A stretch of DNA of 58,059 nucleotides, taken from contig NZ_FLQX01000121.1 in assembly GCF_900089955.1 (NCBI RefSeq), forward strand, positions 1 to 58,059, given 5' to 3'. This DNA comes from Candidatus Accumulibacter aalborgensis (lineage in GTDB: Bacteria; Pseudomonadota; Gammaproteobacteria; Burkholderiales; Rhodocyclaceae). The notes under the pieces are model-generated. The model did no database searches and was not told the DNA's origin. It saw nothing but the letters and a program-made list of their open reading frames with translations. Made by a program: the position numbers and the translations under genes. This document shows positions 1 to 58,059 of the stretch, one piece after another. The stretch's first letter is position 1. Every line of letters starts with the position of its first letter.

Positions 1-178
1 ATCCTCGTGCGCCAACCTACGCCAGCAGCCGCCTTGCGTGGGTTTGAAATGAGAACTGCTGCCTCTGGCGCAGATCCTGCAAGGACGGCCCCGATTGCTG
101 TAGACTGGGTCGCCGCCACGAATCGCGACAGACGGACACTTCACCGCGCAGCACTTTCGCGCTTTTCTTCGCCGCCCC

Positions 179-1166
179 TTGGCCCGAGTCACCGATCAAC
201 ACCCGATCTTGAACTCGATCACAAAGACCGTCGTCCTGCACGACGTCGATAGCCGCATCCCGAATCTTGCGCTGCTGAAGCTCGGCACGTTCTATCGCCA
301 GCAAGGCTGGCGCGTCGTTCTCAGCCGGGCTCGCGATCGGGCGAAGCAGGCAGTGACGATCGACGCTGACCTTCACCTGGGCAGTGTGGTGTTTCGCACA
401 CCGTCTTCGGCGCGCGCCGTGGAAAAGCTCCGGGCACTCTACGGCGACCGGATCGAGTTTGGCGGTTCGGGTGTCGATCTGGCCAAGCGCCTGCCGCCGG
501 AAGTGGAGGCCTGTTTCCCGGACTACGGCCTCTACGATCACACGCTGTATGCCTTGGGTTTTCTGACGCGTGGCCGCACCAAGAGATGCCCTTTTTGCGT
601 CGTTCCGGAAAAGGAAGGTCGGCTGCAACGCCAGGCGGCTTCCTTCGATGACTTTGTACGGTTTTGACAGCCGGCTGAGCGAAGACTACGAGCGCTTTCT
701 CTTCATCCGGCAAAAAGGATACATTCCGTTCTTCCAGCAGTACTGGCTGATCGAAGGCGTCCCCAGCCGCCTTCCCGAGGACTATTTCGACATGGACCTC
801 AACGAAATGATCCGGCTGACCTTCTACTCGAACGGGCAGAACTGGGAGAAGTACCTGCTCTGGATCAACACGCTCTACTTCCAGCGCTACGGGAGGTATT
901 ACCGGCCGCTGTTCGAGATTCTCTATCGCTACAACCACAAGCATCGGCTCGAGTGGTTCAGGATGAATCCCGGTTTCGTGAGCGATGAGCTCTACCAGGA
1001 CCATCGCGACAGCGTTCCCGAACTGCGTGGAAAGCTGCAGCACGGTGTCGGCCTGCCGCCGCCGAGGGGCCTGGTCCAATGGCTGGCTCGCGAACAGCCC
1101 CTGAGCGCCCCTCCGACCGGGGACTGCCCGGTGCCCACCGAGCATCCGTTCTCCGGACAATTGTAG
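179..1166 (+). pseudogene. Broken B12-binding/radical SAM protein
   Basis: Two pieces of one radical SAM protein lie in different frames. The first (179-667) has an N-terminal segment like the cobalamin-binding half of B12-dependent radical SAM enzymes. It ends near the cluster motif, which reads RTKRCPFC; the expected first cysteine of CxxxCxxC is arginine (codon cgc, one change from tgc). The second (about 650-1166, another frame) carries the helical C-terminal part, starting around YGFDSRL. The middle of the SAM barrel is missing, so this is an internal deletion with a frame change plus loss of a cluster ligand. The only start near the 5' end is TTG with no clear ribosome site. The enzyme cannot be active. 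The family assignment rests on motif recognition, not on a search. Confidence 0.65.
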
Positions 1167-1369
1167 TCGAGCAGCCCGGCGCTGATCGGCTCGACGCTTC
1201 GGAACGGCATCAGCGCCCAAGTCCGCACCGCACTGGGCGACAGCCGTGCGTGATCGCGGGTCAAGAACGGTCTGGCCAGCGCGCCACGGCGTCTTGACAT
1301 CACGCATGTTCGGCCCAGGACCACAGGCGCTGAGCGGGGCGGGATTCGGATGACTTTTCAGGGGCCACT

Positions 1370-1395
1370 GGGGTCAAATTCGAGATTGACGCCCC
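1370..1395. repeat. GGGGTCAA inverted repeat in a gene-free stretch
   Basis: The stretch 1167-1445 contains no convincing gene. Within it, GGGGTCAA (1370-1377) faces TTGACGCCCC (1386-1395) across an 8-base loop, an imperfect hairpin. A similar GGGGTCA-core sequence recurs just after the large secreted gene (5965-6017), so the gene is bracketed by related short motifs. GGGGTCA-type motifs are common around REP-like elements in proteobacteria. No transposase is visible here. Confidence 0.35.
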
Positions 1396-1445
1396 TTGAT
1401 GGAGGCTCATATACTCTCGATGGTGCCGTTGGATTTCCTATCCTT

Positions 1446-4400
1446 ATGCAGATCCTGCTGTTGCTGACCTATCTCCGTGCGCGGCTGAGAGTGGTCCTCT
1501 GGGCCGTGTCGCTATTTCTTTGCACTGCGGGGACGGCTAACGCGCAACTCGCCGCGAGCGGGTCCACGCTCACAGCCACCACACCGAACCTCGCCGCCAC
1601 GTTTACCGGGGCTGACCTCGTCGGGCTCGCCAACCGCGTAACTGGCGAATCGTATCTGCGCTTTCCGACCGGCGGTGAGCTGGCGACCGTCACCCCGATG
1701 AACGGTGGCAGATCGCTGCCCCTGGCGGCATGGACGCTCGGCGCCGACCCCGGAACCGGCCAGCCGCGCGCTGTGCTGACCACGTCGGAAGGGGGACGTA
1801 CGCTGACCCTCGGCGTGAAGATCGACGCGGCTACCGGCGAGATCGTGCTGCGCCTGGCGGCATCGGTGTCCGCACCAGGGCTGCGCGGCGCGTCGTGGGG
1901 TCTGGCTGGGCTGGATCTCTCACAGGGCCGGCTGATCCTGCCCGTCGACACGGGCCGGGTTTTCAGCAGTGCCCATCCAGGGGTTGGCTCGACCTACGAG
2001 TACCCTTTCGCATGGCAGGCGCAGATGGCTGTCTACGAAGGCGCGGCCGGGAGCTTGCTGTTGTACTCGACGGATCAGACGTATGCGTGCAAACAGTTGC
2101 ACCTGGCGACCCGCGGGCGCACGACGATCGACGTATCCGTCACGACCGAGGCAGTCGCGCCGTTCCACCTCCGTGCCGACAGTCGAGTGGCGTCTGAGAG
2201 CGTTCACCGGCGACTGGCGCGCAGCCGCCACGCCCTACAAGGCCTGGCTCACCGCCACTCGCCCGCCGGTGTCGAACGCATCGCGGCCGTGGGTGGCCAA
2301 CATCCGCGCGGTTGTGCGCACCGTGCCGGACGCGTCGCTGCTGGCGCCGCTGGCGCAGCAGTTCGTGCCAGAGCAGACGCTGTTGTACCTCCACGACTGG
2401 CGGCAGAACGGCTACGACGAGAACTATCCCGACTACACGCCGCGCGCCGCCGTCGCCAGCTACGTGAGCGCTGCCCACGCACTTGGGTTCCGTGTGATGT
2501 TGCACACCGACTTCATTGGCGTCACGCCCTCCAACCCCGACTACCCCGGCGTCCAGGCATTTCACGTCAAGACGCCGGACAAGCTCGCGCCCACGGGCTG
2601 GCTGTGGTCGTCGCCGCCGTCGACGCCGCAGCGATTCGCCTACATCAGTCCCGCGTCCGCAGACTTTCGGAGTCTCTTCATCGCCCGCGTCGGCGCGGCG
2701 GTGAGCGCCGTCGGGCCCGATGCGCTGCACCTCGACATCTCGGCACCTGAGTTCAACGACGGCAACGGGCTCATCGAGGGCAAGACCTTTGCCCAGGGAT
2801 CCGCGGCCCTGCACGAAGATTTGACCACGGCGTTCCCGTCGCTTGCGCTCGGCGGAGAAGGCGAAAACGACATCCTCTACCGCTATCACGCGTTCGCGCA
2901 GGAGTGGGCGCTCAACGGCGACGCGCCCGGGCATCCCATCAATGCGTTCATCTTCGGTCCAACGGTGCGCTACTACGGGCACTTGAGTCAGCCGTCCGCA
3001 CAGGATCCCTCCCTCAAGGGCGTGCTGCTGCAGCTCGAGCGGCGGGCGATCGCGCCGGCGATGATCGTGACGAGCGCGAGCGATCTCGACATGACCAACG
3101 TGGACAACGCGCGGCTGGTGAACATCGTCAAGTCGTGGCAGACGAACGCGTTCGTCCCGGACTGGACTGGCGATTGGACGGGGGCCGCGATCCGCTACAC
3201 CGGCCTCGGCGGCACCTCGGCAGACTTCACCGAGACGCAGGGCCTCTCGACGTTGACCGCGCTCGGGGCACCCTGCTCCGCATCGCCCATGATGGGAGCC
3301 AGCTCACGACATCGGGGTTCACGTTCGGCTGGCCGGCGTTCGACGCGACGTCGCTGTTCGGGCTCGAGCGACTGGCGATGTACTTCGTGGACGCGTTGAC
3401 GAGACCGACGACCACGCATGCCACGGTCCTGCCGCCGAACGTGCGCCTCGGGCCGGGGTCGTTCTCCGGCAGCCGGTTCGCGCGCGTCGACGTGGTCGAT
3501 GACGCGCCCTCTGTCGACTTGGTGTCGCGGTTCGTCGAGGCGACGACGGGCGTGAGCTACGCCGGCCAGGACGTTCCGCTCGGCAACGGTGCAGTGGCCT
3601 ATCCATCTGGCATCGTCGCCGGCGATGTCAACAAGGGCGGGCTCTTCCTTCATCCTCCCGACCAGGGCCAGGTCGGCGGCGAGACCTTCGCCGAATACTC
3701 GGTGCTGATCCCTGCTGCCGGGCAGCTGCGGTTTTCGGTCGGCGTGGCCGACGATGCGACCTGCACGGACGGCGTGACGTTCCGCGTGACAGTAAACGGC
3801 TCGGAACAGTGGAGAGAGCATGTGCTTCGAACCGGGTGGCAGGCGAGAGCGGTGAGCCTCGCCGGGTTTTCGGGGACGACCGTTGCGCTGAGGCTCATCA
3901 GCAACCCCGGACCGTGGTCGAACCCGAGCTGCGACTGGTCGCTCTGGAGCGACGTAGCGATCGGCGGCGTGCCCGCGAGTTCGACCTTGTCAGTTCCCCT
4001 CGCGCTTGTTCCGGGCGGCATGTTGGCTGGGTTCGACGGCCAGGGCTCGCCCACATTGACCTCCTCGTCAACTGTGCAGGTGGCGAACGTACCGGTGCCA
4101 GGCGGCTTCACTGTATTCACGAGCCCGGGGACAGCCGTAGCGAGCGGCGTGAACTTGGCGTCGCTGACGCTCGAGACGTGGAAGGCGAACCACTCCGACC
4201 TTCTGCAGCCGGGCCCGGTCTTCAATGACGGCACCGTCGGGTCAGTGACCTCTGGAGGCATGTTCAAAAGTTCCGCGATCTTCGCGCATCCGCCCGATGG
4301 CGGCCGGACCGCGCTCACGTGGGTCCTGAGGCTCCCGTCCAGCCCGGCCCTTGCGCTCAACTGGGCCGGCGGCATTTCAGATGCGGCGACGAGCGAGGAC

Positions 4401-5957
4401 GGTGTCGACGCGTCGGTCCGGATCAATGGGGCGACCTACTGGACAGCGTCCGTGACCACGCCGGGTTGGCGTTCGGGGAGCATGGATCTCTCGCGCTGGG
4501 CCGGGAAGGACGTGCTCATCGAGCTCGTCAGCGACTCGCGTGCCCGGTTCATCTTCGACTGGTTCTACTGGGCCGACTTGACGCTCACGCCGAGTGGCGC
4601 ATCGTGCACGTACGGCCTCCCCTCGGGCTCGAGCGTCGGTGCGGGCGGCGGGACGTTATCGATCGACGTGAAGACGGTGGCCACATGTTCCTGGAACGCC
4701 GTGAGCGACGCGGCGTGGGCGCTGGTCACCAACGGAACCGGTCTTGGGACCGGCATCGCGGCCGTCACCTTGCAGACCAACCCAGGGCGCGCGCGCACCA
4801 CGGTCATCAGGATAGCCGGCCAGGGCTACACGATCACTCAAGCGGCCAACCCCAACGCCGTGCCCACGACGGTGGACGACAAATACGTGACGGCCACCGG
4901 CGTCGCGCTCATGGTTGCCGCGCCTGGCGTGCTGCAGAACGACGCTGCCAATCAGGGCGGACCGATGACCGCACGGCTCGTGGACGTGCCCACGCACGGC
5001 GTCGCGGTGCTCGATCCGGATGGACGGTTCGTCTACACGCCGGCGGCCGGGTTCGCTGGCGTCGACGCGTTCACGTACCGCGCGGCGAGCGCGGGTGGCG
5101 ACGGCAACGTGGCTACCGTGCGCATCACGGTGACCGATACGACCACGCCCATGGCGCCGACCGGTCTTGTCGCGTCGTCGATTGTCGGCAACCTCGTGAC
5201 GCTTCGCTTCACGCCGCCGGCGGTGGGCGCGGTGCCGACCGGCTACGTCGTCGAAGGGGGGCTCAATCCGGGAGAGGTGCTGGGCAGCATCGCTCGTGGC
5301 GCCGCGCCAGAGCAGACGTTCACCGCGCCGACCGGAGTGTTCTACGTGCGCGTGCACACGCTCGCGGGCGCCGCGCGCAGCGGGCCATCGAACGAGATCC
5401 GCATCTACGTGAACGTCCCCACCGCCGCCTCTCCGCCGACGGCGTTGACCGGAATGGCGAACGGCGCGTTCCTCGCGCTCGCGTGGCGCAACACGTTTGG
5501 CGGCGGCACGCCGGCGTCGGTGACCCTCGACGTCTCGGGCGCGTACAATGGATCGTTCGTGCTCGGCCCTGTGGAGACATTCACTTTCAGTGAAGTCCCG
5601 AGCGGCAGCTACACCTTCAGAGTGCGCGTGATCAGTCCGACAGGAACGAGTGCGCCGTCAAGCGCCGTAACGCTCGCGTTTCCGGCAGCATGCTCCGGGC
5701 CGCCGCAGGCGCCGACCGCGTTTCTCGCCTACCGCGTCGGGAGCAGCGTGGTCTTGAGCTGGGATCCTCCGGCGGGCGGACCCGCGCCGACGGGCTATGT
5801 CGTGGCGGTGAGCGGTGCATTCGCGGGAACGATTCCCGTTGGCGGGCGCGCGATCAGCGGCGTGGTGGCGCCAGGGACCTACCGGCTGAGCGTGGCCGGG
5901 ACCAACCCCTGCGGGACTGGCGCGGCGACGGCAGCGCAAACGGTGGTCGTGCCCTGA
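1446..5957 (+). pseudogene. Large secreted glycosidase-like multidomain protein, split by two frame changes
   Basis: One long protein is readable across three frames: 1446 to about 2180, about 2180 to 3270, and about 3270 to 5957. The first ATG chosen (1446) gives a signal peptide with a hydrophobic core and cleavage after TANA. The N-terminal 600 or so residues resemble a DUF6259-type glycoside-hydrolase barrel (YLHDWRQNGYDENY, HTDFIG). Then follow two related jelly-roll, carbohydrate-binding-like domains (about 3517-3970 and 4140-4590, both with cues such as HPPD, ISDAAT or VADDAT, and W-x-D), a BACON-like domain (4590-4850), a cadherin/Ig-like domain (4870-5140) and three fibronectin-type repeats (5145-5955). 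The first shift is +1; the second is -1, beside GGGG near 3270. Both could be assembly errors or real decay. The product would be an extracellular polysaccharide-degrading enzyme. The domain set is unlike its neighbours and suggests acquisition by transfer. Confidence 0.65.
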
Positions 5958-5964
5958 TGAGCGT

Positions 5965-6017
5965 TGCACGCGGCGGGGTCATGCACGCGGCGGGGTCACA
6001 TGCACGCGGCGGGGTCA
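5965..6017. repeat. Three tandem copies of a 17-bp GC-rich unit
   Basis: The unit TGCACGCGGCGGGGTCA occurs at 5965-5981, 5982-5998 and 6001-6017, the last separated by CA. It starts 8 bases after the stop of the large secreted gene and is followed by GATCTTTCC. The last bases, GGGGTCA, match the motif at 1370. No function is apparent; it may be a remnant of a REP-like or transposition-associated end. Confidence 0.8.
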
Positions 6018-6137
6018 GATCTTTCCTTTTGTCTCGGTGCGCGTGTTGCCAGTGATTGCACCCTCTTCGAGGCCATGGGAAACAGACCCTACAATGTGTT
6101 CGCCCGCAACTAATTGACGCTCCGCCTCGCCGACGAG

Positions 6138-6353
6138 TCACGCGGCGACTTCCATATATTCAACAACACTTGAGGGTTGCGGAATTGGAGCCCCGTCTGC
6201 ACGAAGCCCATCGATGTGAAATGCAATGGCATCGCGAATTTCACCTTCGACTTCCTGGAAAGTGTCCCCGGTTGCCACGCATCCGGGAAGGTCGGGGACG
6301 TAGGCAGAATAGTTGCCTTCAGCTCTCTCGATCACTATTGCGTAGCGCATCAA
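6138..6353 (-). CDS. hicB: HicB-type antitoxin
   Basis: This 71-residue protein has the HicB partial RNase H-like fold signature: an N-terminal strand (RYAIVIERAEGNYSAYVPDLPG), then CVATGDT, and a helix beginning EVEGEIRDAI. HicB binds HicA, blocks its RNase activity, and usually represses the pair. This copy is short and has no C-terminal DNA-binding extension, as in the small HicB subgroup. It lies 4 bases downstream of hicA on the same strand, in the usual toxin-first order. The pair sits in a degenerate flank among repeats, the kind of place where mobile toxin-antitoxin modules are found. Confidence 0.88.
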   Translation of the reverse strand: MMRYAIVIERAEGNYSAYVPDLPGCVATGDTFQEVEGEIRDAIAFHIDGLRADGAPIPQPSSVVEYMEVAA

Positions 6354-6357
6354 ATCC

Positions 6358-6546
6358 TCACTTTCTCAATCCCGCCTGCTTCAGGATGCTGCCCAACGTG
6401 CCGGGCGCAAGATCATCACTCGGCTTTCCGGCAACGGTCACCCGGCCAGGCTTTGCAGAGTGCCTGAACTGGCGGTGGCTACCACGCGCAGCGACGAGAA
6501 ACCACCCATCCTCCGCGAGCAACCTGAGGATCTCGCTGACTTTCAT
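6358..6546 (-). CDS. hicA: HicA-type mRNA interferase toxin
   Basis: This 62-residue protein is a typical HicA: a small double-stranded-RNA-binding fold with GSHRQFRH carrying the catalytic histidine, followed by VTVAGKPSDDLAPGTL and a C-terminal helix (ILKQAGL). HicA cleaves mRNA when freed from HicB. The start at 6546 (MKVSEILRLL) was chosen because the upstream in-frame stretch has no family similarity and the length matches HicA (about 60 residues). It is the first gene of a two-gene unit with hicB, whose start follows closely. Confidence 0.9.
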   Translation of the reverse strand: MKVSEILRLLAEDGWFLVAARGSHRQFRHSAKPGRVTVAGKPSDDLAPGTLGSILKQAGLRK

Positions 6547-6608
6547 TGGCCAAGAATAGCAGGCAAGGGGTAATTCACCAAGTCCACGCAACAGGGGCAA
6601 CAGCGGCA

Positions 6609-6781
6609 TTATCCTAAAAACCTCTGTTGGCGGGGGGAAATCCCGTTCATGCTTCGACAGGCTCAGCACGAACGGGATTTTTTCGGCTCACCCAACGGGT
6701 GAGCTTCCGTTCGCCCTGAGCAGCCCGCGCAGCGGGCGTGTCGAAGGGCTCTCGTGTCATCAACAGAGGTTTCTAGGATTA
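6609..6781. mobile_element. MITE-like element of 173 bp with 21-bp terminal inverted repeats
   Basis: The left end (6609-6629) and the reverse complement of the right end (6761-6781) match at 19 of 21 positions, with the shared core AACCTCTGTTG. The interior has a second inverted repeat (CCCGTTC to GAACGGG) around a GCTTCGACAGGCTCAGCAC core, a well-known dispersed repeat type in proteobacterial genomes. It contains no coding sequence. It has the layout of a non-autonomous element or compound REP. No clear target-site duplication was seen. Confidence 0.7.
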
Positions 6782-6856
6782 TGGTGCAGCCACTCCCTGC
6801 ACCAGACTGTCGGTTCGGCAAAAATGCGCTTGTTTTCGACGAACCGGAGCATTTTC

Positions 6857-7180
6857 ATGGCAGAGAGCCACGTGGTAACAGCCCTGGTGATCAAACGTTC
6901 CGAGATGGCCGGGCTGACCGAGCATCACAGGAAGGAAATGAGGCGACTGGCGGCTGATCTGGCCCACCTCGACGCGACCCTTAAGCTGTTTTGCCCGGAA
7001 CTCGACCTGCGGACGATCCACGCCAAGGAACTTCGGACGCACAGCCGCTTCTTCCGGCAGGGAGAATGCCAGCGCATGGTTCTGGACATCTTGAAGGTGA
7101 GCGTCTTCCTGCCCCGGCGTCGCAGGACTCCACCTCCGCCTCGGTGTGCGTCCCAGTGGGCTGGGGTGGCTGCTCCATGA
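6857..7180 (+). CDS. Small conserved protein with a replaced or truncated C-terminus
   Basis: From the ATG at 6857 the first 80 or so residues look like a real protein: a helical segment with HHRKEMRRLAADL, then HLDATLKLFCPELDLRTI and RFFRQGECQRMVLDIL. Similar small proteins occur near recombinases and transposases in proteobacteria, but I cannot name the family with confidence. After about residue 82 the sequence becomes Arg/Pro-rich (RRRRTPPPP) and has no protein-like character, so the native C-terminus was probably lost. It ends 15 bases from the convergent end of the giant eCIS gene and may mark the edge of an inserted block. Confidence 0.45.
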   Translation: MAESHVVTALVIKRSEMAGLTEHHRKEMRRLAADLAHLDATLKLFCPELDLRTIHAKELRTHSRFFRQGECQRMVLDILKVSVFLPRRRRTPPPPRCASQWAGVAAP

Positions 7181-7195
7181 TGCCGCGAATTTGCG

Positions 7196-10100
7196 CTAGG
7201 GCACGAGAGTGATGTAGCGCTTGGCGACAAAGCCCGTGCTGCGGGGCTGCTCTATCACATACCAAGTGCCGAATTCGCCGATGACCAGTACCGGCGTAGC
7301 GCTAGGCAGATGGGCAAAGATGTTGGCGTTGGTCGCGGTCGTCGGTCGGCTGCGGACCATCAGGTCGTCGCGCGCTGTGGCCACGACGCCGTTGCGGCGC
7401 AAGGGCGTAACCGCGAAGTCGTTTTCGTCGGGTACGTCGGCGCGGCCGAGGTTGATGTTGGCGTTGGCTGGGCGCGTCGGGTCGGGGGCCCCGGCGACCG
7501 GCCGGCCGATGGCAGCGAGGATCTCTTCCTCCGATCCGCCGGCGAGCGGACCGAGAGCGGCGAGAACTCCTGCCGCCGCGGGAAACGTCGGTCCGGCACC
7601 CAGCAAGCCGCGCAGGAAAGCGATGTGGGCCGGCAGTGGCGAGGGCGGCGGTGAGAGCACAGGGGCATGGCGGGCGGCGAGCAGGGCCAGCTTGAGTTGT
7701 GCGGCCGCCGGCGGCAGCGCCAGCAGGTCCGGCACCTGCGGCATGACGAGATTCATGTCCAGGTCGGCTGCGGCGAGTGCGCAACTGCCGTAACGGGCGA
7801 GCTCGGTCATGAACTGGCCGCGGCGCGCGTGGTTATATTGCATCCAGACCTGCTCGAGCGTGATCGCCACCCGCATGTTCGCCGTGCTGGTCGGATCGGC
7901 AGTGACACGGGTGAAGAACTGATTGACCTGGGCGACGTTGCCGGCGATCACCGCCAGGGAATTGTTGATCTGCGCCGGCGTCGTGTGGTTGACCATGTAG
8001 AGCAGGAATACGTGGTCGGCAACTTCGCCCAGTTGGCGAATGGCATCGCCACTACCCCAGTAATGGTTGGCTGCCAGATCGTAGAGCGGCTGGATGATGC
8101 TTTCGCGCCAGGTGTCGGTCGCCGCTGCGGCGACGTGCGTCGATCGGCCGGCGCCGATACGGCGCAGCATGGCGTCACGACAATCGTGCGTGCCGGCGAC
8201 CTGGTCGGCAGCCCAGCACTCGAGCACGGCGCGCATGCAACCGGCGGGTTCGCTGCCGAATTCGACGTAAACCAGTTTGCTGGCTACCAGATCGGGGTCG
8301 CCGGGTACGCCCAGACCGATGTCGAGCGACCCCGGCGTCTTGAACGTGGTCTCCGATGGGGCGAAGGAAGCGTCGGCACCGAGGACCGTGGCGCCGGCAC
8401 CGGCGATGCCGGCGACAACATCGCGCAGGCTCGGATCGGCGGCGATGGCCGCATTGACGTCGGCGGCGGCATCGGCCGGCGAGGCGCGCAGCGCCGAGGC
8501 AACATGATGCGAGTCGGTCAGGCAGGCGTCGAGAACGATCCTGCGCTGGGCCGGACTGCTGCTCATCAGTCGCGTCAGTTCGGTCATCAGGCCGGTGGTG
8601 TTGGCGCCACTGGTACCGCTGGTCCCCAGGGCATCGACCGTTACCGCGGCATTGGCGCTGCCGGCCAGGTTGAGCACCGTCGAGTTGCCGTGGCCGCCGA
8701 CCATGGCCTGGTAGATCTCGCCGTTGATGCCATAGCGAGCGGCAACCGGCGCCAGTTGCGCTTGGTAATCGCCGACGCTGGCATGGCCTTCGATGACGAT
8801 GCTCAGGATGTCGCTACTGGTGACCATGGCTTCCAGGCCGGCATTGCGGTGGAAGGCGTGATTGTCGTCGATGGCCGGATAGAGGACGACCGTCAGGGGA
8901 CGCTGGAACCAGCTCCATTGCTGCTTCCATTGCGGGAAGGCTTCATTGCTGACCAGTCCGTCGAGCGTGTTCCTGGTGAAGTGGTGGTAGGTCTGCGCGT
9001 AGTTGATGCGCCCGTGGTAGCTTTGTGGCAGGACACCTTCACCGCGCAGCGCGAGGTAGGAATCGACTTCGCTGCCGTCGTTGGCCGACAACACCGGCTT
9101 GCAGGTCGTCAGATAGCCGATGAAGTTGGCCAGTTCCGGCGTTGCGGGGTCGACCAGTTTTTCGAACGGAGCTTTGGCCGCCGCCGGGTCCGGTGGTGCG
9201 CGCATGACGAGCGACAGATTGGCGGCCGGCCAGGCGGCCTCCAGAGTGGTCAGGTCGCGCCCCCAGCTTTCGGCCTTGTTGATGTCGCTGGTCGAGCGCA
9301 GCCACGCTGTGTTGCGCGTCGCCGCGCCCTCGGCATATTTTTCCAGCGGCGCATAGATGCCGGGAATCCCCTTGGTGATCACCTCGCCAACCTTCAGTTC
9401 CCCCGCGCCGGCCAGAACGTTGGGGCGCTCGGCAAAGCGATCGATTTCCCTGAAGGCCGCCAGCGCGGGCCCGTCGGCCTGCAAGTCGGGGCTGGTCGCC
9501 CAGTCGAGTTGCGTCTCGGTGAGCAGCGAAAAGCCCGACAGGGTCATCGCCCGGATGCTCGCCGGCGTCTCGGAGGTTTGTGCGCTGGTGCGAGTCACCG
9601 CCGGCCAGCGCGCAATGTCGGTCAGGCCGTCACGCAACTGCAGTACGTGGGTCAGCTCATGCGCCAGTAGTGACCTGCCTTCAGGCCTGTCCGGCTGGAA
9701 TTCACCCTCCGCGAAAACGATGTGGATGTCGAAGGCGAAGGCGCGCGCCTGCAGCGATCTGGCGGTGTCGAAGGCGCCGGGGTTGGTATGGATGAACACC
9801 TGGCTCAGGTCTACGCCCATGGCCTGCTCGAATTCATTGCGAATGCGGTCGGGCAGGGGGACACCTTCGCCGATCCGTTCCAGGAGCTGGGCGCGGTCGA
9901 GTTGTTGCGCAGAGGAGCGGGGGTTTGGCGCGGCGCTACGCATGCCGGGGGCGGCAATGGCATCGCGGGGCGCCGGGGCACCGCTTGGGTTCGCATCGGC
10001 GGGCTCGGCAAGGGTGGTCGCGCCGGATTCGGGGCTGCGGCAGATACCCAGTTCTTCGTCATAATGGGTTTCGACGCGTTCTTCGCCTTTGCCCATGATG

Positions 10101-13100
10101 TTGCCCATCAGTTCGCTGACCTTGATGTCGGGCGTCTTGAACTCCGGCCGGCCGAATCTCACTTTACCGGTACTGGTGTTGTAGCCCGCCGAGATCGTGG
10201 CGGAGAGCGACAGTTTTGGATCCAGCGTGTACTTGGGACCGTCGAACTTTTTTTCCCACAAGGTGATGGTCTTGACGATGAGGTTGGCTTCCGCGAACAG
10301 CTTGCCGTTGATGCCCAGCGAAAGCACGGGCGTGAGCGAGGCCGTGACATCGCTCTCCACGTCCAGGCCGTCCGCGTAACTCCAGGAAAACTTCGGATTG
10401 GCCTCGATCTTGGGTTCGATCCCCGCCTTGCCCTCGACGCCCACGCTGCCACCCACCGAGGCGATGCCGGCATCAAGCGTAAGTCGTGCATCCAGGTCGG
10501 CAGCCAGCCCGGCATAGGCCGGCACCTCGAACTTCGCATCGCCGAACAGCTTGAGCTTGTCGATCGTGGTCTCGGCCGGATTGAATTCCTTGACCCCGAT
10601 GCTGATGTTCTTGAACCCACCCGGCCCCACCCAGGCATCGCTGTACAGGCCACCTTTGAGCGAAAGATTGAGGCCTACCGCCACGCCACCCACCGAGATG
10701 GCCAAGCCCGGTACCGGGATCTTTGGTGAGGTCATTTCGAAGAGCGTCTTGCGGGAATCCTCTTCCTTGGGGAAGCGCTCGAAGAGCTTGGCCTCGGCCT
10801 TGGTGATGGTGCCGCTGATCCAGACGCTACCCCTCTTGTCGAGCCTGATGTTGGCTTCACCGTTGATGGTGTCGGTCAGCTTGGCCTTGAGCTTCCCGGT
10901 GCCATACACCACGAAGGTCTTGCCACCGCCCTTGCCGAGTGGTTTGCCGTTGTCATCTGCCCCACCGTTGGTGACGCCGATTGATATCTCACTACCCGAG
11001 AAAACTTTGCTGTCTTCGTAACCGAGCTTGCCGTTGAGGTCGACCAGGCCATCCTTGTAGCTACCTTCGAAACTGCCGCTGAGACCCTTGGGCAGGTCGG
11101 GCACGGCGCTGGCCGTGCCTTCCAGCGACCACGCGCCCTCGGCCTTGGCGAGCGTCATGTCCAGATTCCCGCTCTTGATGCCGGGCAGCTTTTCCAGCTC
11201 GGCCTTGCCGGTGATGCTGAAGTTCTCCGCGTCCTGAAACCTGGCGTCGGCCGTGAAGTTCTTGACGCCGGGGATATCGGTCTCGGCATTGCCGGAGGCC
11301 GTGAAGGTCTGGCTTTGTTGGGTGTAGGCGACGGTGAGCTTGGCCGCCTTGATGCCCTTGATCTTGCCCGGCTTGGAGATTTCCAGTACGCCCTTGGCGC
11401 CGAACTTCTCCTTCTCGCTCCACGAGGCCGTGATTGCGGCTTTGTCGAACAGGTCGCTCTGGAAGTCGACCTTGCCTTCGACCGACAGGCCGCTGCCTTG
11501 TACGAAGGTGGCCTTGAGCGAGCCGTCGGCCACATTGGTGATGGTGAAGAATATGTCGCCGCCCAGCTTGAAGCCTTGCGCTACGGAGTAGGCGGCCTGC
11601 ACCGTGGCCTCATCGACCGTCACACCCGGCGCGCTCAGATTGATCTGGTCGGAGCTGAATTCGATGTAGAACTCGATGTCGTCGCCATCGAGCCGCACCA
11701 TGATGGGGGCATTGAGCAAGGGAATCGAGGGCGTCAGCTTCCCTTCGCCCAGGATCTTGCCATCATCAATCTGGATATCATCGAACTCGACCGGGCTCAG
11801 GTTTTCAAAGGAAAGCGATTGCTTGCCGAGCTTGGCGGGGAAGCCGCGATACTTTCCGTCACCACTGAGCGTGAGCGTGACATCCGGCTTGGCGTGGGAC
11901 CACTTCTTGGGCAGCTTCCAGGTGGCCTCAATCGAGCCTGCCGTTCCGCTGCCTTTCTTGGCTGCTTCAGTGATGTTGATGTTCTTGAGTGTCAGGCCGG
12001 AGATGGCGGATTGCGCCGTGCCGCTGATCGCGAAGCTGCCCGGGCCGCTCTTGTGGCTAATGCGCTGGATGACTATGCCCCCGGGCGCATCGGCTAGCAG
12101 GAATTCCTTGTCGGTGCCCTCTTCGTCTACATCCGGCGTGGCCTCGGCGGTTTCAAGCGGTTTGGCTCCCTTGATCTCCGCCAGGTTCCACCAGGCGCTG
12201 TCCGCTGCGCTGGCGCCCGACTTGAGATTGGCGCTGGCGCTTGCGAAAACCAGATCGTGCTTCTTGAGGAAGGTCGTGCGCTTGGGCTGTGGGGCCTTGA
12301 AGCTGTTGAGGTAGGCGTCCACCTTGCTGTAGATCGCGCCTCGAATCGCGCCACCAGAGCTGCTGTTGCTGGGCTGGTCGAGCAGCTCCATGTTCTCCGG
12401 GCTGTTGCCCGTGCCGGTACCGTTTTCGCCCGAGACCTGCAGCTCCACGATGTGATCGACCTGGAAGCCATTGGTCACCGGCTTGCCATGGCGTGTCCAG
12501 GTCGGGATCTTCAGCAGCTTCTGCAACTGCGTAATGCTCTTGGATTGTGGCTTCTTCTTGTTGCCCAGTTGGAGTTTGAAAGACTCGCTGGCATCGTCGG
12601 GAACATTCTTGAGGCCCTTATCCTTGAGCTTCTGGCGAATCGTGGCTTCGGCGATCGTGATGCCCGAATTCCAGACGCCGACCTGCGCGGGATTGCCACG
12701 GCTGTAGCCGCGCTTGCGCTTGAGGTTTCCACTTGACGCATTGCCCTGGTATAGCGCCAGGTGGCGCGCTTTTACTGCGGGAATGTCGAGCTGGTCCAGC
12801 GCCTTGAGCGCGGCATTCGTCGCCGTCTGGTTGCGTGGCTTGTACTTGTCTTCCATCTCCGGATCGATTTTGCGTGCGATCACCGGGCCGGAATCCTGGT
12901 GCTGCACCACGTGGGTGAGCTCATGGGCGAGCAGCGCCAGCCCTGCTTTGCTGTTCGGCTGGTAGCGGCCGTGAGCGAAGAAGATGTCGTTACCGGTGGT
13001 GAAGGCGAGCGCGCCCAACTGCGTGCACAACTGGTGGGCGCGTGAGTCCTGATGGATGCGTACCTGGCTGAAGTCGTGCCCGAGCTGACCTTCCATGCGG

Positions 13101-13861
13101 GCGCGCACGTCCTCACTCAGGGGCTCGCCCTGGCCCCGCTGGTCCTTGATGGAACTGCCGACATCGGCACCGCGTACCGGCTCGGCACCACCGGTTTCCT
13201 CGGCGGGTGGCGTGCTGGCTGAGGCTTGCGCCTCCGGCTGGGCGACCGCACGGGAGATCGGTGCCGCGTCCTGACGGCCAGCGGGGCCGTTTGCTGGCGG
13301 TTTTATGGGTGGCGCCACGGCAGGTGCTGCCGCCTTTTCTGGTTTGCTCCCTGGAGCGATCGGGCCGCCGGCGCCGGTCTGGGCTTTTCCCGCCGCTGGT
13401 CCGGCACCGGGTGCAGACGCCGCAGCACCTTGCGCGGGGTCGAGTGCCCGGGGATCTTCCTTGCGCTTGATTTCCGCCGGTTTCGCCGGGGCAGCGCCCT
13501 GGGCCGCTGCCGGCGTAGCCGCCAGCTCCTGCATGCGCATCACCTTGTCGGCAGCCGCATCCGCTTCGCGCTCGACGGCATCGCCAGGTTCGCTGACCGC
13601 CAGCTTGGCGCGCACAGCCATGCGGTCGAAACGTTGCTGGCTACCGGCAGGTGCCGCCGCACCGGCTTTCGCAGTCGCCGCCGCCGGCGCACCGGCCTGA
13701 CCCTGCCCGGCGTTCTGCTCGGCTTTCGCTTGCTTGCCGGCCTGACGCTCGGCCGGCTTGCCTGCTGCGGCCGCCGGCGCCTTGCCCTGGTCGGCCTGGC
13801 CTGCCGCTGCGGGCGGCGTGGCCGGTTTCTTGAAGTCAGCGGCGGGAGCTGGGGCGGGCAT
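7196..13861 (-). CDS. Giant eCIS protein with two DUF4157 domains, HNH-like, caspase-like and SH3-like regions
   Basis: This 2221-residue protein is the last gene of the injection-system block. After an Ala/Pro/Lys-rich start comes the usual DUF4157 leader (AVEREADAAADKVM). DUF4157 domain 1 follows with HELTH at 313-317, then an HNH-like segment (VDHIVEL, His about 470, with SPENMELLDQPSN). A long beta-rich repetitive region spans roughly residues 600-1180. A second DUF4157 domain has HELTH at 1401-1405. A later region has GGHGN (His about 1724) and IVLDACLTDS (Cys about 1780), spaced like the His/Cys dyad of caspase or CHAT-type peptidases. The end looks like a bacterial SH3 domain. DUF4157 is the domain most associated with eCIS loci and their payloads. 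A role as effector or effector carrier is inferred. There is no signal peptide. Confidence 0.85.
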   Translation of the reverse strand: MPAPAPAADFKKPATPPAAAGQADQGKAPAAAAGKPAERQAGKQAKAEQNAGQGQAGAPAAATAKAGAAAPAGSQQRFDRMAVRAKLAVSEPGDAVEREADAAADKVMRMQELAATPAAAQGAAPAKPAEIKRKEDPRALDPAQGAAASAPGAGPAAGKAQTGAGGPIAPGSKPEKAAAPAVAPPIKPPANGPAGRQDAAPISRAVAQPEAQASASTPPAEETGGAEPVRGADVGSSIKDQRGQGEPLSEDVRARMEGQLGHDFSQVRIHQDSRAHQLCTQLGALAFTTGNDIFFAHGRYQPNSKAGLALLAHELTHVVQHQDSGPVIARKIDPEMEDKYKPRNQTATNAALKALDQLDIPAVKARHLALYQGNASSGNLKRKRGYSRGNPAQVGVWNSGITIAEATIRQKLKDKGLKNVPDDASESFKLQLGNKKKPQSKSITQLQKLLKIPTWTRHGKPVTNGFQVDHIVELQVSGENGTGTGNSPENMELLDQPSNSSSGGAIRGAIYSKVDAYLNSFKAPQPKRTTFLKKHDLVFASASANLKSGASAADSAWWNLAEIKGAKPLETAEATPDVDEEGTDKEFLLADAPGGIVIQRISHKSGPGSFAISGTAQSAISGLTLKNINITEAAKKGSGTAGSIEATWKLPKKWSHAKPDVTLTLSGDGKYRGFPAKLGKQSLSFENLSPVEFDDIQIDDGKILGEGKLTPSIPLLNAPIMVRLDGDDIEFYIEFSSDQINLSAPGVTVDEATVQAAYSVAQGFKLGGDIFFTITNVADGSLKATFVQGSGLSVEGKVDFQSDLFDKAAITASWSEKEKFGAKGVLEISKPGKIKGIKAAKLTVAYTQQSQTFTASGNAETDIPGVKNFTADARFQDAENFSITGKAELEKLPGIKSGNLDMTLAKAEGAWSLEGTASAVPDLPKGLSGSFEGSYKDGLVDLNGKLGYEDSKVFSGSEISIGVTNGGADDNGKPLGKGGGKTFVVYGTGKLKAKLTDTINGEANIRLDKRGSVWISGTITKAEAKLFERFPKEEDSRKTLFEMTSPKIPVPGLAISVGGVAVGLNLSLKGGLYSDAWVGPGGFKNISIGVKEFNPAETTIDKLKLFGDAKFEVPAYAGLAADLDARLTLDAGIASVGGSVGVEGKAGIEPKIEANPKFSWSYADGLDVESDVTASLTPVLSLGINGKLFAEANLIVKTITLWEKKFDGPKYTLDPKLSLSATISAGYNTSTGKVRFGRPEFKTPDIKVSELMGNIMGKGEERVETHYDEELGICRSPESGATTLAEPADANPSGAPAPRDAIAAPGMRSAAPNPRSSAQQLDRAQLLERIGEGVPLPDRIRNEFEQAMGVDLSQVFIHTNPGAFDTARSLQARAFAFDIHIVFAEGEFQPDRPEGRSLLAHELTHVLQLRDGLTDIARWPAVTRTSAQTSETPASIRAMTLSGFSLLTETQLDWATSPDLQADGPALAAFREIDRFAERPNVLAGAGELKVGEVITKGIPGIYAPLEKYAEGAATRNTAWLRSTSDINKAESWGRDLTTLEAAWPAANLSLVMRAPPDPAAAKAPFEKLVDPATPELANFIGYLTTCKPVLSANDGSEVDSYLALRGEGVLPQSYHGRINYAQTYHHFTRNTLDGLVSNEAFPQWKQQWSWFQRPLTVVLYPAIDDNHAFHRNAGLEAMVTSSDILSIVIEGHASVGDYQAQLAPVAARYGINGEIYQAMVGGHGNSTVLNLAGSANAAVTVDALGTSGTSGANTTGLMTELTRLMSSSPAQRRIVLDACLTDSHHVASALRASPADAAADVNAAIAADPSLRDVVAGIAGAGATVLGADASFAPSETTFKTPGSLDIGLGVPGDPDLVASKLVYVEFGSEPAGCMRAVLECWAADQVAGTHDCRDAMLRRIGAGRSTHVAAAATDTWRESIIQPLYDLAANHYWGSGDAIRQLGEVADHVFLLYMVNHTTPAQINNSLAVIAGNVAQVNQFFTRVTADPTSTANMRVAITLEQVWMQYNHARRGQFMTELARYGSCALAAADLDMNLVMPQVPDLLALPPAAAQLKLALLAARHAPVLSPPPSPLPAHIAFLRGLLGAGPTFPAAAGVLAALGPLAGGSEEEILAAIGRPVAGAPDPTRPANANINLGRADVPDENDFAVTPLRRNGVVATARDDLMVRSRPTTATNANIFAHLPSATPVLVIGEFGTWYVIEQPRSTGFVAKRYITLVP

Positions 13862-13876
13862 GATCTGTCGACCTCA

Positions 13877-16800
13877 TCAACCGGCGTTGAGTTCGAAGAA
13901 GATCACCTCGTCGTAGTCGTCGGGGACGAGCCCGATCTCGATGAGTTGGCCCCGGTCGTGCGTGTTGATCTGCTCGACGACCTGCCGCGCGGCCGTCGGA
14001 GCCGGCCTGCTGGCGGCAGTCAGGGCGTCGACCACTGCCTGCAGGCGCACTGCCGCGCCACCATCGGGAGCCGCCCTGGTGGTCGCCAGAGTCACCCCAA
14101 GCACCGGCTGGTTGGCGGTCAACGAAGCGATGAAATTCGCCAGCGCCATGCCCTGCGGCTGGTTGTCGACAAACTGCAGCGGACTGCGCGGCGCCTCCGT
14201 GGTCAGGTAGTGGTTGGGCGCATCCCAGTTGCCGTAGATCAGCAGCGCATTGCGCGCCTCGCCAATGACCGCAGTGACCACCAGCATGCCGCCGTCGAGA
14301 GCGCCATCGGCCAGCGCTGGTGGCGGGTGCGGAATCGCCGCCAGCGCCCCTTGACCAGCCGCTGGCGTCTCGGTGAGGCTGGCGATCTGCTGCAGCATGT
14401 TGCGCAGGCGGAAATGGTTCTGCCAGCCCTGCCCGGTTGCCGGCGCGGATTCCCAGACCCGGCCGAAAGCCACTTGCGGCGCTGGCTGCGCCAGCCGCCA
14501 CATAGCCAACACACGGTCGGCCGACTCTTCGGCAAAGGTGCTCTCGTCACGGAAGCGCAAGATGCCGACGCGCTGGAACTTGAAACGCGCGAGCGTATTG
14601 GCATCGCCCTTGTCGACGGCGGCCCGCAATAGATCCAGATCCTTCAGGGTATCCAGCCGCAGATGCCAGACCTGAAACGCTTCCAGCGCGGCAACGGTGA
14701 GCGGCGTGCACAGCGGGCCGCACAGATGCGTCCGTGCCCGGCGGAACATGATCCAGTCGTGCGTCGCACGCACCTGTTGCGCCGGCAGGACGTCCAGAGT
14801 CGGGAACAGCCGGCGGCGCGCGCGCGCCAGGAAGGCGGCATCGTCAGTGGCCTCGGCGATCGCCAGCAGGGCGTTCATCACCGACGCACCGAGCGCACTC
14901 GACGCCGCCGGAATTCCGGCGAGGGCGCTCATGACCAGCAACTGCTCGCGGGCGGCGAGCAGCGCACCGCTGGCCAGCGAAGCGTTGCTGTTCACCATCG
15001 CGCGTACCAGCTTCTGGAGAACGACCTGTTGCGCTGTGGTGGCGGCGCTGACCGAAAGCGTCGCGCGGCGCGGCGTGTCGTCCCAGTCGACGAACACCGG
15101 CGAACTCTTCGGGTCATGCCGCTGATCGTCGAGGATGAAGCTCCCGGCGTCGCCGTCACCCTTGCGCAGCATCGTCAAGCGCAGCGAACTGCGGTTGGTC
15201 TGCGTCACCGGCCCTTCGCTGCCGCCGTAAGCAGTAGTGCTGGCCACCATGTCGATCTGCACCAGCAACTCGACGTAGTTGCCCACCGGCTGGCGCGACA
15301 GCAAGGTCAGCTCACCAGCGATCGCCGAGGCAGTACCCCGGCTGCCGATGATCAGGCGTAGTTCCGCCTTGACCTCGATGGCGTCGCCAATGCCAAGATC
15401 GAAAGGATCATTGCCGACGTCGCCAGCCAGGTACACGCTCAAGCGACCTAGATCGAGCCTCGTCGCCTGCGCACGTCTTGCCTCCAGATCGGCAAGCTCC
15501 TGCGCGTCGACCGATGTCGCCAGCGTCAGGGCGTAACTGCCTTTGTCGCGCGCTTCTGTGCGCGCCATACCCGAAAGCGTCAGCGTAGTGAGCGAGTTCA
15601 CGGAATTCGTCGCGCCGCCAGAGGTGTTGTCCTGCAGGTCAGCGCTCGGCGCAGCGAAATTCGCGTTCGCCTCGCTGACCGGCGCCGATGTCTGTTCGAC
15701 CACCTGGTCTTGCCCGTCGTCGTTGCCGAAGTTGAAAACCGTCAGGGCCGCGGCGCGCATGTCGACCTGCCACCAGGTGCCGGCTGCCTGCGCCTGCAGG
15801 TCGATCACCTGCCCATCGGGGACAAAGATTTCGACCTCCTCGAGCGCAGCGGGATTGTCGATGCCGCGGGTCAGCGAAATACGGTCCAGGTGCTGGGCTT
15901 CGGAGAGCAGATGGGCAATTTCGTCGGCGCGCACGGCGTGGTAGTGCAGCACGACTCCCTCGCCAAAAATGCGCGCGAGTTGCTCCTCGATGGCCACCTT
16001 GCCGGCCGCCACCGGAAGATAGCCGGCCGGCGGCAGTTCCATGAAGCCGGCATTGATCAGCATTCTCTGTACCGGCAGCGCGCCGGTCCCTAGTTCGGCC
16101 ACCGAGAGCTGACTGCTCAACTCGTAGAGCTCGCTGTAAGCCACCTTCACTTCGTTGGCCGCATCCTGCGCTCCTTTCCTGGTCGGCTTGTCGCCAAACG
16201 ACTGGACGATTTTCTCGGCGCTGTCGCGGTACTTCTTTTGCAGAGCCTCGAGTTCCTTGCGCGTCTTGTCGAGTAGCAGGCGCAACTGCTCACAGTCGTC
16301 GCCCGGATTGATGACCACGCTGCCGGCGTCGAAAGTGCCGCTGAGCTGGCACTGAAACTGCAGGATCTGGGCGACGAAGACGTTCCACGGCCGCATTGCC
16401 ATGCGCCCCTGCCAGTAGCCGCGCGCCTGGCTATCCATGCGCTCGCGGCGACCACTCCAGGCGTCGAGTACCCGATTGGCGCCGGCTTCGCGCACCAACA
16501 GCCCGATCACCACTTCGTCGCGACCATAGAGACCAGCCGGCTCGCACCAGAGATTGCTGGCCAGGCCGGCGGCACTGACCGCGCTCGCCGTCAGCCAGGG
16601 TTCGGCGGCAAAATAGCCCGCCGCGATGCGATTGCGCAGGTGGACCAGCGACGCGGGAACTGCGCTGCTCACCGGCAATTGCAGACTGATCGGACGCAAG
16701 CGCACGACGACGCCTTCGCGCCACCACGGATGCCGCGAGTCGCTGACGCAGGCGCTCTCGCAGAGTTTGCCGAACACCGGCTCGTTGCCGCACTGCCCTT

Positions 16801-17248
16801 CGATCGGCCCGACGGTGATCTCGTAGATCGCCAGGGCAGCGGTTTCCTTCACCCCGACTTTGGCGGCTTCGGGACAATCGCCGAAACTCGCGTTGCCACT
16901 CGCCGGCGCCGGCGTGGCGGTCACCAGCAGGTCACTGATCGCCGCCTGCATCTCGCCGCTGGCGAGAACGAAATTGCCCGCCGCGGTGACCGCCAGTCCG
17001 GCGCCGACGACGAGTTGCGTGCCGCTGATGGCGATGCCCAGCCCGTGAACGACGCCCCAGCCGCCGGCGAGGTTGGCCAGCCGCGTCCGCGTGCGGTGGT
17101 AATCCTGTTCGAGCGCAAAAGCGTCAGCGCGCAGGAACTGACCATCGAAGAAATGCAGGCGGGTCAGTGGGCTGGCCTGCTCGATGAAAGCGACGCCGTC
17201 CCTGGCGCTGATTTCGACGGTCTCGCCGGTGATTTCGTTTGTGCCCAT
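13877..17248 (-). CDS. Large eCIS-associated structural protein (1123 residues)
   Basis: I do not recognise a named family, but the gene lies 15 bases upstream of the giant DUF4157 gene and 9 bases downstream of its partner. Residues 31-97 (LHFFDGQFLRADAF, EQDYHRTR, GWGVVHGL) form a module also found in the neighbouring 317-residue protein (its residues 34-102), so the two share an N-terminal domain. A predicted coiled coil lies near residues 320-370 (LLLDKTRKELEALQKKYRD). The C-terminal half is alpha-helical. It could be a particle-surface or adaptor protein that links cargo to the baseplate. That is inference from position and size. Confidence 0.7.
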   Translation of the reverse strand: MGTNEITGETVEISARDGVAFIEQASPLTRLHFFDGQFLRADAFALEQDYHRTRTRLANLAGGWGVVHGLGIAISGTQLVVGAGLAVTAAGNFVLASGEMQAAISDLLVTATPAPASGNASFGDCPEAAKVGVKETAALAIYEITVGPIEGQCGNEPVFGKLCESACVSDSRHPWWREGVVVRLRPISLQLPVSSAVPASLVHLRNRIAAGYFAAEPWLTASAVSAAGLASNLWCEPAGLYGRDEVVIGLLVREAGANRVLDAWSGRRERMDSQARGYWQGRMAMRPWNVFVAQILQFQCQLSGTFDAGSVVINPGDDCEQLRLLLDKTRKELEALQKKYRDSAEKIVQSFGDKPTRKGAQDAANEVKVAYSELYELSSQLSVAELGTGALPVQRMLINAGFMELPPAGYLPVAAGKVAIEEQLARIFGEGVVLHYHAVRADEIAHLLSEAQHLDRISLTRGIDNPAALEEVEIFVPDGQVIDLQAQAAGTWWQVDMRAAALTVFNFGNDDGQDQVVEQTSAPVSEANANFAAPSADLQDNTSGGATNSVNSLTTLTLSGMARTEARDKGSYALTLATSVDAQELADLEARRAQATRLDLGRLSVYLAGDVGNDPFDLGIGDAIEVKAELRLIIGSRGTASAIAGELTLLSRQPVGNYVELLVQIDMVASTTAYGGSEGPVTQTNRSSLRLTMLRKGDGDAGSFILDDQRHDPKSSPVFVDWDDTPRRATLSVSAATTAQQVVLQKLVRAMVNSNASLASGALLAAREQLLVMSALAGIPAASSALGASVMNALLAIAEATDDAAFLARARRRLFPTLDVLPAQQVRATHDWIMFRRARTHLCGPLCTPLTVAALEAFQVWHLRLDTLKDLDLLRAAVDKGDANTLARFKFQRVGILRFRDESTFAEESADRVLAMWRLAQPAPQVAFGRVWESAPATGQGWQNHFRLRNMLQQIASLTETPAAGQGALAAIPHPPPALADGALDGGMLVVTAVIGEARNALLIYGNWDAPNHYLTTEAPRSPLQFVDNQPQGMALANFIASLTANQPVLGVTLATTRAAPDGGAAVRLQAVVDALTAASRPAPTAARQVVEQINTHDRGQLIEIGLVPDDYDEVIFFELNAG

Positions 17249-17257
17249 GACTAGCCC

Positions 17258-18211
17258 CTAAATGATGGTTGAGGGTGGTGGATCGGCGAGGAGGACCATT
17301 TGCAGCAGGCTGCTCGGCAGCAAGGTGCTGCGCGCGCCGAGTTCGACGCTGCCAATCGTCGCCTGCCAGCCATTTGCGTCTTGCCAGATATGGACCTCGC
17401 GCAGGCGGGCGAGGGTCAGGCAGAGGTCCGCTTCGTCGGCCTCGGGTGCGAAGGGCGAAATGTCGGCGACGGCGCGCGCGCTGATCTCGCGCAGCAATGC
17501 AGCGCGTGCAGCGCCCTGCTCGGCGGCCGGCAGTGCCTGCACGGCGGCGACGCTGTCGCTCAACCACTGCTCGGCAGGTAGCGGCTGGCCTTCGCCATCG
17601 GTGGCCACGACGGCCAGCCCCAGCCAGCGCTGCAACAGGTGATACGGGCCTGGCCGCACGGCTACCGCCGCGTCCACGTGTCGATGCAGCGCCAACTGGG
17701 CGGTTTCACAGAGCCGCGCGTAGGCAATGTCGGCGGCACTGCCGGCGCAGGGCTCGGCGATCGCCGGCACGGGTTGATCGAGACAACTGCTGTAACAGAC
17801 GACGACGTCGAGGTCGAAACGGACATCCTCAACCGACTTGAGGTCGTCGAATTCCTCGTCGCCCGAATGTTTTTCCCACCACTTGGGCAGACTGACGCAC
17901 TGCTCCTTGTCGAGCAGAAGGTCGCGCCCCAGCGAGTCGATCGCGTAGCCGGGGCCGACGTGCAGTTCGAAATCCTTGTCGTCGAAACGCACCGGATAAC
18001 CGGCGACGACGCCGCTGCCATGCAACAGGCGTTGGTGACGGCGCAGACGGCCGACATGGAAGCCCTGCTCGGCGCGAAAATCCGCCACTCCCAACAGCAT
18101 GCCGAAATGATAGTTCGGCGCGCACTGCGGGTTGTCGGGCAGACTCGCCGCGCAACGGTCGATCACCGGCAGGCCGTTGCAAGCGAGGCCGGGTGTGTCA
18201 GTCGGGTTCAT
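17258..18211 (-). CDS. eCIS-associated protein with a module shared with its neighbour (317 residues)
   Basis: Start 18211 (MNPTDTPGL) was chosen because the longer reading would overlap the upstream gene and adds a basic, unstructured stretch. Residues 34-102 (NYHFGMLLGVADFRAEQ, LHGSGVV, VGPGYAIDSLGRDLLL) align with the N-terminus of the 1123-residue protein. The rest has a helical segment around AYARLCETAQLALHRHVDAA. Proteins opening with this module are found in contractile tail-like clusters, but I know of no assigned function. The gene sits between the coiled-coil gene (16-base gap) and the 1123-residue gene (9-base gap). Confidence 0.7.
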   Translation of the reverse strand: MNPTDTPGLACNGLPVIDRCAASLPDNPQCAPNYHFGMLLGVADFRAEQGFHVGRLRRHQRLLHGSGVVAGYPVRFDDKDFELHVGPGYAIDSLGRDLLLDKEQCVSLPKWWEKHSGDEEFDDLKSVEDVRFDLDVVVCYSSCLDQPVPAIAEPCAGSAADIAYARLCETAQLALHRHVDAAVAVRPGPYHLLQRWLGLAVVATDGEGQPLPAEQWLSDSVAAVQALPAAEQGAARAALLREISARAVADISPFAPEADEADLCLTLARLREVHIWQDANGWQATIGSVELGARSTLLPSSLLQMVLLADPPPSTII

Positions 18212-18227
18212 GGCTAGCCCTCCGTAC

Positions 18228-19601
18228 TCAGAACGGCGAAGCGCTACGGGCGAAGGCGCTGGCGCGTTGCCGTTGCGTTTCGCTCTCGGCCAGATCGGCG
18301 GCGCCGGCGCGGGCGGCAGCCACGGCGGCCGCGTTCGTCTTGCGCTGCACCAGGCGTGCGGCACTCAGGGCGCTGACCAGACTGGCCTCGGCCGAATCCA
18401 GACTGGCCAGCAGAGTGGCCACGGTGGGCGGCCCGGCCAGCCAGGTCAACCGCGCCAGAGCGCTGTCGAGGCTGTCGAGCGCCTCCCAGAGGGCGTCGGG
18501 GACGGCGGCAAACCACGCTTGCAGCGTCGTCCGCGCACCGCCATCGAGCGCCGCGCGCGCGGTCTCCAGGTCGGCCATTTTTCCGTCCAGTGCTGCGCGC
18601 TGGGCGCCGAGCGTGGCGGCATCCAGCTCGGCCTGCGTCGCGTCAGGCTGCGCCTGCATCGCGGCGTGCAGCGCCTGGTCGTAGCTGGCCTGCGCAGCGC
18701 GCAGCGCAACCTGGCCGTCATCGACGTCGGTCAGCCTGGCCAGTGCCGTTTCGCGAGCAGCCTTCCTGGTCGCGTCGTGCACACGTTCATGCTGCCAGGG
18801 CGTCAGGATCGAGAAGGCGGTCGGTGGCACCGCCACCGGCAGCGCTGCCAGCCGCCTCAAGGTGGCGGCGTCGGCCACCAGCGCCGGCGCCGCCTGAAAA
18901 CGGGCGATGACCGCCTGCAGGGCAGCGTCGTAGGAGCGCTGCGCCTGCGCCAGATCGTCGTGACTGGCATTGAAAGCGGCACTCTCGACTTCGTCGGCGG
19001 CGGTCGCCGACGCCTCGACGATCGCGCGCCGCGCGCGCACGCGCTTGAGAAAGTCTTCTGCCGCCGTGACGCTTGACGGGAACTCTCCTTCGACTCGGTC
19101 GCGCGCGTCGGCGGCGTCAGCAGCGAGCACTGCGGCGGCGTCAGTAGCCAAGGTGGCCAGGCCGCCGGTGGTCAGCGCGTCGCTGATCACGGTGTGCGCG
19201 GCACTTTCCTGCGTCGCTTGCCTGAGCGCGCGCCGGGCCTCGGCCAGATCGCCGCCGAGCGCGCCCGTTCGCTGCTGACCAGCCGCCAGATCGGCGCGCA
19301 GACTGTGCACCGCGAACTCTGCTTTGGCCTGGCTGACTCTGGCCTCCGCCAGAGAGGCGAGCGCCTCCTCCATCCGGACCAGCAGCGGGTCGCCATCGGC
19401 CGGCATCGGGATCGCGGCCAGGGCCTTGCGTGCGGCAGCCAGCGCTTCGCCCTCGCTGCGCAGCGCATCGGCAGCCGCGCGCTGGGCGGTCTGAGCGGCA
19501 GCGAGCGTGCCGCGCAGCGTCGCCACCGCCACCTGCTCGGTGCCGAGAGCGGTACCGAGGCGGGTCACTTCGTCGTTCCAGTACTGGGTCCGGGTGGCCA
19601 T
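18228..19601 (-). CDS. Alanine-rich coiled-coil eCIS protein, candidate tape measure
   Basis: This 457-residue protein is almost entirely helical: Ala about a third of residues, many EALA, ARR and SYDQAL-type heptads, few aromatics, no membrane segment or signal peptide. It lies between the ATPase gene and the 317-residue gene. No other gene in the block looks like a classical tape measure (Afp14-like), and a long helical protein is the expected form of one. At about 1.5 angstroms per helical residue it would span close to 690 angstroms. The role is inferred. It could also be a scaffolding or fibre-stalk protein. Confidence 0.65.
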   Translation of the reverse strand: MATRTQYWNDEVTRLGTALGTEQVAVATLRGTLAAAQTAQRAAADALRSEGEALAAARKALAAIPMPADGDPLLVRMEEALASLAEARVSQAKAEFAVHSLRADLAAGQQRTGALGGDLAEARRALRQATQESAAHTVISDALTTGGLATLATDAAAVLAADAADARDRVEGEFPSSVTAAEDFLKRVRARRAIVEASATAADEVESAAFNASHDDLAQAQRSYDAALQAVIARFQAAPALVADAATLRRLAALPVAVPPTAFSILTPWQHERVHDATRKAARETALARLTDVDDGQVALRAAQASYDQALHAAMQAQPDATQAELDAATLGAQRAALDGKMADLETARAALDGGARTTLQAWFAAVPDALWEALDSLDSALARLTWLAGPPTVATLLASLDSAEASLVSALSAARLVQRKTNAAAVAAARAGAADLAESETQRQRASAFARSASPF

Positions 19602-19630
19602 GGAAATTCCTCCTGTCAGCGTGCCAGTCG

Positions 19631-19747
19631 TGAAAGTCGCGTTCGCGACTCACGAATCTCCCCTCTCCCGCATGCGGGAGAGGGGTCGGGGGGTTAGGGA
19701 AACGGGCATGACTTTCATAATCCAGGCTGTCTCGACAAGTCATGGCC
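19631..19747. repeat. Intraoperonic repeat, copy A, with perfect 26-bp palindrome
   Basis: The core runs from TGAAAGTC (19631) to GACTTTCA (19710-19717), giving terminal inverted repeats, and similarity to copy B (28271-28390) continues to about 19747. Inside is a perfect palindrome at 19660-19685 (half-site CCCCTCTCCCGCA). The GGGGTGAGGG-type tail after such a hairpin is common in proteobacterial REP-like sequences. There is no T-run after the hairpin on either strand, so it is not a normal terminator. It overlaps the 3' end of the ATPase gene and supplies its last 10 or so residues and stop codon. Confidence 0.8.
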
Positions 19748-21907
19748 GTGCGGGGTGATCAATGCGAGGTCGTCGACGTATTCTTCGGCCGGCCAGACGG
19801 TGTGTGGCGGAAAGCCAGGGTGGGCGCGCCCTGCCTTGTCGAATTCATTCTCGACGGCGAGCAGGAAATGGCGTTGATGAATGCGCCCCGCCGCGGCCGC
19901 GGCAAGGAACGCCGCGGCCAGCGCCGCGTTCTTGATCTGCGCGCCGGACAACGCATACCAGGCGGCCAGTTCCGGCAGGCTGACATCGTCGGCGAGCGGC
20001 GCGCCAGCCGGCAGATGCAAGCGCCACAGCGCTTCACGCGTCGCCGCATCGGGCTCGGGAAACTCGACGATGAATTCGAAGCGGCGGGCGAAGGCGTTGT
20101 CGAGGTTGGAGCGCAGGTTGGTCGTCAGCACCGCGACGCCTTCGTAGCGCTCCAGCCGTTGCAGGAGATAGGCGGTTTCCAGATTGGCGTAGCGATCGTG
20201 CGCATCCTGCGTTTCCGTACGCCTGGCAAACAGCGCGTCGGCTTCGTCGAAGAGCAGCAAGGCGCGCGAACGCTCGGCGATGTCGAAGACCGCAGCGAGA
20301 TTCTTCTCGGTTTCGCCGATCCATTTCGAAACCAGGCTGGCCAGATCGACGACCAGCATATCGACTCCCAGCGCCCGCGCGACGACTTCGGCCGCCAGCG
20401 ACTTGCCGGTACCCGGCGTGCCGAAGAAGAGCATGCGCACGCCGCGTCGTTCGCCGCGTCCCTGCGCAAAACCCCAGTCGTCGAGGACGGTAATCTGTTG
20501 CAGCACTCGCCGCACGGCGCGCTGCAACTGGCGGCGTGCCGATTCGGGCACGAGCAGCGCCCGCCAGTCGGCACGCGGCAGCACGCGCTGGATGCCGGGG
20601 CGGCTGCTCCAGATGGTCCGCGCGCGGATGCACTCAGCCACCTGTTCGACCGCCAGCGGTTGCTGCGACAGGCTCTGGCGCAAACCCAGATCGCGCACCA
20701 CATCGCGCGCGTCGTCCGGATCGATCGGGTAACGCGCAGCAAGGACGGTGGCCTGTTCGCCGAGCTGGGGCAGCAGCGATTGCCACAGGCTACGCCGGGC
20801 GACTGGCGCCAGCGCGTGCACCGGCAGGCGGATCAGGGGAAGTCCGAGCATCGGCGCATGCCGGTCGGAAGGCCCGCTGGTGATCATCGGCAACTCGGGC
20901 AGGTTGGCCAGCGCTGCGCCGAGTCCGGCGCTCAGCCTGGCCAGCGCGTCGTCGAGCGCCGGCTCGTCGCTGCGCGCTTCGAGCCACAGGCAGGCCTGGT
21001 GCATGAAGGCGGCGGTGTAGCCGTCGACGCAGTGGTCGCCACGCGCGTCAGCCTCGGGGCCGTCGATCCGCGTCCGGATGGCGACCACCGTGGCCGCGCC
21101 GAGCAGCGCGCGCACGCGCGTCACGCGCATCGCCGCATCGCCGCCGACGAGCATGATCTGGCAAGGCAGGGCATGGCGCAAAGCCAGGATCGCCTGCGTC
21201 ACTGCCGGCGCTGCGAGCCAGTCGTCGAGTCCCGGCACCTGCGCGTAGCCACCCACCAGTTCGGCGTTGTCGACTTGCGGTGGCCGTGCCATCAGCGCTT
21301 CCCAGACCCCCGGGCCGGGTTGCAGACTACGCCCATGCCAGGGTCCGCGACCCGACAGGCGGACCAGGCCGAGCACTGCGAGCGGTGAATCGTGCAGCAA
21401 ATCCTCGACCGCATCACGCACCGCGAAGGGCAAGGCGAGGCCATCATGGACCGCCTCGGACTCGATCCAGTGCACGGCCAGCGCGCCGGTCGGCATCGGC
21501 AAGCCGTCGGGGTGCACCAGCCGGCAGAGTGTGGCGAAGCCTTCGTGTGCCTCCGGCAGGCAGGCCAGCAACAGGAGATCCTTGAGCAGCACGGCGCTTT
21601 CCCGGACACGCTGCTGCGCTTCGAGGCGCAGCAAGGGGTGTGCCGGCGGCGGCGGCTGCACGGCCACCGGCACCTGGCGCGCGAAGTCATCGGCGAAGGC
21701 CAGCGCCGGCCACAGCGCGTCGCGTGTCGGATCGGCGAGTCCAGTGGTGGCAGTGGCTGCGCTCGCCGGCGTGCCATCGCCCACGGTGACGAAGCGCTGG
21801 CGCAGGCTCTGCGCCACGCGCAGGCCGACCTGCGCGAGTTCGCGCCGGCTGTGCGCTCGGATTTCGCCGATCAGCCGTTCCAGGCGCTGGGGGGCGTCAT
21901 CGCTCAT
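19715..21907 (-). CDS. AAA+ ATPase of the contractile injection system (Afp15/PVC15-like)
   Basis: This is a 730-residue protein. The N-terminal 450 or so residues are helical and specific to this family. The C-terminal AAA+ domain has Walker A (GTPGTGKS, Lys about 502), Walker B (LLLFDEAD), a sensor region (TTNLRSNLDNAFARRF) with the arginine finger, and a small helical lid. In Afp and PVC this ATPase is needed for particle assembly, probably for sheath and tube polymerisation, and is not part of the released particle. It overlaps the upstream gene by 11 bases, so translation is coupled. The last residues come from repeat copy A, so the native C-terminus may have been altered. Confidence 0.93.
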   Translation of the reverse strand: MSDDAPQRLERLIGEIRAHSRRELAQVGLRVAQSLRQRFVTVGDGTPASAATATTGLADPTRDALWPALAFADDFARQVPVAVQPPPPAHPLLRLEAQQRVRESAVLLKDLLLLACLPEAHEGFATLCRLVHPDGLPMPTGALAVHWIESEAVHDGLALPFAVRDAVEDLLHDSPLAVLGLVRLSGRGPWHGRSLQPGPGVWEALMARPPQVDNAELVGGYAQVPGLDDWLAAPAVTQAILALRHALPCQIMLVGGDAAMRVTRVRALLGAATVVAIRTRIDGPEADARGDHCVDGYTAAFMHQACLWLEARSDEPALDDALARLSAGLGAALANLPELPMITSGPSDRHAPMLGLPLIRLPVHALAPVARRSLWQSLLPQLGEQATVLAARYPIDPDDARDVVRDLGLRQSLSQQPLAVEQVAECIRARTIWSSRPGIQRVLPRADWRALLVPESARRQLQRAVRRVLQQITVLDDWGFAQGRGERRGVRMLFFGTPGTGKSLAAEVVARALGVDMLVVDLASLVSKWIGETEKNLAAVFDIAERSRALLLFDEADALFARRTETQDAHDRYANLETAYLLQRLERYEGVAVLTTNLRSNLDNAFARRFEFIVEFPEPDAATREALWRLHLPAGAPLADDVSLPELAAWYALSGAQIKNAALAAAFLAAAAAGRIHQRHFLLAVENEFDKAGRAHPGFPPHTVWPAEEYVDDLALITPHGHDLSRQPGL

Positions 21908-23390
21908 AGCGAATCCTCAGGACGCAAGCCAGCCAGGGCAGCCAGCCGGGATCGAGATCGAGCCCGAGACGACGCGTGCTGGTGTCGACCGAATCGAGCG
22001 GCAGGAGCAATTCGATCCAGCCGGGCTCGAAGCGGATCCGCCCACCACGGCGACAGACCGATGGCAGGCGCGGCGCCGCCACTTCGGGCGCTACCTCGGC
22101 TAGCCACTCAGCCCAGCCGTCGGCCAGTTTCGCTGCGTACTCTTCGATCACCGCCGGCATTTCACCGCTCGGCACTTCGCCGCCACAGAAAGCCCGCCGA
22201 GCCGGATCATCGGCGGGCACCGCGAGCGCTTCGGCCAGAGCACGCAGCAACAGCGGCAGCGCGTCGGCCGGCAGCTCGGGCCGCTCGGCCAGCCACGCCA
22301 GCGCGCCACTGGCCGGCAGGCGGCCTAGCCAGAAGAGCGCGCCGCCCCAGGCGGTGCACTGCCAATCGCCTGACTCGGGTAGCGCTGGCAGATCGGGCAG
22401 GGCATCGACGCGCGTGATCACCTCGCTGGCCTGAACCACGACGACGGTCGCTGGCTCGGTGCGCCCCAGCTCGACGACGGGCGGCGTCGCTCCCCTGGCC
22501 AAGGCGCGCGCGCCGGGTGCGCCGATCGCCGCCGCCAGCTCGGCGCGAACGGCAGCCAGGCGGGCGCGCAGAGCGGGCACCGGGGTGGCAGCCGCCGACC
22601 AGCGAAGCGCCGCGAGCAGCACCGTCAGCGTGTCGAGATGTCGCGCTGCAAAATACGCGCGCGTTGATGCCCAGCGCAACCACTCGCATACCTCCGGCCA
22701 GACCTGCAGGGACGCCGCATGCTGCGCCCCTGCGTCTGCGGTCGCCGCTGTGCTGTGCTCGCCGCTTGCCTGCACGCTGACGTAAGCCGCGGTGCGCGGG
22801 CTGGCGGCAAAGACGCGGGCCCACGCCGTGGCCGGCAGGGCACGCAGCAGCGCGGTCAATGCCGCTGTCCGGCTCTCGCCGACGAGCAGGCGCTGCAGGA
22901 CCGGCCAGACGTGCGCTGGCTCGCCAACGAGCAAGGCAATGCCTGCCGCCAGCACCTCGTCCGCGCTGCTCGCCGCGCGTGCGATCAGACCCATGCGCTG
23001 CCACGCCCACTGCCGGCTGCACTCGCCGAGGGCGCTGCGGTAGAGCAGGTCGGCCAGCGCGTCACGCCGACTGGCATAGCGGATGATCAGCGAGTCGTGG
23101 CCATCGCGGCCATCGTGGCCATCGTCGTCGGCGGCCAGCACCTGTTCGATGGCGAGGCGCAGTTGCGTCTGCCATTGCTCGCCGACCGCGGTCGGCGAGC
23201 AATCGAGCGACCAGCGCAGGGCAAGCGGCAGGCGCGCTATGAACAGCCACTCGTCGCTGCCGACCAGACCCGCGCCGAGCGCATCGCCATCGGCCTCGGC
23301 GAAGGCGCCAAGCCACTCGTCACGACGCTCTCGCGGCAGCGGCGACGCACTGCGGAAACGCGTGTTCAGGCAGTCGATGGCCAGGCTCAT
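21897..23390 (-). CDS. Conserved eCIS protein of unknown role (497 residues)
   Basis: Start 23390 (MSLAIDCLNTRF) gives an ATGA overlap with the upstream gpI-like gene. The longer reading would run deep into that gene and adds residues with no protein character. The protein is rich in Ala, Leu and Trp-flanked helices and ends with a distinctive segment, STRRLGLDLDPGW followed by a short PWLACVLRIRY motif. I recall this kind of ending from eCIS proteins, but no function is known to me. Its place between the gpI-like wedge and the ATPase corresponds to the afp13/14 position. It does not look like a fibre or a typical tape measure. Confidence 0.7.
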   Translation of the reverse strand: MSLAIDCLNTRFRSASPLPRERRDEWLGAFAEADGDALGAGLVGSDEWLFIARLPLALRWSLDCSPTAVGEQWQTQLRLAIEQVLAADDDGHDGRDGHDSLIIRYASRRDALADLLYRSALGECSRQWAWQRMGLIARAASSADEVLAAGIALLVGEPAHVWPVLQRLLVGESRTAALTALLRALPATAWARVFAASPRTAAYVSVQASGEHSTAATADAGAQHAASLQVWPEVCEWLRWASTRAYFAARHLDTLTVLLAALRWSAAATPVPALRARLAAVRAELAAAIGAPGARALARGATPPVVELGRTEPATVVVVQASEVITRVDALPDLPALPESGDWQCTAWGGALFWLGRLPASGALAWLAERPELPADALPLLLRALAEALAVPADDPARRAFCGGEVPSGEMPAVIEEYAAKLADGWAEWLAEVAPEVAAPRLPSVCRRGGRIRFEPGWIELLLPLDSVDTSTRRLGLDLDPGWLPWLACVLRIRYER

Positions 23391-25525
23391 GTCCCCTCCC
23401 GATCGAGCTCCGGCCGTCCGAGCAGGTAGCCGGCACCGAGCACGGCGTCGCCCAGGATGCCGCGCTCGAAGCCAGCCGACTTGCCGATCACCGACGAGAT
23501 GCCGACATGGGCACCCAGACTGGCGCGGATACCGCTGCTGGCAGTGCACAGCGCGAAGTCGGTGTGCGCCGGCTTGTGCAGTTCGATCAGCCGGCGCACG
23601 CAGGCGAGCTGACTCGCGTCGAGCGCGGCGACGACGCTGACCGTGAAGCGGTGAGCAAAATCGTCGAAGTCTTCAAGATCACCGGCGGCGGCGGGCGAGT
23701 CGGTGGCCAGAGACTGCCGCCGCGGGTCGCCGATGACTCCGCCGACGCGGTAGCCGACACCGAGTACCGCCTGCGAGGCATTCACCTGCGGGTTGCCGAC
23801 GACGCCGCCGCCGCGCAGCCGGAAGTGCTCGATGACCACCACTTGGGCACCGCTCAGGATCTCGACCATGCGCTGCAGGCTGGCCAGGGTGCCGCGGCTG
23901 CGAAACAGGGTCGCCGCCTCGGCAATCATCCGCCGTTGCACGGCCGGCGGCCAGCATGGGTCGAGCACCAGGCCGAGGAACGACGCCAGCCAGGGCAAAG
24001 CCTGCTCGGGAGCTATCCGCGAGTCGAGCAGGCGATGGCGGTCGCCGGCGACCGCTTGCCATTCATCGAGCATCGCCGCCGGCGACATCAGGTAGCGGAA
24101 CAGGAAGTCGCGGCTCGCCGGGTCGCGCCAAAGCGTTCGCGGCAGCTTGCTAAGGAGGTCGTGGCCCGGATACTCGACGCAGGCGCTGCGCAGGCGCGGG
24201 CTCTTGCTGCGCGTCCCGGTGAACTCGAAGACCAGCCACAGGTAGCGGCCGGGCGAGACGATCAGGGGTGCATCGTAGCGCGCGAAGCCCTCGCCCGGTG
24301 CCGGCGCCAGCGGACCTTGCGAGGGGTCGCGGAAGAGTGCCTGCATCTCCCCGGCAACGGTATCCCAGGTGTGTTGCGAGAGCACTGGCGTCTCGCTGGA
24401 CAAGCCCTTGCCGTCGACCGGATCGTCGAATTCCAGGTCGTCGCGAGTGAAGGCCCGGAAACGGAGGCTGGTGCCGGCGGGCAGGCAAGCATCGACGACC
24501 AGTCGGCCCCAGGGCGTCTGGTCATGCTCGGCGTCGAGCGCGAAAGCGAAGAGCAGACCGCGTTGACGATACTGGGCGCGTGCCGGTGCCGCATGGCGCA
24601 GGCCTTGTGCCGTCCAGTAGGCGACCCGGCAGTCGGGCGCCAGCGCGATGCCGCGTCCGTCGTAATGCGGCGCCACCAGCGGCGGCAGCAGCGTCGGCTG
24701 ATTGCCAAGCAGACGCAGGCGCAGGAAGTGGTCGCCAGGCAGTTGCGCGATGATTACCAGGGTTCCGAACTCGGGATGCTCGGCTTCGCTGGCGATGTCG
24801 GTGCAGAACGGCACGGTGATCGACTTGTCGAGGTGCAGCGCGTACAGCGACGCGTCGAACTGGCCGGAACGGCTGAGCACCCAGGCCAGATGTCCGCCGC
24901 GCGCGCTGGCCGAGACCGTCAAGCGCTCGGCGCCGGCAAGCACCGGCCAGACGGTGCGTATCGGCGCGGGGCAGGGCGCCAGTTGCCAGGTGCTGCCATC
25001 GGCGAGCAAAACGAAGACCTCGGCGCCGCAGGCGGCAAGGTCGAGCGGTGGCTGATCGAATTCGATCCGTCGGGCGACCTCCTGCTGCCAGGTATCGACC
25101 AGCCACACGGCCTTCGCATCAGGGTCGGCGACATAGAGATAATCGGCTTCGTCGCCAGCCAGCGCCAGTGGGCGCTTGGGCAGATCGCCGCTGACGCTGC
25201 CGTCGACTTCGGTGCCGGCGGCGGTAATGGCGAACGGCTGCGGAGCGCTGTCGTGTACGCCCAGGGCGCTGGTCTGGCCCCAGAGGACGTAGTCGACGGC
25301 GCCTCCTTCCGGCCGTGGGTGGAAGAGGCGGCAACGCCGGTCGAAAGCCATTCCGGCATAGCCGCCGCTGAAAGGCTTCGCCGCAGCGCCTGCGCCGCCA
25401 TCGTCGGCACTGGCTGGTGCGAGCATCAGCACGTCGTCGACGCGCGCCGTGTCGCGCAGGGCACACAATTGCCAGTGGGCGCTGCCGCGCAGCGTCCGCG
25501 TGCCGGAGTCCGGGATCAGGCGCAT
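23387..25525 (-). CDS. Baseplate wedge protein, P2 gpI / Afp12-like (TIGR02242-type tail protein)
   Basis: This is a 712-residue protein. The N-terminal half looks like a beta-propeller or WD-like region with repeated strand-turn units (LALAGDEADYLYVADPD, VLLADGSTWQL). The C-terminal part (from about residue 455) has the phage-tail gpI-like signature: LPRTLWRDP, FLFRYLMSPAAMLDEW, LPWLASFLGLVLD and FRSRGTLASLQRMVEI. In Afp-like particles this protein joins the gpJ-like wedge to form the baseplate arms and often carries or contacts the fibres. The propeller-like extension could serve that binding role. The stop overlaps the next start by 4 bases. Confidence 0.88.
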   Translation of the reverse strand: MRLIPDSGTRTLRGSAHWQLCALRDTARVDDVLMLAPASADDGGAGAAAKPFSGGYAGMAFDRRCRLFHPRPEGGAVDYVLWGQTSALGVHDSAPQPFAITAAGTEVDGSVSGDLPKRPLALAGDEADYLYVADPDAKAVWLVDTWQQEVARRIEFDQPPLDLAACGAEVFVLLADGSTWQLAPCPAPIRTVWPVLAGAERLTVSASARGGHLAWVLSRSGQFDASLYALHLDKSITVPFCTDIASEAEHPEFGTLVIIAQLPGDHFLRLRLLGNQPTLLPPLVAPHYDGRGIALAPDCRVAYWTAQGLRHAAPARAQYRQRGLLFAFALDAEHDQTPWGRLVVDACLPAGTSLRFRAFTRDDLEFDDPVDGKGLSSETPVLSQHTWDTVAGEMQALFRDPSQGPLAPAPGEGFARYDAPLIVSPGRYLWLVFEFTGTRSKSPRLRSACVEYPGHDLLSKLPRTLWRDPASRDFLFRYLMSPAAMLDEWQAVAGDRHRLLDSRIAPEQALPWLASFLGLVLDPCWPPAVQRRMIAEAATLFRSRGTLASLQRMVEILSGAQVVVIEHFRLRGGGVVGNPQVNASQAVLGVGYRVGGVIGDPRRQSLATDSPAAAGDLEDFDDFAHRFTVSVVAALDASQLACVRRLIELHKPAHTDFALCTASSGIRASLGAHVGISSVIGKSAGFERGILGDAVLGAGYLLGRPELDREGT

Positions 25526-25540
25526 GGTGTGTCCATTCCC

Positions 25541-27799
25541 TCAGCAGATGTCTCTGAGCACCGGTACGGGGACCGGCGGGCGGGCCAGCGGCGGCGCCAG
25601 CCCGCTGCCCGGAGCGGGCAGTTCGGTCGCCTCGTCGACGACGATGATCCCGGCCACTTCGGGGACCTCCCAGTCGGCAATCGGCAGGATCTCGGTCGCT
25701 GCCCAACTGATCTGGCCATCTTGGTCGGTGTTGGCGGCGTCGAGGCGCAACGTTTCGATATAGTCGACTCCTTCGACCTGCATCGCGACGCCTTCGAGTT
25801 CCCGTGCCAGTACCCGCCGGCCGAGTGGCCAGCCGTGTCCGTCGGGTCCGAAGGGCGGTAGCGGCGCGAGGTACTGGCGGAGCAGGATATCCACCCAGTC
25901 GCGGATGGCATCGAGCCCGTAGCCGTCGCGCACTTTGACCGAGACGGCCAGCGCGATGCGCCGATAAGTCGGCGGGATGACATACAACTCGGTGGTCACC
26001 AGACGCCAGCGATCGAGCCAGCCACAGACCTGCGTCAGCTCCCAGGCATCGGGCAGCGGTGCGTTCGGATGCTGCGCGTCGCGTGCCGGCCAGACGACGA
26101 CGCTGACCGTTCCCGGCTTGCGGCTTCGGCTTGGCGCGTGAAAGAGCGGCAGGCACTCGGCGCGACCGAGGACGACGGCCGGCGTCTGCAGGGCGAGTTC
26201 GGCGAAATCGTCGCGCGCCACGGCGCGGTGGTTGCGCCGCAGTTCGCTCGGAATGCGGCGCAGCGCCGCGTCCAGGCTCTCGCTGTCGGCGCCACCGGAG
26301 GCGGGCAGCGGATTGCTGCATTTCAGCGCCACCTGCCCCGCCCGGACCAGCGGTGCCGGCGGCAGCGCCCCGGCGAGCAGCGCGCCGAGCTTGTCGATCC
26401 CCAGCGCGGCAACATTGCCGGCGGCGCCGCCACCCCAGCGATAGCCGATGACTCGCAAACGCTCGCCCAGTTGCGGCCAGCGTTCGCCAAAACGCAACGT
26501 ACCGGCTTCGGCATCGAGCGCAAAGTGCCGGTCGGCGCTCGTCGAAGCGTCGAGCGTGTCGACCTGCGTCCAGTCGGTCCACACGCCGCTCTCCTCGACC
26601 TGCAGACGCACGGGGTAGCGCGGATCGAGCAACACCGGAGTGTGCGCGAGCTGGTACACCTGACCGGGCTGGCCGTTGCCGCTACCGAGCAACTCGCCGG
26701 CCGCAGCGACGCTTTGCTCGCCGGGAACGGCGTTCAGCGTCACCCAGCGGACCTCGCCGATGCGGCTGCCATCGCCGCGCCAGACGCGCAGCCAGAACCA
26801 CAGCCGGTCGGCGCGATCGTCGTCGAGTTCGGGCGGAAAGTCGCCGCTACCGGCGAGGCCGATCGGTGCGACGGGAACACCAAGGGGCGTCAGGTCGGCG
26901 GCCAGTTCGAGACGGACGACACCCTGGCGCGTAAAACCGGCGGTGCTGTCTCCGGCGACGCGCACCGCCGTGTAAGCGGGGCTACCGTCCTTGTCGAGCT
27001 GCGCCAGCGACGCCTGCCAGATCAGCGACGGGCCGTCGCCGGCGGCGCAGGCGGCCACTTCGTCGATTCCCGGATACCAGGCCGCCGGCGCGAAGCCGAT
27101 GGCCAGCGGCAGCGTGCGCCCGGCGGGGCGCTGAAGATCGACGACCGGATCCTTGACCACATCTGTGTTCTTGAGAACGCCGATCCAGAGGCAGCCATCG
27201 ACCGTCGCCGAGAAGTCCACCGGCGCCGAAAGAGCGTCCGAGGTCAGGGTCAGCACATCGTAGGGCGCTACCGGCTGGTCCTCGCCCTGGGCCAACCTGA
27301 TTGCGTCTACACTGCCGCGGACGGCGACGCTCAACTCGGAATCAAGTCCGTCGATGAATGCGCGCACCTTTGCCGTGTCGCCGAGGTCTTCGTCGCTGAG
27401 CAGGCTGCGACGCGCGACGGTGACGCAATCGAGCGGCCAGATGGTCGCGTCCTGGGTCAGCGTGAACAGCGTCTTGCCGGCCTTGACCTGATCGCCGCCA
27501 TAGAGCACGACGCCGTTGGCGACCTTGCTCTCGAAACGGACCAGCACCTGAGCCGGCCGCGACGGCTCCATCGGCAGGTCGAGCAGCTTCAGGAAAGCGA
27601 TCTGTGTCGCCTCGGGGATCTGGTTGAAGCGGAACTGCAGGCCCTCGCCGAGATAGGCAAAGAGCTGCAACAGGGTGATCCCGGGGTCACTGTCGAGGTG
27701 ATCGGTCCACGTCGGGTTGTAGACCGGAATGCGGTTGCGCAACTCGGCGAACAGGTCCTCGAAACTGCGGTCGTCCAGGATAGGAGCGATCAGTGGCAT
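25541..27799 (-). CDS. Baseplate wedge protein, gpJ/Afp11-like (putative baseplate assembly protein)
   Basis: The 752-residue protein opens with the hallmark of the gpJ/TIGR02243 family: DDRSFEDLFAELRNRIPVYNPTWTD with DPGITLLQLFAYLGE and FRFNQIPE. The C-terminal half has the J-type core (RRIPSELRRNHRAVARDDF, PPTYRRIALAVSVKV, ILLRQYLAPLPPFG, LARELEGV). This is the large wedge protein that, with the gpI-like protein, forms the triangular baseplate network round the hub. There is a good ribosome site (GGAGG) just before the ATG. It lies 15 bases upstream of the gpI-like gene and 46 bases downstream of gp25. Confidence 0.92.
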   Translation of the reverse strand: MPLIAPILDDRSFEDLFAELRNRIPVYNPTWTDHLDSDPGITLLQLFAYLGEGLQFRFNQIPEATQIAFLKLLDLPMEPSRPAQVLVRFESKVANGVVLYGGDQVKAGKTLFTLTQDATIWPLDCVTVARRSLLSDEDLGDTAKVRAFIDGLDSELSVAVRGSVDAIRLAQGEDQPVAPYDVLTLTSDALSAPVDFSATVDGCLWIGVLKNTDVVKDPVVDLQRPAGRTLPLAIGFAPAAWYPGIDEVAACAAGDGPSLIWQASLAQLDKDGSPAYTAVRVAGDSTAGFTRQGVVRLELAADLTPLGVPVAPIGLAGSGDFPPELDDDRADRLWFWLRVWRGDGSRIGEVRWVTLNAVPGEQSVAAAGELLGSGNGQPGQVYQLAHTPVLLDPRYPVRLQVEESGVWTDWTQVDTLDASTSADRHFALDAEAGTLRFGERWPQLGERLRVIGYRWGGGAAGNVAALGIDKLGALLAGALPPAPLVRAGQVALKCSNPLPASGGADSESLDAALRRIPSELRRNHRAVARDDFAELALQTPAVVLGRAECLPLFHAPSRSRKPGTVSVVVWPARDAQHPNAPLPDAWELTQVCGWLDRWRLVTTELYVIPPTYRRIALAVSVKVRDGYGLDAIRDWVDILLRQYLAPLPPFGPDGHGWPLGRRVLARELEGVAMQVEGVDYIETLRLDAANTDQDGQISWAATEILPIADWEVPEVAGIIVVDEATELPAPGSGLAPPLARPPVPVPVLRDIC

Positions 27800-27845
27800 G
27801 ATTGACCTCCTGCCGGCAAGGCAGCGCTAGGGCGTGCGGCGCGAT

Positions 27846-28271
27846 TCATCCGCTCTGCTCCAGATAGAAGGGATAGACCAGGACGTCCTGGCGACCGTCG
27901 AGCACATGCGCGTACTGAATCTCGATCAGCACGGTGGCGCGGTCGTCGGTCGGCGACACCCGAACACCGATCACCGTGACGCGCGGTTCCCAGCGTGCCA
28001 GCGACTGAGCAATCTCGCGCTCGATAGCGGCGCGCGTCGCCGGATTGTTCGGCGCCATCAGGAAACGCCGCAAGCCACAGCCGAAATCGGCGCGCATCAC
28101 ACGCTCGCCCGGTTCGGTATCGAGGATCGTGAAGATCGCCTGGCGGACCTTCTCCGGGCCGGCGACGACCGGCAGGCGACCGGCATCGTCGGCCAGAATC
28201 GGCTGCCCGAGTCCCTGGCCGAGACGTTCGTAGCGCCTCAGTGGGCTACTGAGAGGGGTGTTCATTGCCAT
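27846..28271 (-). CDS. gp25/GPW-like baseplate wedge protein (Afp9-like)
   Basis: This 141-residue protein has the gp25 lysozyme-like fold signature: EKVRQAIFTILDTEPGERVM, RADFGCGLRRFL, AAIEREIAQSLARWEPR and VLIEIQY, close to the family's usual length (about 130). gp25 lies at the sheath-baseplate contact and starts sheath assembly. Two starts are possible, 28271 (MAMNT) and 28265 (MNT). Neither has a clear ribosome site, because the upstream region is repeat copy B, which begins at the start codon. The repeat may have replaced the native translation signal. Confidence 0.9.
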   Translation of the reverse strand: MAMNTPLSSPLRRYERLGQGLGQPILADDAGRLPVVAGPEKVRQAIFTILDTEPGERVMRADFGCGLRRFLMAPNNPATRAAIEREIAQSLARWEPRVTVIGVRVSPTDDRATVLIEIQYAHVLDGRQDVLVYPFYLEQSG

Positions 28272-28390
28272 GAAAGTCGCGCGAGCGACTCGCGAAGCTC
28301 CCCTCGCCCGCGTTCGCGGGAGAGGGGCCGGGGGTGAGGGAAACGGCCATGACTTTCATGACCTGGGCTGTCTTGGCAAGTCATGACCGT
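28271..28390. repeat. Intraoperonic repeat, copy B
   Basis: Most of this stretch matches copy A (19631-19747), including the same TGAAAGTC and GACTTTCA ends (28271, 28351-28358). The inner hairpin spans 28300-28327, arms of 13 with one mismatch and a TT loop. It fills the gap between the hydrophobic-segment gene and gp25, overlapping the stop of the first and the start of the second. A hairpin of this size without a following T-run may stabilise or process part of a long transcript rather than stop it. Confidence 0.8.
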
Positions 28391-30270
28391 TTGGCACCTC
28401 CGGTCGCCGGCCAGACCGGCGTCACCGGGTCTTCATAGACCAGAGGTGTGCCCACCGGTGGCGGCGGTGGCAGCGTACCGTCGCTGGCCGGCAAGCGCTC
28501 GGCGTTGTCCTGCAGCGTCTGGTCGATCGGTCCGAGGTTGTTGTTGCTCAGATCGTCGATCGCCGGGTCTTGATCGATGCCGACGTCGCTCTTGATTCGT
28601 GTCTTCAGCGAATCGCTGCCGGTGGTCAGCGCCGCGTGCAGGTCGTCAGTGTCGATCAGCGTGTCGACCCCGTCGACCTTGACGCTGAAATCGGCGTCGA
28701 GGTCGACCTTTGGCGGAGTCACCGCCAGCGCCGCGTCGAGACCGGCAGCGACCTTGATTTGCGGTGGAATGCAGAAGCGGAAGACGAGCAGGAACCAGAG
28801 GTTGAAGATGAACACGACGATCGGCAGGAAGAGACTGAGGACGAAGAGCGCGATGATCGTGATCAGCGGAATCGAGAAACTGCAGATCGCCTCGCCGCCC
28901 ATCTCGCCGCCGTCTACGGCACTGTCCTTGACCTTTGGCGACAGGTGCTGCGGCTGCACGAAGCGCACCGGCGAAAGCTTGCCGCGTGGCCGCGTCGCCG
29001 CCTGCGCAGCCAGTTCGCGCAGGTCGGGCATCTTGATGGTGATCGGCCGATTGGCCGCACCGAGCACGTCGAACGGCGCCGCGACGCGGAACGCTTCGCT
29101 GGGCAGGCTCCAGACCAGCGGCCCGTGACAGTCGGGCGTCTTGCCGATGCGCGGCGGACAGGGATGATGCTGGCGGACGAAACAGCGGATTTCATAGGTC
29201 ATCAGGTCGTCGAAACGCGCTACGCCATTGGCGTCGTGCTGCACACCGCCGGTCGGCACCGTGCCGTAGTAGAGCGTACGGCCGGCGGCATCGTGCTGTG
29301 CTTCGCGCGGATCGGGAACGATGGCAAACAGCGGGTAGGACTGTTCGCCGGCGGCGACGTCGGCGAAAATCTTGGCGGGGCTGTCGAGCCGCCGCCATTC
29401 GCCATACACGCGGCTCGTCTTGCCGTCCTGAAGAGTCGGGAACCAGCCCTCGATGTCGACCCTGACGCCATGCTCGTCGTACCACTGCTGCAGGCGTTCA
29501 CGTTCGGCTTCGAGCTGGCGGCGCTTGTCGGCGAGCAGCGCCGGCCAGCTCGGCTGATGCTCCAGCGCGACGAGCAGCGCCTGCTGCCTCAGCGCGTTGG
29601 CGCGCAGCGCCTGCTGCTGCTGGAGTTCCCTGGCGCTCAGGCCGACGCTGTCCTGCGCGTCGCGGGCACCGGCGTCGTCGAGGCTCAGCAGTTCGCGCAA
29701 GTCGGCGGCCATCGTCTGCGCCGCCTTCGCCTGTTCGGTGACGCTCTCCGCGCTCAAGCCGTCCGGACGTCTGCTGATCCGGCGGCGGACGACGAAACCG
29801 GCCTGACAGACCTGCTGGCGGGCGACGCGCGGAAAACCGGGCTCATCGCAGTGCAGTTCGCAGGTGACCAGGTAATGGCGGTCGTGCGCCGGCTGGTAGA
29901 GCTTGCGCAGACTGGTCGGCGCCAGACGGGCGCGGTACACCGCCGCCTTGCTGATCGTCGTGCCATCGGCCTCATACTTTGGCGCCGGCTTGCCGGTCGC
30001 GGTCAGCGGCAGCAGGCACAGCACCCTGGCGGCAAACGAACCGGCCTCGGCCAACTGGTAGCTGTTGACCACGTCGATCACTTCGTCGTATTTCAGCGAG
30101 TGCTGCGGCCGCGCCAGGAAGTCCTTGATGAAGTCGTCGCCGGCGAATTTCTGGATCGTCGGCCGGCTGACCCGACCATCGGCAGGCAGAGCGGGATGCG
30201 CCCAGCGATACCACGGCCCGACCAGGCGCCAGTTCGGCGCCGGGTGAGTCGCTTGGCGGGTGATCACCAT
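28381..30270 (-). CDS. eCIS protein with long hydrophobic segment, possible membrane anchor (629 residues)
   Basis: Start 30270 (MVITRQATHPAPNW) overlaps the spike gene by 7 bases. The longer reading runs inside that gene and is Arg-rich. The N-terminal part is soluble (WYRWAHPALP, GRVSRPTIQKF, FLARPQHSLKY). A helical, coiled-coil-like stretch follows (LRANALRQQALLVALEHQ). Near residues 462-503 there is a strongly hydrophobic run (SFSIPLITIIALFVLSLFL then VVFIFNLWFLLVF), long enough for two membrane helices or a hairpin. A Pro/Asp-rich tail follows. Free eCIS particles do not need membrane segments, while cell-anchored relatives (T6SS-iv, thylakoid tCIS) do. Alternatives are a tip or pore-forming protein. 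No PAAR motif was found. The C-terminus enters repeat copy B. Confidence 0.65.
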   Translation of the reverse strand: MVITRQATHPAPNWRLVGPWYRWAHPALPADGRVSRPTIQKFAGDDFIKDFLARPQHSLKYDEVIDVVNSYQLAEAGSFAARVLCLLPLTATGKPAPKYEADGTTISKAAVYRARLAPTSLRKLYQPAHDRHYLVTCELHCDEPGFPRVARQQVCQAGFVVRRRISRRPDGLSAESVTEQAKAAQTMAADLRELLSLDDAGARDAQDSVGLSARELQQQQALRANALRQQALLVALEHQPSWPALLADKRRQLEAERERLQQWYDEHGVRVDIEGWFPTLQDGKTSRVYGEWRRLDSPAKIFADVAAGEQSYPLFAIVPDPREAQHDAAGRTLYYGTVPTGGVQHDANGVARFDDLMTYEIRCFVRQHHPCPPRIGKTPDCHGPLVWSLPSEAFRVAAPFDVLGAANRPITIKMPDLRELAAQAATRPRGKLSPVRFVQPQHLSPKVKDSAVDGGEMGGEAICSFSIPLITIIALFVLSLFLPIVVFIFNLWFLLVFRFCIPPQIKVAAGLDAALAVTPPKVDLDADFSVKVDGVDTLIDTDDLHAALTTGSDSLKTRIKSDVGIDQDPAIDDLSNNNLGPIDQTLQDNAERLPASDGTLPPPPPVGTPLVYEDPVTPVWPATGGAKRS

Positions 30271-30935
30271 ACGTTCCCCGCTCCGGGGGTGTAGCTTGGC
30301 GAGACGACGCCGGTCGAGGCGATCAGCGTCGTGCATTGGACGATGCCGTCGCAACTGACCATCGGCGCATGGACATTGACCGCCGAGGCATTGACTTCGA
30401 CCGTCGCGTTGGCGGTGATCGTCACCTGGCCGGCGATGTTGATGTTGATCTTGCAGCCATTGCTGTGTTCGACGGTGACCTCCTGGGCAGCGTCGTCGAG
30501 AACGATGCGGTGGCCGCTCTCCATCGACACGGTGACCTTGGCGGCGCCGTCGGTGTCGTCGAACTGCAGCATGCTGCCCGAACGTGTCTTCAGCGTGCGC
30601 AGGTTGTTGGCCACTGTGGCAGCTTCGGGCAGCGACCGGCTGCCGTTCCAGCAGGCGCCGACGATATACGGTCGCGCCGGATCGCCGGCCTCGAAGGCGA
30701 GCACGACCTGCGAATCGACTTCGGGCAGGATCTCGAGGCCCTGGTCCTGGTCGGCGTAGGGCGTGAGCAGCGTCGCCCAGGCAAAAACCGCTTCGCCGGC
30801 AGCGCCGAAAGCGGGAATCTTCACCTTGATGCGGCCCTTGGCATCAGGATCGACGAGGTCGCTGACCACCGCCGGGTAGAGCCCGAACCAGCGCGGCCCT
30901 TCACCGTCGCGCGGGCTGCGCGGGTCGCCGTTCAT
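30264..30935 (-). CDS. Spike protein, gp5/gpV-like OB-fold and beta-helix (baseplate assembly protein V)
   Basis: This 223-residue protein starts with an OB-fold (FGLYPAVVSDLVDPDAKGRIKVKIP, WATLLTPYADQDQG, LPEVDSQVVLAFEAGDP, PYIVGACWNG), the signature of gpV and the VgrG OB domain. A beta-rich tail follows (GSMLQFDDTDGAAKVTV, ITANATVEVNASAV), the triple-stranded needle. It makes the central spike beneath the tube. Here the VgrG functions are split over two genes, this one and the hub gene upstream, which overlaps by ATGA. Afp8 and VgrG are fusions by comparison. Confidence 0.9.
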   Translation of the reverse strand: MNGDPRSPRDGEGPRWFGLYPAVVSDLVDPDAKGRIKVKIPAFGAAGEAVFAWATLLTPYADQDQGLEILPEVDSQVVLAFEAGDPARPYIVGACWNGSRSLPEAATVANNLRTLKTRSGSMLQFDDTDGAAKVTVSMESGHRIVLDDAAQEVTVEHSNGCKININIAGQVTITANATVEVNASAVNVHAPMVSCDGIVQCTTLIASTGVVSPSYTPGAGNVW

Positions 30936-32026
30936 GTCGCCCTCCCAAGCCAGGCACGTTCGGCATCGAAATGCGTCCGGTAGCCTGTCGGCTGATCATA
31001 CTGGTGGCGAACGCGCGTGACGTAGAAGCCGTCGCCCTCGAACAGCGGACTGACCCGTTCCAGGCGCAACAGGCTGCCAACGTGGATCGCCGTGTTGCCA
31101 TCGGCGACACCGTTCACGCTGACGAAACGCCGTGCGCGTCCGAGCAGCGCAGCGCGGGCGAGGGCGGTGGCCTCGCCATCCTTGAGCGGCACCTCGCGCA
31201 CACGGTAACTGACGCGCTCGCCGAAAGCGCGTTCGAGCACCTGCGCGCCATGCGTGTTGCCCTGCGCCTCGGCGGCGATCTGATTGCCGTCGGATTCCTC
31301 GTCGATGGCGTCCTGATCGGCGTCGTCGAAACCGCCGACGACGACCTTGCTGCGCTGATGCGCGAGATCGGCGCGCAAGCGCACCTGCAACAGATTGCTG
31401 CCCTGGATCAGGGTCACTGCATTGCCGCCACGCCGGTCGCGCGTCGCCATGTGCACCGCGTCGCCGTCGACCCATACCTCGGCGGCCAGCCGCCGCGCGC
31501 GCTCGCGCAGGAAAGCCAGGTCGCTCTGGTTCCATTGCTGTGCCAGCGGCCAGGTCGGTCCGTCGACGTCGGCAACCGCGCGCAGGCCGTGCTCGGCGGC
31601 AATCTGCTGCAGCAGGTCGGCCTCGCTGACGTTTTCGTAGGTCTTGAAGCGCCGGGTCATGCGCAGATCCATCAGGTGGTCCTCGGCCAGGCAAACGACT
31701 TCGGGTGATCTGCCCTGCGCCATCGACAGCTCGATCGCGCTGAGCTTGCCGGCAAACACTTCCTGGCGGGAATCGCTCGGACCCATCGCCACACGCAACT
31801 CCTTGCCGAAATCGAGAACGGCGCCGTCGAGCCAGTTGAGTTGCTCGTTCTGTTCGCCGGCGCGCGGTCCGACGGCGACGAAGGTTGCCAGCAGGCGACG
31901 CAGGCCGTGCATGTCCTCGTCGACCTGCAGCAGGCACACGTCGCGCGCCAGCTCGGCGTTCGCCCGCCCATCGACCTTGATCTCGGGGATCGTCGATGAC
32001 TGCAGGGGAGTCGGGATCAGGGGCAT
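30932..32026 (-). CDS. Central hub protein, gp27/gpD-like (late control D family)
   Basis: This 364-residue protein matches the hub half of VgrG or the phage late control gene D product: DVCLLQVDEDMHGLRRL, GAVLDFGKELRVAMG, VFAGKLSAIELSM, MTRRFKTYENVSEADLLQQIAAEHGLRA and QWNQSDLAFLRERA, then VWVDGD. It forms the trimeric collar joining tube and spike. The last bases overlap the spike gene (ATGA), so the two are probably made together. With that gene it equals one VgrG. The hub's order upstream of the spike is the usual one. Confidence 0.9.
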   Translation of the reverse strand: MPLIPTPLQSSTIPEIKVDGRANAELARDVCLLQVDEDMHGLRRLLATFVAVGPRAGEQNEQLNWLDGAVLDFGKELRVAMGPSDSRQEVFAGKLSAIELSMAQGRSPEVVCLAEDHLMDLRMTRRFKTYENVSEADLLQQIAAEHGLRAVADVDGPTWPLAQQWNQSDLAFLRERARRLAAEVWVDGDAVHMATRDRRGGNAVTLIQGSNLLQVRLRADLAHQRSKVVVGGFDDADQDAIDEESDGNQIAAEAQGNTHGAQVLERAFGERVSYRVREVPLKDGEATALARAALLGRARRFVSVNGVADGNTAIHVGSLLRLERVSPLFEGDGFYVTRVRHQYDQPTGYRTHFDAERAWLGRAT

Positions 32027-32052
32027 GATTTCAGTTTCGTTTAGTCACATTC

Positions 32053-32232
32053 TCAGTCATCGAAACCCCAGGCCTGCGTTCGCGCGGCGAGTTGCGTATC
32101 GCGGCGCGCGACTTCCTGCCAGCGCTGCAGCGCCTCGGCAGAGGCCTCGCTGTGCGGCTGCTCACCGCCACTGCCACCACCAGCGGCATCGACCTCGACT
32201 TCGGCGTTCACTTCCCCAATCTCGATGGGCAT
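32053..32232 (-). CDS. Tiny DUF5908-like eCIS protein (59 residues)
   Basis: An open frame begins MPIEIGEVNAEVEVD at 32232 with a good ribosome site (GGAGA, 7 bases upstream) and ends at TGA, 32053. It has a short acidic strand, a Gly-rich turn, and a helix (SAEALQRWQEVARRD). The opening MPIEI fits the DUF5908 family, small proteins found in eCIS clusters between the LysM and hub genes. Here it lies exactly there, 12 bases after the LysM gene and 26 before the hub. No function is established. It may be a small baseplate factor or chaperone. Confidence 0.72.
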   Translation of the reverse strand: MPIEIGEVNAEVEVDAAGGGSGGEQPHSEASAEALQRWQEVARRDTQLAARTQAWGFDD

Positions 32233-32244
32233 CGCTTTTTCTCC

Positions 32245-33474
32245 TCAGGGGTTGCGGCGCGCACGCCTGCCGCGGCAGCCACAGTCAGCCAAGGCCATGC
32301 TGCGCCCGACACTTGCCGTGCTCAGCGCCGGTGTGCTACTCGTCGCAAGCTTGCCGGCCGTCGCCCAACCGGGCTGAGTCGGATCGCGACGCGCGGCAGG
32401 CAGCGCACTGCCGAAGCGGGGTCGCAGCGGTACGCCGGCACCCCACGGACGGTCGGCACTGTCGGCAGCTTCGCCGCTCGTCAGGCCGAAAGCGGCGAGG
32501 CTGCTGCTCGCCCCCTGCTGATGCGCTGCGCTCTTGACCTGCGCGATGGCGCCGCCGAGGCCTCCCTGACTGGCCAGCGCCTGCCCCTGATGGACCGGGT
32601 CGATGCCGCTGGCGCTGCGCGCCGTTGCGGCCCGACCGCCACCCGCAGCTCCTGTCGGCGCAGCGACGAGCGGCAGGCTGGCGGCGGTTTTCGCCGGGTC
32701 GCTCCCTTGCCCGTTGCCGCCGCTGGCGACGCCGCGGCCGGCAGCGGCGGGCAGCGCCACCTCCTGCCCAAGTTCGAGCCGCAGCGGGTTGCTCAGGCCG
32801 TCGGCCAGTGCCCGCCAGGCCTTGGCATCGAAACCGTTGCGCGCCGCCAGTTGCGCCAGGCTCTCGCCGGGCATCGCCTGCACGATGCGCTCGGGCGACT
32901 GCTGGTTACCCTGCGTTCCGGGCGAACCGGCGGGTAGCGCGCTGCCATTGCTCGACCCCGCCGGTGCTCCGGCCGCGGCGGCAGCGTTGGCCGGCGCCGG
33001 GGTGTAGGTCCAGCGCGGGTCCTGGCCCTTGATGCTGACCGACACCTTGGCGCGCAGCGGGACGCCATTAGCGTCGAAGAGATCGAGGTCGAGGTTGGCA
33101 CTCTCCATCGTCCCCTGCACCAGGAAGCTGCCCCATGCGAAGAGTACGCGCGGCGGCGCTTCCTGACCCGGCCGCGGTCCGCGCGGGCGGACGAAGCGCT
33201 CGACCATCGCGGTCTTGTCGAGCACACTGACGCCGGACTCGGTACTGCCTTCGTCGGCGGTATCGAAGACCAGATCGAAGCTGACCTGCATCTCGCCGGT
33301 GCCCGGGCGCTGCCGTGCCTGGGCGCCGGCCTGCGCGCCACCGGCGGTGCGGTTGGAAATCTGCACGCGCAGCGTCGTCGGGTTGAACTGCACGTCCACC
33401 GACGTGTTGGGCGTCTCGGTCGGCCGCTCACCCGAGCCGATCTCGGCCAGACGAGCTTTCAGCAGCGCGCTCAT
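32245..33474 (-). CDS. LysM-containing baseplate protein (gp53/Afp7-like)
   Basis: Start 33474 (MSALLKARLAEIG) overlaps the upstream tube gene by 4 bases. The longer reading is Arg-rich. Residues 1-160 match the tail-associated domain of Afp7-type proteins (VDVQFNPTTLRVQISN, VSFDLVFDTADEG, PPRVLFAWGSF, VPLRAKVSVSIKG). A LysM-like domain lies at 195-242 (ESLAQLAARNGFDAKAWRALAD). In phage T4 and in eCIS, this class links tube end and baseplate. The C-terminal 165 residues are low-complexity (Gly, Ala, Ser), ending in the odd ADCGCRGRRARRNP, absent from ordinary LysM proteins of this kind to my knowledge. The tail may be disordered or may bind cargo. Confidence 0.9.
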   Translation of the reverse strand: MSALLKARLAEIGSGERPTETPNTSVDVQFNPTTLRVQISNRTAGGAQAGAQARQRPGTGEMQVSFDLVFDTADEGSTESGVSVLDKTAMVERFVRPRGPRPGQEAPPRVLFAWGSFLVQGTMESANLDLDLFDANGVPLRAKVSVSIKGQDPRWTYTPAPANAAAAAGAPAGSSNGSALPAGSPGTQGNQQSPERIVQAMPGESLAQLAARNGFDAKAWRALADGLSNPLRLELGQEVALPAAAGRGVASGGNGQGSDPAKTAASLPLVAAPTGAAGGGRAATARSASGIDPVHQGQALASQGGLGGAIAQVKSAAHQQGASSSLAAFGLTSGEAADSADRPWGAGVPLRPRFGSALPAARRDPTQPGWATAGKLATSSTPALSTASVGRSMALADCGCRGRRARRNP

Positions 33475-34022
33475 GCCGGCACCTCGGCGGGTAGCAGGCG
33501 CAGGCCTTCGTGCGCGATCGACAGTTCCTCGATGGCGATCTCGCCCGTCCTGGCGTTCAGTTCGGGGCCGCGAATCTTGGCCGGCAGACCGCGATCGAAC
33601 ATCCACGTCGCGCGCACCGTCTGGTCGGCACTGAGCACGTAGACGATGCCGTCATAGCGCGTCACTGGTCGCTCGCCGTTGATGATCCGCTGCAGCCAGT
33701 GCCACAGATCGGTGTTCGCCTGGCCACCGCCATCGGGTTGATAGAACATGCCGCGCTTGAGCAACAGCGGCTGATACTTGGCGCGGCCGACGCGCCGGAT
33801 GGTGCCGTTGTTGCGGCCACCCTCCTGGTATTCCTGGATGTCCATCTCGATTTCGAGGCCGGTGCACTCCTGAAAAGCGCCATTGCCGAGTAGCGCCGCG
33901 GTCTGCGATGGGTCGTAGCCGTCACCCGCACCGGGCAAGCGCTGGCGACCGGCAATCAGGTTCGGCGAGCGCAGCAGCTTCACCTCGAAGCGGAAAGCGG
34001 GCAGGATCAGCGCGTCAGGCAT
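33471..34022 (-). CDS. Second tube protein (Afp5-like, gp19/T4-tube family)
   Basis: This 183-residue protein has the tail tube family signature: FRFEVKLL, FQECTGLEIEMDIQEYQEGG, RRVGRAKYQPLLLKRGM, LWHWLQRII and a C-terminal ELSIAHEGL that parallels the main tube protein (ELHLVHEGV). It is longer than tube 1 by about 34 residues, through an insertion after SPNLIAG and other changes. In Afp, Afp5 makes the first ring next to the baseplate, and this protein fits that role because it lies next to the LysM gene. The two genes overlap by ATGA. Confidence 0.9.
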   Translation of the reverse strand: MPDALILPAFRFEVKLLRSPNLIAGRQRLPGAGDGYDPSQTAALLGNGAFQECTGLEIEMDIQEYQEGGRNNGTIRRVGRAKYQPLLLKRGMFYQPDGGGQANTDLWHWLQRIINGERPVTRYDGIVYVLSADQTVRATWMFDRGLPAKIRGPELNARTGEIAIEELSIAHEGLRLLPAEVPA

Positions 34023-34029
34023 GGTCGCC

Positions 34030-36033
34030 TCATTCCTCGAGATTCAGCGTGCCATCACCGTCGCGACGCAGGCGGACGAGAATGAATTCGAGTGGCTCGG
34101 CGGGCGCCACGCCGATGTCCACCAGGAGCTCGCCGCGATCCAACCCTTGCCTATCGGTATGGACACGCACGAAGAAGGACTCGGCCTCGCTGGCCCCGGC
34201 GAAGGCGCCGGCGCGAAACAGGCCGCGCAGCAGACTCTCGATCGCGTGCTGCAGATCGCGCCACAGCGCCGGGCCGTTGGGCTCGAAAACGGCCCACTGC
34301 ATGTCGACCAGCAGCGTTCGCCTCAGCATCAGGATCAGCCGGCGGACCGACAACTGTCGCCAGTCGCTCTCGCGCGACAGCGTGCGCGCAGCGACCAGCG
34401 CGATGCCGTCTGGACCGCGCACGAAACAGTTGATTCCCTGCGCATGGAGAGCGTCGGCGCGGCCCTCGGGCTGTGCTTCGGCGACATGAATGATCTGTCG
34501 CGCGATCTCGTTGGCCGGTCCGAACTGGATGCCACGCTCGAATTCACGCCGCGCAATGATGCCGGCGGCGACGGCCGATGGCGGCAACTGATGCCGGCGG
34601 GCTTGTGCCGCGTCGACCCCGTCGGCCGTGCGGCGGGCCGTCACCAGCCACGGGTGGTAAGCCGCCGCCCAGGAGCTGTCGAACTGCGCCCGCCACTGTT
34701 CGATGCGCGCCTGTGACAGACCGGGCGGTACATCGAAGAGCGCGATCAGCGCCTGGGTGCTCTCGCAGAAGTCGAGAACGCGCTGCTGCAGACCAGTGAT
34801 CAGGGTCAGTCCGGCCTGCGTGCGCGGATCGACGATCAGACCCGAGAGAGCGCTCGGCGCTACCTGGCTCGCCGTGGCGGGGGTCGATACGGTCAGGCAG
34901 GCGGAGAACTCGGCGCCGGCGCCGCCGGTGGGCGGGTCCTCGACGGTCTCCGGGCCGGCCCATTGCGCCGGCACGTAGAGATCGGGCAGCATCAGGTGGG
35001 TGATCGTGTCATTGTGGGCCAGCGCGGCGATTCCCGCGCCGGGGTTGTCGTCGGCGACCGACCAGTGGCTGTCGAAAAAATCGTCAGGGGTGATGGTCTG
35101 CCAGTCGTCACGACCGCCGGCAAAAACATCGCTGACCCCGCGCAGGAACTCGACGCGCGGACCACGCGGCGCGATTCTCGTCGCCGCCCAGTCGGGATGC
35201 GGCCAGAGCAGCGTCGAGCGATCACAGAGGACGCTGGCCAGACTCTCGGGATGATCGGGCGATAGGGCCAGATTGTCGAAGCGCTCGCTGCGCCCGACCC
35301 CATCGGCGATCGCCAGGCTGGCGGCGACGAGTTCGGCACGCACCGGCGGCGAAGCGGGCGCACCATCGAGCGTCAGTAGCCAGCGCTCGCGCGCGCGGTC
35401 GCTGTCGCGCACCCGCCGCAGGCCAGCGCAGAAGGCCAGCGTTGACGCCCCGGCGGAGTCGGTCAGGCGCAGACAGCTACCGACGGCCACCGGACTGCGC
35501 GGGTCGACCAGCAAGCGGTCGAGCGCGTCGAGTGTGAACGCCAGCGCAGTCGCCGAAAAGCCGAGTGAGAGCTTGATCTGGTTGCCCCACACGCCTTCGT
35601 TGCGGGCAACGAACTTGAGGTCAATGGTGAACGCGCCGCTCAGTTTGCCGACCGCGCAGGCGTCGGCAAACGAAGCGCCGCGGGAATGCACGATGCGTAC
35701 GATCCACGCCAGGCGTGCCCCCTGTTCGAAGTAACTGGCCACCGCGTGCGGCAACAGGCCTGGCCCTTCAAAGCCACCGAAGTCATGCACATACTCGTCG
35801 AAACTGCGCACCGGCACCGGCTGGCTGCGCCGCAGCGGTCGTGCCAGGTCGCTGACCATGCGATAGCCCGCCGGCCAGCTCTCGTCGACCAGCGGAACGT
35901 TCGCCGGGCCGCGCGGCGCCACACCCACGAAGGCACAGACGTCCATGCGCTGCGGATTGAGCACCGGCACGCGTACTTCGGGCAGCGCGAATACGCCTGG
36001 AGCGCCGAGCGGGGAGCGGACTGAAGTCAGCAT
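34030..36033 (-). CDS. Second sheath protein (divergent, Afp3/Afp4-like)
   Basis: The 667-residue start (36033, MLTSVRSPLGAPGVF) follows a short gap after tube 1. The longer reading is Arg/Gly-rich and crosses that gene. Sheath signatures are seen in the C-terminal half (FDSSWAAAYHPW, PPSAVAAGIIARREFERG, GINCFVRGPDG, LSVRRLILMLRRTL, QWAVFEPNGPALWRDL and SFFVRVHTDRQ). The N-terminal half is divergent from sheath 1 (PRGPANVPLVDESW), so it may be a specialised terminal or baseplate-proximal ring. Like other sheath proteins it contracts to push the tube. In Afp the equivalent paralogues are minor. Confidence 0.9.
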   Translation of the reverse strand: MLTSVRSPLGAPGVFALPEVRVPVLNPQRMDVCAFVGVAPRGPANVPLVDESWPAGYRMVSDLARPLRRSQPVPVRSFDEYVHDFGGFEGPGLLPHAVASYFEQGARLAWIVRIVHSRGASFADACAVGKLSGAFTIDLKFVARNEGVWGNQIKLSLGFSATALAFTLDALDRLLVDPRSPVAVGSCLRLTDSAGASTLAFCAGLRRVRDSDRARERWLLTLDGAPASPPVRAELVAASLAIADGVGRSERFDNLALSPDHPESLASVLCDRSTLLWPHPDWAATRIAPRGPRVEFLRGVSDVFAGGRDDWQTITPDDFFDSHWSVADDNPGAGIAALAHNDTITHLMLPDLYVPAQWAGPETVEDPPTGGAGAEFSACLTVSTPATASQVAPSALSGLIVDPRTQAGLTLITGLQQRVLDFCESTQALIALFDVPPGLSQARIEQWRAQFDSSWAAAYHPWLVTARRTADGVDAAQARRHQLPPSAVAAGIIARREFERGIQFGPANEIARQIIHVAEAQPEGRADALHAQGINCFVRGPDGIALVAARTLSRESDWRQLSVRRLILMLRRTLLVDMQWAVFEPNGPALWRDLQHAIESLLRGLFRAGAFAGASEAESFFVRVHTDRQGLDRGELLVDIGVAPAEPLEFILVRLRRDGDGTLNLEE

Positions 36034-36044
36034 GGCTCGTTGAC

Positions 36045-36494
36045 CTAGACGTACTCGACGCCTTCGTGCACCAGGTGCAGCTCTTCCATCGCCACTTCGC
36101 CGCCACCTTTTGCCGCCAGCGTCGGGCCGACCCACTTCTTGGGCTGAGCATTGGTCAGCTTGAAAGCGGCGACCGGATTGCGCGCTTCATCGAGGACCGT
36201 AATGGTCACCGTACGGCGACCGTCGCCGCCTTCACGGACGTCCTTGACCCACTGGAACAGGTCGGTCGAACCGATCAGCCCACGTTTGAGCGTCACGTCT
36301 TCCTGTTTGAAGGTATTGGCGACCTTGCGCACGGTATTGACCATGTCGTTGCCGTTGCGGTACTCGGAATAGTTGATCTCGCTGCCCAGACCGGAAGCGT
36401 CGGAAAAGCCCGCGATGACGCTGGTCTCACTGCCATTGCCGAGCGAGACCAGGAAATTGAAGGCGCCGTAGGGATTGTTGCGTTGGGTTGCCAT
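36045..36494 (-). CDS. Main inner tube protein (Afp1/PVC1-like)
   Basis: At 149 residues this is the standard length of the eCIS tube protein. Signatures: NPYGAFNFLVSLG, VIAGFSDASGLGSEINYSEY, VTLKRGLIGSTDLFQWV, EARNPVAAFKLTNAQPKKW and ELHLVHEGVEYV. It polymerises as hexameric rings to form the tube that carries payload. The gene lies between the two sheath genes with gaps of 16 and 11 bases, and a GGAG ribosome site precedes the start. Confidence 0.95.
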   Translation of the reverse strand: MATQRNNPYGAFNFLVSLGNGSETSVIAGFSDASGLGSEINYSEYRNGNDMVNTVRKVANTFKQEDVTLKRGLIGSTDLFQWVKDVREGGDGRRTVTITVLDEARNPVAAFKLTNAQPKKWVGPTLAAKGGGEVAMEELHLVHEGVEYV

Positions 36495-36510
36495 CTGGAG
36501 TTCTCCTCAA

Positions 36511-38373
36511 TCAGCTCTTGCTGTCGGCAGTCCATTGACCGACGCGGAAGATCACGAACTCGGCCGGACGGCTGGGCGCCATGCCGACCAGGCAGATCAG
36601 GCGGCCGTTGTCGAGATCGTTCTGGGTCATCGTCGTGCGATCGCAGCGGACGAAGAACGCTTCCGCTGGCTTCGCGCCGATCAGCGCGCCATCGCGCCAG
36701 AGGACATAGAGGAAGTCTTCGACCATGCTGCGGATGTTGGTCCACAGACGCTCGTTGTTGGGTTCGAAGACCGCCCACTGGGTCGCCTTGTCGATCGAGT
36801 GCTCGACGTAGATGAACAAGCGACGGACGTTGACGTACTTCCATTCCGGGTCCGAACTCATCGTACGCGCACCCCAGACGCGGTTGCCGCGACCGTCGAA
36901 GAAGCGCAGGCAGTTGACGCCTTCGGGGTTGAGGACATCCTGGCGCGCCTTGTTGATGTTGATCTCGAACTTCGTCAGGCCACGCACCACCTCGTTGGCC
37001 GGCGCCTTGTGCACGCCACGTTCGATGTCGCTGCGCGCATAGATGCCGCAGACGAAACCTGACGGCGGCAGGGTCAGCTTGCGCGGCGGCACGCCGGGAA
37101 CGGTCGGGAAGAGTGGATCGAGGATCTCGATCCACGGGTGGTAGAGGGCCGCATACTTGCTGTCGAACTTGCCGCGGAACTCGCGGATCTCGGAGATCGA
37201 GCTGTTCGCCGCGGCGTCGACGACGGCGATGCGATAGCGGTACTTCTCGGCGTGCGCGATGAGATGGTCGGCCGCCGCCTGGACCGAGTCACTATCGAGC
37301 ATCGCACCGCCGTCGGGCAGGGCGACGATGGCGATGTCGTCGAGTTCGCCGAGCGCTTCGAGGCCGGTCGCGCGCTCGGCGACGACGTCCGGGTTGGCCT
37401 CCTTGCCGCCCAGATCGTCGGCGCTAGGCAGCGTGCCGTCGCCGCCGCCGGCGAGCCGCTTGTCGGCGGACTGCAGGCCAACCATCAGTGCCGCCGGCGC
37501 GAAAGCATTTCCGCCCGGCAGCCAGTCGAGATAGACCATCGCGTTCTCGTCATCGGGGTCATCGAGTTCGAGGACTTTGCCAATGTCGCGACGCTGGTCG
37601 CGGTGTGCGCCGAGTTGGTCATAGACGTCGATACGGCCGTCGGGACCGTAGACCGTGACGCGCAATTCGACGAGCGAAATCTGCGCGCCGGCGGCGACCG
37701 GTACCGGCAGGCCGGTGTTGTCGATGAAAGTCTGCCGACCATCGCTATCGACGTTGATCACCCGCAGGTTGCCGGCGACCAGCGGCACGTTACCGGTCGG
37801 CGCGACCGCCGGCAAGGGCGCGCTGACTTCGACGACGGCGCCGGCACGAATGCTCTTTACCTGCACACCCCAGGTGTGCCTGGCCAGAATGTCGCCAACG
37901 ACCAGCGGGAATTCGAAGGCCAGGTTCTTGCTGCGCATGACCTGGGTGTCGACCAGGACGTTGCCGTCCTGACCCGGCCAGCGGGCGTGCCAGGCGGCCG
38001 CGCCAAGCGTCGTCGGGACGGTCAGATGGGCGATGAAGTCGGCGACCGGCTGAGCTGCCGCTGGCGTGAAGACTCGCGACACGTACAGCCGGCGCCCGCC
38101 GTTGTTGAAGAAGGCACGCGCTGCGTGCGCCAGATACGCTGTTCGCTCGCCGGTCGCCAGATCCAGTGGCGCCAGGCTGCCATAGACGCGCTCGAATTCG
38201 GTGAACGAGGTGATCAGGCGCGGCTTGGTCGTCGTCGGCCCGAGCGAGTACTGCACGGGACCGAAGCGGGTCACGCCGGCAAAACCGGTGGTACTGGTCG
38301 GCACGCCTTCGATCGACTTGGAGCGGAAGCTGACCTCCTCGACATAGACGCCAGGTGCTAGATACTCGGGCAT
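36511..38373 (-). CDS. Main contractile sheath protein (Afp2/PVC2-like)
   Basis: Start 38373 (MPEYLAPGVYVEE) is the canonical N-terminus of this family. The longer reading includes non-family residues. The 620-residue protein has SFRSKSIEGVPTSTTGFAG, ARAFFNNGGRRLYVSRVF and the C-terminal handshake domain: KLTLPPSGFVCGIYARSDIERGVHKAPANEVVRGL, LRFFDGRGNRVWGARTM, NVRRLFIYVEHSI and RPAEFVIFRVGQW. It forms the outer shell whose contraction drives the tube. It is the third gene of the block, right after the unknown 311-residue protein. Confidence 0.95.
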   Translation of the reverse strand: MPEYLAPGVYVEEVSFRSKSIEGVPTSTTGFAGVTRFGPVQYSLGPTTTKPRLITSFTEFERVYGSLAPLDLATGERTAYLAHAARAFFNNGGRRLYVSRVFTPAAAQPVADFIAHLTVPTTLGAAAWHARWPGQDGNVLVDTQVMRSKNLAFEFPLVVGDILARHTWGVQVKSIRAGAVVEVSAPLPAVAPTGNVPLVAGNLRVINVDSDGRQTFIDNTGLPVPVAAGAQISLVELRVTVYGPDGRIDVYDQLGAHRDQRRDIGKVLELDDPDDENAMVYLDWLPGGNAFAPAALMVGLQSADKRLAGGGDGTLPSADDLGGKEANPDVVAERATGLEALGELDDIAIVALPDGGAMLDSDSVQAAADHLIAHAEKYRYRIAVVDAAANSSISEIREFRGKFDSKYAALYHPWIEILDPLFPTVPGVPPRKLTLPPSGFVCGIYARSDIERGVHKAPANEVVRGLTKFEININKARQDVLNPEGVNCLRFFDGRGNRVWGARTMSSDPEWKYVNVRRLFIYVEHSIDKATQWAVFEPNNERLWTNIRSMVEDFLYVLWRDGALIGAKPAEAFFVRCDRTTMTQNDLDNGRLICLVGMAPSRPAEFVIFRVGQWTADSKS

Positions 38374-38457
38374 GGTGTTCCCCTCTGTTCTGTGGTCATG
38401 GGACAAAAGGCGCCGCGGCGCGATCGCAACGCCCGCTGTGGCCAACGATTGCGCCGA

Positions 38458-39393
38458 CTAGGCAAAAAGCAGGTCGGCATCATTTACTCCTGACACCCTG
38501 CCCGGTGCCAGCGTGATGTCGATGAAAGCGGCCTCCAGCACGTGGCCGGCCGGCATCGCTGTGCCGCTGAGGACCTCGTTCAAGGCGTCGCTGCCGGCCA
38601 CCTCGAGCGGCAGACCAGAGAGCGGATCGGCAACACCAAGCACGCTTGCCGGAGCGAGGAAGATCCACAGCCGCAGGGCTATCGTCGCCGGCAGGACGAC
38701 GCCTCCCGGCACTGCCTGCGTCCCGAGGACGACGAGGAATTCGCCGCGGTCATCGCCGTGCGCCCAGGCCAGCGGTGTTTCCGTGGCGAAGTTCGCCGGT
38801 CCGGCACCCGGCCGGGTGACCACCACGCGCGCCCAGGCGACAGGCACCGCCGACGCCAGCGAAGCACCGCGCCGAATACAGCCACGAATCGCCGAGGCAT
38901 TGGCGGCCAGCGGATAGGTGGCGCCAGGCCACAGCCAGGCGGTACGGATGTTGGCCAGCGACGACGGCGGCACGCCGCCGCTTTGCACCGGCGTCAGCGA
39001 CAGCCGGCGCGGCACGTACTGGCGGGGATCGTTGTCGCTGCGGTAGTCGGCGTAGCGCGCATCGCGGCGGGCGAAAGCGCGCACGACGAAGTTCGTCGGG
39101 TCGTCAGCGACGTCTGCCGGTGGCGTCGCCACCTTGTCGGCAGCGGCGAGTGGCAGCACTCTGGCCAACCGGCCGGCGTGACGCAGCGCCTGCCGTGCCT
39201 GCGGGTGGCGTTCGAAACGCAGCAGCCCTGGGCGCGTGCCGATCGCTTCGAGGTCGTTGACCCAGTCTCCGGCGACCGGCAGCTGGGTCAAGGCGTCAAG
39301 CCACTGGATTCCCAAAGCCAGGCGATGCGTGACCTGGCTGACCTGCACCGTATTGTCGATACCCAGCGGCCGCAGCGTCGCGACGGCGCTCAT
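38458..39393 (-). CDS. Unknown eCIS-associated protein (311 residues)
   Basis: I do not recognise a named family. The protein has a beta-rich C-terminal half (RLWIFLAPASVLGVADPLSG, GHVLEAAFIDITLAPGRV) and an N-terminal half with basic, helical segments (QARQALRHAGRLARVL). There is no signal peptide or membrane segment. It overlaps the cap gene by 4 bases (ATGA) and precedes the sheath gene by 84 bases, so it is made with the particle. In many eCIS loci an unassigned protein of about 300 residues sits next to the Pvc16-type gene. It may be a second cap or completion protein. Confidence 0.6.
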   Translation of the reverse strand: MSAVATLRPLGIDNTVQVSQVTHRLALGIQWLDALTQLPVAGDWVNDLEAIGTRPGLLRFERHPQARQALRHAGRLARVLPLAAADKVATPPADVADDPTNFVVRAFARRDARYADYRSDNDPRQYVPRRLSLTPVQSGGVPPSSLANIRTAWLWPGATYPLAANASAIRGCIRRGASLASAVPVAWARVVVTRPGAGPANFATETPLAWAHGDDRGEFLVVLGTQAVPGGVVLPATIALRLWIFLAPASVLGVADPLSGLPLEVAGSDALNEVLSGTAMPAGHVLEAAFIDITLAPGRVSGVNDADLLFA

Positions 39394-40013
39394 GTGCTGA
39401 TCCGCAGGCGGATGTCGGCGTCGGTGACCGGCGGCGTGAGCTCTGCCTCGGCGGTATCGATACGCACCACGCGCGCCAGGTAAGGCACCGACAGGCGGTA
39501 GTCGCTGGGCAGCGAGTCGAAAGTGCGCATCAGCGCTTCGGTCGATATTTCCTCGAGCAGCAGTTGCACGGCGTCGGTCGGCGCCGCCTGCGGTTCGCCA
39601 GCGTATTCCGGCGTCGCCGGCAGGCTCGGGGCATAGAGCAGTGGCCCCGAGAGGACGGGTGCCCTTTCCAGTACCTGCATCGTGCGCCCGAGGATCATGT
39701 GCTGATACTCGGCGTTCTCGGCCCAGGGAGTCAGCAGATAATGCAGGTCGAGCGCCAGATGACCGCGGCCATCGGCATTGCCCACCGCCGACCAGGCCGC
39801 ACGCATGATGTTGTTGAAGTCCACCCGGTAGAGCAGGATCGACAGCGCGTTGTCGCCGATCTTGTCCTTCGACTGAGTGTCGCCGAGATCCTCGGTACGA
39901 ATCAGCACGGCCTTGGTCTTCTTGCCCGGCACCGGCTCACGTTCGAGAAAGGCGCGAGCGAGAACGCGCTCGATACTCTTCCCGACAGCGGCGATGCCCG
40001 TGAAGCCTGCCAT
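39390..40013 (-). CDS. Pvc16/Afp16-type cap protein (DUF4255)
   Basis: This 207-residue protein has the Pvc16 N-terminal (DUF4255) signature: GIAAVGKSIERVL, SILLYRVDFN, ALDLHYLLTPWAENAEYQHMILGRTMQVLERAPVL and EALMRTFDSLPSDYRLSVPYLARVV. In Afp, Afp16 caps the end of the tube and sheath and sets particle length. It is the first gene after the sigma-54 promoter. The 5' leader would be about 163 bases. First position is unlike Afp, where the cap gene is last, but is common in other eCIS clusters. Confidence 0.9.
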   Translation of the reverse strand: MAGFTGIAAVGKSIERVLARAFLEREPVPGKKTKAVLIRTEDLGDTQSKDKIGDNALSILLYRVDFNNIMRAAWSAVGNADGRGHLALDLHYLLTPWAENAEYQHMILGRTMQVLERAPVLSGPLLYAPSLPATPEYAGEPQAAPTDAVQLLLEEISTEALMRTFDSLPSDYRLSVPYLARVVRIDTAEAELTPPVTDADIRLRIST

Positions 40014-40186
40014 GCGCTTGCCTCCTCATCGAGGTTTTGCCGCAACAATGCGGCGCTGATTTCGGTTACGGTTCGCTGCGCGCCGGCGGGCGCAGTCGGC
40101 AGTTGGCCGGGGCTTCCGGCAACGACTTCCCGACCTTCTTCCGGTTTGCCGATGAACGGCCGACCGGAGGCTTACCGATGATCCAA

Positions 40187-40202
40187 AGCAAGCCGCGTGC
40201 CA
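40187..40202 (-). promoter_or_regulatory. Perfect-consensus sigma-54 (-24/-12) promoter for the eCIS block
   Basis: Read on the minus strand the site is TGGCACG, a 4-base spacer (CGGC), then TTGCT. It matches the sigma-54 consensus (TGGCACG-N4-TTGCW) at every fixed position, with GG and GC 10 bases apart. The predicted transcription start is near 40176, 163 bases before the cap gene. The region upstream (40203-40250) is AT-rich relative to its surroundings, compatible with DNA bending, but no exact IHF site is visible. A sigma-54 activator gene lies about 640 bases upstream on the same strand. Confidence 0.82.
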
Positions 40203-40273
40203 ACGCAAGGCGCTTTGTTTAACTGCATGTATTGGTTCTTATTTCCGCAAAGTGCCGCCGCTGCGAGTGCTGA

Positions 40274-40295
40274 TCTGGGTCGAATTCGACCCAGA
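40274..40295. promoter_or_regulatory. 22-bp perfect palindrome, candidate activator binding site
   Basis: The half-site TCTGGGTCGAA is followed by its exact reverse complement with no spacer, 22 bases in all. Its centre is about 108 bases upstream of the predicted sigma-54 start, a typical place for an enhancer-like activator site. Chance occurrence of such a long perfect palindrome in a 478-base gene-free stretch is low. The Fis-type helix-turn-helix of the neighbouring activator is the natural candidate to bind it. Confidence 0.7.
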
Positions 40296-40402
40296 CGGAG
40301 GAGGGCTGGTCAACTAAAATCGCCTCGCGCAGGTCGTCACTGCGCTGCCCCTTTGCCCAGAAGCCAGGCTGATCCTTGCGCCGCCAGGCAAAGGGAGAAA
40401 GC

Positions 40403-40441
40403 CGGGTCAGCTTTCACCCGTGTGGGTCGGATTTGCCCCAC
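40403..40441. promoter_or_regulatory. Two further imperfect palindromes resembling the 22-bp site
   Basis: At 40422-40441 the ends GTGGG and CCCAC are perfect and the left half resembles TGGGTCGAA. At 40403-40420 CGGGT faces ACCCG across 8 bases. Both share the GGGT core with the perfect site and lie about 125-147 bases upstream of it, which suggests a multi-site enhancer. The match is moderate, so these may be chance. The rest of the stretch 40014-40491 has no gene that I can support. Confidence 0.4.
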
Positions 40442-40491
40442 TCGTCGCGCCAAGCCCTGCACGGGTCGACGTGACTCGGTCCAAGACGAGC

Positions 40492-40752
40492 TCACGCCTG
40501 CGCGGAACGAGGTCCTGCCTCGTCTTCGGGGCGCGAGTACACCACATGCCGGTCGGCGTTTTCGCGGCGGCGGACCAGACCTTGCGCCTGCAGGCGGGCG
40601 AGTGCGGCTTCGACGACTGGAATGTCGACGCACCAGTGGACCGGCAGCCACCACTCGCAGATGCCGTCCACGGTGTCAGCAGCCTCGGGATGGCTGTGCA
40701 GATAGCGCAGGATGGCGTCTACCACCTCGCTGAGGCCTGGCTGCGGGTCCAT
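40492..40752 (-). CDS. Small winged-helix-like protein between activator and eCIS
   Basis: Start 40752 (MDPQPGLSEVVDAI) has a good ribosome site (GGGGAGAG). The 86-residue protein has a winged-helix-like layout: helix (VDAILRYLHSHPEAADT), VDGICEWWL, then VVEAALARLQAQGLVRRR and VVYSR as a wing. Small proteins with the D-T-V-x-G-I-C-x-W-W-L pattern occur in eCIS neighbourhoods. It is 90 bases downstream of the sigma-54 activator gene on the same strand and upstream of the eCIS promoter. It could modulate the activator, which lacks its own sensory domain. That is inference. Confidence 0.65.
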   Translation of the reverse strand: MDPQPGLSEVVDAILRYLHSHPEAADTVDGICEWWLPVHWCVDIPVVEAALARLQAQGLVRRRENADRHVVYSRPEDEAGPRSAQA

Positions 40753-40842
40753 TGGCTTCTCTCCCCTGAAGCAACAGGCATCCAGAAGCAATCATCGTGC
40801 TATGCGGGATTTGGTCAGGGGTCAGCGCTGCGCTGCGGGGAT

Positions 40843-41838
40843 TCAGTTCCGCCGGAATTCCTCCGGCTCGATGCCATGCTTCTTGAGCAGTTTGCCCAGT
40901 GCGCGCCGTTCCTTGCCGGCCAGACGTGCGGCGCTCGATACGTTGCCGGCGCTTTCCGACATCAGGCGCAGCAGTTGGCTACGTTCGAAAGCCACCAGGA
41001 CCTGCTGCTTGGCTTCGTTGAAATTGAGCGCCGCGGGGTTGGCCATGCGGCGATCGGACTGGCGTCGGCGATCACCGTCCGGGGCCAGGGCACAGACCAG
41101 GATGGCTGGTCCGTCGCAAAGCAGGAACTCCCTCTGGATGCGGTTCTGCAGCTCGCGAACGTTGCCTGGCCACGGATAGGCGAGCAGCCAGTGCACGGTA
41201 TCGGGATGCAGTTCCTGGACCGGCAGGTGATACTGACGCGCCGCTTCGGCGATGAAGTGACGGGCGAGCAGGACGGCGTCGTCGGCGCGCGCGCGCAACG
41301 GCGGAACGTGAAGATCCATCGCAGTGAGGCGATAGTAGAGGTCGGCCCGGAATTCATCCTGGCTGACACGCTGCACGAGATCGCTGTTGCAGGCGGCGAC
41401 GATGCGAACGTCAGCCTTTTCGGTGTGGCTGCTGCCCAGCCGGCGATACTGGCCGTCCTGGAGGAAGCGCAACAGGCTGACCTGCGCCTTTGGCGTCAGT
41501 GCGTCGACTTCGTCAAGAAACAATGTGCCGCCCTCGGCCTGGGCAATCAGGCCGATCTGGCTCTCACGCGCGTCGGTATAAGCCCCTCTGGCGTGGCCGA
41601 AGAGTTCGTTCTCGACCAGATGATCGGGCAACGCACCGCAGTTGACCGGGATGAACGGACGGTCTCGACGTCTCCCCTGGTAGTGGATGGCGCGCGCCGC
41701 CATCTCCTTGCCGCTGCCGGTCTCACCGCTGATCAGAACGGTGGTGTCGTAGCGCGCGATCCTGGCAAGAATCGCCAGCATCCCCCGGAAGGTGGTGGAT
41801 TGGCCTATGAAACCATTTGCTGCCGGCAGATTGCTCAT
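40843..41838 (-). CDS. Sigma-54-dependent transcriptional activator (PspF-like layout)
   Basis: This 331-residue protein starts directly with the AAA+ sigma-54 interaction domain: Walker A GETGSGKE (38-45), the L1 loop GAYTDA at 85-90 where most activators have GAFTGA, Walker B TLFLDEVD (105-112), and FRADLYYRL. A C-terminal Fis-type helix-turn-helix follows (about 285-331, NVSSAARLAGKERRALGKLLKKHGI). There is no receiver, GAF or PAS domain, so activity is either constitutive or set by another protein. It lies upstream of the small winged-helix gene and the sigma-54 promoter of the eCIS block, all on the same strand. Control of that promoter is the obvious hypothesis. Confidence 0.93.
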   Translation of the reverse strand: MSNLPAANGFIGQSTTFRGMLAILARIARYDTTVLISGETGSGKEMAARAIHYQGRRRDRPFIPVNCGALPDHLVENELFGHARGAYTDARESQIGLIAQAEGGTLFLDEVDALTPKAQVSLLRFLQDGQYRRLGSSHTEKADVRIVAACNSDLVQRVSQDEFRADLYYRLTAMDLHVPPLRARADDAVLLARHFIAEAARQYHLPVQELHPDTVHWLLAYPWPGNVRELQNRIQREFLLCDGPAILVCALAPDGDRRRQSDRRMANPAALNFNEAKQQVLVAFERSQLLRLMSESAGNVSSAARLAGKERRALGKLLKKHGIEPEEFRRN

Positions 41839-42069
41839 CGTCCGTCCTCCATGCTGAGGTCAGCGAAAACGCCCGATTCATTGCACTTGGAGCTTGGAAC
41901 TTAGCAAAGTATCTCGTTGAGCGTCCAATAGACTCTATGAATGCGGCTGGACGGGTGATCGTCGCGGGGCTTTCGGTCCATAATGATGAGTTTTCCGCCG
42001 TAGCCGCGAGTGGGGACCCGCGGGCGGCCCGTTGAGGTTCTGATCTTTTTTTGCGAGGAGATGCTTGAA

Positions 42070-43392
42070 ATGAAGGTCACTGTCATTGGCGCCGGGTACG
42101 TCGGCCTGGTTTCCGGCACCTGCCTGGCGGATGTCGGCAACGACGTTCTCTGTCTCGACCTGGATCAGGAGAAGATTCGCATTCTCCAGAGCGGCGGCAT
42201 CCCGATCTTCGAGCCCGGTCTCGAAGCGATGGTGAGGAGAAACGTCGCCGCCGGCCGCCTGCGCTTCACGACCGATGTAGAAGAAGCGGTCATGCATGGC
42301 CTTTTGCAGTTCATTGCCGTCGGCACGCCTCCCGACGAAGATGGTGCGGCCGACTTGCAGTATGTCGTGGCGGCGGCGATGAACGTCGGCAGATTCATGA
42401 CCGAGTACAAGGTTGTGGTGGACAAGTCGACGGTCCCAGTCGGTACCGCCGACGCAGTGCACGCGGTCCTGGCCGAACAACTGGCGGTACGCGGCGTGAG
42501 CATCGACTATAGCGTGGTCTCCAACCCCGAGTTCCTCAAAGAGGGGGCGGCCGTTGAAGACTTCATGAAGCCGGACCGGATTGTCGTTGGCGCGCAGGAT
42601 TCTCGCGCCGTAGACGTCATGCGCGAGCTTTACGCGCCTTTCCAGCGCAACCACGAGCGTTTGTTGGTGATGGATGTGAAGAGCGCGGAACTGACCAAGT
42701 ACGCCGCCAACGCGATGCTGGCCACGCGCATCAGTTTCATGAACGAATTGGCGAACCTCGCTGAAAGTCTGGGGGCCGATATCGAACTGGTGCGCAAGGG
42801 AATTGGCTCCGACCCGCGAATTGGTTTCGACTTCCTGTACCCGGGCGCCGGTTACGGCGGCTCGTGCTTTCCGAAAGACGTGCAGGCGCTGATTCGAACG
42901 GCGCACGCTGCAGGTCATCAGCTCAAGGTTTTGCGCGCCGTCGAGGAGGCCAACACGGCCCAGAAGTCGGTGCTGACGCAAAAGATTGTCAAGCGCCTCG
43001 GCGCGGATTTGTCGGGCAAGACGATCGCCCTCTGGGGACTGGCCTTCAAGCCTAACACCGACGACATGCGTGCTGCACCGAGCCGGGTGCTGATCGCCGA
43101 CCTCCTGGCGCGCGGCGCGCGGATCAGGGCCTACGACCCGGTGGCAGCCGACGAGGCGCGCCGCATCTTCGCCGGCGAAGCGGGCATTGATTTGGTCAGC
43201 AAGCCGATGGAGGCTCTGCGGGGTGCCGACGTCCTGGCGATCGTCACCGAATGGAAGGAGTTTCGTGCACCGGATTTCGCGGCCATCAGGTCGCTCCTCA
43301 AGACGCCGGTGATTTTCGATGGCCGCAACCTCTATGACCCTGCCGTTCCGCGCCGCGCGGGGCTCGAATACTTCGCCATCGGGCGGCTGTAA
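42070..43392 (+). CDS. ugd: UDP-glucose 6-dehydrogenase
   Basis: This is the standard enzyme that makes UDP-glucuronate for exopolysaccharide and lipid modification, 440 residues. Signatures: N-terminal Rossmann loop ([18 protein letters not shown]), the middle DKSTVPVGT and [10 protein letters not shown], and the catalytic region [22 protein letters not shown] with the active cysteine, then [12 protein letters not shown]. Start 42070 was chosen because GAGGAG lies 9 bases upstream. An alternative at 42061 would sit directly on the ribosome site. Gene is divergent from the activator gene with a 231-base gap. There is no adjacent polysaccharide cluster in the window. Confidence 0.96.
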
Positions 43393-43472
43393 AGCAGCTT
43401 TTTTGCTGCACCGCACCAAATCTTGCTATAATGAAGTCCGTTGCTTGTTTGCCTTCGTCTTGCAGAACCCGT

Positions 43473-43937
43473 ATGTATATCGTCGATGATCCCACCCTTG
43501 CGCTCATTGCCCGTTTCGTAGGGAACTCGGCGCACGATGAATGTTCGGACACGGAATTCTTCCAGCGGCAGATCGCGGCAATTGAAGAGTACGTCGACCG
43601 CTTTCCGCCGGACGAGCGGGAGACCCGCGCCTTGGCGTGGATTGAGGCAAATGCCCGGCAATATCGTCAGCAGTGGCAGAAGCAGGCGGCGATCAACGTC
43701 CTGGCCAAGACCCGTTGTCCCGATTGCCCCCTGGCCGGCGGTGATGAGTGGACGCCTTGTGCGGTTCATACACACTGGCTGAAGCTGCTGCAGCGTTACG
43801 CCGTCAACGAGCTTTCATCACACGATTATGTGGCCAGGAGTCTGGCGCTGCTGACCGCACACAAGGACTGGCTGAAGGTAAGTCGAGTTCTCGGCCCGTC
43901 GCGGTCAGCACGTCCGGAGACCTGCTGCCGAAACTGA
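43473..43937 (+). CDS. Conserved hypothetical protein (154 residues)
   Basis: The start (MYIVDDPTLALIARFVG) at 43473 was chosen over a longer reading that begins with MKSVACL and has little character. It has two helical parts with AIEEYVDRFPPDE and ANARQYRQQWQKQAA, and a CPDC motif followed by a further Cys about 13 residues on, which might bind a metal. The last 20 residues are basic and may not be native. I recall similar proteins from Rhodocyclales but no function. It follows ugd by 80 bases on the same strand. Confidence 0.6.
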   Translation: MYIVDDPTLALIARFVGNSAHDECSDTEFFQRQIAAIEEYVDRFPPDERETRALAWIEANARQYRQQWQKQAAINVLAKTRCPDCPLAGGDEWTPCAVHTHWLKLLQRYAVNELSSHDYVARSLALLTAHKDWLKVSRVLGPSRSARPETCCRN

Positions 43938-43947
43938 TGACCCGACT

Positions 43948-43970
43948 CGCCTGGCGCGCGGCACCAGGCG
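43948..43970. terminator. Hairpin between convergent genes
   Basis: CGCCTGG (43948-43954) pairs with CCAGGCG (43964-43970) around a 9-base loop. It lies between the stop of the unknown gene (43937) and the stop of ppk2 (43997), which are convergent. No T-run follows on either strand, so if it acts at all it may need Rho or be a weak bidirectional signal. Confidence 0.35.
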
Positions 43971-43996
43971 GACGTTCCCGGAAGGGTAAGCAGCGT

Positions 43997-45049
43997 TCAG
44001 TAAACTTCCGGAATGAAGGTCTGGTCGGAGATGGGAGGCCGGACATAGCCATGCTCGTCCTGACGAGGCGGCAGGACGATCGGTTCGGGCGTCAGGTCCT
44101 CGTAGTCGATCATGTTCAGGAGATGCGTGATCACGTTCAGGCGGGCCCGCTTCTTGTCGTCGCCGTCGACCACATACCAGGGCGCCTGCTTGATGTCGGT
44201 GTGCGCGAACATGGCGTCCTTGGCTCGTGAGTAGTCGACCCAGCGAGCCCGTGATTCGAGGTCCATCGGGCTGAGTTTCCAGTGCTTTTCCGGATGAAAG
44301 ATCCGCTTCTGGAAACGACGCTCTTGCTCTTCATTGCTGACCGAGAACCAGTACTTGATCAGGATGATGCCGCTGCGGACAAGCATCCGCTCGAATTCCG
44401 GGCAGGTGCGTAGAAACTCCCGGTAGTCGTCTTCAGTGCAGAATCCCATCACCCGCTCGACGCCGGCCCGGTTATACCAACTGCGATCGAAGAGAACCAT
44501 TTCTCCGCCGGCCGGCAGGTGCTGAACGTAGCGCTGGAAATACCACTGGCTCTGCTCCCTGTCCGTCGGTGCGGGCAGGGCGGCGACGCGGGTGACGCGC
44601 GGACTGAGGCTCTCGGTGATGCGCTTGATGGTGCCGCCTTTGCCGGCCGCATCACGCCCTTCAAACACGACGACGACCTTGAGTTTCTTGAACTTGATCC
44701 ACTCCTGCAGTTTGACGAGTTCGACTTGCAGCTTCGACAGCGTCTCTTCGTACAACTTCGTTTTGAGCGCCGGCTTGCGAGCGTTGTCGGTATGGCTGCC
44801 TTTGCCCCGAGCTTCTTCAGGCTTCAGCGCGGCCAAGGTCACTTTCGTCGGCTTGGCCGCCTTGGCCTTGGCAGCTTTCGGCGCCGTGGCCCGCTGATCA
44901 TTCTTGCCTTCGGTCTTGGTCGCCGCCTTTGCTGCCGTCTTGGCGGTGGCCGCCGTTGGAGGCTCTGTCACTTGCTCGGTTACGCTTTCGGTAGTGGCTT
45001 GATCGCCTTCCGGTGCGACATCTTCGTGCACGGTCTTGACTTCACTCAT
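43997..45049 (-). CDS. ppk2: Polyphosphate kinase 2 with histone-H1-like N-terminal extension
   Basis: This 350-residue protein has the PPK2 core from about residue 95: Walker A GRDAAGKGG (131-139), REQSQWYFQRYVQHLPAGGE, Walker B FDRSWYNRAG, EFLRTCPEFERML, and the C-terminal PWYVVDGDDKKRAR. PPK2 enzymes make nucleotides from polyphosphate, or the reverse. The first 95 residues are unusual: an acidic start then an Ala/Lys/Thr-rich stretch (KTAAKAATKTEGKND, KAAKAKAAKPTKV) like the histone-H1-type tails of PhaF or AlgP. Start 45049 has an AAGGAGG site. A link to polyphosphate granules or the nucleoid is possible. Confidence 0.94.
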   Translation of the reverse strand: MSEVKTVHEDVAPEGDQATTESVTEQVTEPPTAATAKTAAKAATKTEGKNDQRATAPKAAKAKAAKPTKVTLAALKPEEARGKGSHTDNARKPALKTKLYEETLSKLQVELVKLQEWIKFKKLKVVVVFEGRDAAGKGGTIKRITESLSPRVTRVAALPAPTDREQSQWYFQRYVQHLPAGGEMVLFDRSWYNRAGVERVMGFCTEDDYREFLRTCPEFERMLVRSGIILIKYWFSVSNEEQERRFQKRIFHPEKHWKLSPMDLESRARWVDYSRAKDAMFAHTDIKQAPWYVVDGDDKKRARLNVITHLLNMIDYEDLTPEPIVLPPRQDEHGYVRPPISDQTFIPEVY

Positions 45050-45328
45050 GGTGCCTCCTTGGCGTGGCTGAATCTTGAATGGTTGGCATGGTTCTTCTCC
45101 TCTTCGCGCACAAATTGCCGCGGGCGCCAATTATCGTCCTTTTTTTCGCAAAAATGAACAATTCGGCGCACGAAACGTGCAATCCGCCACGCGCTGCCAG
45201 GACAGGGTGCTGAGGAGGATCTGAACATGCCCCATCGTTCGCCGACCGGGACGGCGAGGGGAGGAGTTCGGAGGAGGTGTGAAGGGAAGGGGCAACGGGC
45301 CTGGCCCGCTGCCCCTTCAGCGCCATTC

Positions 45329-45802
45329 TCAGCCGAGCTTGGCAAATGCTTCGATGACTTCTGCCGGTGCCTGGACCATTTCGATCAGCACGCCTTCACC
45401 AGCGATCGGGAATTCGGCACTCGCTTTCGGATGCAGAAAAGTGATGTCAAAACCGGCGGCACCCTTGCGGATTCCCCCCGGCGCGAAGCGTACGCCGTGG
45501 GCTGTCAGCCATTCAACCGCCTTTGGCAGGTCGTCGATCCACAAGCCGACATGGTTGAGCGGTGTGGCGTGGACCGCCGGCTTCTTCTCGGGATCAACCG
45601 GCTGCATCAGATCGACTTCGACCTTGAACGGGCCTTTGCCCATGGCCACGATGTCTTCGTCAACGTTTTCGCGTTCGCTGACGAAGTTGCCGGTGATTTC
45701 GAGGCCCAGCATGTCGACCCATAGCTGGCGCAGTTTCATCTTGTCCGGACCACCGATGGCGATTTGCTGGATGCCGAGGACTTTGAAGGGACGTTGGTTC
45801 AT
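45329..45802 (-). CDS. VOC-fold protein, methylmalonyl-CoA epimerase-like
   Basis: This 157-residue protein is a vicinal-oxygen-chelate enzyme: [44 protein letters not shown], and [12 protein letters not shown] with the metal-ligand glutamate. Epimerases of this class interconvert (R)- and (S)-methylmalonyl-CoA in the propionate route, a known part of polyphosphate-accumulating metabolism. The same fold is used by glyoxalases and dioxygenases, so the substrate is uncertain. It lies on the same strand as malonyl-CoA decarboxylase, 46 bases downstream, which supports a CoA-thioester role. Confidence 0.75.
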
Positions 45803-45847
45803 GTAATGTTCTTTCTTGTAACACGATCGAAAGGAGTTCTGCTGGCG

Positions 45848-47233
45848 CTAGTCGCGAGCAGAACGGCGTATGGCGGCAGCGGCCGCAAACTCACTACCAC
45901 GAGAAAAAGCCTCGACGTTTTCTTCTATGGTATCAGGGTCGTACAGATAATTCACCATCAGTCCGAAGGACTGTCGCCGGCCCCGAGGCGATGTGTCCGC
46001 CAGATAGTTGAGGCGTTCGATGCGCGCGCCGTTGCCGAGATGAAAGCGGGCAACCGGGTCGTAGGGCCGTCCGCTCTTGTCAGTGGCCAGCAGATAGCGC
46101 GCGGCCAGGCGCCTCAAGCCGTGCTGCAGGGCGCGCGCCAGACGCTCATCGTCGACCCAGCGGTCGTCGGCGAGCAGTTGGACAAGCCCGGCGGCGTTGG
46201 CCATCGTTGTCTGCGCTGGCGCCAGATGGCGCTTGATCCGTTCGAGGTCAGCTTCACCAAAGGCCTTTTGCCAGGCATCCGGGTTCTTCTCGGCCCAGCG
46301 CCGAAAAGTGGGCAGGGGAGACAGGGTGGCAAAGTTGACCAGCCGTGGGTAGTCGCGCTTCAGGTCGTCGACGACGCGTTTGAGCAGAAAATTGCCGAAT
46401 GAGACGCCACGCAAGCCGGGCTGCGTGTTGGAGATCGAATAGAAGATCGCCGTGCTTGCCCGTTGCGCGTCGAAGACCGGCGCGTGTTCGTCGAGCAGTG
46501 TCTGAACGTTGTCGGCAAGCTTGTCGGTCAGCGCGACCTCGACGAAGATCAGCGGCTCCATGGGCATGCGTGGATGAAAAAAGGCGTAGCAGCGACGATC
46601 CGAGTCCAGGCGGTTTTTCAGATCGCTCCATGAGCGGATCTCATGGACCGCCTCGTACTCGATCAGTTTTTCAAGCAGTTTTGCCGGAGAGCTCCAGGTG
46701 ATGCGCTGCAGTTCGAGGAAGCCGACATCGAACCAGGCAGCCAGGCGCAACTCGACTTCCTGGTCCAGCGAACGCAGGGCCGGGTCCTGGTCCACAAAGC
46801 GCAGCAAGTCGGCGCGCAGGTCGACGAGAAACTTGACGCCCTGCGGCAGGGCAGTGAATTGCGTCAGGATGCGCAAGCGAGACGAACGGATGGCATGACG
46901 CAGGTCCGATTCGGCGGCCCAGCGCTCCTCGCTGTCGATCGCCGCCTGATAGTCGGCGTGCGCCCTGGCGACCTGTTGCGGGTCGGGACCGAATTCGCTA
47001 GCGATGATGCGCAGAAAGGTGGCGCGACCTTGGTCATCGAGACGCAGATAGGTCTCCGCCAGACGGCCTGCGCGCCGCCTTGCCGAGACTTCACCGCCGA
47101 CGCCGCTGGCACATTCATGCAGCAGATCATGAATCCGCGCCAGTTGTTTACCATCCAGAGTACGCGCGCCAGCACTTTCAACGAGGAGCGTGCGGACCTT
47201 GCGCAGCCCCCGGACGACTATTCCTGCAGGCAT
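45848..47233 (-). CDS. Malonyl-CoA decarboxylase
   Basis: Start 47233 (MPAGIVVRGL) was chosen because GGAGGA lies 8 bases upstream. The earlier ATG (47257) has no ribosome site and begins MVDEEENE. Of 461 residues, the MCD family signatures are: FAVDLRADLLRF-like segments, RRCYAFFHPRMPMEPLIFVEVAL, STAIFYSISNTQPGLRGVSFGNFLLK and NFATLSPLPTFRRW. The enzyme converts malonyl-CoA to acetyl-CoA and CO2. C-terminal region has FHLGNGARIERLNYLAD, the usual catalytic histidine motif. It is followed by the epimerase-like gene and preceded by lgt on the same strand. Confidence 0.94.
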   Translation of the reverse strand: MPAGIVVRGLRKVRTLLVESAGARTLDGKQLARIHDLLHECASGVGGEVSARRRAGRLAETYLRLDDQGRATFLRIIASEFGPDPQQVARAHADYQAAIDSEERWAAESDLRHAIRSSRLRILTQFTALPQGVKFLVDLRADLLRFVDQDPALRSLDQEVELRLAAWFDVGFLELQRITWSSPAKLLEKLIEYEAVHEIRSWSDLKNRLDSDRRCYAFFHPRMPMEPLIFVEVALTDKLADNVQTLLDEHAPVFDAQRASTAIFYSISNTQPGLRGVSFGNFLLKRVVDDLKRDYPRLVNFATLSPLPTFRRWAEKNPDAWQKAFGEADLERIKRHLAPAQTTMANAAGLVQLLADDRWVDDERLARALQHGLRRLAARYLLATDKSGRPYDPVARFHLGNGARIERLNYLADTSPRGRRQSFGLMVNYLYDPDTIEENVEAFSRGSEFAAAAAIRRSARD

Positions 47234-47281
47234 TTCATTTTCCTCCTCGTCCACCATGGCTCGGCAAACGGTCCTTCGACT

Positions 47282-48079
47282 TTAGACAGGCCGGCGCTGC
47301 GCGCCGACGACAAAAACGATACCGATCAGAATCATCGGCAGCGACAACCACTGCCCCATGCTGACGGTGTATGAGAAACCAAAGATACCCTCATCGGGCG
47401 AACGGAAATACTCGGCGAACCAGCGCAGAACTCCGTAGCCGATCAGGAAGAAACCCGAAACGGCGCCGCACGGCCGCGCTCGCCGCGAATAGAACCACAG
47501 GACGATAAACAATACGACGCCCTCGAGCCCGGCCTGATAGAGCTGCGACGGGTGGCGCGGGAGATCGTCGACGCGGGGGAAAATCATCGCCCACGGCAGG
47601 GACGGATCCGCCGGACGACCCCAGAGTTCGCCGTTGATGAAGTTGCCCAGGCGCCCGGCGGCCAGGCCGAGCGGCACCAGCGGAGCGATGAAATCGGTGA
47701 TTTCGAGCCACCGTCTGCCGGTCTTGCGGGCGTAGAGCGCCATGGCGACGAGCACGCCGAGGAAGCCACCATGAAACGACATGCCCCCCTTCCACACGGC
47801 AAGGATCTCCAGCGGATGCGCGAGGTAGTCGCCCGGCTCGTAGAACAGAACCTGGCCAAGGCGGCCGCCAATGATCACCCCGAGGACACCGTAGAAAAGC
47901 AGGTCGTCGAGCTCGCGCAACGTCCAGCCGGCTTGCGAAAGCTGGGGATGGACCAGAATGCGATGGCGGCCGAGCCACCAGAACTGGACAAAGGCAAGCA
48001 GGTACATCAGCCCGTACCAGTGAACACTCAATGGGCCCAGCTTGAGTGCGACAGGGTTGAACTGCGGATGGATCAACAC
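47282..48079 (-). CDS. lgt: Prolipoprotein diacylglyceryl transferase
   Basis: GTG start at 48079 ([14 protein letters not shown]) matches the family start and gives 265 residues, typical for Lgt. A longer reading would overlap the ilvD leader. Signatures: [49 protein letters not shown] and [14 protein letters not shown]. It is an inner membrane protein with about seven helices that attaches diacylglycerol to lipobox cysteines. It is divergent from ilvD (84-base gap), a Rhodocyclales-type pairing. Confidence 0.96.
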
Positions 48080-48162
48080 GGTGCGAACACCCCGGGGGCT
48101 TTCGGATAGAATCCCGATTATATCGCGCCACCTTCGGGCGTGTTTCAGATTGGAGATCGGCA

Positions 48163-50019
48163 ATGCCCCACTATCGTTCCCGGACCTCGACTCACGGCCG
48201 CCACATGGCGGGTGCCCGCGCCCTGTGGCGCGCGACGGGGATGAAGGACGGCGACTTCGGTAAGCCGATCATCGCGGTGGTCAATTCCTTCACACAATTC
48301 GTTCCGGGTCACGTGCACCTCAAGGATCTGGGCCAGTTGGTGGCGCGCGAGATCGAGGCCGCCGGTGGCGTGGCCAAGGAATTCAACACCATCGCCATCG
48401 ACGATGGCATCGCCATGGGGCACGATGGCATGCTCTATTCGCTGCCCTCGCGTGACTTGATCGCCGATTCGGTCGAATACATGGTCAATGCGCACTGCGC
48501 CGACGCCATGGTGTGCATTTCGAACTGCGACAAGATCACACCGGGGATGCTGTTGGCCGCGATGCGGGTGAACATCCCGACGATCTTCGTTTCCGGTGGC
48601 CCGATGGAGGCGGGCAAGGTGAAGTGGGGCGGCAAGGTGATTGCCGTCGACCTCGTCGATGCGATGGTCAAGGGCGGTGACAGCAACTGTTCAGACGATG
48701 AGGTTGACGCTTTCGAACGCTCGGCGTGCCCCACCTGCGGTTCATGTTCAGGCATGTTTACTGCCAACTCGATGAACTGCCTGACCGAGGCGCTGGGTTT
48801 TTCGCTACCCGGCAACGGTAGCTGTCTGGCGACCCATGCCGATCGCCAAGAGCTGTTTCTCAAGGCCGGTCGCCAGATCGTCGACCTGTGTCGTCGCTAT
48901 TATGAACACAACGACGCCTCGGTCTTGCCGCGCTCGATCGGCAGTTTCGCCGCCTTCGAAAACGCGATGACGCTGGACGTTTCGATGGGCGGTTCGACGA
49001 ACACCGTCCTCCACATCCTGGCAGCGGCGCAGGAAGGGGGCGTGAATTTCACGATGGCCGACATCGACCGCATTTCGCGTCGGGTGCCGTGCCTGGCGAA
49101 AGTCGCGCCGGCGACGCCCGACTATCACATGGAGGACGTCCACCGTGCCGGAGGCATCTTCGCAATTCTCGGCGAACTCGACCGTGCCGGCCTGCTTCAT
49201 CGCGGCGTCCCGACGGTGCACGCCCGAACGCTGGGCGAGGCGATCGACACCTGGGACGTGATCCGCTCGCCAGACGCCATGGTCCACGAGTTCTTCAGGG
49301 CCGCGCCGGGAGGCATTCCGACGCAGACCGCTTTTTCGCAGGACCGGCGTTACCCGGAACTGGATCTCGATCGCGCGCACGGCTGCATTCGCGACCAGGC
49401 CCACGCCTATTCGCAGGAAGGCGGTCTGGCCGTGCTCTACGGCAACATCGCGAGCGATGGCTGCATTGTCAAGACCGCCGGTGTGGACGAGAGTATCTGG
49501 GTGTTCAGCGGTCAGGCACGGGTGTTCGAGAGTCAGGATGATGCCGTGCAGGCGATTCTTGGTGACCAGGTCAAGCCCGGCGAGGTGGTCGTCATTCGCT
49601 ACGAAGGCCCGAAAGGCGGGCCAGGAATGCAGGAGATGCTCTACCCGACGTCGTACCTGAAGTCTAAGGGGCTGGGCAAGGTCTGCGCGCTGCTGACCGA
49701 TGGCCGTTTTTCCGGCGGTACGTCAGGGCTGTCGATCGGGCACGCCTCACCCGAGGCTGCCGAAGGCGGCGCGATCGGTTTGGTGGAAGAGGGCGATGTG
49801 ATCGAGATCGATATTCCGGCCCGACGTATTCATCTGCTCATCGACGACTCCGAAATGGCCCGCCGTCGCGCCGCAATGGACGCCAGAGGAGATGCCGCCT
49901 GGCAGCCGGCAGCCGAGCGCCCGCGTATGGTTTCGCAGGCCCTGCGGGCCTATGCGCTGATGGCCACTTCGGCGGCAACCGGCGCGGTGCGCGACATCGA
50001 GCAGTTGAAGAGGCGCTGA
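48163..50019 (+). CDS. ilvD: Dihydroxy-acid dehydratase
   Basis: The 618-residue enzyme of branched-chain amino acid synthesis has all main motifs: [31 protein letters not shown], the iron-sulfur motif [29 protein letters not shown] and [18 protein letters not shown], with [16 protein letters not shown]. It converts dihydroxy acids to 2-keto acids, in the cytosol. ATG at 48163 has a GGAG site. Length is normal. The stop TGA is directly followed by the stop of the carbonic-anhydrase-like gene on the other strand. Confidence 0.98.
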
Positions 50020-51093
50020 TCAACCCACGGTGATTGTCTCCAGCCTGCGCGAGCGCCAGTCGAGGACCGCCGTGCGCATCGCCATTTGCTCGCCAAGGCG
50101 GGGAAACTCGGCGCGAATCACGTCCGCGGCGAAGGTAGACAGGAAGCGCGACTTGAGCTCGGCGCGAGCGCGGTCGACGCCGATTTCGTCGTAGGGCACC
50201 GAGGCCAGGAGCAGAAAACCGTCGCTCGGGATGCGCCCGGCCTGCATGTTGGCTTCGATGATGCCGGCCGCCCGGCGGATCGGCACGTCCAGATTCGGGC
50301 TGTAGGGACCGATGATCAACGCGATGTTGGGCGTATGCAGGAAGTCGAAGCCACGACCCAGACAGATCATCCACTCGCGGTGCTCGATGTCGAGCAGACG
50401 TTCGTTGCGGCGAATCTGGGCGCGCACGTTCTCGATGTGCGCCAGGTTGCCGTACAGCAAGGGCAGCAGGTCGGCGCGCATGCGCGCCGGCATGTCCGGC
50501 AGCAGGGCGGCAAGACGGAGCTCGAGCGTTGCCCGGTCGGACGAAGTCAGGGTCGATAGATCGAGCTTGTCGCCGGCCGTGCCGTGGATGACCAAGGCAT
50601 CCTCGTCGGTCTCGAAGCCGCAGACCAGGGGATAGACGGTGCCGTGATCGCTGCCGAAGATGTGCTCGACCTGGCGCCGGATTTCGTAGGTATGGGCAAT
50701 GGCCGCCGCCGTGTCGTACTGGAAACCGGCGCAACCACGCCGTGGGTCGCCTTGCGAGTAGTGGTAGGTGACCAGGAAGACGACCTGGCGTCCGGTGCTG
50801 ACGACGCGCTGTACGTGGTGGGCAAGTACCTCGCCGAGGTGCGGCCAGCCGAGGTCGAAGATGCCGCCGAGGTTGCGAAAGGGCATCAGGATGCCGACCG
50901 GTGTGTTGGTGGCCACCGGAATGTTGATCCGGCCGTCCATGCACTTGAGGACGGCGATCGCCGTCGGATGCTCGGCCAGGTAATGTTCGCGCGCCAGCCA
51001 GGCTTCCGGGCTGCGAAAAATCGCACTGTGCCGGTCAGCGAGGCCGAACAGCCAGTCGATACGCTCGTCGATCGGTTTGCCGTGGATGTCCAT
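50020..51093 (-). CDS. Carbonic-anhydrase-like protein (CsoSCA-type motifs)
   Basis: Start 51093 (MDIHGKPIDERIDWL) was chosen over a longer in-frame reading with little character. The 357-residue protein has a beta-carbonic-anhydrase-type zinc site pattern: LKCMDGR (Cys 51, Asp 53, Arg 55) and HYSQGDPRRGC (His 111, Cys 121), with NLGGIFDLGW between. This resembles the carboxysome shell enzyme CsoSCA and its free-standing relatives. Activity is not certain. There are no carboxysome genes nearby. Stop abuts the ilvD stop with no gap (shared TGATCA). Confidence 0.7.
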   Translation of the reverse strand: MDIHGKPIDERIDWLFGLADRHSAIFRSPEAWLAREHYLAEHPTAIAVLKCMDGRINIPVATNTPVGILMPFRNLGGIFDLGWPHLGEVLAHHVQRVVSTGRQVVFLVTYHYSQGDPRRGCAGFQYDTAAAIAHTYEIRRQVEHIFGSDHGTVYPLVCGFETDEDALVIHGTAGDKLDLSTLTSSDRATLELRLAALLPDMPARMRADLLPLLYGNLAHIENVRAQIRRNERLLDIEHREWMICLGRGFDFLHTPNIALIIGPYSPNLDVPIRRAAGIIEANMQAGRIPSDGFLLLASVPYDEIGVDRARAELKSRFLSTFAADVIRAEFPRLGEQMAMRTAVLDWRSRRLETITVG

Positions 51094-51697
51094 GGCGTCG
51101 CGGCAGTCTCCAATGTAATCGCTACCCTCTCGTTCTGGCGAGGGCGACGGTGGGCTATGAACGGTAACGGGGTGTCGGTGCGACGGATTGATCTTCAGTC
51201 GTGATCCTTGCAACAAGTGCTTGACATTTTATCCTGACTGACGTAGCTTCAGAGGGTGCGATGCGGGAGCGACTGTCTCAACACTCTTCGGATTCGCAGA
51301 TTACTTGAAAAGGGCAAACCAAGCGAGAGCTTGAGGCGCAAAGTGACCGGTCTGACGGCTTCGGCCAAGACAGCGGGACTGCCAAGTATAGAGGTTGCTA
51401 CAAACTGCACGCGTCCAGTGCACGGCCAGGGAACGAAGGGATCTGCCAGAATGGCGCCGTTCCTGCCCGGCAACCAACATGAACAGGCTCTCCATGCTGC
51501 CTTCAGTTCAGGCGAACATCGAGAAAACTGAACATGTTGTCCCGCCAAACTTCTCCACGACACAGTTCTACTCACGCTACGGCTCTCAGCCCTGCGCCTA
51601 GTGTTCATGCGCCCGTACATTGTTTGCCTGATCGCTGCAGCCGGCCGACGCCAGCGTTCGTCTGCTCCTGTGGACTGGTGGTAAGGGAATGTGAACA
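51094..51697. other. 604-base gene-free stretch upstream of the pilin genes
   Basis: No gene here is supported; all reading frames of 60-90 codons in it lack family features or ribosome sites. It contains a possible promoter (51221-51249) and a weakly sigma-54-like GG-N10-GC spacing near 51454, neither strong. The long leader before the first pilin gene could hold regulatory RNA, but I see no clear structure. Confidence 0.5.
51221..51249 (+). promoter_or_regulatory. Possible sigma-70 promoter upstream of the minor pilin operon
   Basis: TTGACA (51221-51226) is a perfect -35 box. The hexamer 17 bases later, TAGCTT (51244-51249), matches the -10 consensus at only 3 of 6 positions. It faces the pilin genes and would give a leader of about 440 bases. 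Confidence is low because of the poor -10. Confidence 0.3.
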
Positions 51698-52132
51698 ATG
51701 AGAAGGAAGGCTGATTCCGCTGATTCCGGATTCACTTTGATAGAAATCATGATCGTCGTAGCGATCATCGGGATCATCGCTGCCATTGCCATCCCCAATT
51801 ACACCGACTACGTCCGTCGCAGCAAGATCAGCGAAGCAGTGTCGGGCCTTTCTCAAATGGCCACGAAACTGGAGCAGTACTTTCAGGACAGGCGTACTTA
51901 CGCCTGTGATGCGGGCACTGTGGCTGAGCTGATTCCGGCGACGAATAATTTTCAGTTCACCTGCCCCATTCTGAGTGACACCACCTACACGGTCAGAGCC
52001 ACCGGTACGGGCCAGATGGCCGGATTTACTTACGAAATCACACCGACCGGCAAGAATACGGTTGCCGTTCCAACCGGCTGGACGGGTGCACCCAAGACGT
52101 GCTGGATTGTGAACAAAGGGGGAGGTTGTTAG
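51698..52132 (+). CDS. pilE: Type IV pilin, PilE/PilA-like
   Basis: The 144-residue prepilin has an 11-residue leader, the peptidase site G|FTLIEIMIVVAIIGIIAAIAIP with Glu5, and a C-terminal pair of cysteines (CDAGT and CWIVNKGGGC region) for the D-loop. The N-terminal helix and DYVRRSKISEAV with a short globular domain are typical of PilE or PilA-like minor pilins. It begins the minor pilin operon, so it is probably a minor pilin, although it could be the major one. The gene precedes the fimT-like gene by 3 bases. Confidence 0.92.
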   Translation: MRRKADSADSGFTLIEIMIVVAIIGIIAAIAIPNYTDYVRRSKISEAVSGLSQMATKLEQYFQDRRTYACDAGTVAELIPATNNFQFTCPILSDTTYTVRATGTGQMAGFTYEITPTGKNTVAVPTGWTGAPKTCWIVNKGGGC

Positions 52133-52135
52133 GCC

Positions 52136-52858
52136 ATGACTCTCCAGGGGAAGGGCTTTTCCTTGCTCGAACTCCTGATTGCGATAGCGATCATGGGCGT
52201 ACTCCTTTCTTTGGGGCTACCGGCGTTGTCCACCTATTCTCGCAATATCAAGCTACGTGCAGCAGCCGAGAGTTTCTTTGCCGGACTCCAGTTGGCGCGC
52301 GGCGAGGCGGTCAGGTTGAATGCCAGTGTCGAGTTGATTCTCGCCAATGCCGCTCCAGCAGTTGATGACGGATCGGATGGTGACTATCCCGTACTTGCAG
52401 AGGAGTCAAGGGACAATCTGGACAATCTGGTGGCAAGCGGCAAGCTGGCCGCCAATCATCCCGTTGCTCACGTAAGCACCAGTGGCGATCCCAGCTATAA
52501 CTGGCTAGTGAGGACCAAGCCGGCGGCAGGCGGGGAGTGTGGCGCCAATCCCGACCGGGAACAGGCCAAAGCATGCTGGTTTCTTGCCGGCAAGCGAGGC
52601 GCCGAAGGCGCTGGCGGGTCAGGGGCAGACGCCGAGTCCCGAATTCTGATCGAGGGCCCGGCGTCGGTCTGGTTTTCGCCTCTCGGTGGCGCAAACGCCA
52701 AGTCCGACTTCTTTTTTTCCAGTCCAGGAGAGGAGTGTGCCAAACCTCCACCAGACAAGGGTGGTCCAATTCACTGCCTGAGAGTCAGGGTCGAGCTGGG
52801 TGGGCGCGTGAAGCTGTGCGATCCGGCGGCCACTGCCGGTGATACGAGAGCTTGTTGA
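52136..52858 (+). CDS. fimT: FimT/GspH-like minor pilin
   Basis: A 240-residue prepilin with a short leader (MTLQGKG) and G|FSLLELLIAIAIMGVLLSLGLPAL, Glu5 present. The GspH/FimT signature follows: AAAESFFAGLQLARGEAVRLNASVEL. It forms part of the pilus-initiating tip complex with PilV, PilW, PilX and PilY1. The body is longer than usual because of low-complexity insertions (AEGAGGSGADAE). Its stop overlaps the pilV start. Confidence 0.9.
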   Translation: MTLQGKGFSLLELLIAIAIMGVLLSLGLPALSTYSRNIKLRAAAESFFAGLQLARGEAVRLNASVELILANAAPAVDDGSDGDYPVLAEESRDNLDNLVASGKLAANHPVAHVSTSGDPSYNWLVRTKPAAGGECGANPDREQAKACWFLAGKRGAEGAGGSGADAESRILIEGPASVWFSPLGGANAKSDFFFSSPGEECAKPPPDKGGPIHCLRVRVELGGRVKLCDPAATAGDTRAC

Positions 52859-53403
52859 TGAAGACCTCCTCCCGTTCTCAGCAAGGCGTTTTTCTGCTTG
52901 AAGCGCTGATCGGCATTCTCGTTTTTTCGCTGGGAGTGCTGGCCATGGTGGCCTTGGGGACAGCGGCCGTGTCGGCACAGTCGGATGCTCAGTACAGGAC
53001 GCAAGCGGCCAACCTGGCCAACGAAATAGCCAGTCTGATAGCGCTCAAGGTGAATCGCATCGAGGTCCCTGGAAGCGATTCGCTGGAGACGGCACAACTT
53101 ACACGGACGGCGGTGAATGATTCTCTGCTTCCTTTTCGCTATCATCCGGTCACTGCAGCCACCTGTAACTTTACCGGTTATGAGCCTCCAAACACCCCGG
53201 AGACCGCTTTCGTGGCCGCCTGGGTTAACAGGGCCACTACTGACGCCGAGACCAGACTGCCGGGTGCGCTCAGCAGCGGTTTGCAGATTGATACCACCAC
53301 ACTCAAGGATGCGGGTCTTAGCGGAGTGCGTGTCACCGTATGCTGGCAAGGGCCGACTGACAAATCGGTGCGGTCGCATACCCTGGTCACTTACATCAAC
53401 TGA
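52858..53403 (+). CDS. pilV: Minor pilin PilV
   Basis: Start 52858 gives an ATGA overlap with the preceding gene. The leader MKTSSRSQQG precedes |VFLLEALIGILVFSLGVLAMV, with Glu5. The 181-residue protein has the typical PilV layout (SDAQYRTQAANLANEIASLI). PilV joins the priming complex for pilus assembly. The C-terminal RVTVCWQGP is a usual ending for this class. Confidence 0.9.
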   Translation: MKTSSRSQQGVFLLEALIGILVFSLGVLAMVALGTAAVSAQSDAQYRTQAANLANEIASLIALKVNRIEVPGSDSLETAQLTRTAVNDSLLPFRYHPVTAATCNFTGYEPPNTPETAFVAAWVNRATTDAETRLPGALSSGLQIDTTTLKDAGLSGVRVTVCWQGPTDKSVRSHTLVTYIN

Positions 53404-53420
53404 AGCCGGCGACGAAGACC

Positions 53421-54530
53421 ATGTCTGCCAAACCATTTGCGAATCGAAACGGAGGGTTCACACTGATCGAGATCCTGGTCAGCGTGGTCATTGGACTGCT
53501 GGGCATTGTGGTCATGTTTCAGGTCCTGAAGATGTGGGATTCACTCAAGCGAACCACCGCGGCAGGGAGCGACGCGCAAATTGCGGGAACGGTTGCCATG
53601 TTCAGCCTGGAACGAGACATCAGGCCTGCCGGAATGGGGTTTAGCAAGGGTGATAAAGATGACCCTTTGGTGCCCTCGATGGGGTGCAAGGTATGGGCCA
53701 TGGGCCCGACGGCTTTCTTTTCACTGGTTCCCGTTCAAATTGTCCAGGGAGCCAACGGTGCACCTGATCAGATCATTACCCTTTACGGCAGTTCTTCCTT
53801 CTTCGTCTCGACACAGAAGTATAAATTTACGGCGACTGACTCGAAGACTGTCGATGGCTCCTTCGCAGGCTTCAAGAGGGGCGATGTCGTGATTGCCGGT
53901 GGAGACACCGCGGCGACAGACTGTGAGTTGCTGGAAGTTTCCAGTGACGCCACACCAGGCGTGCTTGGGCACACCGCGTCGAGCTATGACAACTATTACA
54001 CGGGGGTCTCGGTTGCTTCGCGCTTTAATCCGGCGCCCGTTCACATTGTGGCTGCGACGGGTTTTCTGTACAACCTCGGGCCTACACCGCAGCGCAACGT
54101 CTGGAGTATCCAGAGCGAGAAACTGTATCGGCAAGACAGTCTTTATGCAGCCGCAGCAACCGAGGTGGCCGACAATATCATTGACTTGCAGGCCCAATAC
54201 GGAATTGACACCAACGGCAATGGCAAGATCGAAGACGACGGCACCACGACTTTATGTACCGTCACCAACGAATGGTGCGAGGCTGATCCGGTTGCTCCGG
54301 CTGACTGGGCAAAGGTAATCGCTATCCGCGTCGCGCTGCTCAGCCGCAGTCAACAATTCGAGAAGACTGAGGTGACGCCTGATCGCCCAAGCTGGGCTGG
54401 CGGAGTTTTTAATGTGCGCAATATTGCCGACGCCACCGTCGATGTCGCCAACTGGAAACATTATCGTTATCGTGTCTATGAGAAGGTCGTTCCTCTGCGC
54501 AATATGGTTTGGGGAGGCGACTTCAAATGA
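53421..54530 (+). CDS. pilW: Minor pilin PilW
   Basis: A 369-residue prepilin with G|FTLIEILVSVVIGLLGIVVMF and the PilW signature: AGTVAMFSLERDIRPAGMGF, then IIDLQAQYGIDTNGNGKIED, followed by IAIRVALLSRSQQFEKTEVTP and KHYRYRVYEKVVPLRNM. It is part of the pilus tip complex. The stop overlaps the pilX start (ATGA), indicating coupling. Confidence 0.94.
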   Translation: MSAKPFANRNGGFTLIEILVSVVIGLLGIVVMFQVLKMWDSLKRTTAAGSDAQIAGTVAMFSLERDIRPAGMGFSKGDKDDPLVPSMGCKVWAMGPTAFFSLVPVQIVQGANGAPDQIITLYGSSSFFVSTQKYKFTATDSKTVDGSFAGFKRGDVVIAGGDTAATDCELLEVSSDATPGVLGHTASSYDNYYTGVSVASRFNPAPVHIVAATGFLYNLGPTPQRNVWSIQSEKLYRQDSLYAAAATEVADNIIDLQAQYGIDTNGNGKIEDDGTTTLCTVTNEWCEADPVAPADWAKVIAIRVALLSRSQQFEKTEVTPDRPSWAGGVFNVRNIADATVDVANWKHYRYRVYEKVVPLRNMVWGGDFK

Positions 54531-55183
54531 CTCGTCGCCCGACTCCTGGCTGTGCCGCCAAGAACCAGAAGCTGAACGTCGCTGCGGGTGTGCCTCGCCA
54601 GCAGCGCGGCGTGGTGCTGTTGATCGCTCTCATCATGCTGGTTGCAATGACTGTGGTGGGACTGTCAATGCTCCGCTCGATTGGTGCGGGTGCGGGCATT
54701 GCCGGGAATCTGGCATTCAAGCAAAACGCGACTTCGGGGGCGGATCTCGGCGTTGAGATTTCACGAATATGGCTGCTCAGCAAGAGCAAGGTCGATCCGC
54801 AAGCCCTGAATGACGACATCGTTGCTGATGGCTACTACGCGACCTGGCAGGATGGTTTCAATCCGTTGACCTATGACTGGGCGAATTCAAAGAAGCTGAC
54901 CCACAACGAAGTGGACTTCATCGACAACTTCACAGGCAAGGATATGAGTGGCAATGAAATTCGCTACGTCGTGCATCGTCTCTGCGCGGAACCCGGAGCT
55001 GTAGACAAGGGTGGCACCCAGAAATGTGCGAATTTCACTGATTACAGCACGCTTAGTTCAAAAGGTTCCCGCGGTTACGGCGGAAACGCCCCCGCGCTTA
55101 CGGAACAACCGTATTACCGCGTCACGGCTCGCGTCAGGGGGCCGAGAAATACCTTGAGCTATATTCAGATTGTGATGTACTAG
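54527..55183 (+). CDS. pilX: Minor pilin PilX
   Basis: A 218-residue protein with a long leader and QRG|VVLLIALIMLVAMTVVGLSMLRS, without the usual Glu5, as is common in PilX/GspK-like proteins. The end (YYRVTARVRGPRNTLSYIQIVMY) is typical. It starts in the end of pilW. PilX works with PilY1 at the pilus tip in priming and adhesion. Confidence 0.93.
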   Translation: MTRRPTPGCAAKNQKLNVAAGVPRQQRGVVLLIALIMLVAMTVVGLSMLRSIGAGAGIAGNLAFKQNATSGADLGVEISRIWLLSKSKVDPQALNDDIVADGYYATWQDGFNPLTYDWANSKKLTHNEVDFIDNFTGKDMSGNEIRYVVHRLCAEPGAVDKGGTQKCANFTDYSTLSSKGSRGYGGNAPALTEQPYYRVTARVRGPRNTLSYIQIVMY

Positions 55184-55308
55184 GAGCGACCATGGTTGCG
55201 CGAGTGTTGTGGAAGCTGTCTGCTCTTGTGAGCAGCAGGCAGCAGCCGGTTTTGACGAGTCAATGCAGCCCTTGCTGCGGCGCGAGCCGTGTCGGTCAGG
55301 AGAGCGAA

Positions 55309-58059
55309 ATGAGCAACTCTAGGCAGTATTTCAGTCCCCGATGCGCGCTGCTGTGGTGCGCCCTGGCCACGCTCGTGGCGGTCTTCCCGCAGGCTGCTCT
55401 GGCCGCCGACAGCCCTGTGCTTTCCGACAGTCCGATCGCCAACACCACCTCGGTGCAGGTCAAACCGAACATCATGCTGCTCATGGACACCTCGAACTCG
55501 ATGCGCTTTTCGCATATGCCGGATGAGATCGAGGGTACGAACAACGGCGCCTTCCCCATCGGTTACAAGAGCTATCAATGCAACGCACTGTATTACAAGC
55601 CAACGCAGACCTACGCTTTACCCAAGGACTCGACAGGAGTCGCACTTTCTCTGCCGACTTTTAACGCAGCTTTCTACGATGTGTATATCAATCCTTCGGA
55701 TACCCGGGACCTGGCCACGAACTTCAGGGCCTACGACACCACGACGCGGCAATTTGCGACCCTGTCCGACCCCGCTCAGCCGGCCTATTACTATGTGTAT
55801 ACCGACGCCAGCGGTGTGGAATCGAGTTTCCAGAGTTTCTCGGACCCGAGGTGTACACAGCCTGATACCGGTGACTCTTCAACGACTACCATTCAGGAGA
55901 CTGCTCCCGGAACAGGTAAGTGGACCCGTGTCCTGGTCTCCTCGCTCAGCGCGGATCAGCAAAAGAATTTCGCTATCTGGTATTCCTACTATCGCACCCG
56001 GATCAGCATGATCAAGAGTGCAGTGAGCCTTTCGTTTACGCCATTGACTGATAGCTACCGCGTCGGCCTGGTGACGGTAAAACCGTATTCCGCTTTGGCG
56101 CCGACTCAGGGCATGTCGGTGTCTTCCGACTACTACCTGGCGATCAACGATTTTGAGACCAATCAGCGGCAAAACTGGTTTGCCAAACTCTTCAGCCAGG
56201 TTCCCGGAGGGTCTTCGCCGGCACGTGAAGGCTTGGCGAGGGTTGGGCGTCACTATGCGGGCAAACAGGATTCGATCAACACAGGCATGACGGGCGATCC
56301 CGTGCAGTATTCCTGCCAGCAGAACTTCACTATCATGACCACCGATGGCTACTGGAATGCAGCAGCCGAAACGGCAGGGCCGGTGAAGCTGGATGGGATC
56401 TCGCTCGTTGGTCAGCAGGATGGCACGCTCGACGCAACGGTTCCGGATCCCAATTCTCTCGCCGGCACCATCAACATCGTGCCGCGACCGATCTGGGACG
56501 GTTTGCCGACAACGAAAGTTCTGACAGCGAAAGTCAAGGAATATCAACTCGCCAACTGTTCAAGCAAGTATGGTCCGCTGTCGACGACGCAGAACCTGCA
56601 AAGCACGACGCAGAACCTGCAGAGCACCGCGCAGACGACCCAGAGCACCGTGCAGAACCTGCGGAGCACCGTGCAGAACCTGCGGAGCACCGCGCAGAAC
56701 CTGCAGAGCACCGTGCAGACGACGCAGAGCACCCTGCAGAACCGTCAGAGCACCGTACAGAACCTGCGGAGCACCGCACAAAATTTGCAGAGCACCGTGC
56801 AGACGACGCAGAGTACCCTGCAGAACCGCCAGAGCACCGTTCAGAACCTGCGGAGTACCGCACAAAATTTGCAGAGCACCGTGCAGACGACGCAGAGTAC
56901 CCTGCAGAACCGCCAGAGTACCGTTCAGAACCTGCGAAGCACCGCACAAAACTTGCAGAGCACCGTGCAGACGACGCAGAGCACCCTGCAGAATCGGCAG
57001 AGCACCGTGCAGAACCTGCGGAGTACCGCGCAAAATCTGCAGAGTACCGTGCAGACGACGCAGAGCACCCTGCAGAACCGGCAGAGCACTGCGCAGAACC
57101 TGCGGAGTACGACACAGAACCTGCGGAGCACCACGCAGAATTTGCAGAGCACCGCGCAGAACCTGCAGAGTACGACACAGAATCTGCAGAGCACGACACA
57201 GAATCTGAAGAGCACTGTGCAGAACCTGCAGAGTACCTCTCAGTTGTTTGCGTATGACTCTGTCACCGAACTTTCCACACCGGTTGCTTCGTGCATCAAT
57301 GCCCCACCCATTTCCTGCAGCGTCGTGTTGACAACCAATGTGCCGGTTGCGTCTTGTACACCACAAACTGCGCAGGCCAGCAATCTCTACCTGACCATCA
57401 CCTGCCCGGCGCCGGTGATTACGACGAACGTCCCGGTGGCGACGTGTACGGCCTCCGCGGCGAGTGCCGGCAATAGCTGGACGACCACCACCTGCGCGAC
57501 GAACAACACGACCAGCGTCCCGGTGGCGACGTGTACGGCCTCAGCGGCGAGTGCCGGCAATGGCTGGACGACGACGACGTGTCCGGCGCCGGTGATTACG
57601 ACGAACGTCCCGGTAGCGACGTGTACGGCCTCGGCGGCGAGCGCTGGCAATAACTGGACGACGACGACGTGTCCGGCGCCGGTGACGACGACGAACGTCC
57701 CGGTAGCGACGTGTACGGCCTCGGCGGCGAGCGCCGGCAATGGCTGGACGGCGACGACTTGTCCCGCGCCGGTGATTACGACGAACGTCCCGGTAGCGAC
57801 GTGTACGGCCTCGGCCGCGAGCGCTGGCAATAGCTGGACGACGACGACCTGTCCGGCGCCGGTGATTACGACGAACGTCCCGGTCGCGACGTGTACGGCC
57901 TCGGCCGCGAGCGCTGGCAATAGCTGGACGACGACCACCTGTCCGGCGCCGGTGATTACGACGAACGTCCCGGTCGCGACGTGTACGGCCTCGGCGGCGA
58001 GCGCTGGCAATAACTGGACGACGACCACCTGCTCACCGCTGTCGACCGGACCCACCGGA
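55309..58059 (+). CDS. pilY1: PilY1-like tip adhesin, partial, with heptad and 30-residue repeats
   Basis: The N-terminal signal peptide (hydrophobic core LLWCALATLVAVFP, cleavage near ALA-A) is followed by a von Willebrand-type segment, KPNIMLLMDTSNSM with D60, S62, S64 of the MIDAS motif. The frame stays open to the window end. The start 55309 has AGGAG upstream. An in-frame ATG at 55192, with its own GGAG and directly after pilX, would add 39 residues. PilY1 is the calcium-regulated pilus adhesin and mechanosensor. Here the von Willebrand-like region leads into about 31 heptads (56581-57240), then 90-bp units with cysteines (57411 on). Its C-terminal beta-propeller would lie beyond the window. 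Confidence 0.92.
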   Translation, partial: MSNSRQYFSPRCALLWCALATLVAVFPQAALAADSPVLSDSPIANTTSVQVKPNIMLLMDTSNSMRFSHMPDEIEGTNNGAFPIGYKSYQCNALYYKPTQTYALPKDSTGVALSLPTFNAAFYDVYINPSDTRDLATNFRAYDTTTRQFATLSDPAQPAYYYVYTDASGVESSFQSFSDPRCTQPDTGDSSTTTIQETAPGTGKWTRVLVSSLSADQQKNFAIWYSYYRTRISMIKSAVSLSFTPLTDSYRVGLVTVKPYSALAPTQGMSVSSDYYLAINDFETNQRQNWFAKLFSQVPGGSSPAREGLARVGRHYAGKQDSINTGMTGDPVQYSCQQNFTIMTTDGYWNAAAETAGPVKLDGISLVGQQDGTLDATVPDPNSLAGTINIVPRPIWDGLPTTKVLTAKVKEYQLANCSSKYGPLSTTQNLQSTTQNLQSTAQTTQSTVQNLRSTVQNLRSTAQNLQSTVQTTQSTLQNRQSTVQNLRSTAQNLQSTVQTTQSTLQNRQSTVQNLRSTAQNLQSTVQTTQSTLQNRQSTVQNLRSTAQNLQSTVQTTQSTLQNRQSTVQNLRSTAQNLQSTVQTTQSTLQNRQSTAQNLRSTTQNLRSTTQNLQSTAQNLQSTTQNLQSTTQNLKSTVQNLQSTSQLFAYDSVTELSTPVASCINAPPISCSVVLTTNVPVASCTPQTAQASNLYLTITCPAPVITTNVPVATCTASAASAGNSWTTTTCATNNTTSVPVATCTASAASAGNGWTTTTCPAPVITTNVPVATCTASAASAGNNWTTTTCPAPVTTTNVPVATCTASAASAGNGWTATTCPAPVITTNVPVATCTASAASAGNSWTTTTCPAPVITTNVPVATCTASAASAGNSWTTTTCPAPVITTNVPVATCTASAASAGNNWTTTTCSPLSTGPTG
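56581..57240 (+). repeat. About 31 tandem 21-bp units encoding heptads in PilY1
   Basis: The 21-base unit encodes S-T-x-Q-N-L-Q, where x is V, A, L or T and the last residues vary (R, T, Q). Hydrophobic residues fall at positions 3 and 6, an a/d pattern, so a long coiled coil is predicted. About 220 residues would give a stalk near 33 nm. Higher-order repetition is seen: blocks of five units (VQNLR, AQNLQ, VQTTQ, LQNRQ order) recur, which suggests expansion by unequal recombination or slippage. Confidence 0.93.
57411..58059 (+). repeat. 90-bp tandem repeats with cysteine-containing 30-residue units in PilY1
   Basis: Units begin with ITTNVPVATC and continue TASAASAGN, W-T-T-T-T-C and P-A-P-V. 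Spacings are 87, then 90 bases repeatedly (start points near 57427, 57514, 57604, 57694, 57784, 57874, 57964). Each unit has two cysteines, at about residues 10 and 25, so pairing within units is possible. Two partial, diverged copies precede at about 57270-57400. The array continues past the window. Confidence 0.93.

What the first reader, a model, noticed from the sequence alone, without database searches (positions are those of the whole stretch)
7196..40013. Complete, uninterrupted eCIS-type contractile injection system of 20 genes
Two tubes, two sheaths, cap, LysM, hub, spike, gp25, gpJ-like, gpI-like and ATPase genes are all intact and on one strand, with repeated 4-11 base overlaps between neighbours. 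The gene order differs from Afp: cap first, ATPase before the accessory proteins, VgrG split in two. At least five members (311, 497, 457, 317 and 1123 residues) have no known role. This is the main candidate for an undescribed variant.
Basis: partly seen in the sequence, partly recalled or inferred. Interest (0 to 1): 0.85.

Follow-up and report, generated by a model that had tools for sequence, protein, structure and literature searches.

The report
Conserved 19-gene contractile injection system
A wastewater bacterium carries an intact, spring-loaded protein syringe of a design shared by many unrelated bacteria, including a hydrophobic protein of unknown role that may dock the syringe to a membrane.

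Summary
In detail: 20 intact genes on one strand (40013 to 7196), six of 19 junctions overlapping by 4-11 bases. It is a contractile injection system (CIS) of Candidatus Accumulibacter: cap, two sheaths, two tubes, split hub and spike, gp25, J-like, Tail_P2_I wedge, AAA ATPase, two CIS13-like (fibre-anchor-like) proteins and a DUF4157 cargo.

The layout is not unique. Its first 19 genes are collinear with an annotated Rhodococcus opacus plasmid cluster (one insertion there), and its J-like protein sits in a well-supported set (22 of 83 rows, support 99) spanning four phyla, in which the ATPase precedes the fibres in 18 of 18 testable loci. So it is one member of a widespread sub-lineage for which I found no characterised representative.

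Gene 11, beside the spike gene, has a ~38-residue hydrophobic segment in 63 of 63 homologues found and no significant match in phage or PDB sequences. I read it as a membrane-docking part; a spike-borne part entering the target membrane is the main rival. Second, an exact sigma-54 promoter lies 175 bases upstream of the cap gene, near a sigma-54 activator gene; 5 of 12 loci, window included, have it.

Genes 2, 15 and 17 remain unassigned.

The parts
39390..40013 (-). g1 cap protein (Pvc16_N), 207 aa
   Evidence: Pfam Pvc16_N 2.7e-25
38458..39393 (-). g2, 311 aa, unassigned
   Evidence: no Pfam/NCBIfam/PHROG match; collinear homologues in G305, G310 and R. opacus (HMM 2.4e-16); genes of similar size after the cap in other fetched loci are only 18-25% identical
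36511..38373 (-). g3 sheath 1, 620 aa
   Evidence: Pfam; PDB best 9ezm 5.6e-104 and 8bky 1.3e-100
36045..36494 (-). g4 tube 1, 149 aa
   Evidence: Pfam gp19 7.2e-35
34030..36033 (-). g5 sheath 2, 667 aa
   Evidence: Pfam sheath C-terminal domain 8e-10
33471..34022 (-). g6 tube 2 (initiator-like), 183 aa
   Evidence: Pfam gp19 3.1e-28
32245..33474 (-). g7 CIS_tube / Cis7-like adaptor, 409 aa
   Evidence: Pfam CIS_tube 4.5e-19; LysM not detected
32053..32232 (-). g8 59-aa protein, DUF5908-like
   Evidence: Pfam DUF5908 0.0052, below cut-off
30932..32026 (-). g9 hub (first half of VgrG), 364 aa
   Evidence: Pfam Phage_GPD 2.9e-10; NF033848 52-346
30264..30935 (-). g10 spike (second half of VgrG), 223 aa
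   Evidence: Pfam Phage_base_V 4.4e-22; NF033848 367-538
28381..30270 (-). g11 protein with conserved hydrophobic segment (aa ~463-500), 629 aa; candidate membrane-docking part
   Evidence: 63 of 63 homologues found keep the segment; AF2 model; no significant PDB sequence match, best E 0.71; no phage match
27846..28271 (-). g12 gp25-like, 141 aa
   Evidence: Pfam 5e-23
25541..27799 (-). g13 baseplate J-like, 752 aa
   Evidence: Pfam 1.3e-10; TIGR02243 262.5 bits over a 155.8 cut-off
23387..25525 (-). g14 Tail_P2_I wedge, 712 aa
   Evidence: Pfam 3e-11; CIS12_fam 2.8e-19 below cut-off
21897..23390 (-). g15, 497 aa, mostly helical model, unassigned, directly before the ATPase gene
   Evidence: no family; AF2 pLDDT 81, pTM 0.61
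19715..21907 (-). g16 AAA ATPase, 730 aa
   Evidence: Pfam AAA 5.6e-24
18228..19601 (-). g17, 457 aa, rich in helix-forming residues; optional in the sub-lineage
   Evidence: a 414-520 aa frame in this place in 8 of 18 loci
17258..18211 (-). g18 CIS13-like (fibre/baseplate-anchor-like) protein, 317 aa
   Evidence: NCBIfam CIS13_fam 2.8e-11, below cut-off
13877..17248 (-). g19 larger CIS13-like protein, 1123 aa
   Evidence: CIS13_fam 1.6e-4, below cut-off
7196..13861 (-). g20 cargo, 2221 aa: two DUF4157 (eCIS_core) domains; HNH-like and His/Cys-protease-like motifs by eye
   Evidence: Pfam eCIS_core 8.5e-57, 2 stretches; motifs kept in the G305 copy
40188..40202 (-). sigma-54 promoter-like site TGGCACGCGGCTTGC, 175 bases upstream of g1
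   Evidence: only exact match of 26 hits in the window; an exact site in 5 of 12 loci, window included
40492..40752 (-). 86-aa protein linked to CIS loci in the genus, itself preceded by a one-mismatch sigma-54 site at 40788-40802
   Evidence: 14 of 28 genomes; sites
40843..41838 (-). sigma-54 activator (enhancer-binding protein), 331 aa
   Evidence: Pfam Sigma54_activat 1.6e-62

Best explanation
An intact CIS, nearest to lineage II, with a Tail_P2_I-type baseplate, belonging to a widespread 19-gene sub-lineage, switched on by sigma-54 and a neighbouring activator. Shown by sequence: the part list, the conserved order, the split hub and spike, the cargo gene, the sigma-54 site. Inferred: the particle assembles in the cytoplasm with the ATPase helping to load the DUF4157 cargo; the CIS13-like proteins sit on the baseplate; gene 11, through its conserved hydrophobic segment, ties the baseplate or spike to a membrane, so that contraction happens at a membrane; the tube then carries g20 across, with nuclease-like and protease-like parts acting on or released in the target.
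For: Part list. Matches over 90% or more of length to G305 for 20 of 20 genes. 19 of 19 positions collinear in R. opacus with one insertion: 17 by blastp at E below 1e-6, g7 by HMM at 1.2e-4, g8 by place and length only. J-like set with support 99. ATPase before g18 in 18 of 18. g11: 63 of 63 homologues with a 19-residue hydropathy peak of 2.4 or more; family median 2.75 against 1.67 or less for the other 18 families. AF2: one long helix 462-489 after a folded part of about 430 residues. Sigma-54.
Against: No experiment places the particle or gene 11 at a membrane. The g11 fold had no convincing structural match. L065, a member of the set, has no g11, hub or spike detected in the upstream DNA that I hold. 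Fibre-anchor-like proteins are also what a released eCIS would carry (PMC12923769, passages), and the CIS13 matches are below the curated cut-off. Seven of 12 loci have no exact sigma-54 site by the cap gene. By number, sigma-54-like hits in the window are no more than chance: 26 against a mean of 31.
Confidence: 0.55

Rival explanations
1. A released eCIS in which gene 11 rides on the spike and its hydrophobic segment inserts into the target membrane (a tip or translocation part), not into the producer's membrane.
For: g11 lies directly after the spike gene, near where Afp-type clusters carry a tip gene (recalled); no PAAR or spike-tip family matched any of the 20 proteins at E up to 0.1; two fibre-anchor-like proteins present.
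Against: The part of g11 before the segment is large (about 430 modelled residues), and the segment is kept in monoderm and diderm hosts alike, which fits a fixed partner at least as well. Neither point is decisive.
Confidence: 0.3
2. A cytoplasmic cell-death CIS working like that of Streptomyces coelicolor.
For: The closest solved J-like protein is from S. coelicolor, where firing needs a membrane protein, CisA (PMC12237407, passages).
Against: The window J matches that chain with 134 bits over residues 366-689 only, while L126, one member of the g11-free group, matches it end to end with 499 bits. In that group of 14 no g11 was detected, and CIS13-like genes only in L133 (two, 4e-26 and 1e-16) and weakly in L137 (5e-3). 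This speaks to kinship, not to mode of action.
Confidence: 0.12
3. A decaying phage tail or tailocin with no present function.
For: Shared ancestry with contractile tails.
Against: 20 open frames, near full-length matches in a relative, conserved promoter, DUF4157 cargo.
Confidence: 0.03

Closest known systems
Rhodococcus opacus strain 9 plasmid cluster, NZ_CP095404.2 (annotated, no study of it found)
   Same: 19 genes in the same order
   Different: Four genes, two of them DUF4157, are inserted between sheath 2 and tube 2; the window carries a longer cargo gene at the end
eBAP3/eBAP5 (Tail_P2_I) eCIS groups of PMC12923769 (passages read)
   Same: Tail_P2_I adaptor; fibre-anchor-like proteins
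   Different: 'transmembrane' and 'membrane anchor' occur 0 times in that main text, so gene 11 is not described there under those words; eBAP3 membership could not be tested
Streptomyces coelicolor CIS (subtype IId), PDB 9GTP/8BKY
   Same: Sheath and J-like homology
   Different: The window J matches over about half its length only; [quoted passage not shown]
Haloarchaeal T6SS-like CIS (clade IIa), PDB 9EZM
   Same: Best-scoring solved sheath; membrane-bound mode reported
   Different: Its putative anchor has six predicted TM helices (PMC11566945, passages)
Anabaena tCIS
   Same: A fibre-like part anchors the particle in a membrane (PMC8894136, passages); weak match of the g18/g19 family to crown protein All3314, E 0.011
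   Different: Much longer J-like protein (1231 residues)

Membership tests
Contractile injection systems (eCIS superfamily) | Sheath, tube, gp25, J-like, hub/spike, Pvc16-type cap and AAA ATPase in one cluster | tested here: met
Contractile injection systems (eCIS superfamily) | Assembles contractile particles | not testable with these tools
   needs microscopy
Afp/PVC (subtype Ia) | Hub and spike fused in one protein (Afp8; recalled) | tested here: not met
   two genes covering 52-346 and 367-538 of one model
Afp/PVC (subtype Ia) | Afp12-type wedge without a Tail_P2_I protein (per PMC12923769, passages) | tested here: not met
   g14 matches Tail_P2_I 3e-11
Streptomyces IId CIS | End-to-end match of the J-like protein to the solved chain (my criterion) | tested here: not met
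   residues 366-689 only, 134 bits; one control, L126, 1-658, 499 bits
Streptomyces IId CIS | CisA homologue | not tested
   no CisA sequence or profile was at hand
Anabaena tCIS | Crown protein Cis19 / eBAP4 | tested here: inconclusive
   profile of the g18/g19 family against PDB: All3314 E 0.011, profile positions 36-98
T6SS subtypes i-iii | Trans-envelope complex genes in the cluster | tested here: not met
   no such family among the 20 proteins scanned against Pfam; the rest of the genome was not searched for it
eBAP3 Tail_P2_I eCIS group | Tail_P2_I adaptor | tested here: met
eBAP3 Tail_P2_I eCIS group | eBAP3 N-terminal domain on fibres | not testable with these tools
   the profiles are in a supplement that could not be read here; the nearest test is CIS13_fam, below cut-off
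The 19-gene sub-lineage defined here | Place in the 22-row J-like set and ATPase before g18 | tested here: met
   window order
The 19-gene sub-lineage defined here | g11 with hydrophobic segment beside the spike gene | tested here: met
   window and 19 of the 20 named loci of the set; L065 is the exception

The most novel reading that the evidence does not exclude
Gene 11 is a dedicated membrane-docking protein that marks a large cross-phylum branch of so-called extracellular injection systems, which would therefore fire while attached to a membrane: an independent T6SS-like solution.
Probability: 0.4. Interest if true: 0.75.

Novelty: new variant of a known kind. Interest (0 to 1): 0.5.

Why it matters
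Whether an injection system is released or membrane-bound decides what it can act on. A protein with a conserved hydrophobic segment beside the spike gene, found in 63 of 66 loci of this branch (two of the three misses are contigs of 3.0 and 5.5 kb) and in 0 of 14 loci of the group that holds the S. coelicolor-like member tested, gives a single, removable gene with which to ask that question. The sigma-54 site gives a first handle on when such machines are made in a bacterium known (recalled) for phosphorus removal from wastewater.

Tried and rejected

Motif search: a regular expression for the g11 segment hit 17 of 20 group A loci, 3 of 46 group B loci and 0 of 14 group C loci. It was too narrow and I do not use it; the HMM counts stand. 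Of 80 loci, 63 gave a g11 homologue; the 17 without are L065, the short contigs L080 and L118, and the 14 of group C. Absence there means below HMM detection. A threshold of 1.6 alone does not single out g11 (for instance 13 of 23 ATPase frames pass it); the margin does.

Rows dropped before the tree: five of 80 loci, L077 as a duplicate and L093, L095, L118, L127 because their J-like frame was under 560 residues (script). Group B is simply the rest; L095, not in the tree, has a long tail after the g11 segment like group A and may belong there. The g18 and g19 counts depend on what lies within 10 kb of the J-like gene.

Subtype by the Chen 2019 scheme (IIa-IId) could not be settled: that paper is not held. 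LysM in g7, the HNH-like motif and the His/Cys motif of g20 are by eye; Pfam gave nothing for those g20 stretches at E up to 5. Literature searches that did not turn up gene 11 or sigma-54 control of a non-T6SS CIS: (listings; nine papers were read as passages only; one search listed 12 of 388 papers).

Full report
What is there. On the minus strand from 40013 to 7196 lie 20 open reading frames with no sign of a frameshift: 20 of 20 align over 90% or more of their length with locus G305 of the same genus. Pfam and NCBIfam name the cap, two sheaths, two tubes, tube adaptor, hub, spike, gp25, J-like, Tail_P2_I and AAA proteins and a cargo with two eCIS_core domains. The host genus is Candidatus Accumulibacter: another genome of the window's genus (G312) is 100% identical over 2310 bases to a contig titled Candidatus Accumulibacter phosphatis SBR_S (L119).

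How unusual is the layout. Profiles built from the window and its relatives, run over those loci, show three groups; the names are mine. Group A, 20 loci, has the window's order, with the ATPase before g18 in 18 of 18 loci where both were found. Group B, the other 46 loci outside group C, has g18 first in 4 of 4 loci where both were found, and in the 8 of 8 fetched clusters from the phylum that carry a g11 and are not of the window's type (G304, G313, G314, G308, G315, G302, G019, G223). Group C, 14 loci, shows no g11; g18- or g19-like genes were found there only in L133 (two, 4e-26 and 1e-16) and weakly in L137 (5e-3). In a tree of 83 J-like proteins (quick method, drawn from the midpoint) the window, G305 and the 20 group A loci form one set with support 99: 12 Actinomycetota, 6 Pseudomonadota, 1 Planctomycetota, 1 Gemmatimonadota and the two without a label. 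An annotated plasmid of Rhodococcus opacus carries the 19 machine genes in the same order, with four genes inserted after sheath 2: 17 by blastp at E below 1e-6, g7 by HMM at 1.2e-4, g8 by place and length only (I compared 20 of the 29 listed genes, chosen by place). So the layout is a conserved design, probably moved between phyla.

Where it stands among solved machines. The sheath scores best against the haloarchaeal sheath 9EZM (5.6e-104) and S. coelicolor 8BKY (1.3e-100), far ahead of Afp3 (8.4e-54). The J-like protein matches the S. coelicolor chain 9GTP with 134 bits over residues 366-689, whereas L126, the one group C protein tested, matches it over 1-658 with 499 bits. Hence the S. coelicolor type goes with group C rather than with the window. 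[quoted passage not shown] the window fits that description, but the eBAP3 profile could not be run. g18 and g19 match NCBIfam CIS13_fam (2.8e-11 and 1.6e-4, below the cut-off), and their family weakly matches the tCIS crown protein (E 0.011), which makes fibre or baseplate-anchor proteins the best guess.

Gene 11. The 629-residue protein between spike and gp25 holds a 38-residue hydrophobic stretch flanked by cysteines, residues 463-500. 63 of 63 homologues found have a 19-residue hydropathy peak of at least 2.4 (window 3.02); the family median is 2.75 and the highest median among the 18 other families is 1.67. In an alignment of 59 members 18 positions are kept in 90% or more; four of them, both cysteines included, lie in the stretch and one just after it, against seven in residues 124-163. 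In group A the stretch is followed by a tail, in most of group B it nearly ends the protein. AlphaFold2 gives a folded part to about residue 430, a loose linker, a long helix 462-489, then mostly disorder (mean pLDDT 74.5, pTM 0.74). A polar or proline residue in the middle and positive charges after the stretch would suit a hairpin with both ends in the cytoplasm; that is my inference. There is no significant match in PDB sequences (best E 0.71) or in 50,697 phage records at E up to 1, one in 72,556 plasmid records, the R. opacus one, and no fold match of weight. Membrane docking of CIS by fibre and baseplate parts is reported in Anabaena (PMC8894136), and separate membrane proteins are reported or proposed in haloarchaea (PMC11566945) and Streptomyces (PMC12237407), all read as passages; the proteins described there differ from gene 11 in layout as reported, but I had no sequences of the last two to compare.

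Control. Upstream on the same strand lie an 86-residue protein gene and a sigma-54 activator (Pfam 1.6e-62). An exact TGGCACG-N4-TTGC site is at 40188-40202, 175 bases before the cap gene: the only exact match among 26 hits with up to two mismatches, a total that is itself no more than chance (mean 31). Sixty simulated windows gave 0.05 exact hits on average and at most one. An exact site is also near the cap gene in G305, G310, G314 and G308, with different spacer letters, and a one-mismatch site precedes the 86-residue gene in the same five; seven other loci (G304, G313, G302, G019, G223, G315, G127) have no exact site in the stretch scanned. 14 of 28 genomes of the genus hold the 86-residue protein (four of them at only 38-41% identity); by comparing coordinates, 11 of the 14 lie within about 2.5 kb of a sheath match, G306 had no sheath match, and G337 and G339 were not.

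Cargo. g20 is 2221 residues with two DUF4157 domains. In 100-residue blocks from 1401 on it is 72-87% identical to the G305 copy; blocks from 101 to 1400 are 21-44%, a mosaic such as cargo proteins often show (inference). A D-H...N...N pattern like HNH nucleases at about residues 469-499 is kept in both, as are GHA, GGHG and DAC motifs in the tail, like His/Cys proteases. These readings are by eye and the motifs recalled.

Judgement. The machine is a member of a broad, deposited but, so far as my searches show, uncharacterised sub-lineage. That it is an intact CIS gene set is firm; the membrane reading of gene 11 is the point worth testing.

Noticed in passing
window 40188-41838: Exact sigma-54 promoter, 86-aa protein gene and sigma-54 activator upstream of the CIS operon; an exact site is present in 5 of 12 loci examined, two of them (G308, G314) of the second order type.
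   Followed up: yes
window 7196-13861: Cargo gene g20 is a mosaic: C-terminal 800 residues well kept in G305, diverged middle with an HNH-like motif at about residues 469-499.
   Followed up: partly
window 18228-19601: g17 is optional: a frame of that size is in 8 of 18 loci of the sub-lineage and there is no room for it in 10.
   Followed up: partly
L158 (NZ_CP095404.2) 7078-12870: In R. opacus a cassette with two DUF4157 genes and a HEAT-repeat gene is inserted between sheath 2 and tube 2.
   Followed up: no
L095: Planctomycete (Pirellulaceae) contig whose g11 has a long tail after the hydrophobic segment, like the window's group, though its J-like frame is too short for the tree.
   Followed up: no
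window 2904-5957: Large + strand frame with bacterial Ig/cadherin-like domains beyond the cargo gene (Big_9 1.4e-11).
   Followed up: no
window 42010-54530: Right flank looks like ordinary chromosome: nucleotide-sugar dehydrogenase, PPK2, malonyl-CoA decarboxylase, Lgt, IlvD/Edd-type dehydratase, type IV pilin genes.
   Followed up: no
genus-wide: Several distinct CIS types occur within the one genus; 16 of 28 genomes hold a g11 homologue. Of the loci I examined only the window, G305 and the part of G310 at hand are of the window's type.
   Followed up: partly
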